Shown in pieces: positions 1-64,000 of a stretch of 64,000 nt of DNA (position 1 is its first letter; each line of letters opens with the position of its first letter). Made by a program: the position numbers and the translations under genes. Under the pieces are notes generated by a model. That model was given only the letters and a program-made list of their open reading frames with translations, was not told the origin of the DNA and did not search any database. Source of the stretch: Bryum argenteum (Eukaryota > Streptophyta > Bryopsida > Bryales > Bryaceae); the NCBI GenBank assembly GCA_037043015.1, contig CM073321.1:25681510-25745509 (forward strand), given 5' to 3'.

Positions 1-2030
1 GCATACCGTGATCAACCTTCATATTGTCATGAGTACAAATTAATTCCCATACAACATATCTAAAGAATTTTAGTACAAATGGAGGATACAAACCATATTA
101 CATACTAAAAGGTTCAACTTACCAAATAAGTGTTCGGAGAATCGTACAATCTCTGCATGACAAGCTATGTAGTTGTACCGCTGCCATGGAAAAGGCCGCC
201 AATTTCGTGGACACAATATTAATGTTTGTACAAAAATATAGAAACTAGCGCAAACCGATACAATAATCTCTAACATGTGACCATGTTTTCACAAAACTGT
301 GGAACCGAATACATCCAAAACAATGTAGGTGTGAAGTTAAACCTGATCTAAGAGTTTAGAAACCTCAAATCAAAGAATACATGGTGATATAACTTACCTA
401 GTTTGCATAGTGTAGAGAAATGGTCTTCAAGGCAGAAATGTTGCTCCCATCTTGAATAAATTCATAGATCCATTTTGAAGTGCACACAAGTATAAGTGCA
501 AACTTGTAGATAAGAACAATGATATCAGAATTTGTCATACAAAGCAGCACATATCCAAGAGTTTCTACTAATCCACAAATTCTTGTAGCCTAAACTACAA
601 AGATATCGTAAACACACTAAATTTTCCTTCTTCTACCACAACAGCTTCAAATAATGAGTCACTCGTCCAAATTGCTCCCCTCGGCGAGTTTTAAAGTAAC
701 ATGGAGTCCTACAAGGAAGGCAATAATGCCATAGTGAGAATAGAGGTTTTCCGAAACCGACCCAAGTTGTTGTTTTCACAAATGTAAGACGAGCCAACCA
801 CGGGCCATGAAGTGGAAGTCATGAGTTTGTGGGAAACTCTAGTCTTTGGAATCGACGAGAAGACATTGCTACGTAGGGCAGTGTAAAACAGAATCAACCA
901 TTGCAAGTAAGATTTGGAAAACAGTCACCTACGGCAATCTCCACAAAGACCAAGGTTTGAGAGTACTTTTGAGAGCCACAAAAGCCCTAAAATGGGGTTG
1001 ATGACACGTACGCCTTTAGATATCCTCATGATTTCCTCCTGATACCTGGTAGGTTTCTTACATCCCGCAAAAAGCGTCTATCGCTTCTGTAATACCCAGG
1101 ACTAAGGAGGCATTTACTATAAATAGCCAATACTTTAAATTTTAGTATATAATATTTTAATATAAGCATGCAATATAGGTAGACCAATAAAATCTGTCAA
1201 ACATATCAAATGTATTTTGTATAAGTACAAAAGCAATAATATGAAAAATTGCAAAATGTTGGACATAAGTTACAAGTATACGATTTCATTAAATGTAATC
1301 ATTTCAAAATTTCATACTCCTATCTATGATTCTTTTACTACAAGTAAGTAAAGATTAGGGCATAAATAATAGCAATCACATCAGAGTTCATAAATTCAAT
1401 TTTTTGTATAGACTATCCTTAGTTTTGCACATTTCAATCATATTTAAATACATATTATTCATACTACACTAAATATTTAGATAGATTAGAGTTAAATTAT
1501 CATAGGATTTGAAAATGCTATAAGTTTTTTCTTTTGCCTAAAAAATTTACTAAAAGCATTGTTTTGGCTACTAAGTAAGGACCCCCAACTTAGGCAATAT
1601 AGTAGGTAAAAATATTGAACAACAATAAATATGTAAAGGACTACACTAAATAGGTAGATAAGTGTTAGAATCACCTAAATTTTGGTAAATGACTACACTA
1701 AATAGTTAGATTAGTGTTAGAATTACTAATTTACATAAAAAGGTGATATTAAAAAGGTTAATTTGTGTATGTTTATTAATATACGTATGATATAATAAAC
1801 TATATGATTTTTACATGTTGCGAGGACTATACAAAATACAATATATTCACAATTTAGAATACATAAATTCCAATCTGGAACTGTAGTCCAAAGAGCTTAA
1901 GCATTATTTATATAACTTTACATTTTTTCTAAACGTCATCATCCTAAACCCTTGAAGTAACGTGTGTTATGATTCAACTGCTTACATCAGTATATAAGAA
2001 AAATTATAGCCCAATACATTAATAGCATAA
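1..2030. other. AT-rich non-coding stretch, no gene seen
   Basis: I find no ORF with recognisable protein similarity here. The only structure is an imperfect tandem repeat of about 50 bp near 1636-1737, where a 'ggactacactaaatag' type unit occurs twice, with a weaker copy near 1465. It looks like old intergenic repeat DNA. Confidence 0.5.
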
Positions 2031-2035
2031 ATCCT

Positions 2036-2078
2036 AGGCTCTAACCCTATATCCTATACCCTAAACCCTTAACGCTAA
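2036..2078. repeat. Degenerate telomere-like tract (CCCTAAA type)
   Basis: A short run of imperfect CCCTAAA units ('ccctatatcctataccctaaaccc') is visible. This is the complement of the plant TTTAGGG telomere repeat and is interstitial. Three similar tracts lie near 21.8, 31.98 and 56.7 kb. Confidence 0.6.
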
Positions 2079-2124
2079 CCAACAGAAAAAAAAATGAAAT
2101 GTTCACCAAATAGAGTTCTACTTA

Positions 2125-2515
2125 TCATCTCCTGGAGCCATCCGCACAATGAACCGCTGCAAACTGTCTTCCGCGTTCACCCACATAGTCACTCCCTGTC
2201 ATTCACGTTACAAGAACTTTGAACATAGGTCCAATATACTAGGTGAACAATCCGAGACCAAACGTTTCGGGATAATGAGGCCGTTATCATTGTACATTGT
2301 TGGCACAAATTGTGCTAACCGTAGGATTCCGCCAGAACAATAAAATCCAGAATCGGCCACGTAGTTATCGGTGGAACTAACAATCTATCTCCCGGGGTCA
2401 TCTACACAGTCACCCACTATCTTTCACGTCTCTTAGCGTTTTGGGCAGGTCCTCAATACAACGTCCGTAATCCAGTAGCAAACGTTAAGGGATAACAAGC
2501 TCTTAAAAAATGTAT
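2125..2515. repeat. Diverged direct duplication
   Basis: About 2110-2310 and 2380-2515 share blocks in the same order ('tatctcc/ggagtcat', 'cacgt', 'caggtcc', 'caaacgtt..gggataa'). The second copy lacks an internal segment. No protein similarity was recognised in either copy; the 64-codon ORF inside is probably spurious. Confidence 0.45.
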
Positions 2516-2743
2516 GTGGCTGGAGGGGTGCTGCAATTAGATGGAGGTCATCGAGACAATCATACGTTGTTTTCCACATTATGATGTCAGCGACTGACAG
2601 TCGATAAGAGATTTATGTGAGTATGCATTGGGTACGGTTCTGATATGGGTACCCCCTCCAAAATAGTGTGAGTTTTTTTAAACTACTTTTTTAATAAAAA
2701 AACTTTATCGAAAAATTATTCTTACCATATGGTATTATAGGTG

Positions 2744-2805
2744 ACATGGCTATTGCTGTATACATGTAGTTAAAAAATGGAACATGTATACAGCAATAGC
2801 CATGT
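2744..2805. repeat. Perfect 24-bp inverted repeat (hairpin)
   Basis: The left arm (2744-2767, starting acatggctattg) and right arm (2782-2805, ending caatagccatgt) are exact reverse complements, 24 bp each, with a 14-nt loop. Right after it a short direct duplication 'gtgccaacttc' occurs twice. It could be a foldback/MITE core or a small-RNA precursor. No TIR or target duplication was identified. Confidence 0.8.
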
Positions 2806-3262
2806 GCCAACTTCGTAATGTGCCAACTTCATAATCAGGACCCCATGGGCAAGTGAACGCCAAAGTAACTTGGTGCTTGGACAAGGAGCACTGAAGAATG
2901 TAAATTCAACTCCCTCATCACTCCCCTCTATAGCTGGGACAACAAAGTTGTCACCTGCCTGAATGAGATTACCAATTCCTTAGCACTCCAAGACCTCGTC
3001 TTCGATGGTGTCTTCATTACAATCCTCTTAATCAAGCATAACCTCTCTTATTTCAGAGAGGTTTATGGCTTTGATTTCACCAATTCCTAGCGCTCCACGT
3101 GAGACTTATTTGTACAATTAGAATAGTCACCATAAAAATAGTACGCACAAAAGCATGACAACTTTTGAACAGGTAGGAAGGTTGGATCAGCAACTGAGAA
3201 GGAACACAGAGTATGCAGAGTCTGAGAGCTCTTCAGTGTCTCGCAATCACAACTACACTACC
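2806..3262. other. Non-coding stretch, no gene seen
   Basis: No coding similarity was recognised between the hairpin and the 3' end of the minus-strand transposase pseudogene. Short ORFs on the plus strand near 3155-3547 are shadows of that pseudogene. Confidence 0.5.
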
Positions 3263-5794
3263 TCATGCAATCTTTGGGAATTTCCTAAAGTGCCTTCGAG
3301 CTTCCTTGATGCCCGTCTTCCGGAAATTTGTATCTACTTCTCTACTGATTTTAGCCTTGAGGAAACAAACTGCATCGTGTGCATTTTGCATCCTTCTCTT
3401 TGTATTATGAAGTTGGGATTGTCGCAAGGCACGCTTCACAACACCACCTGCACCATCCCACTTTCCCTTTCCACGGCCCGTGCTAAAGAAATTCGAATTT
3501 ATGGTACATCCATTCGTGAGACTAGGATATCTCGCGACAAAGTATAAAGCCCGTGCACCCTTGAATTGGCCAACACAACTGTCGGACCATACAACATGGT
3601 GTTTGGGCAAACTACTGTACTAAGGCACCCATATTAGTGTCTTGAACATCGGAATTAGCTATGTAATCTATACACAAAACCTCTGAGAGGTTCAGTCAGT
3701 ACTGTAAATTTATAAATTGTATAAGTACATAACAATTAGTATACACTGGATTCTAAATTAGAATGTTAGAAAGAATACAGAGAACATATCTTCCAATTGT
3801 AGCCACTGCCAGTGCATCAAACAATGTTGAACAAATAGTGAATCATGCTTTTCATCGTCTGAGATATAAAAATGAAAATCCTTTACGATATCCTCATTAG
3901 TATTCATCATATAAGTAATGTGCAGTAGAATGGTGATTTGAGTTGAACACCAATACATGCTTTGTATTTGGTTCTGAATCTGAAAGGTATAATTTTCAGC
4001 ATATTCAATATGCGAAAAGATCATACCTTCATCCATGCATACAATGGTCATCATGCCACCTCGCAATGAAATTATGCCGACCAAACTGAGGTAATTTCAA
4101 CTTCAAGTATTCAATAAATACTATAGAAGAAGTGTCCTCATATGTTTCTACAATCCTCTTTTGGGGCCTCCCCTCCTGAGTGACTCCAGTCACTTCATTC
4201 TCAAAATACTTCCAGGTAATAAGTGTTCATGCAGAAATTTCTTCTGAACAAATCTCCAACTTCAAAACACCACAATCAGTGCATGTACCCATAACACGTG
4301 AAAGACCATGCCACTCGGCATTCTCTGATTTTAAACAAACTATTTCTTGCTACAGAGATGTGGTTCTACTATATATTTTCAAATGAGCATAAGAATGTGC
4401 CTAACCTAGTGGATACTGGCAAACAACACACTCACAACAAATCACTAACGAAGTGAAGTCCTTTTTCTGCACCTCCAATTTTATTGAACCCCGTTCTAAG
4501 CATGTCAACCTCAACAAGGTAGCGACAACAACATACATTCCTCTCATTGCAAGGTCTAAAAAAATATGGCTTCAATTTTTCAAAAGCCCTCAATTTGATG
4601 GGAACATGGGGATGTAATTCAACAAATGTAAAAGACTGACTGCATACACATGAATAATCTGTAAGAAGACATCACAATATGTACCAATCATTTATAGACT
4701 GAACTAAACGGTACACCATTTGATCAAACATACTAAGTTGATTATAATTATATAAGCATTACACCCTAAACCATATGCTTTGCAAAAACTATACTGATAC
4801 TAAACAAAATGAAACATAAATGTCTTTTGAAAAATTGTTTATGAAATTTTATAAAATACTTAATTACATTTTTTATGAAATTTTATACACATAAAACAGT
4901 AATTTCTAAGCTTTAGATACTTAACTAAGAAGGAGTCATTTTGAAAACCCTAATTAATATTCGCTTGCACAAATGGTACCAAATCAATACATATTGTACA
5001 TAAAACAAAGACTTTGACCATACCCGAGATTCCAGCACGTAGTGAGTGCAGCACTGTTCTTAGGTCTTTGGTCCAATCCACTTTTAAACAATCTCCTTTC
5101 AGTTTGGACTTACATAAGTCTCCTCTGTCCACCATTTTACAACAATGCCTCTAATTTCTTCACACAAACCTAGCCTTCTCTTTTGCTTAGCCAGATACAA
5201 AAGCCGTGTTGCCGATACGCTTAGTTTTGCGGTGTAATGCTACTCTAAGGTTCTGTCGATTTACATTTAGAATCCTAGACAAGACTTTTATATTTGACGC
5301 ACTTGAAGATACAACTGCATAAAGAATAACAAACTTCCTTCCAAGCTTGTCAGCTAACTAAGCACCCTTGACTGCCTCTAATTCTTTTTGATAGTTTTGA
5401 GTAAACCCTAACTGAACCATTGCATCTAGTTTACAAGGATAATACTTAGGGAGGAATGATCTGATGCGTTCATCCTCAATATTACACTTCATGACCTTCA
5501 ACCTTAGAGAAGCAATAGGACAAGTTCCCATCTTAAGCATAAAAAAATTCACAGTCTCAAATGCTACAACACAAACCCTACGTAGAGACATGTCTTCCTC
5601 TCCATTTTTAGAGGTAGTGGCAAGCAATCTTGCCTCTTCTTCTCACTCCCTTCTCAACTCTCGTCGTTTTTGTTGTCTCTTTGCTTCCCCCTCTCTTAGA
5701 CTTTCCCTACTGTCAAAATGTTCATTTGCCTTAGCACATGGACTTCTTCTAACAGACCCAACACGCAAAACAACATTGTGATTATCACCCATTG
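3263..5794 (-). pseudogene. Decayed DDE-like transposase (WWTEET / AENY / QFK family)
   Basis: Read right to left on the minus strand, pieces of one transposase appear in order. There is a charged N-terminus starting MGDNHN near 5794 (5358-5794). A helix-turn-helix-like segment (VLSRILNVNRQNLR) lies near 5290-5230, and a WWTEETYVSPN motif near 5140-5090. A Cys-rich stretch (CNERNVCCCRYLVE) is near 4550. Next comes a block ending FGRHNFIARWH, then HIEYAENYTFQIQ near 4010 and VVWSDSCVGQFKGA near 3590, followed by FFSTGRGKGKWDGAGG. Order and motifs match a transposon protein family known from plants and animals that usually has HMDFAENY and SDG(C)..QFK. The first acidic residue of the AENY block is Glu instead of Asp. 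Several in-frame stops and frame changes show it is dead. Confidence 0.72.
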
Positions 5795-5799
5795 CAACA

Positions 5800-6770
5800 A
5801 GATCTTGACAACCCTTTCACTCTGGGCACACTCCGATCAATTACACGTTCACAAAAAATTTCTCAGAAAACGTCGCGGAAATAAACTCCAGACCAGAACC
5901 AAAATTGCTGGAGCTCAGAATCTACCGCAGTGCATCTATCTTGTACCAACATTCAACAAACAATACGATTTATATTCAAAATGAGCAAAAGGTGTAACTT
6001 TCACCAAAATAGCGTCAACGGAAAACCGTTGTCCGATGTATGTATATACGACAAAAACCCATCAAGACAATTAGCACGATCTCCCGAAGACTCGCGAATT
6101 TGCCGGCAATTGCGGAAAAGATAAATTTGTACAGTTAGTAACTTTTCTTATTGCTTCTATAAGAAAACTAGAATTTGATAGAGGGTAGACCATAGTAAAC
6201 CCATTGTGCATCCAAGGTAAACTCATGTGGCAATCTTCAGAGTGGAAATTGCCTACAGAGATGACTACACCCTTGTTCCGCCTCCAAGGCGATTGGTGCG
6301 GCCCCATCACACGCAAATCAGGACAATTAAAATACTTCTTTGTATTAGCTCACGCATCGGGTCAACATACAGAGGTTTTGCTACTCAAAACCCGGAACAT
6401 GGTGTTCTTTAGAACCTTAGCAATGCTAATCCGATACAAAAATCACTACCCTGATATCTCAGTATGCCACCGTAAAATATGGTGTTCAATGTGAAGGTCT
6501 CGTAAAGACTTGCCTAAGCGATCATTTCTCGCACCGATATCATGAAATCACAATTGCGGTTGGACTCAAGTACACGAGGCCAGAGATCATGTTGTATTCT
6601 AACATGGCCATGGTTTGAGCAGAAATAGTTCTACACAAGAACATTGATTGGAGCATTGTGCTAGGTTAGAACGATATTCAATTGAATTGCAGTAGACAAT
6701 TCATTTCAACTACTTGGACAAGACCAAGTAGTTGCAATACATGTTGTTTAGAATGTATTGCAGAGATGGA
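5800..6770. other. No recognisable gene
   Basis: Short ORFs occur on both strands but none shows a motif, and none continues across neighbouring open frames. I found nothing to annotate. Confidence 0.4.
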
Positions 6771-6773
6771 TGC

Positions 6774-7490
6774 CCAACTAGAGCAAGATACAACTCCAAG
6801 GGGACATGGGGGCATTAACCAAGATACATATAATGACAGTGGTCCTACACCATTATCCTTTGGCATAGGTAGTGAGGGGTATTACCATGGTAAATTGGTA
6901 ACCACCAATTTGGTACCCTTGTGAGTTTTATGCCAGCCCATCAACAAGATACGTACGCAGTCGAACGCGAATACGGTAGAGGTGGCTCTAGTTCAAACTA
7001 CCCGTCGCCAATGTGTACAGGAGGTGCGTATGATTTAGGAGGTCAGCAAAGTAGCAAACCAAGTACAAGGCGACTCAAGCTCAACATATCCTATGAATAC
7101 ATACAATTGTGAGGACCAATACGATATAGCATTTGGCAATCCCAAATACCGTAGGCTCATTACACCTGAAAGATATATACGAGTTTGGAGGCCAATATGA
7201 TAGAAGATGAGATATTTTTGGCTATACGAATTATGGATATGGTTGGAATGCATCGAGGGGTAACGACATACCTTCAGCACCTTGCCTATCTGGTGAGGAA
7301 GAAGATGCGCAGTTCGAACGAGATATGCAAGAAGCTAGACTACTAAGTCAACAGGAGTACATTCAACAGCGTGAAGGTGAAAGGAACTTTAGGCAAACAA
7401 ACGTGTTTGGAGAATCTTCTTGAGGACCATATGTACACAGCGCTACACCAAGTCGTAGACATGATGACACAGATTCAGATGAAGAATGAT
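6774..7490 (+). pseudogene. Unrecognised low-complexity protein tail, probably transposon-derived
   Basis: The plus strand encodes Gln/Ser/Tyr/Gly-rich pieces in shifting frames. They end in a charged helix (7290-7430: EDAQFERDMQEARLL...) and a tail RRHDDTDSDEE followed by TGA at about 7488-7490. One in-frame TGA interrupts the last part. Similar acidic Ser-rich tails end some plant hAT transposases, and a comparable tail closes the hAT remnant at 59.5 kb, but I cannot see a hAT core here. This is a remnant of unknown family. Confidence 0.3.
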
Positions 7491-8160
7491 TGTATCATCT
7501 TAGAGGGTGCCATAATAGTAAAGGTTATGTAGTTTTTTGCAACGAATGAGAAAACCATTATCGCCTTACCATTTTTAAGGATCTTGAAATCCATGTTTTG
7601 TTTGTAAATTCTTTGAATGTATGACATACCATATATCATGCAATTTGAATGAATTTTATCGAGATTTCTTGTATTTTTACTATGAGTGCGCTTGGCGGTG
7701 ATAATTTCCTTTGTTTGGCTTTTAGCCTCTTCTCATGGTAAATCCTAAATGTATGCTTAGTTTATAAATTTACACTAAAACCGCCAAAGTCAAGAAAAAA
7801 GTCATATTGTACTTGATTTGACTTTGGGCAAACCATTAGTAACGCAAGGTAGATACTATGAAGATGTTACAAAGTTCATTATACATTCTATGATATTTGT
7901 AGTCAAGGTTTAAGGATATATTTTCTGAAGGTATCAAGTTGGGTTCATCTTTGAAATTGGGTACATCTTTCGGTGATGAGATGTTAGTTTTAGACATTTA
8001 TGGCTTGGACACTAATAGAAAATAAACAAAATACTTATGAGAATTGTTAGTAGTTATTTTGTGCAATATAAAAGAAATCCATGCATGTGTTTTGAATTTG
8101 TTTTACAGAAATTTTGGAAAAAATTTATTGATGAGAACGGGTATTTAACTAATTATGGAC
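7491..8160. other. AT-rich flank left of element A
   Basis: No gene and no element A palindrome. The first palindrome-like copy is near 8187, so the left border of element A should lie between about 7.9 and 8.2 kb. I could not identify a terminal inverted repeat. Confidence 0.4.
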
Positions 8161-8324
8161 ATATTCGTAGTCCAGAAATAATATCGGCCTGCGGCCGACA
8201 CATGGCGAAGATGCATACTTAGAAATCATAACACAATGTGTAAAAGTAAATATATATATAAGTTAAAAAAGAAGTACAGTTTGAAAGGGAGTCGGCGTCC
8301 AGCCGATACTCGATATATAGATGT

Positions 8325-8978
8325 TTACAAGTATTGATAAACAGGTTTCCCGTACTTCAAGGCATGTGCAACTTCAAAGTGTATTTGACCAGGCCTATGC
8401 GAGTGCTTCCTATACTCGGGAACAGATCGAAACTTATGTAAGGGATAAATGAAGGGGAGAATATCGGTAACTATATTAGGAATAGTCCTAGTTGACGATG
8501 TTAAATCACCTTGAAAAGGCCAAGGCATGTAGCAAGCAGCATCCGGAGTTCTACGGAGAGAGAGAGGACTAACGTCAACTAGAAAAACTTGGTCAGGGTG
8601 GCACACATCCCGAGATTGGGGCTTACAGTAGAGAGTATTGAGAAGCTTGTAACACCAAGGGTAATTCTGAGGACGTTCACACTGCTCTCTTCCGAAGACG
8701 AATGATAACCTACCAGAAACACCCTCTGGGAGAATGACTTTGAGGAGTGGCTTCAAATCCCTTAGAGGCATTTTCGACCACAAGCCAACATTGAATCGCT
8801 CCAGCAAAACTTGAAACAACTTCTTCAGACCAGGCCTCTTTACAATGTTCCGATGAGCGTCCCAACGGTCAACCGCAACATTAGGATCAATGAAGCACAG
8901 CAATCCCGACACGCAAAGGACAATGCACTTCTTGATGGAATGGGGTCGATCGAAGATGGAATCAATGTGGAGAAGACC
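8325..8978 (-). CDS. Exon 7: second, degenerate FCP1-type HAD domain (element A)
   Basis: Starts after a cttcatgcag acceptor. The motif I position reads IVLCVSGLLCF, so the nucleophile Asp is Cys. RPGLKKLFQVLLERFNVGLWSKM keeps the family scaffold, and motif III is FLVDVSPLSL with the second acidic residue lost. The C-terminal part (LPFIYPLHKF ... EVAHALKYG) aligns with the end of the element C FCP1 domain (LPYLLDLHEF ... FQFGHAMSY). This is a pseudo-phosphatase domain in tandem with a catalytic-looking one. Stop at 8325. Confidence 0.6.
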   Translation of the reverse strand, partial: GLLHIDSIFDRPHSIKKCIVLCVSGLLCFIDPNVAVDRWDAHRNIVKRPGLKKLFQVLLERFNVGLWSKMPLRDLKPLLKVILPEGVSGRLSFVFGREQCERPQNYPWCYKLLNTLYCKPQSRDVCHPDQVFLVDVSPLSLRRTPDAACYMPWPFQGDLTSSTRTIPNIVTDILPFIYPLHKFRSVPEYRKHSHRPGQIHFEVAHALKYGKPVYQYL

Positions 8979-9487
8979 CTGCATGAAGAAAACATGCAAT
9001 ACAAAAACAATTAGGTGTGAGGAATAACAAGACGAGACAGGACTCATATCGGCCGGCAGCCGATATGGAAAGAGGAGGTGAAGTACAAAGAGCAAGAGGG
9101 CCATAAAAAGAATGAGCACAAAGATATTCATATCAAGCAAAACAGAGAGCAAACAAATACTACATGAATCGAATAATAAATGGAGACAACTCAGAGAATC
9201 AAAGAATAAAGTAAAGGCAGCTGAAGAAAAATAATAAAGTCGATTGTCATATACCATGATGAAAAGTTTGTGAACAAAAGGCGGACCTCAAAATGTACAA
9301 TTACTAGAGAAGGCCAACCTGAGTTCAATAAAAAAGTGCTACAGAATATCCAGATGGACGCCTATATATAAATCCTATAAATGTACAGGACTATATACTC
9401 CTATATAAAAACAGAGCAGAAGTATCGGCTGGCAGCCGACAAGAAATCCGAGGCCGATCTCCACGACGTTGCGGAAGACTATGAAGT

Positions 9488-10215
9488 CCTAGCAAGTTTG
9501 GACAACTCCGCGTGCAGAGGATTAGAAGGAAAAATCCTCAACTTCCCATACTCGGAGTTGGCCTGAAAAAACTGAGGAACAGGAAGCAGAAGCTCTTTCA
9601 GCTGATGCAGCAAGGGCTGCAGAATAGTAAGAAGGACTGGCATTGAGGAGGATGACTTCTCCGAATCCTTCGTAAACGTTTCAGGGTGAAAAGCGCTTTA
9701 AGGATTATTGAGGACGTTTTTGTACGGGGAGTCATCAATGAGAAGCATATTCTCCTCAATTGCTCCACGCGCAACTAACTCAGGGCAACACAAAAGAAGG
9801 TGCCTTATGCACTTGAGAAAGACAGGAACACCTGGCCTCTGAGGGTCCTGGAAAGCACTTATCAAGCACTTGGATTGCAAATAAGCAAAAGTGGGATCCG
9901 GAAATGTAGGAACCCTGTCCCGGATATACTCGAGAGGAGATGTCAGGTTTTTCTCCTGAACGGAGGACCAGAAGACCACCTCAAAGTTGTTATCCAAACA
10001 CCAAGGAAGAAGCTCCTTGAGACCAGGCCTAATCCGAGCCTCGGCCTTTAGAACTTTCTGCTGAATGATCTTCCCAGGACGAAAGTGCATAATGGTCCCA
10101 TTGATGTCGAAAAGAAGAAAGTATTTCCGAGGTACCTTAGGTACGGGAGGTACAGATGAAATAGACGCGAGGGGAGCAGACCGCTGCGGAGAGGTCCCCG
10201 CAGATCCATCTTGCT
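9488..10215 (-). CDS. Exon 6: FCP1-type HAD phosphatase domain 1 (element A)
   Basis: KYFLLFDINGTIMHFRP is HAD motif I with the nucleophile Asp kept and the +2 position Asn, as in a plant FCP1-like subgroup with DLNG. IRPGLKELLPW and FEVVFWSSVQEKN follow the FCP1 pattern (RPG..EFL, VWSS), and ENMLLIDDSPYKNVLNNP is motif III with both acidic residues. A TAA at 9698-9700 falls directly after NNP and reading continues SAFHPETF in the same frame, as expected for the family's 'NP(Y)..AIHP' region. FCP1 enzymes remove phosphate from Ser/Thr of the RNA polymerase II tail; the substrate here is unknown. The exon's left end is uncertain. Confidence 0.65.
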
Positions 10216-10534
10216 CTACAATGCGATAATAAGAAATTCAAATACCAACATCAGAACGTAGAGAGTAAAACTAGGTGGACAGAGACATGTCGGCCGGCGG
10301 CCGATACATTGTATGAACAGAACAGAAAACCAGATATATGTACACCAAGCAGTACGCAGAATGAGAATTTCAGTAACTGTATCGGTAGACAACCGACGAA
10401 CTATGGGTGTCGGCTGGCGGCCGATACAATCTGAACTTTTCAGACGGAGCGTATTGCTCGGGAGACTGCGGCTAAATCTAATGTACTCAAGATATGAATA
10501 AAAAGCTAAATCTACACCGACGTCTGGAACAAAC

Positions 10535-11333
10535 CTCCAGTTTGCCGGGTCCGCTTCGGAGAAGCCTGTGCACATCGAATAGGAGACAACTCCTCGTTCG
10601 GCGAGTCCAGCGCAGCCGCATTGGGAGGGAAGAGCTCAGCATTGGGGTCTGAATCGACAATGCGCTTGCGGGCTTGCGAGCGACCACCACTTCCTGCTGC
10701 ATGTGCGGAAGATGTCGGCTGGCAGCCGACAGCTAAACGGCCGGCTGAGGACCGCGAGACCGCACGCTTCCCTTCTTGAAGGCCGGAAGATCGAGTGCTC
10801 CTGGATTGCGAGTTCAGGTCAACAGTGATAACCTCGTCAACAGGCTCGTTCCGCAAGTCCACTTCCATCAATGCTCCTCCCGCATCACGCGGAGCCAGGT
10901 CCCGTTCCGCCGAAGCATCGGTTTCCCGGGCAACCGAATGGTCGACATGGACAGAGTCACCACGGGAGCCGGAACTCGCGGTAGAGGCGCTAAGGTTCTT
11001 CCCCGGCGTGATAGGACATCCAGCCGGCTGCATCGGTGAAGGAGATCAGGTCTCATCGTCCTGTCGGCCGCCGGCCGATACATCGAATCCGGATGCAGCA
11101 GTCGCTTGAGGTGCGGAGTCCAAATCAGCCGCCTCATCCATGTGAACGTCCCCATCATCCTGTCGGCCGCCGGCCGATATGGCTCTTCTCTGCATGCTTG
11201 CGTGGTCAAGGCTACCTTCCGAAGACGAAATAGGGAAAACGACTCGGTCCAGATTCATTCCCCGAACCCGATCCTCCGCCATCCTAACATCCTCTTCAGA
11301 CCGAACGAACTCCAAAACTGGTCTGCCATTCCT
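10535..11333 (-). CDS. Exon 5: end of MTase-like domain and Ser/Asp-rich linker (element A)
   Basis: After a gaaacgcag acceptor the exon reads RNGRPVLEFVRSEEDVRM, the methyltransferase strand with its acidic SAM-contacting residue, then AEDRVRGMNLD. A low-complexity acidic/Ser linker follows. It includes three copies of the element palindrome translated in frame (SAGGRQ twice, AVGCQP once) and an in-frame TGA at 11046-11048. It ends RTRQTG and splits a codon at a gtttgt donor that restores frame with the next exon (TGE-QDGSAG). The in-phase junction supports a single fused protein. Confidence 0.5.
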
Positions 11334-11554
11334 CTGCGTTTCACAAAAAACCGAAAGTTAGAAATGTATCGGCCGGCAGCCGATAAGTACCGACACTCCA
11401 AAAGAGAGGAAAAAAACCAACGGAATGAAATGTATCGGCCAGCAGCCGATAACTCCAGACACTCAAAAAGAAAGGAAAAAAAGCAACGGAATGAAATGTA
11501 TCGGTCGGCAGCCGATACATACAGAAAACCAAACAAAATAGGCGAGAAGCTTAC

Positions 11555-12886
11555 CAATGCAATCTCGGTGATGTTCCCACCACCCCAGATATTGATGAGG
11601 GTCGCCCGCTTCGAGCGGAGAACTGGTTTTAAGAACTTCTCCAGCGTCACGTGATCGACTCCGCAGCAACCACCATTCCAGTCGACAGCTCCTTCCGGGC
11701 ACTCCTGGAACCACTCGATCGGCTTCTGAATCCCAGTGAATTTCTTGAAGACCCTCAAGATGCTGTCGTCTGACTCAGTCTTCGGATAGGTGATCGACAA
11801 CGTGACGAGCGGAGAAGCGTCGAGCTCAAACCTCTTGAAGCCAGTGCGCGCAGAGGGCTTGTAGTCGACGGAATGCGCAGCCCACGTCGCCGTAGCACAG
11901 CGCCAGATGGAAGCGAGTAGATCTCGCTGCTTTGAGGTGCCGATAAAGAACATCGGCACCGGAATGTCCGGCTTAATCGGGGAGACATCCTCATCATCAT
12001 CCTCGAAAAGATCGAACGCGTTGCTCTCAGTGTCGACGGTTGCGGCCTTCACGATAGCAAACAGCTCGGTCCGGCTGACAACAACGGGCTCCCCACAGGG
12101 CGTGTAGCAAAAAAGAACAAAAACCTTGGGGTCCCTTGTGATAACGGCATTGCGGGTTGCGTCCTCGACCATAGCAAGGACGTCGTTGATGGCGTCAGCA
12201 CTCTTGCAGACGTAAGTGAGGCAATCCCTGGTTGACGCCACCCCGCCCGCAACGTGAACGGTGGTGTAAGTCTCCAAAATCTCGGAGAAGATGGCCGGCG
12301 CAATCCCGTTCTTCGACTTATCGGTGGTGGGATTCATGGGATTCACACGACCATTTAGCCACTCGTTCCCTGTCGTGACCTTCTTCAGGTCCGTCCATAT
12401 ATTCCTGACGAGATCCAGTGTCAGGTTCTTCTCGCGGGCTAGCTCGTCCCACATTTCATCAGTGTAAGGGACCCAGTTTGCGTCCTTGCAGGGTAGTGGG
12501 TGGCCCTTCAACTTCCACATGAGCTCATTCATAATTACTCGGTCGAGCTTCTTGTCGCGGCACCAGTCTTGCAGCGTAAGCATCTCCTTCGTCTTGCTGT
12601 TTGACTTGATGCAAACCTTCTTCGCGATAATCTCCTTCGCGAGGCTGATGAGGTAGGAGTCCCGTAGCCCAAGCGTCGGAACGAGATCCGACTTCGTGAT
12701 CTCCGTCAGTGGCAGGCGGGGAACGACACCAGGCTCAGTGCCGTCATCGGCGATCAGCTCTCCGGCCTCCCAGGCGTTGAAAACTTCAATCCAGCTATTC
12801 CACGCCTCCTCACCGGCGAAGACGAGAGGCAGCTTACTCGTTGACTTCTCGGACACGAAGTGCGCCATCACTTGTGCCTTGGCAAG
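11555..12886 (-). CDS. Exon 4: central region and motif I of a beta-class DNA methyltransferase-like domain (element A)
   Basis: The exon starts LAKAQVMAHF after a gctgcag acceptor and is open for about 440 codons. The first half is acidic/Trp-rich with no recognised family. A strand VPMFFIGTSKQRD precedes the end of the exon, which reads RATLINIWGGGNITEIAL before a gtaagc donor. A hydrophobic strand, G-G-G and a helix, then (next exon) RNGRPVLEFVRSEEDV.MAEDRV, match the C-terminal SAM-binding motifs of N4/N6 beta-class DNA methyltransferases, where the order is catalytic motif, target region, motif I. I see no DPPY/SPPW catalytic motif upstream, so activity is doubtful. Confidence 0.55.
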
Positions 12887-13037
12887 CTGCAGCGAACAAG
12901 GGATATAAGAGCAGTAACAGATGAAAACTTACTGTATCGGCCGGCGGCCGATACCAACAAAACTTTAATTAAGACAAGGAAAAAATATCATAGCAAGAAG
13001 GTATCGGCTGCCGGCCGATACCGAGAAGAAGACATAC

Positions 13038-13519
13038 CTCGTACTCCTTGGAGCTCTTTCCGCCTCCACGGTGGGGTAGCGGACGACCAGCTCGGATCCA
13101 TGCCCCACGCCCGAGCTCAGCGCAAGAACGAAAATTCTCCCTCGCAACCTTCTCCGCAATGTTAAGGTTGAGCGCGTTGGAGACGCGAACTAGCTCTCGC
13201 GGATCCTTGTTGTAGACAGGGATGACTTCAAACTCCAGAAGTTTCTTATAAGCATCCGAGTCCTTTGGAAATGTGTCCGCGAGCTCCCGACAAGCTGTGA
13301 CGGTGTGCTGCCCCCCAATGATGTACCAGTGAGTAGATGGGTTCTCCCACCACGGAACTATCTTCCCGTCAGGCATGGTGAACGTGTCGTTCTCCGCGGG
13401 CATGTAGTCCATGACCGCATCTATACCAGATCCGTTGCGAGGGGTTTCCGTTTTAGAGGGATCCCGTGAATCTCAGGCTTCTTCCGGATAGCACCGTAGC
13501 CTTTGTATATGGCCTTCAC
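13038..13519 (-). CDS. Exon 3: ParB/Srx-like domain of the element A fusion protein
   Basis: The exon opens with VKAIYKGYGAIRKKPEI and, after a frameshift near 13435, continues through MDYMPAENDTF to the key motif WYIIGGQHTVTACREL. It then gives a strand EVIPVYNKD and a helix ELVRVSNALNLN, and ends EYE before a gtatgt donor. A strand-G-G-Q-H-T-x-x-A turn followed by 'VIPV' and an 'ALN' helix is the layout of ParB/sulfiredoxin-like and DGQHR-type domains, where the GQHR-like turn lies in the active or NTP-binding site. Element C has WIINGQHSVAASKQML in the same context. The fold assignment is by motif only. Confidence 0.6.
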
Positions 13520-13693
13520 CTGATACAAACAAGGAAGACATCAGAACAGCAGCAGAAATCTGTATCGGCCGGCAGCCGATACAAAAGTGCAGATAGGGAG
13601 TAGCAAAATATCACAGATAATGAAAGAAGAGCACAATGTATCGGCTGGCGGCCGATACAGTAATAAGGAGAGCAAAAAAAATACAAATTGTAC

Positions 13694-14543
13694 CTGACCT
13701 AGACGCTCCTTCGCGATCCTCCCGTCCTTCAGTTCGTCCGGTGCGATGTGCAGCCTCTCCGACGGAATTACCCCTGCAAGCCGCCTTTTCTTGTAAGGGA
13801 ATGAAGCCGTCAAGCCCTTCTCCAACGCCTTGTAGATGGCGTCGATTTTGGCATCACTTGTCTTTGTAGACATGCGATTCCCTCTCTCCAGCGCCTCGTC
13901 CAGATCGAGCTCCAAAACCTTGGATGCTGACTTCTTCTTCGAGCGACTGCTCTCCCCAACCAAGACGGAACGATCCCCGACGCTGACAACCGCGTTGTCA
14001 GCGGCACCCGACTCCTTCCTCTTTCGAGCAGAAGGGACCTTCTTCTTCTGCTTCTCCGCGGCCACCGCAGCAGCATCGAGGTACTTATTCGCCTCGTGCA
14101 TCGCCCCCCTGAGCATCTCTCAGGAATCCATAAACTCCTCCACATTCGTTGGAGATGACGCAGCAAAGAACATCCCTAGCTTCACAGAGGTCTCTCCGCA
14201 GATTGCCTCCGTGCACTTACTCCACGGCAAGGATATGGCGATAATATCTTCCTCCCCTTCTGGTTGGCCGGGGGGCCTAAGGCTGATGAATAGGTCGACA
14301 TTCTCCGGAATATTAACGGCCTTCTCAACCGCCAAGACAGACCCGTGTCCCGGCATGATGTTCCCCTTTATGAGCACGGAGCAGACGATCTCAACCCTCC
14401 CCGTCGGCAGATCCTTCCAGTGGAGGCCCCAAGCATCAATAATCGGAGACGCCAGCCACGCAGGACGAGGAACGATTCCGTCTACTGAAACGTCAGTGAC
14501 GTTGAGGCTGTCCCCGAGAATCTTCTTCAGAAGTCCCGGCTTC
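13694..14543 (-). CDS. Exon 2: N-terminal region of the element A fusion protein
   Basis: The exon begins after a gattcag acceptor and ends ERLGQ before a gtacaa donor. The first part (KPGLLKKILGDSLNVTDV... to VEEFMDS) is a beta-rich globular-looking region of unknown fold. An in-frame TGA at 14120-14122 follows, then reading continues in the same frame with EMLRGAMHEANKYLDAAA, a Lys-rich nuclear-localisation-like stretch (EKQKKKVPSARKRKE) and a helical segment. Element C also has an in-frame stop at the comparable position (49075, TAG). No family recognised for the N-terminal part. Confidence 0.55.
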
Positions 14544-15306
14544 CTGAATCATCGAAGCGCAAGTAAGAGCATGTCGGCCGCCGGCCGATACATACCAGTA
14601 CAGCTGACAAGCAGTTTAGACTACAAGCAGGAAAGTAAACATGCAAGATCGAATAACATATATCGGCTGCCGGCCGATATGCTTATACATATCGGCTGCC
14701 GGCCGATAAGTCATTGCAGTATACAGAGAATTCAATTTCAATACATCTAGCATGTAGAGGCCAATACAATGGCATGTATCGGCTGCCAGCCGATAATACA
14801 CACATATCAGCTGGCGGCCGATACACATAAATAACATGCAGAAGTACAAATAAATGAAAATGCAGCCTAAAGATTGAGCACAAATATCGGAAGGCATATA
14901 CAGAAATAAAAATACATCAAGCATTACAATCAATATAAAGGACGACATCAATGAATCTAGCATAAACCAGGCCAATACGGCATCTATCGGCTGCCAGCCG
15001 ATAAAACACTTGTATCGGCTGCCAGCCGATAACGCAGTTGTATCGGCTGCCAGCCGATAACACAGATCTATCGGCTGGCGGCCGATACACACAGATGTAT
15101 TGGCTGGCGGCCGATAACACAGATGTATCAGCTGGCGGCCGATACACACAAATGAGAGAGATGAATACAGCAGAGAATGGCGCCTAAATACAGAACACAC
15201 ATATCGGACGGCAGCCGATAGAAAGGATTGTATCGGCTGGCAGCCGATAAAACACTTCTATCGGCTGGCGGCCGATACAAATAACTAAGAAGAGCAGAGG
15301 GCTTAC
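14544..15306. repeat. Palindrome array filling intron 1 of the element A fusion gene
   Basis: About 14 palindromes lie in this 763-bp intron, near 14572, 14659, 14690, 14776, 14806, 14985, 15013, 15041, 15069, 15098, 15127, 15202, 15231 and 15258. From 14985 to 15145 six copies follow each other every 28-29 bp. The homologous intron 1 of element C (49445-50768) also holds about 14 palindromes of a different sequence. Apparent proteins translated from this array (YRPAADT, CIGRQPI) are artefacts of the repeat. Confidence 0.85.
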
Positions 15307-15320
15307 CTTGCGGATTCTGC
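15307..15320 (-). CDS. Start micro-exon (MAESA) of the element A fusion gene
   Basis: The minus strand reads ATG GCA GAA TCC GCA AG, then a gtaagc donor. Joined to the exon at 14543 it gives M-A-E-S-A-R-K-P-G in frame, and an in-frame TGA lies two codons upstream of the ATG. Element C has the equivalent 11-nt exon ATGGCAGACAG with its donor at the same relative place (MADS). That conservation is why I choose this start. Confidence 0.6.
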
Positions 15321-15385
15321 CATTGCTCACGAGTTGTATCGGCTGTACTGACGCGGATGTCGGCCGATTAGGGTTTCGCGCACAC

Positions 15386-15505
15386 CACGTATCGGCTGCT
15401 CCACTCCGAGTATCGGCTGCTCCACTCCGAGTATCAGCTGCTACACTCCACGTATCGGCTGCTGCTGCTGCACTCCGCGTCGGCTGGCTGCCAAGCTCCG
15501 TGTTG
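15386..15505. repeat. Minisatellite built from half-palindromes
   Basis: Units of about 22-24 bp of the type 'cgtatcggctgctccactc' repeat four to five times in tandem. Each holds only the left half of the element A palindrome (TATCGGCTG). The array is just upstream of the ATG of the minus-strand fusion gene, in its putative leader. Confidence 0.7.
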
Positions 15506-16280
15506 GCTGCCGTCGGATAGCAAAAACACAAGAGACAAGAATAGAAGAGAAAAGAATTGCGCGGAAAAGAGGGGAGCGGAGAGGTGCGCGGAGGAGGGAG
15601 AGAGGAGTGGACAGGGAAAAGTGCAAATGAGAGAAATGGGGGGGGGGGAAGGGGGTATTACCCCCTCCCTCTTGAAATGACGGGTCGCGTCGCTTTCCAT
15701 GAGGCGGCGCGCCTGCCCGCGACCGTGCCCGTCTGCCCGCGCCGCCGCCTCTTTCGCCCGAATCTTTGCCCGCGAAAAGATTCGGCTGCCCGCCGCCAAA
15801 ACGTCACGAATCAATGCTTGCTCCTCCCCCGCTTTCCATTCAAATTTTTGATTTCTTGATTTTGAAATCTTCTTGATTTTTGAAATTTTCTTGATTTGGG
15901 CGCCATTTCCTGAGTAGAGTAGGCCTAGGGTACCCATTCACTCCCATTTTTCACATTTCTCTCTCCCTCTCTCCCTCTCTCTCCTCATGTTGTCCTGTCC
16001 CCTCGCTCTCCTCTTCATGCTGTCCTGTTGCCTCGCCCTCCTAGACATGCTAATTTCTCTGTTTTAGATATTTCAACATTGTCTTTGCGTCGAATATTCG
16101 AGAATATGCACAGATTAATTTTGGATCCCCAAGCTGTAGCTTTTACAACAATGCCGGCCGATATCGTGCTCTCATCAGCCGATATAATTTAGGTCATAAT
16201 CACCAGAATCCTAGGCCTTTGTCTGACCAGCCGATATAATTTTCTGTCCAGCCGATTTAATTTCCTTGATCTATTGTATC
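15506..16280. promoter_or_regulatory. Divergent intergenic region of element A
   Basis: This region separates the two divergent genes. It holds a poly-G run (about 15639-15655), a TTTGGCGG-type E2F-like site on the minus strand near 15795 (plus strand ccgccaaaa), CTCTC-rich DNA near 15957-16000 and several single half-sites 'cagccgatata' near 16150-16260. Comparable E2F-like sites occur in the divergent regions of elements B and C. Promoter assignment is inference from position. Confidence 0.45.
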
Positions 16281-16297
16281 ATTTTGCCGGGCCCGTC

Positions 16298-16420
16298 TGA
16301 TGTTCTTGATCCCCAAACCCAGTCGTGGAAGTTGTATCGGCTGCCGGCCCGATCTGATGTTCTCGATCCCCAAACCCAGTCGTGGAAGTTTGAAGTCGGG
16401 CCCCGGCCCGATCTGGTGTC
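16298..16420. repeat. Tandem duplication of about 60 bp
   Basis: The block 'tctgatgttcttgatcccca ... gtcgtggaagtt' occurs twice in direct orientation, each followed by a palindrome-like core ending ggcccgatct. It shows local slippage or unequal exchange at the transposase 5' region. Confidence 0.7.
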
Positions 16421-16441
16421 GGCGATCCAAAGCGTCGGCTC

Positions 16442-16662
16442 AACTCTTATCTGTATCGGCTGCCAGCCGATACTACTTTTCTACCCTCTCTTTCCGTAGC
16501 CGTATCGGTTGCCGGCCGATACTTTTGTTTTACCTTTGCTGTGGTCTGCTCTTCGCGGTAGAACAGTCCAGTACTTGTAGCTGTGTCGGCTGCCGGCCGA
16601 TACTATTTTAGGCAATCCACATTCTAGCACTTCTAACTGTATCGGCTGCCGGCCGATACTCT
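16442..16662. repeat. Palindrome cluster upstream of the element A transposase
   Basis: Four palindromes near 16452, 16501, 16585 and 16639 precede the first transposase ATG at 16700, in the leader or a 5' intron. The arrangement mirrors the palindrome clusters upstream of the transposases of elements B and C. Confidence 0.8.
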
Positions 16663-16699
16663 CCTACTTTCGGACTAGGATAACCTGAAGATCACGGAA

Positions 16700-19600
16700 A
16701 TGAAGCATCTGCTGCCATCAGTTTTGGAAACTGAACCGATTGACTCTTTCACTAGGAATGGTGGGTCGGGTAGATGGATGCTAGCTAAGGACGTCGTTGT
16801 CGCGTTAACCCACGCCTGGATCAGATTACGCGGTCGCTACCGCTGCTCAAGAAGAATGCGCGTCGTGACCCCTCCCTGCTAGAGGTCCTTGTTCTGGATG
16901 TAGCAAGTATTATCGAGATGATTATACCATTTCCCACGGACGATTTGAAGCTTCTTAGTCAGTGTGTTGGTAAGAGAATCGTCTGGGAGGAGCGATATGT
17001 GAGGCCTCTAATTGATGAATTAGATTCTGTTCCAAAACCTATCGGCTGGCGGCCGATACCCGAAAGTATAGAAGAGAAGCCCATCGAAGAGTTCCTTACT
17101 CTTACCGTAAACATGGAGGTTGCGCTTTTGCACGTCGATCAGTCTGCACAGTACTGCGCTGGAGTTGGACTGATAGTCGAGTGCTCCCTGAAAGGAACAT
17201 GGGAGGGGTTCCGTGTCCCGCAGAGCTTCTTTGTCGTTGTTCAGCTTCTGAAGATATGTAAGGACTTTGTAGGAGTTACTGCTTACTGTGAGTAGCCAGC
17301 TTTCACTACCCTAGGTGACTGTCTTGGGCACAACATCCTCTGGAGTGGATACAAGGTCCGACCTGTTCAACTGATGACTGCTCCTGTCACACCTATCGGC
17401 TGCCAGCCGATACCCCCTGCTTTGAAGAAGGTCAAGGTCGAGGATCACGCTGCTGAGCTTTCCGACTCCCCGCCCTCTACCAATTTTTGTGGCAGTTCCG
17501 GCCACCCGTTTCCTCAGCAGGGTTTTTCGGAGCGCAGCGATGATGGTGGGTCCTCCACCAATTCTCATGTGGGGAATCAGGATCCTCCTCTCCCTACATG
17601 TCCCGACGTCAACCACAACGACCATGTACTACCCCAAAGACGCTCTCCTTGCTTTGACGTTGGATTGGAAGGACGTGGAGCGTCGGAGGATGTTGGTACA
17701 CATCCCCACCGTCTAATGCCAGTGATGTCGACGCAGGTCTTGAATCGGGTCTTCCTTGTCTTGACCGACCGCTTTGGAGAAACAAGTGCTGTGACTTGTT
17801 GAATGAAGATCTATCCTTCTTCGGTAGGGCAATGATTCAGGTCTGCCTTCCAAACGAAGCATGCGATGAGAATGTTCCTGGAGATACTGATGTTGGTGTC
17901 ATGTTTTTGTCGGACGACGCTGCCCTACAACTGACTATACTACGTTGGCCCTTATCGCGGACGAGGCTTGACTGCGGCCGACTTTTCTCTAATATTGTTA
18001 TTTCCTGCTCAGCTGCTAGGCAGAAGGAGACCCTTGACTGCCCTCGTCTCCAAGGCGTCCCTCGAAACCCTTACAGGTCTGTGTGTCGAAAGATCCTATC
18101 CAAGGATCCAAAGGCGGGGTCCAAATCCAAACTTAAAACCTCCGACGACGAGGTTCGAAAGGTTAGTTCTCAGAAATGCTGCAAGGATAGATGTTGTCAA
18201 ACGTTCCCGTGGGAGTCCACGAGAACCCTCCGACGCAAATTCTATGCTTGCTCTTTTGAAGCCAGAAGGGAGATCGCTTATGCAGTCCAGAAGCAGCTTA
18301 ATGTTCGCACCCCCGGTGGCAGGAGGTTCATTACTCTCGAATGCGTGGATGTCTGCGAGAATGCCTGGTACATCATTCACGGTGTCTCCCGGTCTGCGTA
18401 CCACGTCTACAAAGCAGCCGCTATCTCAGGGTCCGTTAGCGGTTCTCATGGTAATGCAGGAACGCTTCGACCGCGGCCGCGAACCATTCAAGCTCGTGCG
18501 ACATTGAAGAAGATCATTGACGAGAACGCTGACCAGATGCCGAATGAGTTCAAACTCGTCGGGAACAAGCGTGTCGATAACCTCAAAGTTGTCCCTTCCA
18601 CGATGAGCTGAGACTACATGCGCGGCCAAGTCAACGATGTAAGCTACAACATTCTCACTTTCCTTCTCCCTGTTTCTTCGTCATTTCCCGAATTTCGTTC
18701 CTGGAGTCAACAATGTGTGTGCATTATGCATTCTGTGTATGTGTGTGCATTCTGTGTATCGGCCGCCGGCCGATACACTCAGTATTCAGTACTACATGGG
18801 TTCTCGAACTTGTCATCCTCTTTGCCTATCGGCTGCCGGCCGATATGTTATCCTTCCCCCTGTTCTAACTGTATTTTCGCATCATGATCTGTAGGTTAAT
18901 TTTGAAGTGTAACATGGCGCCTGTCTCTCAGTCCACGATTAGTCAGCTCCGGAAATCTCACTTTAAGAATGTGGACATCAAGGCCGTTGGATCTAGCTTC
19001 TCCAAGTGCACCGAGTGTGACTTTCTTGTTGAATGCATAGCCAAATATCCAAGAGGTTGCGATGAGTGGTAGTCACTTGTCGACGACAGGGAGCGTCATC
19101 TTAATTATCAACGTGCTTGCCGGAATATCTACGCAGGTTGGAGTACGCAGTCTGTTCAGAATCCATCTGAGTTCTTGTGCATTATTCACGACAAGATGGA
19201 CACGACGAAGACCGCCATTCCGAGGATGCGAGAGGATCACGAAGGCTACCGCAGGCCTTGGTCAGATACCCATTTCGGTCACGGGGATGCTAACTCACGG
19301 CCACGGTGACGGTGCCTATACGCACTATTCTACTGCTCTTTGGCCAGGTGATTCTAATTTTACTATATCCTCGCTCTGTCGGGTCCTCCGCGCCCTCGAG
19401 CGACCGCCTGTTCGCGACTCGAAGGTGCTCTTTCCGACACCCCCATGAGAATAGCTTCTTCGAGGCGCTGCTCCATGGCAAATCGAGATGTTTCTCTTCG
19501 ATTCCGCCCTCCACCGTGGTCGCCATGGACCCACCACTCCCTGGTCGCCCTGCGGTTCCTCTTCCTAGGAAGCTTTTCTTACAGCTTGATAACTCTGCCA

Positions 19601-20902
19601 AAGACAACAAGAACAGATTCGTGATGGCCTTCTGTTCCTTGCTTACTGCGAGGCGCATATTCAAGGAAGTCACTGTTGGATTCCTAATAGTTGGACATAC
19701 TCACGAGGACATTGATGCTCATTTCAGCTACTTGTCCAAGCTTATCAAGAGGAAGAACACCTACGTGGTTGCAGATCTCATGAAGGCTTTTATGGACTCC
19801 CAGAAGACCGTGGCTTTTATTCTTGAATTTGTCCAGGAGGTGGCAAATTTCAAATCCTATGTCAAGGACTACCATCACGATGGTGTCAACAAGATTGTTG
19901 GACTCGGTGATATGCATCTCTTCAAGTTCTTTGTTGAGGAGGAGGGACCGGATCGTGGTTGGCCGGTCATGAGGTACAAGAAGCAATCTACTGATTCGTC
20001 TTGGCTCCCTCCGGGTCCTCCTATCAGGATGTGGACTCAGGACTCACACGCGGGACACGGGTTCCTACGGTGATCCACGTCTGTACCATTCAAGCCTTTA
20101 TGGGGGTTACGGACGTTAATCCTTGAAAGTTGAATTGAGAGAAGGAGAAAAGCTCGCTTCAAAGTGCAAGGAGAAGCGGGGTTTCATCAGAAACGGTATT
20201 TTGAAGTTCATCGAGTTCTGGAAGATGGGCATGGCTTGAAATAGAAGATACTGTGAGGAGATGGTTGGATCCGTTGGGTACTGGGAGCGAATCAACGCGG
20301 AGATCAACTCACCACTTCCGCTTGCGTCCGCGTCCCTCGTCGAGGGGTTCTGGCCGCTTTCTGACTGGTCCCGTGATCATGCTCGTCTTGAATCTCAATC
20401 TCGTTCTCCTCTGTCATCTTCGCAAGATGTTACACCTGAGGATGATCCCGACCCTTACCCATACTGTGGTCCAGCAAAGGGCAGACCACGGATGAATTTT
20501 AATCCGTTCAGGGACGTTCTCCTTGGTGACTTTGTTCTCTGTCGTCCTTGCGATAACCATTACCTTCCTGTGTGGCTTGGTCGTGTTCTAGAATGTGTCG
20601 AGCTTTCGCCGGGAGTTAACTACGGGAACTTTAAGGTGGAATGGTGGACTCCAATGCGATCAAAGAAGGAGGCCAAGTCCTTGGTTGCGAGGGAGTGCTG
20701 GTCACGCCGTTGGCACAGGGAGCCCTGTCTCCTCCAAGTTGTCAACATCAGCATCGTTTTATTCTCACATCGAATGCCCTCCCATGCCAAGAATGGGCCA
20801 CCTGCTACTCACGTCATTCCTGATGCATCCGCCGCTGCTGCACTTGCAAACCTTGAAGCCGCAAGTGCTGTTATGGTGTGCGAAGATGATGCCGAGAACT
20901 GA
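16700..20902 (+). pseudogene. Transposase-like protein with GHTHEDID core (element A)
   Basis: Pieces in order: an N-terminal region MKHLLPSVLETEPIDSF with a one-base frame change near 16830; VALLHVDQSAQYCAGVG, matching element B; TAG at 17293; a Cys motif CCKDRCCQTFPW near 18175; DVCENAWYIIHGVSRSAYHV; an intron with two palindromes (about 18610-18895); a CTEC pair near 19010; IIHDKMD near 19190; LTHGHGDGAYTHYS near 19290; then LFLQLDNSAKDNKNRF and GFLIVGHTHEDIDAHFSYL (about 19575-19730). A C-terminal domain DVLLGDFVLCRPCDNHYLPV...WWTP (20505-20660) looks like a small barrel-type chromatin reader. I know this core as DUF7869; an RNase H-like nuclease role is inferred. Several stops and frameshifts inactivate it. 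Palindromes at 17040 and 17394 are translated in frame. Confidence 0.7.
18757..18847. repeat. Two palindromes in a transposase intron (element A)
   Basis: Copies near 18757-18777 and 18825-18845 lie between coding blocks that align with the continuous element C transposase. They therefore sit in an intron (about 18610-18895, acceptor near gatctgtag). Confidence 0.75.
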
Positions 20903-21990
20903 ACTGCACTGTATCTGGTTATATTGGCTGCCGGCCGACATATTTTCATAGTGCTGCATGAAGATGCTGGTGAATTGTACTTCGACATGCCAATGGTGAT
21001 CCGGACGTGAAGATGCCCTCGCCCGATATCGGCTGCCGGCCGACATGTCTTCGTAGTGCTGCATGGAGATGCTTGTCATGATTGACTGCTTCAAGCCAAT
21101 GGTGATCTGGCCTTTCAGGTGCTTTCGCCGGGTATCGGGTGCCGGCCGACAAGTTTTCAGTGTACATCTCTGGATAGTTCCTGTTCCGCGGTCTCAGTAC
21201 AGCGAAATTCTTATTATGCTAGACAGCTTCGTGGCGATGGAGGCTCTCCCTCATATACTCATTCCCATGTAATGATCGTGAGCTTCCGCGACATTACTGC
21301 GCGACAGAGATTAAAACCGCGCAACAGAGAGATGCAGATAAGGATCACTGCTGCGTGGCAGCAGTTATCGGCCACCGGCCGACGTACTCTACACAGGCAT
21401 TCTTTTAGATCAGCTACTAGCTACCATGACAACTAACAGTTGTTGGAATAGCCGGCTGTGTATTGGGTTCTTATCGGCTGCCAGCCGATACGCCACTCAC
21501 TTAGCATGCTAGTATCTTTGGTCATATGGAATTTCTAAAACTTGTACGCTTTTACTCTATACTAATTTCGTATGATTACATTCATCAATTATTTTTTGCC
21601 ACACTCTGTTTGATATGCTTTTGGGCACCCGCCGCATTTGCAATTAATCTCGCTTCTTACATGTGTGTTTCTTATGTCATGGTCTCATGATATCGGCTGC
21701 CCTCCGATACCACATGATAACCATTAGGTTTCATCATATCGGCTGCCATCCGATACATTCTATGAGATATCGGTATAGGGTTTAGGGTCTACTGTCTACT
21801 GTCTAGGGTCTAGGGTTTAGGGTTTAAGGTTTAGGGTCTTAGGGTGTTAGGGTTTTAGGGCTTACGGTTAGGGTTTAGGGTTTAGGGTTTAGGGTTCAGG
21901 GTTTAGGGTTTAGGGTTTAGGGTGTAGTGTTACTTGTGGAGCATTTTTTGGTATCGGCTTGTAGCCCATATTGCTTTTTTTTTCATGTTT
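20903..21990. repeat. Palindrome-bearing 3' region of element A
   Basis: After the transposase stop, palindromes or near copies occur near 20922, 21028, 21133, 21367, 21473, 21690, 21735 and a decayed one at 21951. Around 20940-21170 a ~110-bp unit ('tgctgcatg.agatgctggt ... ccaatggtgat') repeats two to three times, each unit carrying one palindrome. No gene seen. Palindromes stop at about 21.97 kb, taken as the right border. Confidence 0.65.
21774..21931. repeat. Interstitial telomere-like array (TTTAGGG)n
   Basis: About 160 bp of TTTAGGG units with variants (gtctaggg, gttaggg) lie at the right end of element A. They are plant-type telomere sequence in interstitial position. The array could come from double-strand-break repair or be part of the element end. 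Confidence 0.85.
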
Positions 21991-22511
21991 AGTCTTCTTT
22001 GTTACTAATTTTGTATTGATTTGTTATACTATCAATGCTTTTAAATAATTATGTGTGTGTTTAAGGTGTATTTATCTTTGTATTAATCTTTGTATTTTTA
22101 ATTCTTGCCCATATCATTTTAAATTCTTAAATATATTGCTTATATTGTTTGAAGTTCCTTCTTTGGAATTCATTTTAGCCAATATTTCTTGCCTTTTTAG
22201 TTTTTTTAAAGGTATTTTTAGAGATTAAATGTCCATAATTCGTCAAAATGTCCATAATTAGTTAAATATCCTTTTGAGGAAAGAATCAAATACTTTTAAC
22301 TAATCAAACCATAGGTAACTTTATCATACAATGGAAGAGAAGTCATTCGTTGCAAGGTAGTATCAAAACAAGAATGTACTTCAAGTACCTACATTTAAAA
22401 GGCATGTAATAAATATGATTCCAAAAATTTGGCTACATTTACATTAGGACTTTGATAAACAATTTAATAAGCTAATAAAGCCGAGAGAGGTACAACACAA
22501 CATGTGCATTG
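21990..22511. other. AT-rich non-coding flank
   Basis: T-rich DNA without palindromes or recognisable coding similarity, between element A and the next remnant. Confidence 0.5.
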
Positions 22512-22930
22512 CTATTCACTCTTGGTGCAAAAATGCTCATTGGGCACCGGCCAATGGTGTGATTCCATGAAGCGATTAACAACGTGAGTCAATGTGAACC
22601 CTTTTTCTCCCACCATCTCCAAGTATTGGTCAAAAGTATCTCCAAAGTCCTGATTTGACCACCGGTCCGGCCTTGTTTTATGTTGCAAATTCTCATAGGC
22701 CGTGGACATGGTCTTTTTGAGGATTCGTTGTGCTATTCGTGTCATAGCGTACTCTTGCGAAGCTCCATTAAGGAAGGTCAAATGTCAAAGTCATTACTCT
22801 CTTTGTACAAGTACGCCACCCAAGGATCCACCCAATATTGTGCTTGTAGAGTATCGATTCTATCTTTGGATTTCGTGAACGTGTACAAGGACCTCATTTT
22901 TTCATCCATGTTCGTGGTTAACCTCCAATT
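22512..22930 (-). pseudogene. Unrecognised transposon-like ORF remnant
   Basis: On the minus strand two abutting frames give RIDTLQAQYWVDPWVAYLY, then ILKKTMSTAYENLQHKTRP and RWSNQDFGDTFDQYLEMVGE, with one frame change near 22785. The composition is that of a real protein, but no family is recognised. It could belong to the retroelement debris to the right. Confidence 0.3.
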
Positions 22931-23600
22931 GCATACACCAATATACACTTATCACTCCTCGGACCACATCGGAGCTTGGAGAACCTTGCATCATGAGCTC
23001 TATCATGTCAAGTCTGAACTTCAAGTGGGCCTCGTGTTGATATCTCACATATTTGCTGATGCGGAAAGCACGTTGGTCTCATAAAATTTTGCAATGAACT
23101 CATGGAGAAACGTAAACCGACCGACTGGCCCACCCTAGATACAACAACCGATGCCAATCGGTCAGCCGCGACCGCTCGGACTTTAGATGCAGATTGATGA
23201 AGCGCGACCAATTGGACGGCGGCCTGCAACCGATTGGAGGATCAATCAGTCGGCCGTGACTATTCCGATGGCCGTCGATCGATAGGTCAGTTGTGAGTAA
23301 TCTGACAGTGGTGGGCCGCCCGATCCCATCTAACGGTCACCGCCACACTTTGGTTGGCTTGTCTCGAGGCCGGACTTCTTGATTTTTCTCAGTTCTCTTC
23401 ACCAGATAAGATGCGAGCTCCAAGACAATCTAATGATAAGAAATTCTACTACCACTGTAGTAACTACGATTTATCTCCCCCCTCCCCAGATGTTTGTCCA
23501 TTTACTGTATGAACGTCCATGCCTCCATAGACGAACGTCCGAACGTTCGCCCAAAACATCCCAAAAAACATCCATTTCGACATCCCAAGATACAACCTGT
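22931..23600. other. No recognisable gene; GC-rich degenerate repeats
   Basis: Between about 23100 and 23340 short motifs of the type 'accgattgg / aatcggtcgg' recur in both orientations without clear periodicity. I see no coding similarity. Confidence 0.35.
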
Positions 23601-24405
23601 TACGCGACAAGGATAGAAGTACATCCTCGTAGCTACGGACTTTACTTCCAAGTCGGTCGAGACAAAACCGCTACATACTAACACCACGTTAGTAACGGCC
23701 ACATTTTTTAATGAAAATATCATTACACAATTTGGGAGCTTCCTCGAGATTGTCCCCGACCAAGGCACCCACTTTGTAAACTCTGTAATCGAAGACCTTA
23801 TGAACAATCACATCATCAAGTACAAGACCAGCACTGTATACTACTTACAAGGGGACGGCGACTCGGCGAGGCTAAGTCCACGAACAAGACATTGCTGAAT
23901 ATGCTCCGGCGGTTTGTTTGGGCCAACTAGGCTGACGAGGACGACTGCCTACGAGCCGCTCTATGGGCATACCGTGTAGCTATTAAAACAGCTACGTATG
24001 CAAGCCTTTTTGAGCTGGTATACAGAACACAGCCCCTGCTTCCCATGAAATATATTGCGCCTATGTTAACGTTCTTGAAACCACAAGATTACACTCTATA
24101 CAGACTATTAGCAGCAAGACTACTAGACATCCACCAGTTAGAAGAAGTCACAGTAGAGGCGATTAACCACATCAGCGACAAGCAATGCCTTAGCGCAAGA
24201 CATTTCTAAGCAACCATGTCCCCTCAAGTTTTCCAGAAAGGAGATTAAGTGCTCTTGTGTTGTTAAGGGATGTTTTCTAAGAACGTCCCTCAACTGATTT
24301 TGCTAATAGACTCGACTGGACAGTAGCGAGATGTTGAGCCGACTGTCAATTGGGTCGAACTGTCGGAACAAGAACCATATCTCCAGATCCCTAGAATCAC
24401 ATAGA
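23600..24405 (+). pseudogene. Ty3/gypsy retrotransposon integrase remnant
   Basis: Plus-strand pieces show the end of a gypsy-type integrase core. A 'FGSFLEIVPDQGTHF' block and KYKTSTVYY lie near 23730-23840, STNKTLLNMLRRFVWAN near 23873, then LRAALWAYRVAIKTATYAS and LFELVYRTQPLLPMKYIAP near 23950-24060, and a C-terminal part ending PYLQIPRIT before a stop near 24400. In plant gypsy integrases these blocks are 'EIVTDQGTQF', 'YHPQANGQ' and 'ALWAYRT'. Multiple stops and a frame change show decay. No reverse transcriptase is visible upstream. Confidence 0.75.
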
Positions 24406-24931
24406 GAGTAAAATCCTAGTTGACTTTAGAGAAGAAGACAGGTCGAGTTTGACTATTGTCGGATAAATTATCTACTCCTAACCTCCTATCAATGCAAGAA
24501 CTGTAATCAACCTTAGGAATCACAGACACGGCAAAGTCGACTAAAGGTGCAAACACAAAAGAAGAGGCGGCTGCTTAAGAGAAAGGAGAAGAACATAATA
24601 TAAAATAAAGAGCAGCACCCCTCCACTCGAGAAGGGAAGTACATATAGGCTCAAGTCTGACACCGTGTCAGACTTGGTTTCTCGATCTAGACGGGTCGAC
24701 CTAGTCAGTCAACCTGCAGTGTTGGCTCACTGGTCGGCTACCTAGGTCGGGTAGGTATAGACTTGCCTATCTCTCAAACTTTCTACCGGATATCAACCGG
24801 ATACTAACCAAATCCACTATCGACTAGGTGTCAACTATCCAAAATTAGCCTAAGGGAATATTTGTAGAATATTTGGTTAACATTGCCCTCCCTCCAAGCC
24901 AAGTACACTCCTAGTCCCCTGTGGACTGGTA
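24406..24931. other. Possible LTR / 3' region of the gypsy remnant
   Basis: The stretch follows the integrase directly and contains a purine-rich run near 24577-24600 that could be a polypurine tract. I did not find a matching second LTR in the window, so this is positional inference only. Confidence 0.25.
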
Positions 24932-26756
24932 CTAAGGACCCTCGAGTTGGACCCTAGCGACTACTGGCTGGCCACTCGATCGGTCGGTTTGAGAAAACCA
25001 AAAAGTCGACCGAGGAGAGTCGATGGGGGAGAGTCGGAATTGGTCGGCTGACAATCGGTCGAGGTTGACAACGGTGGTGCCTTCAGTTTCCCGTGGAAGG
25101 TGTCGACAATCTTTGGTCTTGGCGGTTGGTTGTCTCCTGCAATAAGAAGTCGACCAGTGTCGGATGAAGCACCCTAGTGGTCGACTGGGGGCAAGGCTCC
25201 GCGTCATCGGACAGCGGTGTGACAAGGTGGCGAGATGGAGCGGACTGTGTATGAAAAGTTGTGCCGAAGCTTTTGGGCCGGAGCTGAACTCGATGCACTG
25301 GAGATAGCTCGATCATGTTGGGCGAGTACAACCTTGTATCATCCTGTCGACGTATTGTGATCTTGAATGACGGGAAGTCGTCCTGAAACTCTAGGAGGTC
25401 CTCGATAGTCGGGTAGTCGTTCTTCGGGTTGGATTGGCGAGGAGGCTCAGGCGATAGTAGAAAGAAGGGCCTTGTTGGAATTGGTAAGAGGGGGCCGCTA
25501 TAGGTCGATGTCGCAGTTGTCGATGTTGCGATAAGAGGCCGGCTGGTCATTGTGTGAGGTGGAGACGTCGTCCGTGAGGATCAATCCGTCGATGTAGCGG
25601 AGTCGGCTGCCAATGAGCTGCCTCTCGCGGCCAAGCCTGTTACACCGACTAAATCGCCTGCCCCACCTGCGATCCTGGAGGCAGCAGTGTCATGGGCTGC
25701 ATCCGAGCTGCATGTACCGGCTGGTCCGCCAACACCACCCGATCCTCCACTACCGCCAGCTCTTCCTGATCCGCCTGGGCCTCTAGATTGACGCGACTTG
25801 TCGGGTCCTCCAATGTTAAAATCGTCAGCGTCGTTATCTGCCTTGCCGTCGTTGGGGTCGTCATGCTTTGGCATTGTCCTCCGGAACGTGGAGTTGGCCT
25901 CGTTACTACTATTAGAGGCGTCCTTGTACTCGTCATCGCAAGTGCGTTGGTTCTCCCAGGGCTCGGGGCTGGCGGTGGCTGGGTTGTCCTCAAGGTTATC
26001 CATCTCGTCCTCGAGCTCAAGGAATCACCATGTCGCTTCGACTGTAGGATGTCGAGTTGCTTTTGATAGCGGAGTACCTGACCTCAGTCCTGTCAAAGTT
26101 GTGCCATCATGTCCTTAATGCGCTGTCGGGCTGCCTGTCGGTTCTTGAACTTCCTTCGGCAAAGTTTGTTGAGCTGGGTGACACGCATCGCCAATGAAGT
26201 TGATAGGTTAGAGTGCTCTTTCTTCATCTGAGCAAGTCCGACGTCCGCTTGCTGGATGACGTCTTTTCGGGCAATGTCGCCTTCCGCCTGGAGGTCGTGG
26301 ATTGTCTGCTGTTGAGTGTGGGCCTCTAAGTCGTTCGCTTGTTATGCGAACTGATCGCAAAAGAAGTGCAAGTTGGCCTGGAGGCAGTTGACTTCGCGAA
26401 CGAGGTCGTCCTCGATCTTCTTCGTGTCATTGAGCTGGGTGGTCGTGCCTGCGAGCGACGCCAGTAGGTCTTGGATGTTGTGGAGGTGCGTTTGGACGGC
26501 CGTCTTATACAGAGCAGCCTCCTTCGCGAGTTGGGCCTTCTCCTGGTTTGCCAGGTCGATCTGGCTTTGAAGGTGAGCCCAACTCTCTAGAAAGTCGAGT
26601 ACCTCTTTGCCCGTTATCTTCTGGATTTCTTCCAATAGGACACTCAGTCCTTCGCGTTGTCGACGCACCGACCACTCGAGCCTCGGGAAAGTCGGGAACC
26701 TGCGGAGTGCGTGGAGAGGCAATAGGGGGTTGCGGAGGAGAACAGGCTGGAACCAT
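24932..26756 (-). CDS. Unrecognised minus-strand ORF cluster with coiled coil
   Basis: Three open stretches follow one another. The first (26342-26756) is a Leu/Glu/Gln-rich helical protein (ITGKEVLDFLESWAHL, then AQLAKEAALYKTAVQTHLHN), a likely coiled coil. The second (25581-26003) is Asp/Gly/Ser-rich low complexity (GGSGGSGGVGGPAG). The third (25083-25550) is Pro/Thr-rich with TIEDLLEFQDDFPSFK. A coiled coil followed by low complexity could be the gag-like part of a retroelement transcribed opposite to the integrase remnant. The DNA is rich in GTCGA motifs. No family is recognised and intactness is unknown. Confidence 0.35.
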
Positions 26757-26759
26757 TTC

Positions 26760-27340
26760 TTGAAACGGGGATGGCTGTTAGAACAACAGACAATTAACTT
26801 GGGGTTGGCTGACTAAGGCAGAGTCGACTGGCTCCGCCGGGACAGAGAAAGCGTCGGGGTCGACTGAGTCGGGTCAGTCGAGGATGATCGGTCGGTTGAA
26901 ACACGTATTTTGTTATAATGGGAATATTCAAATTTTCAAAAACTCAATCGACATGTGAATCGAGCAAAACGTGCTTGTTGTAGAGCTAAAGTGTATACAA
27001 AAGATGTTGTAAGTACCAATCGCAAAAAGCATTCCAACAAAAATTTGCAAAAATAGCACAATAAAACGATAAAGTCAATTAAACTGGGAATTGACAATAG
27101 ACGCCGAAATATTCCAAACATTTGAATTGTTAGGCCTTTAAGACACAACAATTGTACCAATACTTAACTATGAATATCAACCGCTACCAAAGATAAGAGA
27201 TAGGTCTTCTACGTGCATTTCTAAAATGATTTTATTAGCAAAAGATCAAGTTAAGATAAATTGAAAGCTCAAATTGCACTCAAGTCGTTTAGCTCGGCCA
27301 GAACTAAATTGACATGCCAAAATAAACTAGGAATGTCAGA
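26760..27340. other. Non-coding stretch, no gene seen
   Basis: AT-rich DNA between the ORF cluster and element B. A near-identical phrase 'tttgttataatgggaatattc' occurs at about 26907 and again at about 33925, so a short dispersed repeat is present. Confidence 0.4.
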
Positions 27341-27349
27341 CTACTCCTC

Positions 27350-30140
27350 TACATCGTCAAACCGCAAAATACTTTGTTTGATGATGTCAATTTGACGCTC
27401 CGATAATGAAATAATTAGACTCCGAGAGCCAAATTTTGGACTTGATTTCCACGACGTAAAAATAGCATCAACATGAATTCATTCCGGAATGTGAGTGTCT
27501 TCAAGTTTCTATTTGAAAGTCTTCTTGGTATCCCAACCAGCATAGGTTTCTTAAATAACAATATTTTCAGATGTAGGTTGAAAGTATTGGATTTGAATAC
27601 AGCCTCAATTGTTGTGATCAACATCAAAATTAGTCAAAGCCCTAGCAATCCAGAAAGGACGAGCATCTCCATCTGCAGGACGTAGAGCTACAAAATATCC
27701 AGCAAAAACATCTCGACCAACCCGAAACGACTCCCTTAGTCTATCACACAAGCGCCCGATAAAATGCAGATCGCGCCCACATTCCTCTCGCATTTTGCCA
27801 TTATTTAAGAATTGTCTTGTCGCAGGTACTCGAGTTAAAGGCCAACACCCGTTCTTCCAAAATGAAGACACTTCTATAGGCTCAACCACCGCAAGTTTCA
27901 CAGCCCGCCAATAGTGAATAACAAATTCATGTCGCCGACCAAATTCTCCAGATACGTCCTCCGCACATGAAGTCTCCAACATCTTAATAAACCCTCCAAT
28001 GCCTATTACAATGTCATCACGGTTCTTCATGGAAATGGTGGCGAAAGGTTTCATCTCACCTGTACTTTGGTCCTCCTTCCACAATTTTATACCTCCATGA
28101 GTAGAAGATAACCACTCATTGTCCGAGCATAACATCTTATACTGCATCATACGCCATCCATTGTCATGCTTGTAAAACTTGAATTGTTGTTCCCTCCAAA
28201 TGACCAACTAGAATTTCATCTCTAGAACCAATGTAGTCTTTGATATAACCCTTGAAGTCAAGAATTTCTTCTATTAAATGAGGAATCAAAGGCAAAGACT
28301 TTGCGTCCATAAATGACTTCATAAAATGAGGAACTGTGAGAAAGTCATTCTCTTTCAGATTCATGCTCCAACGTCCAAAGAGAGTGTCAATATCTTCGTG
28401 AGTATGTCCAAGTAACAAGAAATTAATATATACCTCACGGAACACACCCATGTATACAAGAAGAGACCAAAAGCAAAACATAAATCTATTTTTGTCGTCA
28501 AAAGCTACGTTGTCCAGTTGCACATGCGGGACAGGAGGTAGGGGCTCCGCCACCCCCGAAACTTCACTTTCAGGAAGAAGAGAGTTTAAACACCCTTCTT
28601 TTCAAGATAATACAACTTCAAATAAAGGTTGCGACCCTAAATTTGCGAATAATGATTTTGAATTCGAAATCGGAACTCCTTTAAGATCTCATAAAAGCTT
28701 TAATATTGATCCAACAGTGTGATTGCAGTCACTTGGATAAATATCAAGCCCATAATGAGCATACCGGACATCGCTATGCACGTGCAAAATTATGCTAGTG
28801 ACAGCAATTGGAAGCTTCATCAATGCATTATTTGCCTTTGTTTTATGCGAAAACACAAGGCACGCAATCTTTGCATGATCCATTCTGTCATGTATTATAC
28901 AAAGTACGTTTCTCGGCCTCAGAATTGAAAGGGAACGATTAGTGTAATAATACTCCCGATGCGTTTCTTGATGATGCAAATGCTCCTCTAGCTTCTTGAT
29001 CCACATATTCTCTTCACATGAATCATGTACCATTGACTTGATCATTGTCTCCATCCTGTCACAAGTAGAGCAACAAGCAAAGTTGTCCCCCGGCGCCTTC
29101 TTCAAGTCTCAGAAAATTTTGTCCTCCTAATCCTGCTAAGAGTGCTCTTGGAAATGGACTTCAAGCCCAATCTCTCATTGATGTTATCAATCCCAGGTAT
29201 GGCATCCTTCCATTTGAAAGACAACGGCAAAGACCAAGACACAACCTTTTCACCAGTTGTCAATATCTTTGTCCTGTGAGACATGTAATTAGCAACACTG
29301 TTGATGAATGTCTTTAGAGTAGCTACAGCTTGCTTAACATGCAATCGTCGTTTCTTCTTACCAACTTAGCCATGGTGGCGAGCACGTAGTCCAGCTGCAC
29401 CTTCAGCCTTCCTCATGTAGAACTCGAAATCAAAACTCCACTAATATGTTGCCATGCACGCGCGCAAACATCAATGCCTTCAGTGGTTACCATCATACTC
29501 TCGTATGGTGCCTGATGAAAACGATTATGGACATCTATCTTCAAATGTGACTTAAATTTAAGATGCAACGCCTCGTACATCTGCTTTTGGAGAGCCATAA
29601 TTTTATGTCAAGGGAAAGGTTGGAAACAGTTCTTGCTGCAGCATATCTTGCTTGCAACCAAGTTAGCTGAATCTAACGTCAGGAGCTCTTCTTCTCTCTT
29701 GGTCCTCAAAAAGCGAGAGTTCCGTTGTCCCAACTCATACGGTTGCACCCCCTTTCTCTTTGGATGATCGCGGGCATAAACAACGACGTTAAATTCATCA
29801 ACTCGTAAATGATCAACTAGTGACCAACCCTCATGGATAGCATGACTAAGCTTCCAACTCCTTGTTGCAAATATGGTATCACTAGGTACAAAGTCAAAAT
29901 GCAAGCACTTCACGATCTGCACAACTACTTGGTGTTTACATACGGGCTTGACATCACTCAGTAAAATTCTTTCAGTGTCCAGGGTCTGACAAATGCCTTC
30001 ACCTACAACGTCCCCTCTATTGTTGAGAAGTGTCACAAATTTCGTAACTCATTTGGTTCTTGGCAGTCTGGGGCAATCTTTTAAATCGTCCGTAAAAACA
30101 AGCTCGGAAGGGACGTCCAAGTCTTGAGAGACCACAAACA
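27350..30140 (-). pseudogene. Transposase-like protein with GHTHEDID core (element B)
   Basis: From right to left: an N-terminal part (FVTLLNNRGDVVGEGI, VCKHQVVVQIVKCLHFD), CCSKNCFQPFP followed by TGA at 29608 where element A has Trp, GIDVCARAWQHISGV, LPLSFKWKDAIPGI, CSTCDRM, VLCIIHDRMDHAKIA, HYGLDIYPSDCNHTVGS, VPHVQLDNVAFDDKNRF, NFLLLGHTHEDIDTLFGRW, and a C-terminal RDVFAGYFVALRPADG domain that runs on past a TGA at 27605. Further in-frame TGAs at 28689 and near 28600 stand where element C has Arg. It is the most complete of the three copies across the core. One frame change lies near 29420. Confidence 0.75.
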
Positions 30141-30419
30141 AGGATTATTAGTGCCTAAGATAATTAACAATGGATAAACTCAAGACAACAATATATATTA
30201 AGCGAAATTAGTATATCTACTACCTCGAAAAAAAGACAATGAAAATCTCCGTCGCCATCGGAATCACTCAACTTCATGATGACTAGTAACACCAAGAGGA
30301 GATACAAGGGAGATTCGTTAAAAGATTGTCTGAATGCGAACAGTAAACAAACAATCATGAATAGTCACTGGTGAATTATTATACCCGCAAAACAAGAGCT
30401 AAGTACAGTGTACACAAAC

Positions 30420-31015
30420 AAGAACGAGTATTAGCTCGAATCGAGCTAAAAGTTCCTGTACAAGAAAGGAAACCCAAAGATCACGCACAGTGAAAAGAGT
30501 CAAGATTACAGCTTTATTGTAAGGTAGGTGAACTAACACATTGTAGTTAATAAGGAAATGTGTATGACCATTTAGCTCGACTTGAGCTAAATGATCTTCC
30601 AAAAAATAGTTTATCAAGGTGAACTCGAGCATTTGTATGTGGATGACCATTTAGCTTGACTCGAGCTAAATGATCTACCTACAAGCAGTTCATCAAGACG
30701 AACTCAAATCAATTATTCGTGGATGACCATTTAGCTCAAGTCGCGCTAAATGGTCTTCCTACAATTAGCTCAACAAGGTGAATTCGATGAATTTGCCTGT
30801 AGATGACCATTTAGCTCGAGTTGAGCTAAATGAACATCCTCAATTTGCCCATCAAGACGAACTTGAATCATTTGAACGCGGATGACCATTTAGCTCGACT
30901 CGAGCTAAACAAACTTAGTGCAAGAATTCCATCAAGAACTCGAAACATTTCTATGTGGATGACCATTTAGCTCAACTCGAGGTCATCGTCTCATATGATC
31001 AGCGAATGATGTAAT
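30420..31015. repeat. Tandem ~79-bp repeat array, each unit with a 23-bp palindrome (element B)
   Basis: Palindromes begin near 30570, 30648, 30728, 30808, 30886 and 30966, spaced 78-80 bp, with an isolated copy at 30432. Each unit has the phrase 'gtggatgaccatttagctcga' followed by the mirrored half, then 'catcaaggtgaactcga'. The palindrome core equals that of element C but is flanked by CA..TG instead of CAG..CTG. The array lies upstream of the transposase, probably in its 5' intron or leader. Confidence 0.85.
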
Positions 31016-31569
31016 ATGAGGGTTTACCTCGGCTCAAGCTAAAATGACATGCGTTCGAGATTAGAAATTGCTTCGAAATTCATGCACAGTGAATTGTGAG
31101 AATTATTCTTGGGAACCGTGCACATGTAAAACAGTTTATTTGCCTCGATATCCGTGCACACAAACTCCGACGAATCCCACTTTGCCATCAGGAATGCACC
31201 AGATGAAGGCAACATTAGACCAATCAACAACAAATTCTTGTTACACATTGAAATTGAAGTTATTGATCAAACTCACCGTCACGCCGAGGCCGACAGGTGC
31301 AATAATTTAATGAACGCCGAGAGCATCCTCAAAAAGAGCATGCGTAACAACTCAAGAGCTACTAAGGGTCCCAAACCCTATTCAGAATCTACTAAACCGG
31401 AAGCACAAATGAGAAAACTTTTGACCGTGTGTTGCGTGAAAGCCGAAATGGAGTACAGTGAAGGCTAAGGGTAAAGGTGCGAAAATGCAGAGGTGAGGCC
31501 AAGGGCAAAGGCGCGGAGGTTTGAAGGAGCGGAGGAGCCGGGCAGTGTGCAGAGAGAAAGAAGAGCGAG

Positions 31570-31750
31570 CAACACCAAGCGGAGGTGAAAATTGGCGCCA
31601 AGAAAGGGCACCAAACCGGCATACAAAGGGCGCCAAAAAAGGCCACCAACGGTTAGAAAATTTTGAGTAAAAGCGATGTGGTTGGTGTCGGCCGTCGGAT
31701 GCACTGGTCAAAAGAGAGGGAACTTTGGCGGGAACGGGAACATTATGGGA
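31570..31750. promoter_or_regulatory. E2F-like sites in the upstream region of element B
   Basis: Within 180 bp there are 'attggcgcc' (about 31590), 'ggcgccaaaa' (about 31630) and 'tttggcggga' (about 31723), all matching the E2F consensus TTTSGCGS or its complement. The position upstream of the transposase suggests S-phase-linked expression; this is inference. Confidence 0.5.
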
Positions 31751-31959
31751 GAGTGAAAATTATATGAAGTTAAGTTTCCAAGAAATCCGAAATGTTTCTA
31801 ACAATAGAAACTACATATTTGTACTCAAAAAAATCGGAATCGCAAGGAAAAAGGATTATTCAAACTCAAATTAACAAAATAATCACATATTGAGCACTAG
31901 AATGCTACAATAGCCATGCGGATATGGGGAGTTGATGTATAATTAATGTAGGAATTAGT

Positions 31960-32008
31960 CAAACCTCAAACCCTAAACCCGTAATGGTAAACACTAAACC
32001 CTAGACCA
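31960..32008. repeat. Degenerate telomere-like tract
   Basis: Short CCCTAAA-type units ('caaaccctaaaccc', 'actaaaccctagacc') just outside the E2F-bearing region of element B. Confidence 0.6.
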
Positions 32009-32689
32009 AAACTAACTTTAAAAAGTTTTAGTTTTATTGATTATGCGGCCCGTAAAGCATATCGATGGTTGTTGTTTTAATCTTGGATCAAACAAATTAT
32101 TTTAAAAATCAATAATTTTATTGATAAAACTTTTACAATTGTTGCAAACATTTTATTACGATTGATCCAAGTACATAAAGAGAAAAGAAGCTTTTAGTTA
32201 TTATAGAGCTGGTGTGATTTGATTGTTGAACCTTTACACGATTATCTTAAATAGGGAATAGGGGAAAAAACATGAAAATATTTTATTATATGTAACTTAC
32301 ACTGAATGAATGTTAATTTGGAAAAAAAATTCTTTCTATCGTGTCTTGGATTGATGTAGTCTTGAATGCTTTAATTTTTTAGAAATTCAAGTAGTAAGCA
32401 AAATTTTAAAGCTATAGTTTTCATTTTATTCTACAAGCTTACATAATTAGAAGAGCCTTACGTGTAGAAATCAACAACCTAAACACTTCGTAAAATGAAA
32501 AAAATTATATTCAATAGTAAAAATTAATTAGTAATAATTTAATGGTTAGAATAACCAGTATCCATCTTATTTGTAAATTCGGTACTCATATAACTATCGA
32601 AGATTGTCGTATAAAGCTAATCTTGTAAGAAATAGAGTAGTAAGAACAAAGAAAAACTTAAAGTTCAATTCAAAATTAAATTAAAAATC

Positions 32690-33275
32690 CTTTTTAAAAA
32701 TGGCTAGCTACTGCAGCACTTCTGTGACCTCTTACAATATGCAACTGGATTAGAAGCGTTGAGAAATTACTATGCTCCATCTCGGTATCACAATGCATTT
32801 TGAAATGCCCCCCATTCTCGTAGAACAGGAGCTTGTAGGAATAGGCTTCAACGTCAATGGCTAGCTATTTTCTAGGAAAACTAGTGCTTGGTATTTTATT
32901 GAATTGTGTAAATTTTTTATAGATTTAAAGATGAATCCCTCTCCAAGAATAAATAAGAAAAGTTGTATGAAAAAAACATTCATGTACAGTTTTGAAACGA
33001 GGTTTTAATATATAAAAGATCGTAACGAAAGTCAATCTGAAGGAGAATATGTGGAAGCTTTACAAAATTATTATGAAGCTATGCGTTTAGAAATTGATCC
33101 TTATGATTGAAGTTATATTAATACTATATATTAACATAGCTCTTATTCATTCAAGTAATGGAAAACATGCAAAAGCTTTAGAATTTTAATTTCAAACTTT
33201 CAAACGGAATCTAACTTTACTACAAGCTTTAAATAATGGCTGTAATTAGTTATTATGTGCGACTATCGATAATAA
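32690..33275 (+). pseudogene. ycf3: Plastid-derived fragment: ycf3 exon 2 with flanking group II intron
   Basis: About 33005-33255 reads (with stops and frame changes) [27 protein letters not shown], then SSNGKHAKALEF and ALNN, which is the TPR region of the photosystem I assembly factor Ycf3. It is preceded by 'gttgtatgaaaaaaacattcatgtacagttt', a decayed group II intron domain V, and followed by 'gtgcgac', the usual 5' end of a group II intron. The fragment is a nuclear plastid DNA insertion. In-frame TGA in the DPYDR block (CGA to TGA) shows decay after transfer. Confidence 0.85.
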
Positions 33276-34205
33276 ATATATTCTTAAAAAAAAACTACCT
33301 TAATTTTAAATAAAAATTTGCAGACTTATAACATAAAAATCACTAAATAAGATTTTTATTAGCTCTAACAAATAAAGAAGCATTATAAATCTTTTAAAAA
33401 CAAACATATAAATAAATGAAAGTCTAAAACCTCTATAGATAATGTAACTTAATTCAATAAAAAAGTTCCATAACAATTATAATAGTATTATGATCTTATA
33501 AAAGTTTGTTCTAATAAAAGTCACTTATGAAATAAAGTTGAATGAAATAAAAATTTAATAAACAATGGTGTAGTCTAAGATCCTAAAGTGATAAAGTATT
33601 TTTTATAAATATATAATAAAATACTTTAAAAAATTAATTACAAATAAGTTCCTTAATAGTAGAAATAGAACAAGACATTTCATCTTACCTAATAAAATTA
33701 ATTGTAAGAACTATTCATAACTTTTATTGTAAGTTTTACAAATATAAGCTTTTATCTGTTTTTACAGCGAGCTCATTAGTTTCTCCTTCTCCGGCTGTTT
33801 TCTTTACTTTGAAGCGACGTAGGCTGATGTTGGACTGGTGTTTTATATCTCATTATTCTGCAAGTTGTAGAAATTTGTAGAAATTCAAGGGAGAGCTCGG
33901 TATATGCGGTAGTGACATGTAGTTTGTTATAATGGGAATATTCCAATTATCACCAAAAAAATTATTTCGTTATAGTAAAAATAATCGCACTATTACCAAC
34001 CTAAACAAGAACAAAAGTACTCTATGTAGAGCTAAAATGGACGGGTAGGGAGGCGTAAATTTTGAAATACAAGAAAACAGCATTTTAAAACAATAAATTC
34101 ATCTAAATAGAGTCTAGTTTAGTGTGGCTAAAATCCATCTAGTTTCAAAGTTCTTAGTCAACACAATAAAACAATAAATTTAATTAAAATGAGAAACAAT
34201 TGTAA
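33276..34205. other. Very AT-rich stretch, no gene seen
   Basis: Low-complexity AT-rich DNA. Its left part may continue the plastid insertion (intron or spacer), but nothing can be read. No nuclear gene recognised. Confidence 0.4.
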
Positions 34206-34207
34206 CA

Positions 34208-34435
34208 GCCAAATACAGTTGGAGCCCCAACTGTAGTAGTTGGGGTCCCCAAGTGCACTAGTTGGGGCCTTAGCTGTAGTAGTTGGGGTCCTCAGCTGCA
34301 CAAGTTGGGGTCCCCAGCTGCACTAGTTGGAGCCCGAGCAATAGTAGCTGGGGTCTTTGGCTGCACTAGTTGGGGTCCCTAGCTGCACTAGTAGTTGGGA
34401 CCGCGAGCTGTAGTAGTTGAAGCCCCAGATATAGT
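34208..34435. repeat. Minisatellite, ~30-bp units
   Basis: Seven to eight units of the type 'agctgcactagttggggtcc' repeat with a period near 29-30 bp and point variants (gtagtagtt / gcactagtt). No palindrome and no coding sense. Confidence 0.8.
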
Positions 34436-37400
34436 TTTAATTTATACTTTTAGATTTTTAAAATTTATTATAGACTTTTACATTTTCTATTTATAAAAAC
34501 ATTGAATATGAGATGGGTGAGCTTGTTGTACATGAGGCAAAAAGGCCTAGAATTCCACAAGTGATTGCCCTTAACTTCATAAAATCTCAACATGGTTTAG
34601 AGTTAGTAAATTTTGTTCATGATACGTGAACACCAAGATACAACAGTGAAGCAAATCAGTCAAGAAATCTGAGCATGGACTTTAATCTCACTGCAATCGA
34701 GGAGCAATGATAACATTTTAAGCATACCAATCTATGAATGGTTCTTGTAGGAGGGCAATGAATCGAAGGGTAGTGGACTAGACGACCTTGTGAGGATCTT
34801 TTCACAATAAGGTCCTTTGTACAATTTGCGCAGTATTTAGGCTTTGTCATCAGTTCAGAATAGCACGAACTTTACCTTGTTTCTAGCCATGTGACACCAA
34901 ATACCTCTTGCAAGGACTTGGGCACAATTGGGCCGGAAAATGGTGAGGAAATAAATTCTTCCAAGCAATGGACTTTTACCAATTCTAATTCTCACCAAGC
35001 TCTTCCTTGGGGTGAATACAAAATTCAATACCATGCAACATGCTCACATTCCAATTTCATGCATTGAATCCCACAATCTATGTAATAAACTTAAACAAGA
35101 TCAACATACACAATCCTATGATATTGCAAACTCAAATCAAAGTTTTTACCAGTTTATAAGGGCTTCCTAGGGAAAAATTCAGCAGCGCTTCCGCGTCCCG
35201 ATGAAAACCCTAAATTCCTAACTCAACATGCAAATTAAACAACCATAGTGGCCGGGGCAATTTGGGCAGCGCTTCCGCGCTTAGTCCTTGCCCCGTGCCA
35301 ACAAGAGACTCCAATCAGCAGTCATACTAACATTCAACCATTCACACACTTTCAACCAATTCATGCACCATAGAATTTTACGGCAATTAACCTTGCCTTT
35401 CTTTCACACAACAACCACGCTTCAGTTATTCAATCCTAACAAGTTAACTCACGAAATTGACAAGGATGAGGGAAAGAACTTCCTAACGGTGGTACAGAGT
35501 CTAGATCGATTAGCTCTTCCGTGACCCCACGCTGCCGCATCACTCCTCCTCCTTCCAACGACTCTAGCTCCTAGCTCGTTGCTCCAAATCAAACGTGTGA
35601 GGTGTCGTTGGAAAGAGGGAGACTTGATCTATGTTGTTCCCAAAGCTTAGCTCCTGAATCGCTGTAAATCGTGCGCTATCGCCCTTGAAAGTTCTGCTGC
35701 TCCGATTCGGCGGCTACCAAACTCCTCTCCCTTCGTCCCTTCCACCTGCACGCATCCCCACACACACACTAACGGCCTCTCCCCATATACACACTCAAAT
35801 ACTTAAATCTCAAAAAACTTGCCAAAACTACCTAAGGTTTTTTCCACAAAAAACACACACACACACACTTCTTTTTTCCCCAAAAACTCTAGATCTCCTC
35901 CTAGCACGCACACAATCCACTCCTCACACATCCCCTCCGAAAAAACTAGAGCCCTAATTCCTCTCTCTCTCCCTAGTTGGATACTTGGATGTGGTAAAGT
36001 TTCATCCGATTTTACCGGATGAAACTTTGTTCATTCAGCATTTCATCCGCAGCATTTAACCAATTACTTTGATTATATTTATTCATTAGGATGCTTCTAG
36101 GTAATTATGAATAATGATAAATTCATAAAACATAATCAAAAACATGTCATACTACTTTGACACAATTTAATATTGCTAATTTAGTATAAACTAAACACTA
36201 TCGGACCATTTAGGCAAGACCCCTCCAATTATCATAGAATTTCCGGAAACCGAAGGAATTAGCCTAAATGTCCCAATTGGGGATTTTGAACATAAAAACA
36301 TTAGACTAATGCTTGTAGATAAAGTTTTGTACAAGCGTGAACCGTTACGACGGTTCACAAGCCATCTTGCTGCAACTGTCATTACTGCGGTTTACGATGC
36401 AAATAAATACTAAACGCATCAAGACTTAGCATGAGCCAGTGCTCAATAATGGAGAGAGAAATCTTCGGAGAAGTCTTCTCATTTTAACTACCAAAAAAAA
36501 TCTTTTCCAAGAATTATGATCGACTCTAATGAGGCAATTCAACTTGTACATGAAGAAATTGGTGAATAGATGTTGATGTATCTGGAATAATTTCAGTAAC
36601 TAGAAGAGTATGCATAGCGATTGATGACGTGCAGATTGATAGATTAGACTCTTGCACACTCGAAAGCAATAATCCGGCTTCAGATCTGTAGATAGTATGG
36701 AAATCAATCTCTGATATTTAACCCAATCATTAGAAAACTACTAAATTAGGGAGTAATTGTAATCGATACTGCTTATGTCTTTCATTGTGACAGATTCCTT
36801 CATGCGACTCTTTCACTCTTCTTTAACGTTTTAGAGTTAATCGACATGTTTAGAACCCAGTCTCATACCATCCAAAACTGCTTTCATCATTTCATAACCT
36901 AACAAGTTTACGGTTAACTGACATGTTCAGAACCCACTCTCATAACATGGATTCCATAATTCTTATGATGTTGTTTTCAGAAGATATACTCTTGAACCCT
37001 ATATTGGATAAATACTGTTGAATTTCTTAAATTATTAGTAGGTAAATTATTATTAACAGTAATCTATGCTTTAGCAACTTACAGGTGACTACTACATTTT
37101 CATACAATCAGACGATAGCTGACGGTTGACGCCAAAGTAGGATTTGATGATGAACAGGGAGCCTAAGAATCGGCTACCAAATCCAAGAAAGACATACATG
37201 CTTCTAATTCATCATTGATTAGGAGATATGCGTAGTTAAGGTTTGGAAACACTATTAGAGCATTGATGGTGAAATTTGCACAGAACTGCAGTATATGCTC
37301 ATTTATATTCAAATTCCGGCTAAAATTGCCTCGATTTCAGTAACTTCACAAATTCACCAGAAATTGAGATTTTACTTTTTCCCAATTTTCATTGAATTTC

Positions 37401-39540
37401 CGCATATCCCTATGCGAAAATTCGAAATTTTTTATAGGTTTTATAGGTCTGCAAGGGTAAAAATTATTTACTTAGAGGTCATCCTAAACTCAATATAAAT
37501 AAGAAATTGAAGAGACGCTTTTCAAGAAATCTCTTGAAATTGGTTTTTTCGGCTCACAAAATATTGCAAATCCATTATGCAAGAAGGTAAAAAGACTTTT
37601 TTTTAGGGAATAGTCTTTTGTTGCATGGATAGTCTCAATTACAGGGAGAGTTTTGTATCTTTTAATCATAAAATAGGAGAGAATACAAAATACAAAAGAA
37701 TTAATTATAAAATACAAAAGAAATAGAGAACTTTCAAATGTCACTTTCAATGAGTACTTTCATTTCCTTAAATGCATTCTCTATATCTTTGTTTCCTTCA
37801 CAAATTTCTCTTAACTCTGCTATCTTAGTTTCTTTGAAGTGTTACAAAAGTTTTAAAATGGATTAGAGGTAAAATTAGCTCCTCCATGAATGTAGACAAG
37901 TTTGCCGACCATAATTGGTTGCTAAGGTAGAGATATGAAAACAACACCATTAACTTGAAGTCAATAAATATAGCCATAAACTTATTTTGGACTACAAATA
38001 GCTCATAATAGTTAATTACGTTATGATGTAAGATTAAGTTCATCTTACTAATTTGGTTGTAAACTTGCTCTAATAATTTATTGTTGGTATTGGTTACAAA
38101 ATTCTCTCGTTCTTTCTATGTAGAGTTCTTATAAGTAACCATTTCAATGAATCAATGTCTATTGGTCCTTGACTCTTAACATTAGGGTTGGATGTAACTA
38201 ATAATAACAAGTATCCACTTTCTACATCAGATAACCCCAACAATTTTTTGAAAGACTTCCTTTCTTTGTAAGTTCCATAAACCATCATTCCTAAATTTTG
38301 AATGAACAAGCTTTTCTACTTTGTATTCCATCCATATGGTCGTTTTAGTGATAGAGGCGGTGTAATATCAAAATTATGGCTTGCATAGAGATCATTTTAA
38401 CATCATGAGGTTATTACTTCAAAAATTTGGTCATTCATCATTGAGCCATAATTGGTCTCAAAAGCCATAAATCACTATCAACAAAATATACTAATGGTGA
38501 AAAAAGTCATATGAGGGTACTCGCTTACTATATTTAGTGAAGTATATGAAAAAGCTATCTATTTTTTCCTATGGTTATTTTTTTTCTTAAGATTTGTACT
38601 ACTCATAAAACTGTAATCTGTAACAGCTGAACCTCTAAAGTTCCTGAAAACCCAAAATGGTTTTTTGTGATTTTGAGAAGCCAACATGAAACGGTTTGAA
38701 GTAATATTTTTGTCCAAGATTTTTACAAGGTGCTCCTTATAGTGCAAAGTGAATGTGGTAAAATGTCCAAGGCCAAAAATCCAGTTTTGAAGCCTTCATG
38801 TAAAAATTCCAGGTTTCAAGTCCAAAAGGGCACTTTAAATTTTGAATTTTTTTAAAGAAGTATTTTCATAACCAAATTAATTCAAATAAGTCAAAAAGTT
38901 TGTCAATTTCACATGGGAAGCTTCCAAAGATTACAGAAACAATCTTCACAATTTCTAGTAATTTTGAAATCAATTCTTACAAAAAAATTCAAACTTTGAG
39001 ATTTTGAAGTTTTTCTAAAAAATATTCTTAAAATTTAGAAACTCGTAAAGGAACCTACTCGCCATTCAATTTTTTCTTAGACTAAATATATCTGATTATG
39101 CATCTTTACTATTTTGTTATTTTTAGTTCTAAATTTGCAACTATTGTTATATATTGTTAGACCTTGGTGTCTTTGTATAAAACCTAAGATACTTCTTAAT
39201 ACATAGATTCCTTGTATAAAACAAATCAATAAACTATTTGTTCTTGGTAGAATATTTTCACTTATGAGAGTAAACTTATGTAGACATATCTAACTCACTT
39301 AGAAACAAAAAGTTGAAGGAACTCAAGTTCTTCTTTTTCTTTCTTTTCTTTTTGTAAATATATTTTTTATTTATATATTTTTATAATTTTATATATTTTT
39401 ATTTAATTTATTTATTTGTGTTTTTCTTTTTTCTTTTTTCTTTTTGTCAATATATCGATCATTCGATCAAATTGCTTCACAAAAATGTCCTGAAATGAGA
39501 ATTTTCACCTTATATTACAAAAAGCCAATCGGGAGACCTT
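34436..39540. other. AT-rich region without recognisable genes
   Basis: Scattered short ORFs show no motif. Two short direct repeats 'gcagcgcttccgcg' lie near 35184 and 35266. CT-rich and CA-rich tracts occur at 35700-35970. A minus-strand Cys-rich 64-codon ORF at 34656-34850 (YCANCTKDL) is too short to call. I see no conserved domain across 36-39.5 kb. Confidence 0.4.
35996..36028. repeat. 13-bp perfect inverted repeat with 7-nt loop
   Basis: aaagtttcatccg (35996-36008) pairs exactly with cggatgaaacttt (36016-36028). It could be the end of a small foldback element or a chance hairpin at the end of the CT-rich tract. Confidence 0.7.
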
Positions 39541-39541
39541 T

Positions 39542-42500
39542 ATGTCACCAGAGAAAGAGAACAAAACCGCAGAATTGGTGAACACGGAGTTGGTTTTCCA
39601 TCAGACACCGGCAAAGAGAGTCAAACCAAAAGGAGCAAGACATGAGTTGCATCACAAGATCTTGGATAATGTGGCCATTACAACTCAGAGCGGTTGGGAG
39701 CTATAAAAAGAGGAACACTGGAGATTGACGACTTGCAAGAGATATGTGAAGATGTACTACATTGGAAAACTTTGGCCTAGAGGATGTCACAAAGTTAATA
39801 CCAATAGTTTTACTTGCAACCCGCAGACATACAAGGATGATCACTTTCTTCATCGTGCTGAAGAAGTTTGGTTGGCATTGTTTGGACATTGTCCGAAGAG
39901 CAAAGGTTACTTTTCCTACACGCTGTTGTGCATGGTGTATGCTGAGGTAATATTGAAGCGAAAGGTGAGGTGGAGCTTTTTTACAACAAGTAGTGCGTTT
40001 CTAATTCGAATCAAGAAAAATCAGAAGGGTATCCCAAATATGTTTGATCCAAAATCAAACTCTACAAAGGCCTTATTGCAGCAATTGAGGAAGAAAACTC
40101 AGTGAGGAATATCTCCCTGACAACCACGACATTGAAGGGAGATGGAAGTAACATGGTTGTCTTGGATGCTCTACTCCTAGAACTAACAATATATAAATGA
40201 TAGGCTTGAGGATACAAAATTAGTTGGCAAACCTTTTGTGACAGAGGTTGATGCAGTACATGACTAAAATGAACACCTTGGGGATGTGGTGTCCGACTTT
40301 GTGTCCACCATCAGTACAGATAACCCTGTTGTTCCAAAGCAACCAACATCAGTAAACTCGGTACCAACATCAGAGAATGCATAGCCAAGTGAACGAGTGG
40401 AAACCAAATCAGCAGCAGATTACATTGACATGGATTTTGATATGGGTACAATGTCAAATTTGGAGCCGTTTTTCCGTAAAGTACCAAACAATACGAAATT
40501 GAAGGGGTTTTTTACCACGATAGACAGAATAGCAGAGTACTGCAGCGTAGGAGATCGGAAGAATGGTCTGTTGGAGCAAGAAGTCCACGTTAGCCAGTGT
40601 GGTGACATATGTAGTGTAGCCTTCGATATGAAAATAGGGTTAGGAATATTTGCACGTATGGCTCCTGATTTAGTGGGATAAGTCACACCTTACCAAATAT
40701 CATACCGAGAGTTCTACAGGCTGCTATGAATTGTGAGGTACTCGTAGATCAATATTACCCTCTATTGAAAGATACAGTACGTGATCATGAGTATATTCTG
40801 AAAGTAGGGGCGAAAAACAAAACTATGAAGAAAGTGAATGGAGATTTTTACAATAAATTGGAGTCATTTCAGAGGACATATAAACGTTGTGTCGACCTGG
40901 ATACAAAGATGGAAGAAGCACTTCGTAGTGAACCTCAGGTTCCTAGAAAAGACTCGAAAGAGGCGGAAGTGAGTGCTCCATTACAAAAGGAGACTCAAGA
41001 AACTTCATCTAGTCTTTTTCTTTCACAATATGATGCGGGTGGTAAAGAGGATGGTAAAGAAGATAAGGGAAAGACAATTGTGGAAATAGACGATGATGAA
41101 AGTGCGTGGGCAATGAAGTTGGAGATAGCAAATAAGGAGAGAGATAATGCACTTGCAGATGCATGAGCATGGGCGATGAAGTTGGAGGCTGCAAATAAGG
41201 AGAGGGATGTGGCAGTTGCGAAATTGGAGGATGATGCAAAAGCATGGTCAATGAAGTTGGAGGCAACAAATAAAGAGAGAGATGAGGCAGTCGCTCAATT
41301 GGAGGCATTATGGAACACCTTGAAAATGGTAGATTCTACAGCACTCCAAGAATGCACACTATCATGGTTGAGATGGGTTCATCGACTTCAAGATAGGGAG
41401 AGTTTGGTTTTGAAGGCACAAGACGATCTCAAAGCTATTGCAGCTAAATCAAGAGATTCACGTGAAGTTGTAGATGCTTCATTGGAGAAGTTTCATGAGA
41501 TGAGTACGAAAAGGCAATATGACCCTATAGAGGTCACTTTTTGGGGCGATGCAGAAGAGATGATGGAGTGTACAAATTACTCTAAGATGGGGAGAAACAA
41601 TGATGTTGATTGGATTTTGGAGATAGAGAAAGGATAGGCGCCATACAATAGATTCTCATAGCACCTACAAGAGTGAGCTCGCATTGTTATTAAAACATGC
41701 GACCGTCCTCCGGCAATACTTAAGGAGAAATGTGCGGTGTGCCTACATCATTTTCGTCTAGAGGGAGCATACACGTTGGGCCAATGTGGCCATAAATTTC
41801 ATGTTACTTGCATATGCTGATATGCCATGACAAAATCGGTATGTCCGGTATGTTGCTCCCCATTTAGCACGAGATTCTACGAGATGATGGGGACGAGATC
41901 TTATGCCATCGGGGCACGAGTTCAACCGATAGAATCTTCCATTGGATCAACTCCCAAAGAAATTTCTACACTACCGTGATTGGGGAAATGCACTTGAGTG
42001 GAGTACGTTTGAATCCAAAACACCAACTAAGCATTGAATATGGTGGAGAAAGAGATCCCTTATTTTTTATGATATAAGATTACGAAGTACAGAGAAGGGC
42101 AAGGAATATTAAAGATGAAGAGCAGCAAGAGTTGTTTTGTCGTAATTTTGGAGGGCATTGGAGCATTGAACACAACCGTTTCTTTCGATTTCCCTAGAGG
42201 AAGTGCAAAAAGGGAAAAGATGGTTCGCGGCACAGAGCTAAAGAATCAACTGGCTTAGTAGACGAGTTCAAGAAGTACGATCATACTCCAATTGGAAGAG
42301 TTGTGGTCCTTGCAAAATTGGAAGAAGCCGCGATATAGCAAGCTTCAGTATAAGAAGATTCTTTTCAATACGTGGAGGTCTCTTATTGGGATGCGGTGAA
42401 GAAGTCTGATAAGCGTATTGATGACACCATTGCATATTGGAGGAAATGTATACAAGATCCAAAGGACAGATCATTCATATTATTGGATGATTTCAAAGGT

Positions 42501-42680
42501 ATTGTACACGATGTCGTTGCACGAATCGAAAAGGCCATGGAAATCTTACGTAACAAACAAGTGGATCCTTGTAAAAAGCGGAAGAGGCAAGTTGGCGAAG
42601 ATGGCGAGGAGATGAGCCCGGAAATTGCAGCCGTGGATTGGGAATATGAAGAGGGCGGTAGAATTGCCCATCCAAGCTAA
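39542..42680 (+). pseudogene. Decayed coiled-coil / RING-finger gene
   Basis: Starts MSPEKENKTAELVNTELVF at 39542, with an in-frame TAA near 39705 and continuation KEEHWRL through 40105. Later exons give a block at 40397-40681 (GTMSNLEPFFRKVPNN), then a long helical part with tandem-like repeats 'AWAMKLE.ANKERD' (41100-41300), a likely coiled coil. At 41731-41866 it reads KCAVCLHHF..., LGQCGHKFHVTCIC, SVCPVC, a RING-type zinc finger, broken by a TGA at 41818. A basic C-terminal block ends at 42680 (DPCKKRKRQVGEDGEE). RING proteins usually act as ubiquitin ligases. It lies tail-to-tail with the element C fusion gene; whether it belongs to that element is unknown. Confidence 0.5.
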
Positions 42681-42990
42681 GGACCGTGTACTCGTAGAAT
42701 AGCTAACCCCATATTCGTTATATTGGGAAATATGCATGACTTTGGGAGATTTAAGAGAAGAAAATCATCTAAAATATCGATCAATGTTAAGCATAAAGTA
42801 CTAGATCTTGCATCAAACATGATATGATTATATGCAAATAGAGACATCGCTCTGAACAAAGGATGGGAATAAAAGAATATTCCATTTAATCGCTTGTAAA
42901 TATCAATCATAATTCACAAAATATGTCATACAAGAGTGATGACTATCAAATTCTGTACATAATTACTTCTGATGCTACTAGATGTAACTA

Positions 42991-43749
42991 CTACGGAGTT
43001 CCACCATAAGCGACAATACGAGATTGGATGAATGCTCGTTGACGTCGACGTGTCCAGCTAGAATCATTGTCTTTCATCAATGGACTATCAAGAAGGCGTT
43101 GCAGCCTTCCGCGACGCCGGTCCTCAATGCTTGACTTAGGTAGCGAGTGGCGGCGGTTTTCTGACGAAGGCTTCATTGCTCCTTGTTCAGTGGACTTCGA
43201 AGGACATGCTTTTGGAGTCTCCAAAACACGATCCTGAACAAAATAAAACAACAACATTTCTTAAAAGTAAACAAGCGAATGGATACATACGAGCAATAGG
43301 TAGCACATAAGTCCAATGTCTAAGAATTGTTAAATGAATTAGATTGTACAGCAGAAAATCTAGAAATTGTTAATCGTTCTTGCAAACAGTTAACTTAAAG
43401 CCTAAAATGGATGCTCTCAAGGGATGAAGAAACAAACCTTCAGAAAAACTTCTTCAGATATATCCAAGCCAATGTCGTATAACATACGCTTTGTAGGCGT
43501 ACATGTAATTTGAAGAGGAGAACCAATATGATTTACCGTTGGAGGCGACACGGGGGAAGCGGATTGCACATTCGGAGGTGATGTCTTAGTGACAGGGCTG
43601 TTTACTACTCCATCTTCTACCGCCATTGTCGAAAAATCCATGGTAGATTGAGCCGTTTCAGCAGACTGGAATAATCGTCCTCTACTCCGAAGTGAAGGCC
43701 CGAAACCCGCAGCATTCATCAAAGAATCCACAGAAGCACGGCAATCACC
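42991..43749 (-). CDS. C-terminal exons of the element C fusion gene
   Basis: Exon 43438-43749 (acceptor ttacgcag; DCRASVDSLMNAAGFG ... DIGLDISEEVFLK) joins in frame through gtttgt / gttcag to exon 42991-43233 (DRVLETPKACPSKS ... RIVAYGGTP, stop TAG at 42991). The sequence is Ser/Pro/Arg-rich and probably disordered. No domain recognised, and no equivalent is visible in element A. Confidence 0.5.
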
Positions 43750-43997
43750 CTGCGTAATCTATTCCAACAATATGCCAAACAAATCATCAATTATCCAGAG
43801 TACATAAAGTTCATGCAAGACATAACTTTAAGCAAAACTAAAGAAAACTCTCATATTCATATTCACAAAATGAAAATTTACTAACATATGAAAAGTCCTA
43901 CAAATCTACTGTCTAGAAGAGCTTCACACTCTAAGTTACGATTAAAATTAAACCAAAGGGAACAGAACTACACGAGAATAGAAAACGAAATATTTTG

Positions 43998-44820
43998 TCA
44001 TTCTATTAAGGCATTTTGTATTTCATTGTACAGATCTAATGATGCACGATCATCATACGACATGGCATGTCCAAATTGAAACGATGCTCGAAACTTGCTA
44101 AGGGGACCGTCAAACTCATGGAGATCTAACAGATACGGCAAAACCTCATCTAACAAAATAGAGTCCTCGTGTGCCCTATTGTCCTTGTGAGACCAAGATG
44201 GTAGTAAAAGAACATATTCCCGCTGATTAAGCACGTGCTTAACCGGACTATCATCTATGATGAGCGTATTAGCTTCTGTATAAAAACCATCAAAGCTATT
44301 GAAGAGATGAGCTTACAAAGGTCTTAAGGAAGATAGACTTTTGAGTTCCGGGTTCCTTCATGAACAATGGTCGGCACCCACCAGATTTCAAGGGAATCAT
44401 GTCACAGTCTTCTTGACCAAGTATTTGTAGTGGCCTTATAGGGTTTATAGGACCGAACAGAAAATCACAAATGGCTTCTGTGGTTGTTCTCATCATCGAA
44501 CTCCAAACCGTAATGGTAGCAAACGATGCCACTCGAGAGAGGAAGTCCTTACACTTGGGCCTCACCCATACAAGCTTCTTACCCACCTCTGTTGGCAACG
44601 TGGCCGAGTGAATACGGAAGTCACGATTTCTGTATCCTTTAGCTTCCCAAAATGGGGAACAACTGCAGAGGATACCATTGAGGTCGAGAACAACATTTAA
44701 CCAAGTACCGGAGGATTTCCTTGGAACATGACCTATGTCTTCTCTAGAAATTAAATCATTGACCGATGCTTCGTTGAAAACGGCGCACCACGACAAAATT
44801 ACTGGGGAGCTTTCGTCACT
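43998..44820 (-). CDS. FCP1-type HAD phosphatase domain (element C)
   Basis: After a cgcaccag acceptor the exon reads SPVILSWCAVFNEASVND, then LNVVLDLNGILCSCSPFW (HAD motif I, nucleophile Asp present, DLNG as in the plant FCP1-like subgroup). VRPKCKDFLSRVASFATI and VWSSMMRTTTEAICDFLFG fit the FCP1 scaffold, and NTLIIDDSPVKHVLNQRE is motif III. The two halves are split by only 41 bp with gtaagc / acag borders (44276-44316), too short for a normal plant intron and out of phase by one, so a partly deleted intron or indel is likely. The C-terminus YLLDLHEF...FQFGHAMSY matches element A domain 2. Confidence 0.65.
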
Positions 44821-44904
44821 GGTGCGATGAATTCAAGGTCAGAAACATAAAATACATCGCAACGATGGCATGGGTGAGAGCAGTGTTTGTGGAACAGAAA
44901 ATAC

Positions 44905-45131
44905 CTGATTGGCATAATTGCTCTCCTCTAAGTCAACTTGGACACCCATTGACCCGAGTGACTGCTCAGTGCAATCTATCTCATCACAGACAGCAACAAC
45001 ATTCTCAGTATGTGAGACATCATGCATTTGAAGTGTGTCCTCCACCGGTGGAACCCGCTCATGGCGATAAAATTCAAGCGTGACATCATCCATGACTGGA
45101 ACATCGATTGCTTCCTCATCCAAAATAACAT
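44905..45131 (-). CDS. Acidic linker exon (element C)
   Basis: Starts VILDEEAIDVPVMDDV after a gctgccag acceptor and ends SNYANQ before gtattt. It is acidic, without a recognised domain, and joins the MTase/linker part to the FCP1 domain, as the Ser/Asp-rich linker does in element A. Confidence 0.5.
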
Positions 45132-45388
45132 CTGGCAGCGCAATACAAATTCATGGAATCAGGGAACAATACGATGGAGGAAATATAATATGGGAGCCAA
45201 CAAGAAGCAGATAGGAAAAAGGGCAACAGTTTAGCTCGAGTCGAGCTAAACTGCAAAATAGTAAAGGCCTGTATTAATTACAAAAAATGTCTCAGAGTTT
45301 GATACAAAATTTCACATGTACATGTGTTTTCCGGCATTTACAGCTTAAATACTATACACTAGATCCAAAATCTAAGTTGAAGGAGGAC

Positions 45389-46188
45389 CTGTAGATTCTT
45401 CTTCCGCGTCTCCCTTAGGATGTAATTTAGGCGTAGGAGAGGAAGGCGTAGGCACGGAAGGCTCGGTAGTTGGAGGCGGCAGGGACGTGAGTGGTTGCAG
45501 AGAAGTAGGATCAGCATGTGGTGCAGTAGTGGTTGCCATTGTCCGCACCAAAGTTAATGCGTTGCCGCCAGTAAAATTCTGCATTATCTCCATCATCATG
45601 TCATGGCGTTCATGGTCTCTCTTTTCGCGTTCCAGCTGCGCAATTTGCTGCTGTGCAAGGAGCTCTTCCAACTTCCTCCGCTGTGCCGTCTCCTCCTCAA
45701 TTCTGCGTTGTAGTGCTGCCAACTCGTTACTCTCCTCAGCCTTAAATCTACTTGAGGGTGAGTCCTTCGACATGGGATTACGTTTCCGCTTTGCACTCCC
45801 TCTGCCTCCTCCTCGCCCGGGAGCGGTACGCGACTCCTGCGGTGTCTGAGGGGTCGTGTCAATTTCCATGTCTTGCTCTTCGTCATCTCCACCGGAACCA
45901 AGGCTGTAAGTGCTGCCTTCGCCGTGAAGTTGCCTTCCGCTTGATCCAGAGTCCTCCCGGTCGGGGACGTCCGCCTCATCGTCGAGGGCCTCGTCATCCA
46001 AAGACGCAACAGCTTTGCGCTTGCCTTTCAAGAGCATGGCGCCAACCTCCGGGAACTCGACTTTGTCAAAGAAATACCTGTTCACGGAGAAGTCAGTGGG
46101 ATCTAGAGTAAGCCCTTTGTCGTACGCGTGGTCGATGTCCTCTCTGTCTTCGGCATCGAATATAGCGTAGGCATCGAGAGACAACATC
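45389..46188 (-). CDS. End of MTase-like domain and charged linker (element C)
   Basis: The exon opens LSLDAYAIFDAEDREDIDHA after the acceptor; with the previous exon's AGGKAVCASM this forms the methyltransferase motif I helix and the following strand with acidic residues. A low-complexity acidic region, a basic NLS-like stretch (GGGRGSAKRKRNPMSK), a coiled coil (ALQRRIEEETAQRRKLEELL) and a Pro/Thr-rich tail follow. If not spliced at 45389 the frame stops at 45372 (GPPST, TAG). Confidence 0.55.
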
Positions 46189-46376
46189 TACAAGAATAAC
46201 AGTGGAGCTTAAAAAACGGAAATCATCTGTAATCAAAGCGGACATGATTTGGAAACAAGCTTGACAGTTTAGCTTGAGTCGAGCTAAACAACCTTACAGT
46301 TTAGCTCGACTCGAGCTAAACTGTAGGGATTCCTATGTGAGCGAGGAGAATCGAGCTTAACTACAGCGAAGCTTAC

Positions 46377-47729
46377 CATGCTTGCGCAGACTGCTTTTCC
46401 GCCGGCGTAGACAAGAAAAATGTTCTCCTGCTCCTGACAAAAAAGCTGGATGACCTGCAAATAAAAATCCATCCTTAACTCGATCGGGTACATGTGATAC
46501 CGGGACTCGTTGTACTTCCGCGGCTTCTCGTAAAGCGCGTGCTTTGGAGCGCGATACTCGGCCTGTGGGATACGCGCGAGTTTCACGTTTCCCCTGATCA
46601 TGAAGTGAAGACGCATAGGCTCTGAGGCTTGCTTCGCTTTCGCGTTGTATCCAGTGAGCCGTTTGTGCGAGGACAGATAGTACATCGACGGGATTAGCTT
46701 ATAATTCGACCCTGGGAAGAATGCAGGATTTGTCGTGAACGCCTCAACTTGCGCGTATTCACTCTCACCTCCGCAAATAAATAACCAACAGGGAACATCT
46801 GTTAGAGCTGGCTTGTTCTGGGACGATAAGATCGCCATGAACATTTTGAAGAATGGGTGGTCAGGCGAGGAATCAGCTGAGGAACTACAACTACCCGGAA
46901 CCAATCTGAAGTCGATGATTCCGACGTTCATCTCGGGTGCAGGTTCTGGCTATTTGTTCTCAGGCCAATCTTTCAGCCTCTGTGGTGTTTTGCGCTCAAA
47001 GGAACGGAATATAAGAGTACCAACAGGACCAGTAAACTTTTCGCGCTTTTCCAGAAACACCTCAAAGAACCTCTTTGCGTAGGGAGAGAGATCTTCGCAG
47101 CTGGTATTCCTGTGCTGGGTTTGCCTCTGATCTGCGTAGTACTTATCAGGAATCCCCCATTTCAAAAGTGCGTGCTTTGAGGCCTTCGTGACGTGGTAGT
47201 CTTTCTTGAATTTCTTCCACGCATCCACGTCGAACTCTTTGTTCTTGAAGATTCCGAGTTAGGGCCTGATCTTGTGGATCTGAAGCTGGGCGGTCGCCTT
47301 ACGCTTCAACCGTTCAACGTACTCCTTTATGGAGTAGCAATCTTCTAGAAGGGTTACTGGTTGTTTGAAAGTAACCTTTGGGTATTCCAGTTTCCGTGAC
47401 GGACCTGACCTATTCAACATATGTGAACAGAGTTTTCTATGGTCCGACTCTGATAGGTTACCGAGGTTCTTTAAAAATTCCCTCGACAAGGTTTGATCGT
47501 TGTCTGGTTTGAACCCTGGCTTGTCACAGAGCTGCCTCAAGGAGTAGGGGTCGATAAGGGTCTCCTGGGCGACACTTACGATTAACTCAGCCCATAGGTC
47601 CCAGAGATCATCAGGGAAGGTGATGATCTTTAGCTCATTCGTGAGGGACAAGACCTTGTTCTTCACCTCTACTTGGGCCTTGGCGACATCAATCATGGCG
47701 AACCTATGTCGAATGGAGTCCACGAATTT
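46377..47729 (-). CDS. DNA methyltransferase-like exon (element C)
   Basis: Starts KFVDSIRHRFAMIDVAKAQV after a gcattgcag acceptor (element A has LAKAQV at the same place). In-frame stops are at 47259 (TAA) and 46950 (TAG). After the second stop it reads MNVGIIDFRLVPGSC where a beta-class MTase would have the IADPPY catalytic motif, then PCWLFICGGESEYAQVEAF, and near the end IELRMDFYLQVIQLFCQE and ENIFLVYAGGKAVCASM, which fits 'KP.eLy..li..f...g..VlD.faGsGt'. The SAM-binding half looks kept and the catalytic tetrapeptide appears lost. Confidence 0.55.
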
Positions 47730-48012
47730 CTGCAATGCCACAAGTAATGTAAGATGTTAGAGTGTATGAGAGCGGTAACTTTAGCTCGAGTCCAGCTCGA
47801 GTGTGCATCCGGAATTCAGCAGTTGTAAAGATGTTGGGTTTAATAAGCAGCAGCGACAGTTTAGCTCGAGTCGGGCTAAACTACAATGACAGTTTAGCTC
47901 GACTCGAGCTAAACTGCAATGACAGTTTAGCTCGACTCGAGCTAAACTGCTACGGGGATCAATTTTCTATGATAGAAGGTAGAGATGTGATGCAACATGA
48001 GGTAATACTTAC

Positions 48013-49444
48013 GTCAAAATTTGCAAATTGTGACAGAACTCGCTTTGTTTGCACACGCTTATCCGCCACCCCAACTGCTGCATGTCTATTTGCTGGGCGC
48101 CCGTAGTTCTCCTACACAGTGCGGGCGGCAAGGATGTTCGATGCCCATGTCGGCTTAAATGGAGTGAAGTGGTTCACTCTGTTATAAAACGCCGATATCT
48201 TGCGGAGCTTTGCTTCATCCTTTGTCCAAACTACGAAAGCTGACCAGACCCAGAAGTCTTTGCGAATTGTTTCTGGGACTTTGGATTCAAGCATCTGCTT
48301 CGAGGCGGCAACACTGTGTTGGCCGTTGATGATCCAAAACTCGCAGTCCTGCATATCTTCCAGGCCGTTGGGCTTCACATCCAATTTTGGCATGACGCAG
48401 AGCGTTTGCTTCTGGGACCTGTCGGGCATATTGATGAGAAAATTCATCAAGTCGGTCTTGCCCTTCTTCTTGAATTCCCGAATGGTCCATTGGGGAGGGG
48501 ACTCGATCATCCTCATCGTGTCGACCTCTATCTTCGTGTCAGGTTTAGGAAAGACAAAACAGTCCTGACAGTCCGTAAAGAACTTCTGGTAGATGAGGTT
48601 GACGTTCTCGAAGTCGACTTCCTCCACGGTATTAACGTTCTTCGGAATGCATTGAATAGCATCGTTCAAAGCCGTTAAAGCATCCTCTTTGGGGATGAGC
48701 ATGCTCTTTTTCTTCTTCGCCTCGGCTGACTTCTTCAAGGGAGCTTCTCTCCTCATTACAGGCGAGTCAGTAGTCGTGGTGGTTGTTGGAGTAGGCCTTG
48801 TAGCACGTTGCGGGCGTGTTGGGGTCCTACTCTGTACGCCGCTCCCCGTTGCAGTCAGCCCAGAACCCTCCAGTGGAGCTTTCCCTTTCAGGTGTATAGT
48901 CTTCGCCATAATGACAGCGTGCGTCAGAGCAGAGACTACAGATCGCACTTTGATCGCGAGCTGCTTGGCCTTCAGATCTCCCCCCTGTTTCATTTGCCAT
49001 GCTTTAGTAAGCATATCCTGTTTCAATGTGGATTTAATTTCGTCGAAACTGGACGGCTCTAAACTCTCCACTAACTAGCCCAAGTCAAAACCAGTCTGCT
49101 TGATATCGATCATTATGGTGTAGTTGTAAGCTTGCTCCTTGTCCTTCTCCTTGAAGGTTGTTAATGTAGCAATGATTTCCTTTTCCGTTTTGTGGTCGAA
49201 GTCTGTGAGCTTGGAGTCTATGTCGATGGAAATTGGGTCTTCTACATTTCCTTCGTAGGTCACGACGAGGGTAAGGAATGCAGTATACGGAATCCATCTC
49301 GCAGACCAGGATACAACTTTGGATGGATCCTTGAATTCCCAGCAGTCCAGCTGCTTCGTGTCGTCGCCATCGTCCTCGTCAATATGCGATGGCCTAAGTT
49401 TGAAGAAGTGTTGAAGCGTCTCTTGAACTCTTGCCTTCTCCTGA
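48013..49444 (-). CDS. N-terminal region and ParB/Srx-like domain (element C)
   Basis: From acceptor cttcacag it reads SQEKARVQETLQHFFKLRPS, a globular part, TAG at 49075, then a helical block (EIKSTLKQDMLTKAWQMK), a Thr/Pro/Lys-rich linker with KKSAEAKKKKS, and EEVDFENVNLIYQKFFTD. The core motif is CEFWIINGQHSVAASKQML, followed by FVVWTKDEAKLRKISAFYN. These correspond to GGQHTVTA and PVYNKDPRELVRVSNALN of element A. A TAG at 48112 interrupts ...ILAARTV-stop-ENYGRP, and the exon closes FANFD before gtaagt. Confidence 0.6.
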
Positions 49445-50768
49445 CTGTGAAGGGGGAGTGTGTTAGTTGATGGTTTGGATATCCATGAAGCTTAGATTAT
49501 CCTTCCTAGTACTACTTGCAGTTTAGCTCGAGTCGAGCTAAACTCCAGCTTTCGCGGTTTGAGCAAATTAAATCGACTGAGCTGAACTGCACGATTTAAG
49601 CTACCACAGTATCTATACTTTGTATTTTAAGTCATTTTAACAAAGCTTTAACCTTCAACGTGTATCTGCGTCGTAACTAAGTATTTGTTGATAACTTGTT
49701 TGTCAACTAACGTAACATCTACAGTTTAGCTCGAGTCGAGCTAAACTGTAGACACATGTGTCGACTACGGTTTAGCTCGAGTCGAACTAAACTGTAGACG
49801 GGTCTTTGTAGTCTTTGTTGCTTGCTTAGGCAAGTTTCGTGTGGATTAGAATGTAATGTGATTTTGGTAAGCTTAATTCTTCGCCCTTAACCGTGAACTG
49901 CGTCAAAATAGAAGGTTTCATTTTAATATGGGCAGTAGTTTAGCTCGACTCGAGCTAAACTGTCAAGGCTCGTCCCAGCTACAGTTTAGCTCGACTTGAG
50001 CTAAACTGTCAAGGGCCGTGCCAGCTACACTTTAGCTCGACTCGAGCTAAACTGTAGTAGACAAATGCCTGTACAATTTAGCATGACTCGAGCTAAACTG
50101 TAGCTGACTGAATCTATGTAGGCTTTATTGTTTTATTAGTGGTCTTTTGTTAATTTGAGTAAGTACATTTTGGTATGTCAGACCTTATACCCTGAACCAT
50201 GGACTGCGTCGTAAACTAGACTTCGTGTGAACAATTGCAGCAGTTTAGCTCGACTCGAGCTAAACTGTAGAGGCTGGTGCCACCTACAGTTTAGCTCGAG
50301 TCGAGCTAAATTGTTGACGGATTTTTGTTTGCTTTATTGTTTTATTAGTGGTCTTTTGTTAATTTTAGTATAACTACATTTTGGTAAGTCATACCTTATA
50401 CCCTAAACCATGAACTGCTTCGTAAATTAGACTTAGTTTTAAGAATTGCAGCACTTTAGCTCGAGTCGAGCTAAACTGTAGAGGCTGGTGCCAGCTACAG
50501 TTTAGCTCGAGTCGAGCTAAACTGTAGAGTAACGTGCCAACTACAGTTTAGCTCGACTCGAGCTAAACTGTAGTTAACAGATGTATCCGCAGTTTAGCTC
50601 GAGTCGAGCTAAACTGTAGAGGCAGTTGTCCACTACAGTTTAGCTCGACTCGAGCTAAACTGTAGCCGCTTCCATGCAGGGGCATATTACTCTAAGGGCT
50701 GCATACTTTAGAGGGGACCCAACTATTTGCATGTGAGTTAGTGGATTTTTGTTGATGATGATTATCAC
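49445..50768. repeat. Palindrome array filling intron 1 of the element C fusion gene
   Basis: By hand count 14 palindromes lie near 49519, 49722, 49767, 49935, 49980, 50028, 50078, 50240, 50285, 50453, 50496, 50543, 50590 and 50636, many extended to CAG..CTG flanks. Longer units also repeat: 'gcctttattgttttattagtggtc' with its surroundings occurs twice (about 50120 and 50330), each with the same palindromes, so the array grew by segmental duplication. Confidence 0.88.
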
Positions 50769-50779
50769 CTGTCTGCCAT
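50769..50779 (-). CDS. Start micro-exon (MADS) of the element C fusion gene
   Basis: ATGGCAGACAG followed by a gtgata donor. Spliced to 49444 it gives M-A-D-S-Q-E-K in frame. It is the counterpart of MAESA in element A at 15307-15320. An upstream acceptor-like gtgcag near 50840 suggests a further 5' untranslated exon. Confidence 0.55.
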
Positions 50780-51389
50780 TGGTTTTGTATACTCGGGGAT
50801 AGACTTCTGTGATGCACTCCGCTTGGGCTTCACCTGCACAAGAATGCGATTGGTCATGGATTGGGGAATGGTGTGAGGAACTACGGTTGCTTGTAAGCAT
50901 TTGTGGTGTATTATTTAGAGTTTAGCGAATACATATCGAATTGGAATCAGATGTTAATGATACTTTCTTCGAAGCGGAAGCGTGGGCTTTCTTTTAACAA
51001 AATTAAGTAATCCAGCATAACATGCTACACCTTACGGGAAATTTAAACATGTACGAGCTTCAAGCCTAAGCATCAGCGTTGAATCTAGAAAGGAAGTGCT
51101 ATGAACAATGCACAACAATGAAAGCGGGAATAGAAAAATTCAAAAACCCATAGCAAGTCCTAGTTGACTGAGTCATATAGAAACGATTGTCTCACATTAC
51201 CTCGATATTCTTCTTCAAATACGACTATCTCGAAGTTCCGAGCAATTGAATCTCGAAACCGATCTTCACCAAGTCTATCTCCCGCAAGATTCACTACAAG
51301 CAATTCAAATACAAGTTACTGCAAATTCTAACTAAATAAGAGTTGACAAATTTCGTCACAGAAGGAAATTTCGAATCTCTCTACAATCT

Positions 51390-51415
51390 CACTCCTGGTG
51401 GTGCCCTTCCGTCAT

Positions 51416-51447
<32 letters not shown>

Positions 51448-51448
51448 T

Positions 51449-51485
<37 letters not shown>

Positions 51486-51627
51486 TGGCAGGGTCATCAA
51501 ATCAACACCCGCCAATCCCTAGTCGGCATCGTTTATGGTTGAGACCAGGCCGGTATCTGATCGTCTTCGAGCCCCCTACTTTCGTTCTTGATTAATGAAA
51601 ACATACTTGGCAAATGCTTTCGCAGAA

Positions 51628-51659
<32 letters not shown>

Positions 51660-51985
51660 CTGACAATGAAATACTAATGCCCCCAACTGTCCCTATTAAT
51701 CAATACTCCGGTCCCGAAGACCAACACAAAATGACCAGAGTCCTGTCGCGTTATTCCATGCTAATGTACTCAGAGCATAGGCTTGCTTTGAGCACTCTAT
51801 TTTTTTCAAAAACGTCGCCGACTCCGCGTCCCGACCATCGAAGGCCAGGAGCGCGTCCCCTGCAGAAACAAGGTCGGGTGGGACCAGTGCACACCCACGA
51901 AGGGGCGGACCGCTCCCCCCGACCCAACATCCAACTACGAGCATTTTAACTGCAATGACTTAAAAATACGCTATTGGAGCTGGAA
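51390..51985 (-). rRNA. Fragment of 18S rRNA gene
   Basis: The plus strand is the complement of a central part of nuclear 18S rRNA. Recognisable blocks are 'gtcatttcctttaagtttca', 'cggtatctgatcgtcttcga', 'gcctgctttgagcactcta'-type sequence near 51780 and 'aactacgagcattttaactg' near 51930. It carries many substitutions and one region (51800-51890) is altered, so it is a pseudogene fragment of about 600 bp. It lies in the upstream region of the element C fusion gene. Confidence 0.85.
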
Positions 51986-52220
51986 TCTCACCCGCAAGAA
52001 AACCCTAGACTACAGCCGAAAAGCGAACTCACAGCAGCCAAGCACAAGCATCGCCGCGAAAGGGCGGACCGCTCCCCCCGACCCAACATCCAACTACGAG
52101 CATTTTAACTGCAACAACTTAAGAATACGCTATTGGAGCTGGAATCTTACTAGCAAGAAAACCCTAGACCACAGCCGAAAAGCGAACTCGCAGTAGCCAA
52201 GCACAAGCACCGCTGCGAAG
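51901..52220. repeat. Direct ~160-bp duplication including the 18S end
   Basis: 'gggcggaccgctccccccga' through 'aagcgaactc.cag.agccaa' occurs at about 51903-52050 and again at 52064-52205. Each copy has the last ~90 bp of the 18S fragment fused to non-ribosomal sequence ('aagaaaaccctaga'), so duplication came after capture. Confidence 0.85.
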
Positions 52221-52440
52221 CACAACACCGCCGCCAAGCAAACTCGCAGCAGCACCACCGCCGCCAAGCACAACACGGCCGCCAAGAAAATTCGCAGCAG
52301 CACCACCACCGCCAACCGAAATCGCAGCAGCACCGCCTCCGATCTCCGCGAACTTGCAGCAGCACCACCGCTCTCCACGAACTCCTTCCGCCGAAGTACG
52401 CAACCTCGCGGTGCCCAGCGCAAAATGGCGCCAAAAACCT
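52221..52440. promoter_or_regulatory. CAGCAGCACC-rich leader with E2F-like site
   Basis: A trinucleotide-like tract (cagcagcaccaccgccgcc) ends in 'aaatggcgccaaaaacc' at about 52424, which contains TTTGGCGC on the minus strand. It lies upstream of the minus-strand fusion gene and may be its promoter/leader. Long ORFs read through it are repeat artefacts. Confidence 0.4.
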
Positions 52441-52749
52441 CCGAACCTCCTCCTCGACAAAAACAACTATAACGACAAAACTCTCGGAAAGCTCGCGCAA
52501 GACGACAACATCTCAAAGACCGGCGCTAACTCCGAGGAAGTACGACGCAGCAAAAGCAAGAGAATGATATCGCAGCAAAAGCAGGAGAAGGATAACGCAG
52601 CAAAAGCCAGGGCGCAGGAGAAAGACGACAAAATGCAGGAGAAGTGCCTAGCAATGGCAGGTAAGTGGGGGGGGGAGGGGACCTGCGTGGAGATGGCGGC
52701 GGTGGTGGGACGTCAGACTCCATCACGAGAAACTTTTTCATGCGTATGA

Positions 52750-52845
52750 TGATGTGCATGGGCATGGCCATGCACATGGCCATGCACATGGTCATACATA
52801 CATACATACATGACCATGTACATGACCATGCCCATGCACATGATC
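52750..52845. repeat. Long imperfect inverted repeat around (acat)n
   Basis: The left arm 'atgtgcatgggcatgg...' is mirrored by the right arm '...ccatgcccatgcacat' around a central (acat)4. Arms are over 30 bp with few mismatches. Each arm is itself made of catggc/catgca units. A cruciform-prone site at the edge of the AT-rich block. Confidence 0.75.
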
Positions 52846-52860
52846 ATGTGCATGGCGAAT

Positions 52861-55800
52861 AAATTTACTTTACTATTTATTTTTCAAAATTTTGTTACAT
52901 TTTAACTATGTTTTGAATAAAAAAAATTTTACTAATTCTTGGCTAAGTTTTGACTTAGATTTGACTATGTTTATGTCCAAGTTTTGTCCCAATTTTCACT
53001 AAGTATATGTCAAGGATTTTAATGGAAGTTTTTTAATAAAATTTTGACTAAATTTAGTACTCTAAGGTACTTTGAATTCTTAGGTTTAAACACAATATGT
53101 AGAGAGTACATTGTTCCCTATCTTTTGTAAAAAAAAATCTATCATGTTTAGTTTTTATCCCGTGCAGAATACCTCCATGAAAAACCAATTTAGAGTAAAA
53201 CAAATTTTATATATGACGTTGTTCACTTTCTGACTGATGTGTATTTTTTGATCATCTTGAGTATAACGAATAGAAAAATATTTGTACCACGTATTGTCTT
53301 ATACATATTAATGTGTGTACTTCTAAAGTATGTACTATCTTGAGATGATGAGTATTTACAAGTACAAATAATAGTTTTTTAGTAGAAATATATATAACCG
53401 TCAGTACATACGCTAAGTATTTAAAAACGTGAATATTTTTCTTCTACTCTAGTCACATGGGGTTAAGTATAAAAAGCTCTATGCGATTCCTATCGAAAGG
53501 CTAGAGTTGCTAATAAAAAACTGATGTGATTTTAAAATAAATTACAAATCAAAATGATCACTATTTATCATAATACCTCAGTCTTCTATATGTCAAAAAA
53601 AAAAAAAAAAAAAGAAAAGAAATCTAAATTTTTGGTAAATAAGTTATTTTGGTATTAGTCGTTAATAAACAATATCTTTAATGAAAATTTTATTGGATAA
53701 TATAAATATTAATGAAGAGATTATATAATACACATTAAATTTGTGTATCAGTGGATATTTTATAGACTTTTCATAAATATGTTAATGTAAATAATTAAAT
53801 AAAGAAATATACATATAATAAACTGGTCACCACAAGATAAAGTATCTTATAAATACAGTATTTTGGAAGATAACTGTTCATAAACAAATTATTGATTACA
53901 CATAGAAATAAGGGATTATTGATTAGACTATTTACTAAATATATTATTACAACTAAATATATATATATCTAATTTAAAGAAATGATACGCCAAGAAATAC
54001 ATGATCTTATGAATATAGAATTTGGAATTAGTAGGTCAGTAAATAGATTATTTGGAAAATTCAATCAATATTTTTATTCACATTAAAAGACTAATAAATA
54101 GGGAATCCAATAAATATAGTTTTGTATAGATATGTTATTTGGGTATAAAAATTAATAATTACACTATTTCATAATAGATTATTTGAGAGAAGGTTGGGAA
54201 TAGATTATTAATACATATGGAATACACTTGTTATTTGGGAATAAGCAGATTGAAGTAGTGAAATGGGATTGTTTTTTCAGTTTCCAACATTGAAGTTTGT
54301 TTTCGGTGTTTTATGATCACTATTGATGTGTTCAAAGTCAAATTGATACACTATTGATTCAATGTTGGCTTGTGTTAGCTCCTTGTCACCACCTTCGAAG
54401 TAGAAAATGAGTTAAAAATGCTCAAGATACCTGCCTCTCTGCTAGTCGTTCTTAGTGGTCCCATCAATCAATTTCTGGTCATTCTCTGAATGGATGTTTT
54501 AGTGTGACCAAAACGTCAAGCTCAAACCCAATGTATCATTTCCCTTTTCTACGTCATCGAGAAACTCATATATTTAGAAGAAGCTCTCAGTAAACTCCTT
54601 CTCTTAAGCCTTTTTTCTCGAGAAATATGATATTTTTTCAAATTTTGATATTTCTATAAATAGAGTATTTGACAACAAAAGTTAAAAACTGAATTATTAA
54701 TTCGAACATTATATTAAGAGAAGTATCAAAATTTAAAGAAAAACAAAAAGTATTTCTATAAATAGATAAGGATAAGAGATTCATAAATATAACTAGGGAG
54801 AACAGTGAAACTTCGCACAAATGCAAATTTGGATTTATTTGATGTCTAATATAGGTTAATGATATTAAGTTCTGTAAAACTATAATTAAAAAACATGCTA
54901 TTGCATAGAGGGTTTCAATACAATTCTTAAACTATAAGCTATAAATATTGCCTATTGTGTAGAATTTTACAAGCTACATACATTAAAAAAGACATATTTT
55001 AGATAATATAATGACTATGATTACATTTAAAAAATATGAAAGCATCTATTAGTTTACATAGTTGCTTACATTGTTATTTGCATTGTACAACGATCATTTC
55101 TGTACATTTATTGTTATTGCATGTTCATTTAAAACCATTTTTGTTCTTTGGTATGCGTTTAAAACATAAATACGTCATTGAAGTTCATCACTCTCAAAGG
55201 TTGTTCAAAAGTAATAATAATTTTAATACTTATATTTGTGAATCTCGATAATTTGAATCACGTAAAATATGAGTTGAAAGGAAGAATTTGTAAATGGCTC
55301 AACAAATATTGTTGTTGTTTGTTTTCTAATAGTCACAGTGCTCATATTTTTAAATAAACGCTAAATTAATGTACATTAAAGGTACATAATCAATACCAAC
55401 ACCTGACTTTAGTCTGCTAGCAATGTTTATAATCACCTGTACAGATGTACATGACGGTGTATAAAGACAACATCTACAAAAAAACTTTTCATTTCAAACA
55501 CAAAATCAGTTCATTCGATAAAAAAACATTCAGGTCTTCTGCATACAGTACAATCACTTGTTTTGTTTGACATCGTACAAAATGCTTTGTACTGAAATTT
55601 AATGCAAATCACTAGATAATGATCGCGTTGGGAGGATCAAAGCTTATAATAGTTCTTACACTATACACTATGCTTAAAGACATTGAAATGCGTTGGGAGT
55701 CGATAGGTAATAAATAATTTAAAGTTTACTAAAATTTGCAAAATAGAATTTCAACATTAAAGATCAATGAATGTAATCTAATTGTAATGTTAAACATCTA

Positions 55801-56690
55801 CAAATCAAATTAAAACATTCGGAAGTAATCTTATTTTGATAAGCTCTATGTTACAAAAATATTAAATTACATATATACCATTGAGCATGTATACATTGAC
55901 ATTAAATTTAAATATAAACTTTTATGTACATACAAATGTCTTTCATTAAATATTCCAAAGTGTATTTAATAGGGTTTACAAATTTACTTATCAAATTGTA
56001 TAAATTTTTAATCGTACATTAGTTTAAAGATATCTCTTAAAATTTAAAGTTACAATATTTGATTTTATCACTACTTTTTATAGCTCAAGCAATTTGATAC
56101 TCTAAATAATATACTAAGATCACATTGACATTGTATGAACTTACAATTTCAAAGATATATTTTTCATTTATAGATAAATAGTATATAATATAATATGCAA
56201 TGAATATCATATATTATAATAAATTATATACAATTATCATATATACAAATAAGCAAACACTGTGTAATAAACATTATGTTTAATCGTCAATTTTTAACGA
56301 GAAATAGCAAAGGATAGAAATAATTTGAAGTGTATAATAATTAACATTCAATAACGAACTGTTAGCAAGTGCATACACAAAAAAAATGTAGTATTATTAA
56401 ACTTATAGATAAGATAATAGCTTAATACTTAATAAGACTTCACCTTAAGGTAAATATTGCATCCAATATATTGTATAGAAACTTTATTTAGAAAGAGAGG
56501 TTTGAGGTTAAGGATACTCGATTCAAAAAGATAAAATAATTAGAAGTCGTATCCATTGTATTGCTTCGAAGTAATTTAACTAAACATTTATTTTGTTAGT
56601 GAGTGTTTGCTAACATAGTATACCTCAAACTAGGTGTAAAAAGATTAACATTTTTTTGACCAATAACAATTATTACACACCTATAATCAG
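52861..56690. other. AT-rich block without genes, possible insertion in element C
   Basis: 3.8 kb with low GC, no palindromes and no recognisable coding. It has a poly-A run near 53596. It separates the two palindrome-bearing halves of element C, so it may be a later insertion. No LTR, TIR or target duplication seen. Confidence 0.4.
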
Positions 56691-56732
56691 AAATCCTAAA
56701 CCCTAAACCCTAAACCCTAAACCCTATATCCT
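56690..56732. repeat. Telomere-like tract (CCCTAAA)4
   Basis: Four near-perfect CCCTAAA units, then 'ccctatatcctc', on the edge of the E2F-bearing region of element C. Confidence 0.8.
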
Positions 56733-56734
56733 CA

Positions 56735-56900
56735 ATCCCGCCAATTTTCAAATGTCGACCCTTTTGTTCCCGCCCATTATTAACTGTAGACACTTCAGTT
56801 CGCGCCCATTTTTATCTGTCGAAACTTCAGTTCCCGCCAATTTTCAATTATCCACACGTCGATTCCCTCCCATTTATTATTTCTGGAATTCCGCGAAAAC
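56735..56900. promoter_or_regulatory. Repeated TTCCCGCC (E2F-like) region upstream of the element C transposase
   Basis: Motifs 'tcccgccaattttc', 'ttcccgcccatt', 'ttcgcgcccatt' and 'ttcccgccaatttt' recur within 120 bp as part of an imperfect tandem repeat ('aacttcagttc.cgcc'). TTCCCGCC is an E2F binding core. Likely the promoter of the plus-strand transposase (inference). Confidence 0.5.
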
Positions 56901-57389
56901 GGCATTGCGCTACGCAATGACCTTCAAAATCCAGGACAGAATGATTATTTTCTTCTCAATCTCCGAGTGTGCTGATATCAGTCGACGTATTTAAGTTCTA
57001 CGCGCTTTCTTCAGCTCAACCTCTACCTTCGCGTACGTGTTTTGCGATTGCATTTCTGCATGATTATGTGTCGTTCAATTTGCTTTGCACAGCTTCTCGC
57101 ATTGTTTGTTTCATTATTCTTCATACGTTTCTCCTTATCTTGAGTAGTAGTAGTTGATAATTTCTCTTCAGTGGTTGTATTCAAATCGTTCGTACTTAAC
57201 CTTTATGCATTCGGAGTCGTTATAGTTGACATATTCTTTTGATTTGACGATTACGTTGGTACAGGAGTATATTTTGATTCCTGCGTGTGACGATAGAATG
57301 GGAGAGCGCTGATAGTAACGGATACTTTGAGTTCTAATTGAATCTTGTAAAATCGGCCGGAATTCCTGGGACTAGTCTTGTAATTTGTC

Positions 57390-57592
57390 ATGCAGTTTAG
57401 CTCGAGTCGAGCTAAACTGTATGTCACGCATGTGAGCAATTTAGCTCGACTCGAGCTAAACTGTATGTCACGCATGTGTGCAATTTAGCTCGACTCGAGC
57501 TAAACTGTCAGAACGAGCGCATAGAGCAGTTTAACTCGAGTCGAGCTAAACCGTATGCCACATGTTGTTGCAGTTTAGCTCGACTCGATACC
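57390..57592. repeat. Palindrome cluster upstream of the element C transposase
   Basis: Copies near 57391, 57436, 57482 and 57531, plus a half copy at 57570-57590 broken next to the first transposase codons. Two of them sit in a repeated 'ctgtatgtcacgcatgtg.gcaattt' unit of about 45 bp. Confidence 0.85.
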
Positions 57593-57599
57593 TGCTGTA

Positions 57600-58790
57600 G
57601 GCACAATTGTGTTCAACTATACCCAAGAAAGAAGATTAAGGTTCTCAAATGTCGCATGTACGACAAGACAACTGTGCAGTTCAAGAATCACGTCAAACTC
57701 GATGTCCATAGGCAGTTCCATAGAAATGCTGAAAGACGAAATGTAGTCACTCTAGAGGGTATTGATGTTTGTCCGATTGCGTGGATGAAAATCATGGACG
57801 TGAGCAACAGTACGTTTTATCGCAACGCCCAGAATGCAGCTGATGGTCATGAGGCCCAGTTACATGGGAACACAGGCTTTCGAAAGCCTAGGAGGCATAC
57901 GATTGTTGCTTCTGCCGTCTTAGGGGCAATACTTGATAGACATGCCAATCACATGCCTCACAAGTCCCGGAGCCTTCCATCAGAGGAGGAGCTTGTTGCC
58001 AAGGTACTTCCTTCAAGTTTTAAGTGGAAGGACCAAATTCCTCTTCATGATCATCACCTTGAAGAGTGTGGGCTTCCGCCGGTGTCAACTTCAGACCTTA
58101 GTAAGATTCGCCGCCTCAGCTATCCAGAATACTATGCCAAAAGATCGGGGGACAATTTTGCGCGTTGCTCCAAGTGTGATGAGTTACAATCATTGAGGAA
58201 GCTCACTCTTCCCGGGACACAATCATCGCTTATATGGTCGAGGAAGTTGAATGTGCACTTAGATTCCGCATATGCGCACCGAGACTTGTACTACCGCAAC
58301 CGCTTTAGGTCTAAGGAGTCGCCTCAAGATGTTTTGACCATTATGCATGACAAGATGGACCACTCTAAAACAGCATCACATGCCTTGTTTCATAAGGTGA
58401 AGAACTTAGACGGACTCATGTAGTTACCTCTTGCAGTTACGGGAATTCTTGCTCATGGTCATGTAGACCAGCGATACGCTCATTATGGATTAGATGTTTA
58501 CGCACATGATGCCAATTATACGGTCGGCTCATTTGCAAAACTTCTGCGGGATCTAGAAGCTGCACCTAAGTCCTCATCTAGACTACTCTTTACAAAGCCC
58601 CCATCGCATCCATTGTATACTGCTCTTTTACGAGGTTCAGAGGTGTGTATGGATCCATTAGGCCCTATTCCTGACATCCTAGTTCGAGCAAAGCCTTTGC
58701 CTCCGATTTTGAATGTCCAAATGGATAATGCTGTAAGTGATAACAAGAATAGATTCGTCTTCAGTTTCTGGTCCCTTTTGGTAGCAAAAG
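57600..58790 (+). pseudogene. Transposase-like protein, truncated at both ends (element C)
   Basis: Begins directly at the Cys motif CCRHNCVQLYP (element A CCKDRCCQTFPW, element B CCSKNCFQPFP), so the N-terminal third is missing; a broken palindrome abuts it. Then LEGIDVCPIAWMKIMDVSN, LPSSFKWKDQIPLHDH, CSKCDEL, VLTIMHDKMDHSKTA, TAG at 58421, HGHVDQRYAHYGLDVY, ILNVQMDNAVSDNKNRF and FSFWSLLVAK, where it stops before the GHTHEDID motif. AT-rich unrelated DNA follows. It is the least frameshifted copy over its central part. Confidence 0.75.
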
Positions 58791-59465
58791 TTGACTCCGT
58801 CATTATTATCAATTGAAAGAAAATTATCTTTTGTTGGTATGTTAATCTTGAAAAATATCTTATCAAATATATGTATGGTTGGAAACTTTTTTTAAGGTAA
58901 ACATACTTTCTAAGATTCAAGAGGTCTCATATCATCTCCAAATATAATGGAAATTAGTAAATTCAAGGTACATATGCATACGGTGAAACCCCTCTAAATG
59001 TTTATTTTGGCTTCATCCGTTATCTTGTTTTAATTTGGAAGATGAAAATGTTCCAAATATAACGAATACGGGGTTAGCTCAAATCGATTAATCGGATGAA
59101 CCTTTAGTTCGAACAAAAAAGAAATGGGTAGATAAAGATAGAATTTTCCTAGTTTGTATGGTTGTTGTTTTAAGAATAATGAAAATGCCACCATTGACTC
59201 ATGGGGCATTATTTTTGAAGTAAAGGGTTGCAATTTTTTTGGTTTAATGTACATTCTTCTCTATGCTTGAGAGTCAAGACCATCGTGCGACAAGTATGTA
59301 GAGATATATGTAATTTTTCAACACATTAAATATAGTCATGTAGACAATAGAATCTCTAAATGCATTTGGAGTATAACAATAAAGTACTACAAAAAACTAT
59401 AACTACAATATGTATAATAAGGATAAGTTCCATGAACCTATACTTCATAAAGATGCAAAATTCAA
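58791..59465. other. AT-rich junction, no gene seen
   Basis: Lies between the broken transposase of element C and the hAT remnant. It may contain the hAT element's 3' end, whose insertion would explain the truncation at 58790. No TIR identified. Confidence 0.35.
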
Positions 59466-61267
59466 CTACTCATCAGGACCAGAGGATTGTTTATAATCGC
59501 TATCTCCCTTGACTTGAGCTCCACTAGACCCGGTAGGATCATATTCATGATCGCTTGGAACCTCTTGTTTGACCTTGGGCTTGTTCTCTATACATCGTAT
59601 ACTCCCATATTGATGCCAAGTATCAAATTCTCGGAGATTAATAGGGATCTTTGGTTTTTTTGGCGGAGAAATTGGAACCGTTGTAGATTTACATTTATGC
59701 GACTTGGAAGAACTAAGCATGTGTTGTAACCCTGTGGCACTACGAGGAACATTGGCATTTTTCGAATACCTGCCCAAAGGTGCATCTGAGTCACTAGAGA
59801 TGCCGTCATATTTGGCTCTTGAAAGGGATACCAAACCCATAGAGGATTTCTCCATGGTTGTCGTAACCCTTACAGCAGAGGGTTGAAATAAAACACCGGG
59901 AGAAGCACATGGTAAAGATAGTTGATCCTTACTACTGGACGCGATATTCTCTGCGACCGGATTAGAACTCATAGTGCCGCCACTAGTATTGCACGGGGTG
60001 GTTTTCACGTCCATCGCCTCTTTTTCTACCACAATCCCACTAGCAATAACAGGTCGAATGTTATTGGATTTTTCCATGCCGCCTTACGTCATTAACCGTG
60101 CTAACGACTGCTAGTCCTCTAAATCATCCGCCCAAGCACCATAAGCGATAAAATCATCCTTAGCATCGTGAACATTTAGAGCATCTTCGTCATTAGAAGC
60201 GGGGAAGAAAGTCATATCATCGTCTTCATCACCAAATTCAAAAATGTCGTTGCCACCTAACAATGAGTCGTGCTCGTCAACTTCCTCATCGTCTTCATGT
60301 ACTTGGTCTTCCTTTGAATCCAAGTTCTCTCTATACCATCTGCCATCGTCACTCAACTTATTATTTGCAAGCAATTTTGAGTTAGAGTATATGTAGACCA
60401 AGTCATCAGCTCTCCCCAGTAGTAACCAATTCTGTTTCTCGTCGTGAACATAAGAGTAGCTACTCTAGTTGTGTTCGCAAGCCGACGAGGACATGGTATG
60501 TGCTAGTATTCGCTTTGCAATTGGAGAGAGGAGTCTTGCACAAGCACCTTCAAACTCCCACCGTGCATGTGAAGCTAATCTTTTAATCTTAGGCCCCAAC
60601 ATGTCATGGAATGGTGGACCCCTTACTCAAAATGCAAGAAATTCATTCCCTACGTCTGCATAATCCTCCGGGGGACATAGTTTTTGTAGAATACGCTTGG
60701 AAGCTAATGTAAGATTATGATTGTCAACTAACTCTTCGTCATGTAATAAATAAGGATTCAGAAGTGCAGCCGCACCATGTAAATTTGTTGTCATGAACCG
60801 AATCCAATGGTAAAAGTTGTCCTTTGCGGTGGCCTCCAAATGTGGTTCCAAAGAGAATGGCGGTGCATGCAAAGTATGGACATGCTTCTCGAGATCACGC
60901 ATGATATGCTCAGCCTTCCTCGCACTAGGAGCCTTGCCGCCAAATTCTCTCAAAGCATAGACTACTGGGGCCTCCATATCCCGTAATTTTTACCCAATAC
61001 GGGATATGGAGACCCAAAATTTGTCGCTAAAAACCACCTTTTTGATCGTATGGAAGAATATAATCTTATCTCTAGCAGATATTGTCTTTTTTGAGGTGCA
61101 AGCTGTGAACATAGGATTTACAAAAACTTGCTCCAATGATGTCTTGACCTCCAACGAGTGATCTATCACTATGCATTGGCTAACAAATCTTGTGTTTCCG
61201 GGCATGAGTGGACTGAATCTCGCCTCATGTTTTGAAAACACAGCTAGGGGCATTTGTCGCCTCTTGA
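59466..61267 (-). pseudogene. hAT-family transposase remnant (DUF659 type)
   Basis: Right to left: PGNTRFVSQCIVIDHSLEVK (the 'TRFATNFI..L' block); TAA at 60990; EAPVVYALREFGGKAPSARK; YHWIRFMTTNLHGAAALLNP, the 'LH.AA.LLNP' motif; near 60470 SSSACEHN-stop-SSYSYVHDEKQN; and LVYIYSNSKLLANN. SACEr(N)W(S).Y and LVYv.sN.RLL are the hAT C-terminal dimerisation signature; the Trp codon is TAG. An acidic, Ser-rich tail follows (59466-60401), with TAG and TAA near 60111 and 60095, ending DSDYKQSSGPDE. The 5' part is cut off by the CACTA insertion at 61268. Confidence 0.85.
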
Positions 61268-64000
61268 CACTATAAGAAACCCATCGAATTTTAGACGTCT
61301 TAAGATTTATGTAGATCACTTTTAAGATGTCTTGCTATCTTGCAAAATGTCTTGTAAGATGGGTAGATATCTTGTGGTTTTAAAGATGTCTTCAAGTAGG
61401 ACTGCGGGATGACTTGAAGTCATCCTAAGATACGTAGATGTTTTATAAGCTGTCTATTAAGACATCGCGTTAGACATGAAAGTGCCACGTTGGCAAGAAA
61501 TTCCAGTTCCACCTAGTAAAAGAATTTGAAAGTTACCGGTACGGGGGTAGAAAGTAGTCCGGTTGTAAAAAAGAAATGTTAATGGGCAGCAGTTCGTAGG
61601 AGGACAAAAAAATGAACTTCATCCTTTTAAATACTCTTTTGTTATATGTGCATTATAATTTTATTTTGTACAACTAAAAATTTTGAAATATGAATTTCAT
61701 AATATTAATCTTATAAATTTCAGATTTTTTCATTGGTCCAATTTTTATAATAATATTTAAATATTATAAATTTATTTTAATTATATTTCGTATGAATATT
61801 TAAAAATATTTTAATAATATATACTAATAAAATGTTTTAATAAAATAAATAAATTATTAAATATTTAAATATTAGAATATTTTTATTCAAATATTATTTA
61901 ATTAGTAAAAAAATTTAGTTAGCAAATATAGTTATTTAAAAATATATGGCAATTTTTGCATATTTATGAACGAAATTATACGTGGATATTTCATTAATTT
62001 CATAATTTATTGTTGTTTATCTACATGGTAAACAAAAGTCGACGTCGGACGAGAGTACATGTCATACAATGTCTATGCAGTGCCTTCTTAGACATTTAAA
62101 TAGTTCTCTTTTAGAACATCTCAAAAGACATTGTGTTATTGGGATGATTTTTATCGACTTTAGTGGATGAAGAGAGGCGGCTAGGGTTTGCTACTGTCGC
62201 CATAGTTAGGTCATAAGACTTTTAAGTACAAGTAGAGGCCACACGAAGCCTATTTTTGCCTTCATTCTTTGAAGGAGTTAGTGTTAAGAGTGTAGAGGCT
62301 AGAATTTGCTTCTTTATGTAGTTAGGGTTTGCTGCCGCCGCCATAGATAGGTCATGCAACCTTTAAGTGGAAGTAGAGGTTGGACAAAGCTCATCTCTGC
62401 CTAAGTTTTTTTATGGAATTAGTGTTTGAAGTATAGAGGATTTCAAAATTGTTTCCATTCAGTTTTAAATTATTGTTAAGTACAATGAGAGGATAGTAGT
62501 TGTAGAGAGAGCCATGAAACTTGAGAGCTACCAGATCCCAAAAGCATGATGTACAAAAAACCCTAGGACTTGTAGTATTTGATTTGTTGTGGAAGAAACT
62601 TAAAAACTTGTTATGGAAGAAACTCTATGACTTACAATATCTGCTTTGTTGTGGGAAGAACTTTGAAGCTTGATTAGTTGTGATTGATAACCTGAAAATG
62701 TCATCAGATGTCTAGGATGATGTCTGCAGGGATGTTTTAGAGCATGTTTATGAAGATGTCTGAAAGTATGTCTAATTGTGTTGATTGAATTCTGTTTTCT
62801 AGGGTGGAACATGAGGGGTCGGGGTCCCCATACAATGATAAGGAAACCTTTAAGAACACATGAACATAGAAGAAGTATGCCAAAGTAAGTGAGTTGATGT
62901 TTTTTCACAACTTCAGAAAGGCGGCAAAACATGATCTGGGGCCGCGAATAGATGTCTGCATGGATGTTTATGAAGTTGTCTTCAATGATGTCTTCAACGA
63001 TGTCTTCAGCGCTGTCTTCAAGGATGTCTGCCTGAATGTCTAAACAGATGTCCGCAAGAATGTCTAACTGTGTCGATATCTTGAGGTCATGATGAAAACT
63101 ATATCAATCTAGGTAGTGCAATTAAATGGAACTAAATCATATTTATTTGCCTTTACAAACCCCTTGTTTAAATGCACTCTATATTGACTTATTGAACATG
63201 TGCAGCGGGAGGACATGCACATGACCGTAGAGGTTGTGACCGCAAGCGATGATAGTAGAGGGACATCGTGGAAGGACATCATTCTCGAAGACATCCTATA
63301 AAACATTTTGTGATATCGCAAAAAACACCTCCAAAACATCCTCGCAGACATCTTCAAAACATCATACAAGACATCTTATAAAACATTTTGTAAGACCACA
63401 GAAACATCCTATACACATCCTGCAAAGCATCATCTAAGACATCGTGCAATATGAAAAGTATTCACTACAATGTCTAAGTGGACGACTCTGACGACGTGCT
63501 TAGACTACTAAACACATCACTGTAGACATTGTAAAACGTCTCATTAGACATCCTTAGATGTCTTTCAATGTCTTTTATGATCATAGTTTTAATATAGAAG
63601 CAGTCAAATCTATGTTGATGTGGCATGCCACGTCGAATTTTCACCGGTGCCAAGTCAAATTTTCTCAGGTGCCACGTCAACTTTCCCCGGATACATGTTG
63701 GGTTTTGGCGCCGCCACGTCACGATTCCATTGACCACGGAAAACTCCTCATCAGGATGAAATTCATCGTCATGTGGCACTCCCCCCCAACATGGCGCTGA
63801 TGTGTCCTCCACGTGACTTACTTCTTACCCTCCCAAGTTTACCTTCACACGTCATATTTTCCAAGACATCTTCCTATATTTCAAATGTCTTCTTGATGTC
63901 TTCTCAGACACTAATCCAACTTTTAGTCTAAAAGTTATTTTTAAAACGTCTAATCGACTTTAGATGTCTTATTTAAGACATTTAAATTTCGATGGTTTTC
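61268..64000. mobile_element. CACTA-type element without transposase (right end beyond window)
   Basis: The left end reads cactataagaaacccatcga, a CACTA terminus. The last bases of the window ('taaatttcgatggttttc') are the inverted counterpart and should continue into ttatagtg. Both subterminal regions (61290-61480, 62090-62160 and 62690-63980) are crowded with 'gatgtctt' and 'aagacatc' motifs in both orientations, as in CACTA transposase-binding arrays. No transposase ORF is present, so it is non-autonomous, about 2.74 kb. It interrupts the hAT gene. Short ORFs inside are not convincing. Confidence 0.85.

What the first reader, a model, noticed from the sequence alone, without database searches (positions are those of the whole stretch)
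8325..50779. A ParB-like / DNA methyltransferase-like / FCP1-phosphatase fusion gene carried by two diverged transposons
Elements A (8325-15320) and C (42991-50779) both carry, on the minus strand, a gene with GGQHT/NGQHS (ParB/Srx-like), a strand-AGG/GGG-helix-acid layout of beta-class N4/N6 methyltransferases, a low-complexity linker and an FCP1-type HAD domain (DINGT/DLNG ... IDDSP). Splice phases join the parts. ParB-MTase pairs are common in phage and bacterial genomes; joining them to a eukaryotic FCP1-type phosphatase inside a transposon is a combination I do not know. The shared order in two copies with little sequence identity argues for past selection on the whole gene.
Basis: partly seen in the sequence, partly recalled or inferred. 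Interest (0 to 1): 0.95.

Follow-up and report, generated by a model that had tools for sequence, protein, structure and literature searches.

The report
Transposons with a ParB-fold gene
Large DNA transposons in what looks like a plant genome carry, beside a presumed transposase, a gene whose protein has a bacterial ParB-type fold and an FCP1-type phosphatase-like domain, and different transposon lineages are dotted with different palindromes, which suggests that the protein recognises its own transposon.

The parts
8136..22274 (.). Element A, TIR transposon, TSD TGAG at 8132-8135 and 22275-22278
   Evidence: 21-nt exact inverted match; shared boundary in copies; TSD read by eye
8136..8162 (+). 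Left terminal inverted repeat of A
   Evidence: 275 genomic hits of the 21-nt core at <=1 mismatch, 0 for reversed control
22248..22274 (-). Right terminal inverted repeat of A
15309..15323 (-). Possible first exon of the A accessory gene (ATG, then GT donor)
   Evidence: read by eye
13694..14543 (-). A accessory gene, N-terminal exon (e1+e2), with an in-frame stop found only in this copy of 14
13038..13519 (-). A accessory gene, GQH exon, ParB/Srx-like; frame change in this copy
   Evidence: fold from relatives
11555..12886 (-). A accessory gene, middle and methyltransferase-like exon (WGGGN)
   Evidence: homology to MTases not significant
10535..11333 (-). A accessory gene, next exon and low-complexity tail
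9481..10215 (-). A FCP1-type HAD domain (DINGT...IDDSP)
   Evidence: Pfam NIF E 5.3e-6; acceptor AG in 8 of 10 copies
8325..8978 (-). A second, degenerate HAD-like exon
   Evidence: purifying selection in relatives; HAD assignment by eye
16789..20902 (+). A divergent DUF7869 gene, presumed transposase
   Evidence: PF25273 E 6.2e-36 in ORF 19294-20070
8185..21760 (.). A palindromes TATCGGCYGSCRGCCGATA, 39-49 depending on stringency
42705..59075 (.). Element C, decayed TIR transposon, TSD AGCT at 42701-42704 and 59076-59079
   Evidence: 29-bp 93% inverted repeat; ends printed
48115..48684 (-). C GQH region (ParB/Srx-like)
   Evidence: a row of the alignment used for the fold
46287..47756 (-). 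C middle and methyltransferase-like region (AGG), two in-frame stops
45375..46187 (-). C low-complexity tail exon
43998..44832 (-). C FCP1-type HAD exons (DLNG...IDDSP)
   Evidence: Pfam NIF E 2.5e-8 and 0.014 (below cut-off) for two exons
57593..58789 (+). C DUF7869-type gene, truncated
   Evidence: tblastn to A's gene, E 1.9e-18 and 5e-9
45230..57552 (.). C palindromes TTAGCTCGASTCGAGCTAA, 23-25 sites depending on stringency

Best explanation
These are large TIR transposons with 4-bp TSDs and a DUF7869 presumed transposase. They carry a second gene whose product joins a ParB/Srx-fold domain, an uncharacterised middle and MTase-like part, and (most likely by splicing) an FCP1-type HAD. Shown here: the transposon anatomy, the ParB/Srx fold (by prediction), purifying selection on the domains compared, and a private palindrome type in each of four protein lineages. 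Inferred: the ParB-fold protein, probably as a dimer, binds its own lineage's palindromes, accumulates on the element and keeps it transcribed or mobile against host silencing, as VANC does for VANDAL. The HAD is then probably a non-catalytic recruiting part, because the second motif-I Asp is Asn in A and C.
For: Fold. Palindromes co-segregate with protein lineage: A type 7-40 per locus in 23 of 23 A-lineage loci, D type 14-21 in 3 of 3, C type 24 in window C, and no cross-occurrence of the A, C and D types at <=2 mismatches. Exact E palindromes lie within 3 kb of 13 of 19 E-lineage hits, 0 of 22 D, 0 of 56 A; within 10 kb 14, 1 and 0, chance expectation 0.165. Mainly non-coding: 5 of 45 A sites in coding sequence as assigned by eye (58% of the element, P 1e-10), 0 of 25 C sites (36%). 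MITEs keep the sites: 9 in 5 MITEs, shuffled 0.023 each. Six of 68 metagenome homologues, at 48-68% identity to the nearest copy here, show translated A-type palindromes, shuffled mean 0.02. Published VANC motifs sit in introns and upstream regions as repeats that differ between families (PMC5735166, passages).
Against: No binding, expression or methylation data. The palindromes could serve the transposase: the DUF7869 gene at 27.6-30.0 kb has C palindromes beside it, with no GQH exon found at 31-42 kb. On C1 up to 3.28 Mb only 2 of 10 C-type FCP hits have a listed exact C palindrome within 20 kb. 5 of 19 E-lineage hits lack a listed exact E palindrome within 10 kb, and 1 of 22 D hits has one within 10 kb. 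The arginine of DGQHR/GERR-type motifs (recalled) is T or S here, so nucleotide binding is uncertain.
Confidence: 0.42

Rival explanations
1. The palindromes are binding sites of the DUF7869 transposase (internal sites for synapsis or titration), and the ParB-fold gene does something else.
For: Five of 5 MITEs looked at, about 330 bp each, keep one or two palindrome-like sites inside the ends; a DUF7869 gene at 27.6-30.0 kb lies beside C palindromes without a GQH exon found; DUF7869 genes in the window differ from each other as well (29-39% in tblastn).
Against: In A most sites lie away from the ends, in introns of the accessory gene and 5' of both genes; about 40 sites per element is many for a transposase (inference).
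Confidence: 0.3
2. The palindromes work as hairpins in RNA or DNA, or are short parasitic palindromes that spread inside introns by conversion, with no cognate protein.
For: They are perfect or near-perfect inverted repeats, largely intronic and often arrayed.
Against: Core sequence, not only pairing, is shared (core identity 0.83-0.94 against flanks 0.26-0.46; the core figure is inflated because sites were picked at <=3 mismatches); the sequence is lineage-specific; three of four types share an odd 9+1+9 geometry, nearly always with C or G at the centre.
Confidence: 0.15
3. The minus-strand region is two genes, a ParB-fold gene ending at the conserved TAG and an FCP1-type gene, not one fusion.
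For: TAG conserved in 10 of 10 A-type copies; acceptor AG lost in 2 of 10.
Against: Only about 275 bp lie between the ORFs, and the FCP frame of A has no Met before the HAD motif; a phase-fitting donor is kept in 10 of 10 copies (by eye).
Confidence: 0.25
4. The protein is an active N4/N6 DNA methyltransferase with a ParB-type recognition domain that marks its own element.
For: HHalign puts the WGGGN/FSGSK motif on motif I of N6_N4 MTases (P 0.04 against 0.67 for a reversed control); a phage protein named DNA methylase is the second-best viral fold match of the GQH domain.
Against: No Pfam, NCBIfam or PHROGs MTase match; hmmsearch no better than shuffles; no PPY/PPF motif seen by eye.
Confidence: 0.08

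Closest known systems
VANDAL21 with VANC21, and VANC6 (Arabidopsis; PMC5735166, passages read)
   Same: Transposon-encoded accessory factor; family-specific short motifs in introns and upstream regions, often as repeats; motif type changes with the protein
   Different: VANDALs are Mutator-like and VANC has no known link to ParB (both recalled); VANC motifs were shown to be bound, here binding is inferred; here the sites are long palindromes
Fungal TET/JBP-carrying DNA transposons (PMC12730594, passages read)
   Same: DNA transposons with a captured epigenetic-type gene thought to counter silencing
   Different: Different captured domain, hosts and transposases
Bacterial ParB, Noc, KorB, PadC and eukaryotic sulfiredoxin
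   Different: Sequence similarity limited to the motif; GQHT/S in place of GERR or GCHR (motifs recalled); no partition function implied
Phage proteins with a ParB-fold domain named DNA methylase (BFVD A0A0F6WDY6, Mycobacterium phage Vincenzo)
   Same: ParB-fold match inside a protein named DNA methylase
   Different: MTase part not established here; no HAD known there; domain order of that phage protein was not examined
Sola transposons (PMC10741241, passages read)
   Same: TIRs, 4-bp TSD, reported in a moss, can exceed 15 kb
   Different: No Sola transposase was compared with DUF7869

Membership tests
ParB/Srx-fold domain | Predicted structure matches ParB/Srx structures | tested here: met
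ParB/Srx-fold domain | Match to Pfam ParB_N (PF02195) | tested here: not met
   0 matches in the genome; no Pfam hit for the exons
ParB/Srx-fold domain | Nucleotide binding and dimer clamp | not testable with these tools
   Needs protein work
N6/N4 DNA methyltransferase | Profile match | tested here: not met
N6/N4 DNA methyltransferase | Profile-profile match with motif I in register | tested here: inconclusive
   HHalign P 0.04, probability 1.3%; reversed control P 0.67, unrelated control P 0.96
N6/N4 DNA methyltransferase | [DNS]PP[YFW] catalytic motif (recalled) | tested here: inconclusive
   Not seen by eye in A, C and L029, but the alignment to MTases is itself uncertain
FCP1/NIF HAD | Pfam NIF above cut-off | tested here: met
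   A 26.6 bits, C 34.2 bits, cut-off 21.8
FCP1/NIF HAD | Catalytic DxDxT (recalled) | tested here: not met
   DINGT in A, DLNGI in C
TIR DNA transposon | TIRs, TSD, dispersed copies, MITEs | tested here: met
   4-bp TSD in 9 of 12 insertions including window A; 275 TIR hits against 0
Sola superfamily | 4-bp TSD | tested here: met
   definition from PMC10741241
Sola superfamily | Sola DDD transposase | not tested
   No Sola sequence or profile was compared
VANC-like anti-silencing system | Family-specific motifs in introns and upstream regions | tested here: met
   exceptions
VANC-like anti-silencing system | Protein binds motifs and lowers methylation | not testable with these tools
   Needs DAP-seq and bisulfite data

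The most novel reading that the evidence does not exclude
A eukaryotic transposon group has captured a ParB-type sliding-clamp or coating system together with its cognate palindromes: the ParB-fold protein loads at lineage-specific palindromes, coats its own element and recruits a pseudo-phosphatase to keep it transcribed. Four protein-palindrome pairs were seen within one genome.
Probability: 0.3. Interest if true: 0.93.

Novelty: new variant of a known kind. Interest (0 to 1): 0.8.

Why it matters
If right, a bacterial chromosome-partition fold has been turned into a self-recognition factor of eukaryotic (plant-like) transposons. It would be a second, unrelated solution to the problem VANC solves, with at least four protein-palindrome pairs in one genome on which recognition and its evolution can be tested directly. 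It would also account for the long palindromes that occur thousands of times here (9185 sites of the C type at <=1 mismatch).

Tried and rejected
Full-length AF2 model of L029's protein: pLDDT 38.5, not used. P0001 residues 250-900 against the 5.8-billion protein set: 0 of 7129 candidates at E <= 0.001. PDB sequence searches of P0001, the A FCP exon and the GQH profile gave nothing credible. MTase test with HMMER: no signal above shuffles. The L057 query was hoped to be a ParB-MTase fusion but is LAGLIDADG-MTase; its hits served only as an MTase set. E. coli YbdM did not match the GQH profile (E 0.22). The palindrome variant seen near L019 is not an arrayed type in the rows listed (137 sites at <=1 mismatch). 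Literature: nine searches. Searches found no paper with all their terms. One search gave 4 papers, seen in the listing only, none by title on this subject. One search gave one review, PMC10741241, passages read. One search gave 14 (8 listed), of which PMC5735166 and PMC12730594 were read in passages. So 'not in print' rests on these searches of an open-licence library only. The organism was not identified: plant-type TTTAGGG repeats and 258.8 Mb in 25 contigs are all that was seen; 'moss-like' in notes is a guess.
Full report
WHAT IS THERE. Copies of element A share a sharp edge at window 8136. A 21-nt exact inverted match lies at 8142-8162 and 22248-22268. The left terminus reads AACGGGTATTTAACTAATTATGGAC, and TGAG flanks both ends. 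Across 12 insertions whose two ends were seen (window A, six other large copies, five ~330-bp MITEs), 9 have an exact 4-bp duplication, read by eye; the misses are C9, C1d and L040. Nine or more of 12 by chance would have P about 5e-20 at 1 in 256 each. The TIR core occurs 275 times at <=1 mismatch, its reversed control 0 times. Element C has a 29-bp inverted repeat at 93%, and its printed ends read AGCT-AACCCC...GGGGTT-AGCT, hence 42705-59075 with TSD AGCT.

GENES. A has a plus-strand gene with Pfam DUF7869 (E 6.2e-36), the presumed transposase. C has a truncated relative of it, and another DUF7869 gene lies at 27.6-30.0 kb (E 1e-27). DUF7869 gives 1811 first-look candidates in the genome, 150 scored, and rings in none of 14 control genomes. 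The minus-strand accessory gene of A has exons e1/e2, GQH, MT-like, tail, FCP1-type HAD and a second HAD-like exon with a degenerate motif. NIF hits A and C above its cut-off. Of 21 A-lineage loci of 8-10 kb (L009-L028, L032), an FCP match was found in 17 and an FCP2 match in 15 (my count). L009, L011, L019 and L022 show no FCP; in some the copy is interrupted or the stretch ends. For D and E lineages the stretches did not settle it.

INTEGRITY. The window copies are broken. C needs four in-frame stops read through. A carries stops that are private or rare (1 of 14, 3 of 12, 2 of 10 readable copies) and a frame change in the GQH exon relative to other copies. Long open frames exist elsewhere (996 aa in L029, 933 aa in L030; by eye these run through an intron). 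Between L010/L013 and L023-L028, pN is 0.18-0.43 and pS 0.67-0.87 (near saturation) for e1, e2, GQH, MT, FCP and FCP2. That is purifying selection in relatives of the window copy; the tail gave no alignment.

PALINDROMES. The new finding. A carries TATCGGCYGSCRGCCGATA and C carries TTAGCTCGASTCGAGCTAA. Neither occurs in the other element at <=2 mismatches; the only other place in the window is beside the DUF7869 gene at 30.4-31.0 kb, where C palindromes lie. The D lineage (L029, L050, L053; 77-88% alike) carries TATCCCCGGSCCGGGGATA, and the E lineage (L030, L031; 72-83% alike) carries a CATCGGKCGATCGMCCGATG-like palindrome. The first three are odd, 9+1+9, with C or G at the centre, apart from one A-centred site in the 24-42 kb stretch. 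In 28 long loci plus window parts there is no cross-occurrence of the A, C and D types; the E type was not counted in that table. Exact E palindromes (58 sites in the genome, 50 listed; control 0) lie within 3 kb of 13 of 19 E-lineage hits, 0 of 22 D and 0 of 56 A hits typed in; within 10 kb it is 14, 1 and 0, and random places give 0.165. The lineage of a hit was assigned from the stretch matched, a proxy. D palindromes (689 exact, control 0) lie within 3 kb of 3 of 3 D hits and 0 of 6 A hits in C1:0-5.39 Mb. C palindromes number 9185 at <=1 mismatch, control 0. In A, 5 of 45 sites lie in coding sequence as I assigned it by eye, 58% of the element (P 1e-10); in C, 0 of 25. Core identity is 0.83-0.94 and flank identity 0.26-0.46. 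The core value is inflated by selection at <=3 mismatches, but A's flanks are at chance, so its sites are not mere tandem copies. Five MITEs keep 9 palindrome-like sites inside their ends. Six of 68 metagenome homologues, 48-68% identical to the nearest copy here, show the A palindrome in translation, shuffled mean 0.02.

AGAINST. On C1 up to 3.28 Mb only 2 of 10 C-type FCP hits have a listed exact C palindrome within 20 kb, and only 2 of 11 palindrome clusters have a listed FCP hit. The FCP list holds 150 scored of 837 candidates and the palindrome list is cut after 100 rows, yet some of these FCP frames look intact. Partial elements, one-mismatch sites or another palindrome must be invoked; this is unresolved.

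HOW IT MAY WORK. VANC proteins bind short motifs that form repeats in introns and upstream regions of their own VANDALs, and a related VANC uses different motifs (PMC5735166, passages). The anatomy here is alike with another protein fold. I therefore favour a self-recognition and anti-silencing role for the ParB-fold protein (0.42). The main rival is that the transposase reads the palindromes (0.30). Binding, effect on methylation, and any role of the HAD are inference.

Noticed in passing
window 27605-30048 (-) and 30430-31024: A third DUF7869 gene beside C-type palindromes, with no GQH exon detected in 31-42 kb.
   Followed up: partly
window 21762-21944 and 56677-56738: Telomere-type TTTAGGG runs inside elements A and C.
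   Followed up: no
L054 and L072 (G000:C4:20498241-20500293); also C7:9878472: A gene in the same genome with an N6_N4_Mtase Pfam match above cut-off (E 3.5e-6) and, by eye, a DTPF motif; not matched by the element's MT-like profile.
   Followed up: partly
L039-L042, L047: About 330-bp MITEs with the A TIR and palindrome-like sites inside the ends.
   Followed up: yes
G000 contig C1 (44.1 Mb): Many accessory-gene hits lie on this one contig, which might be a sex chromosome or other repeat-rich chromosome; not tested.
   Followed up: no
L030, residues 788-827 of P0002: Weak PHROG 32908 (unknown function) match, E 4.6e-4.
   Followed up: no
window 56736-56874: Four repeats at 32-bp spacing of TCCCGCCAATT type upstream of C's DUF7869-type gene.
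   Followed up: no
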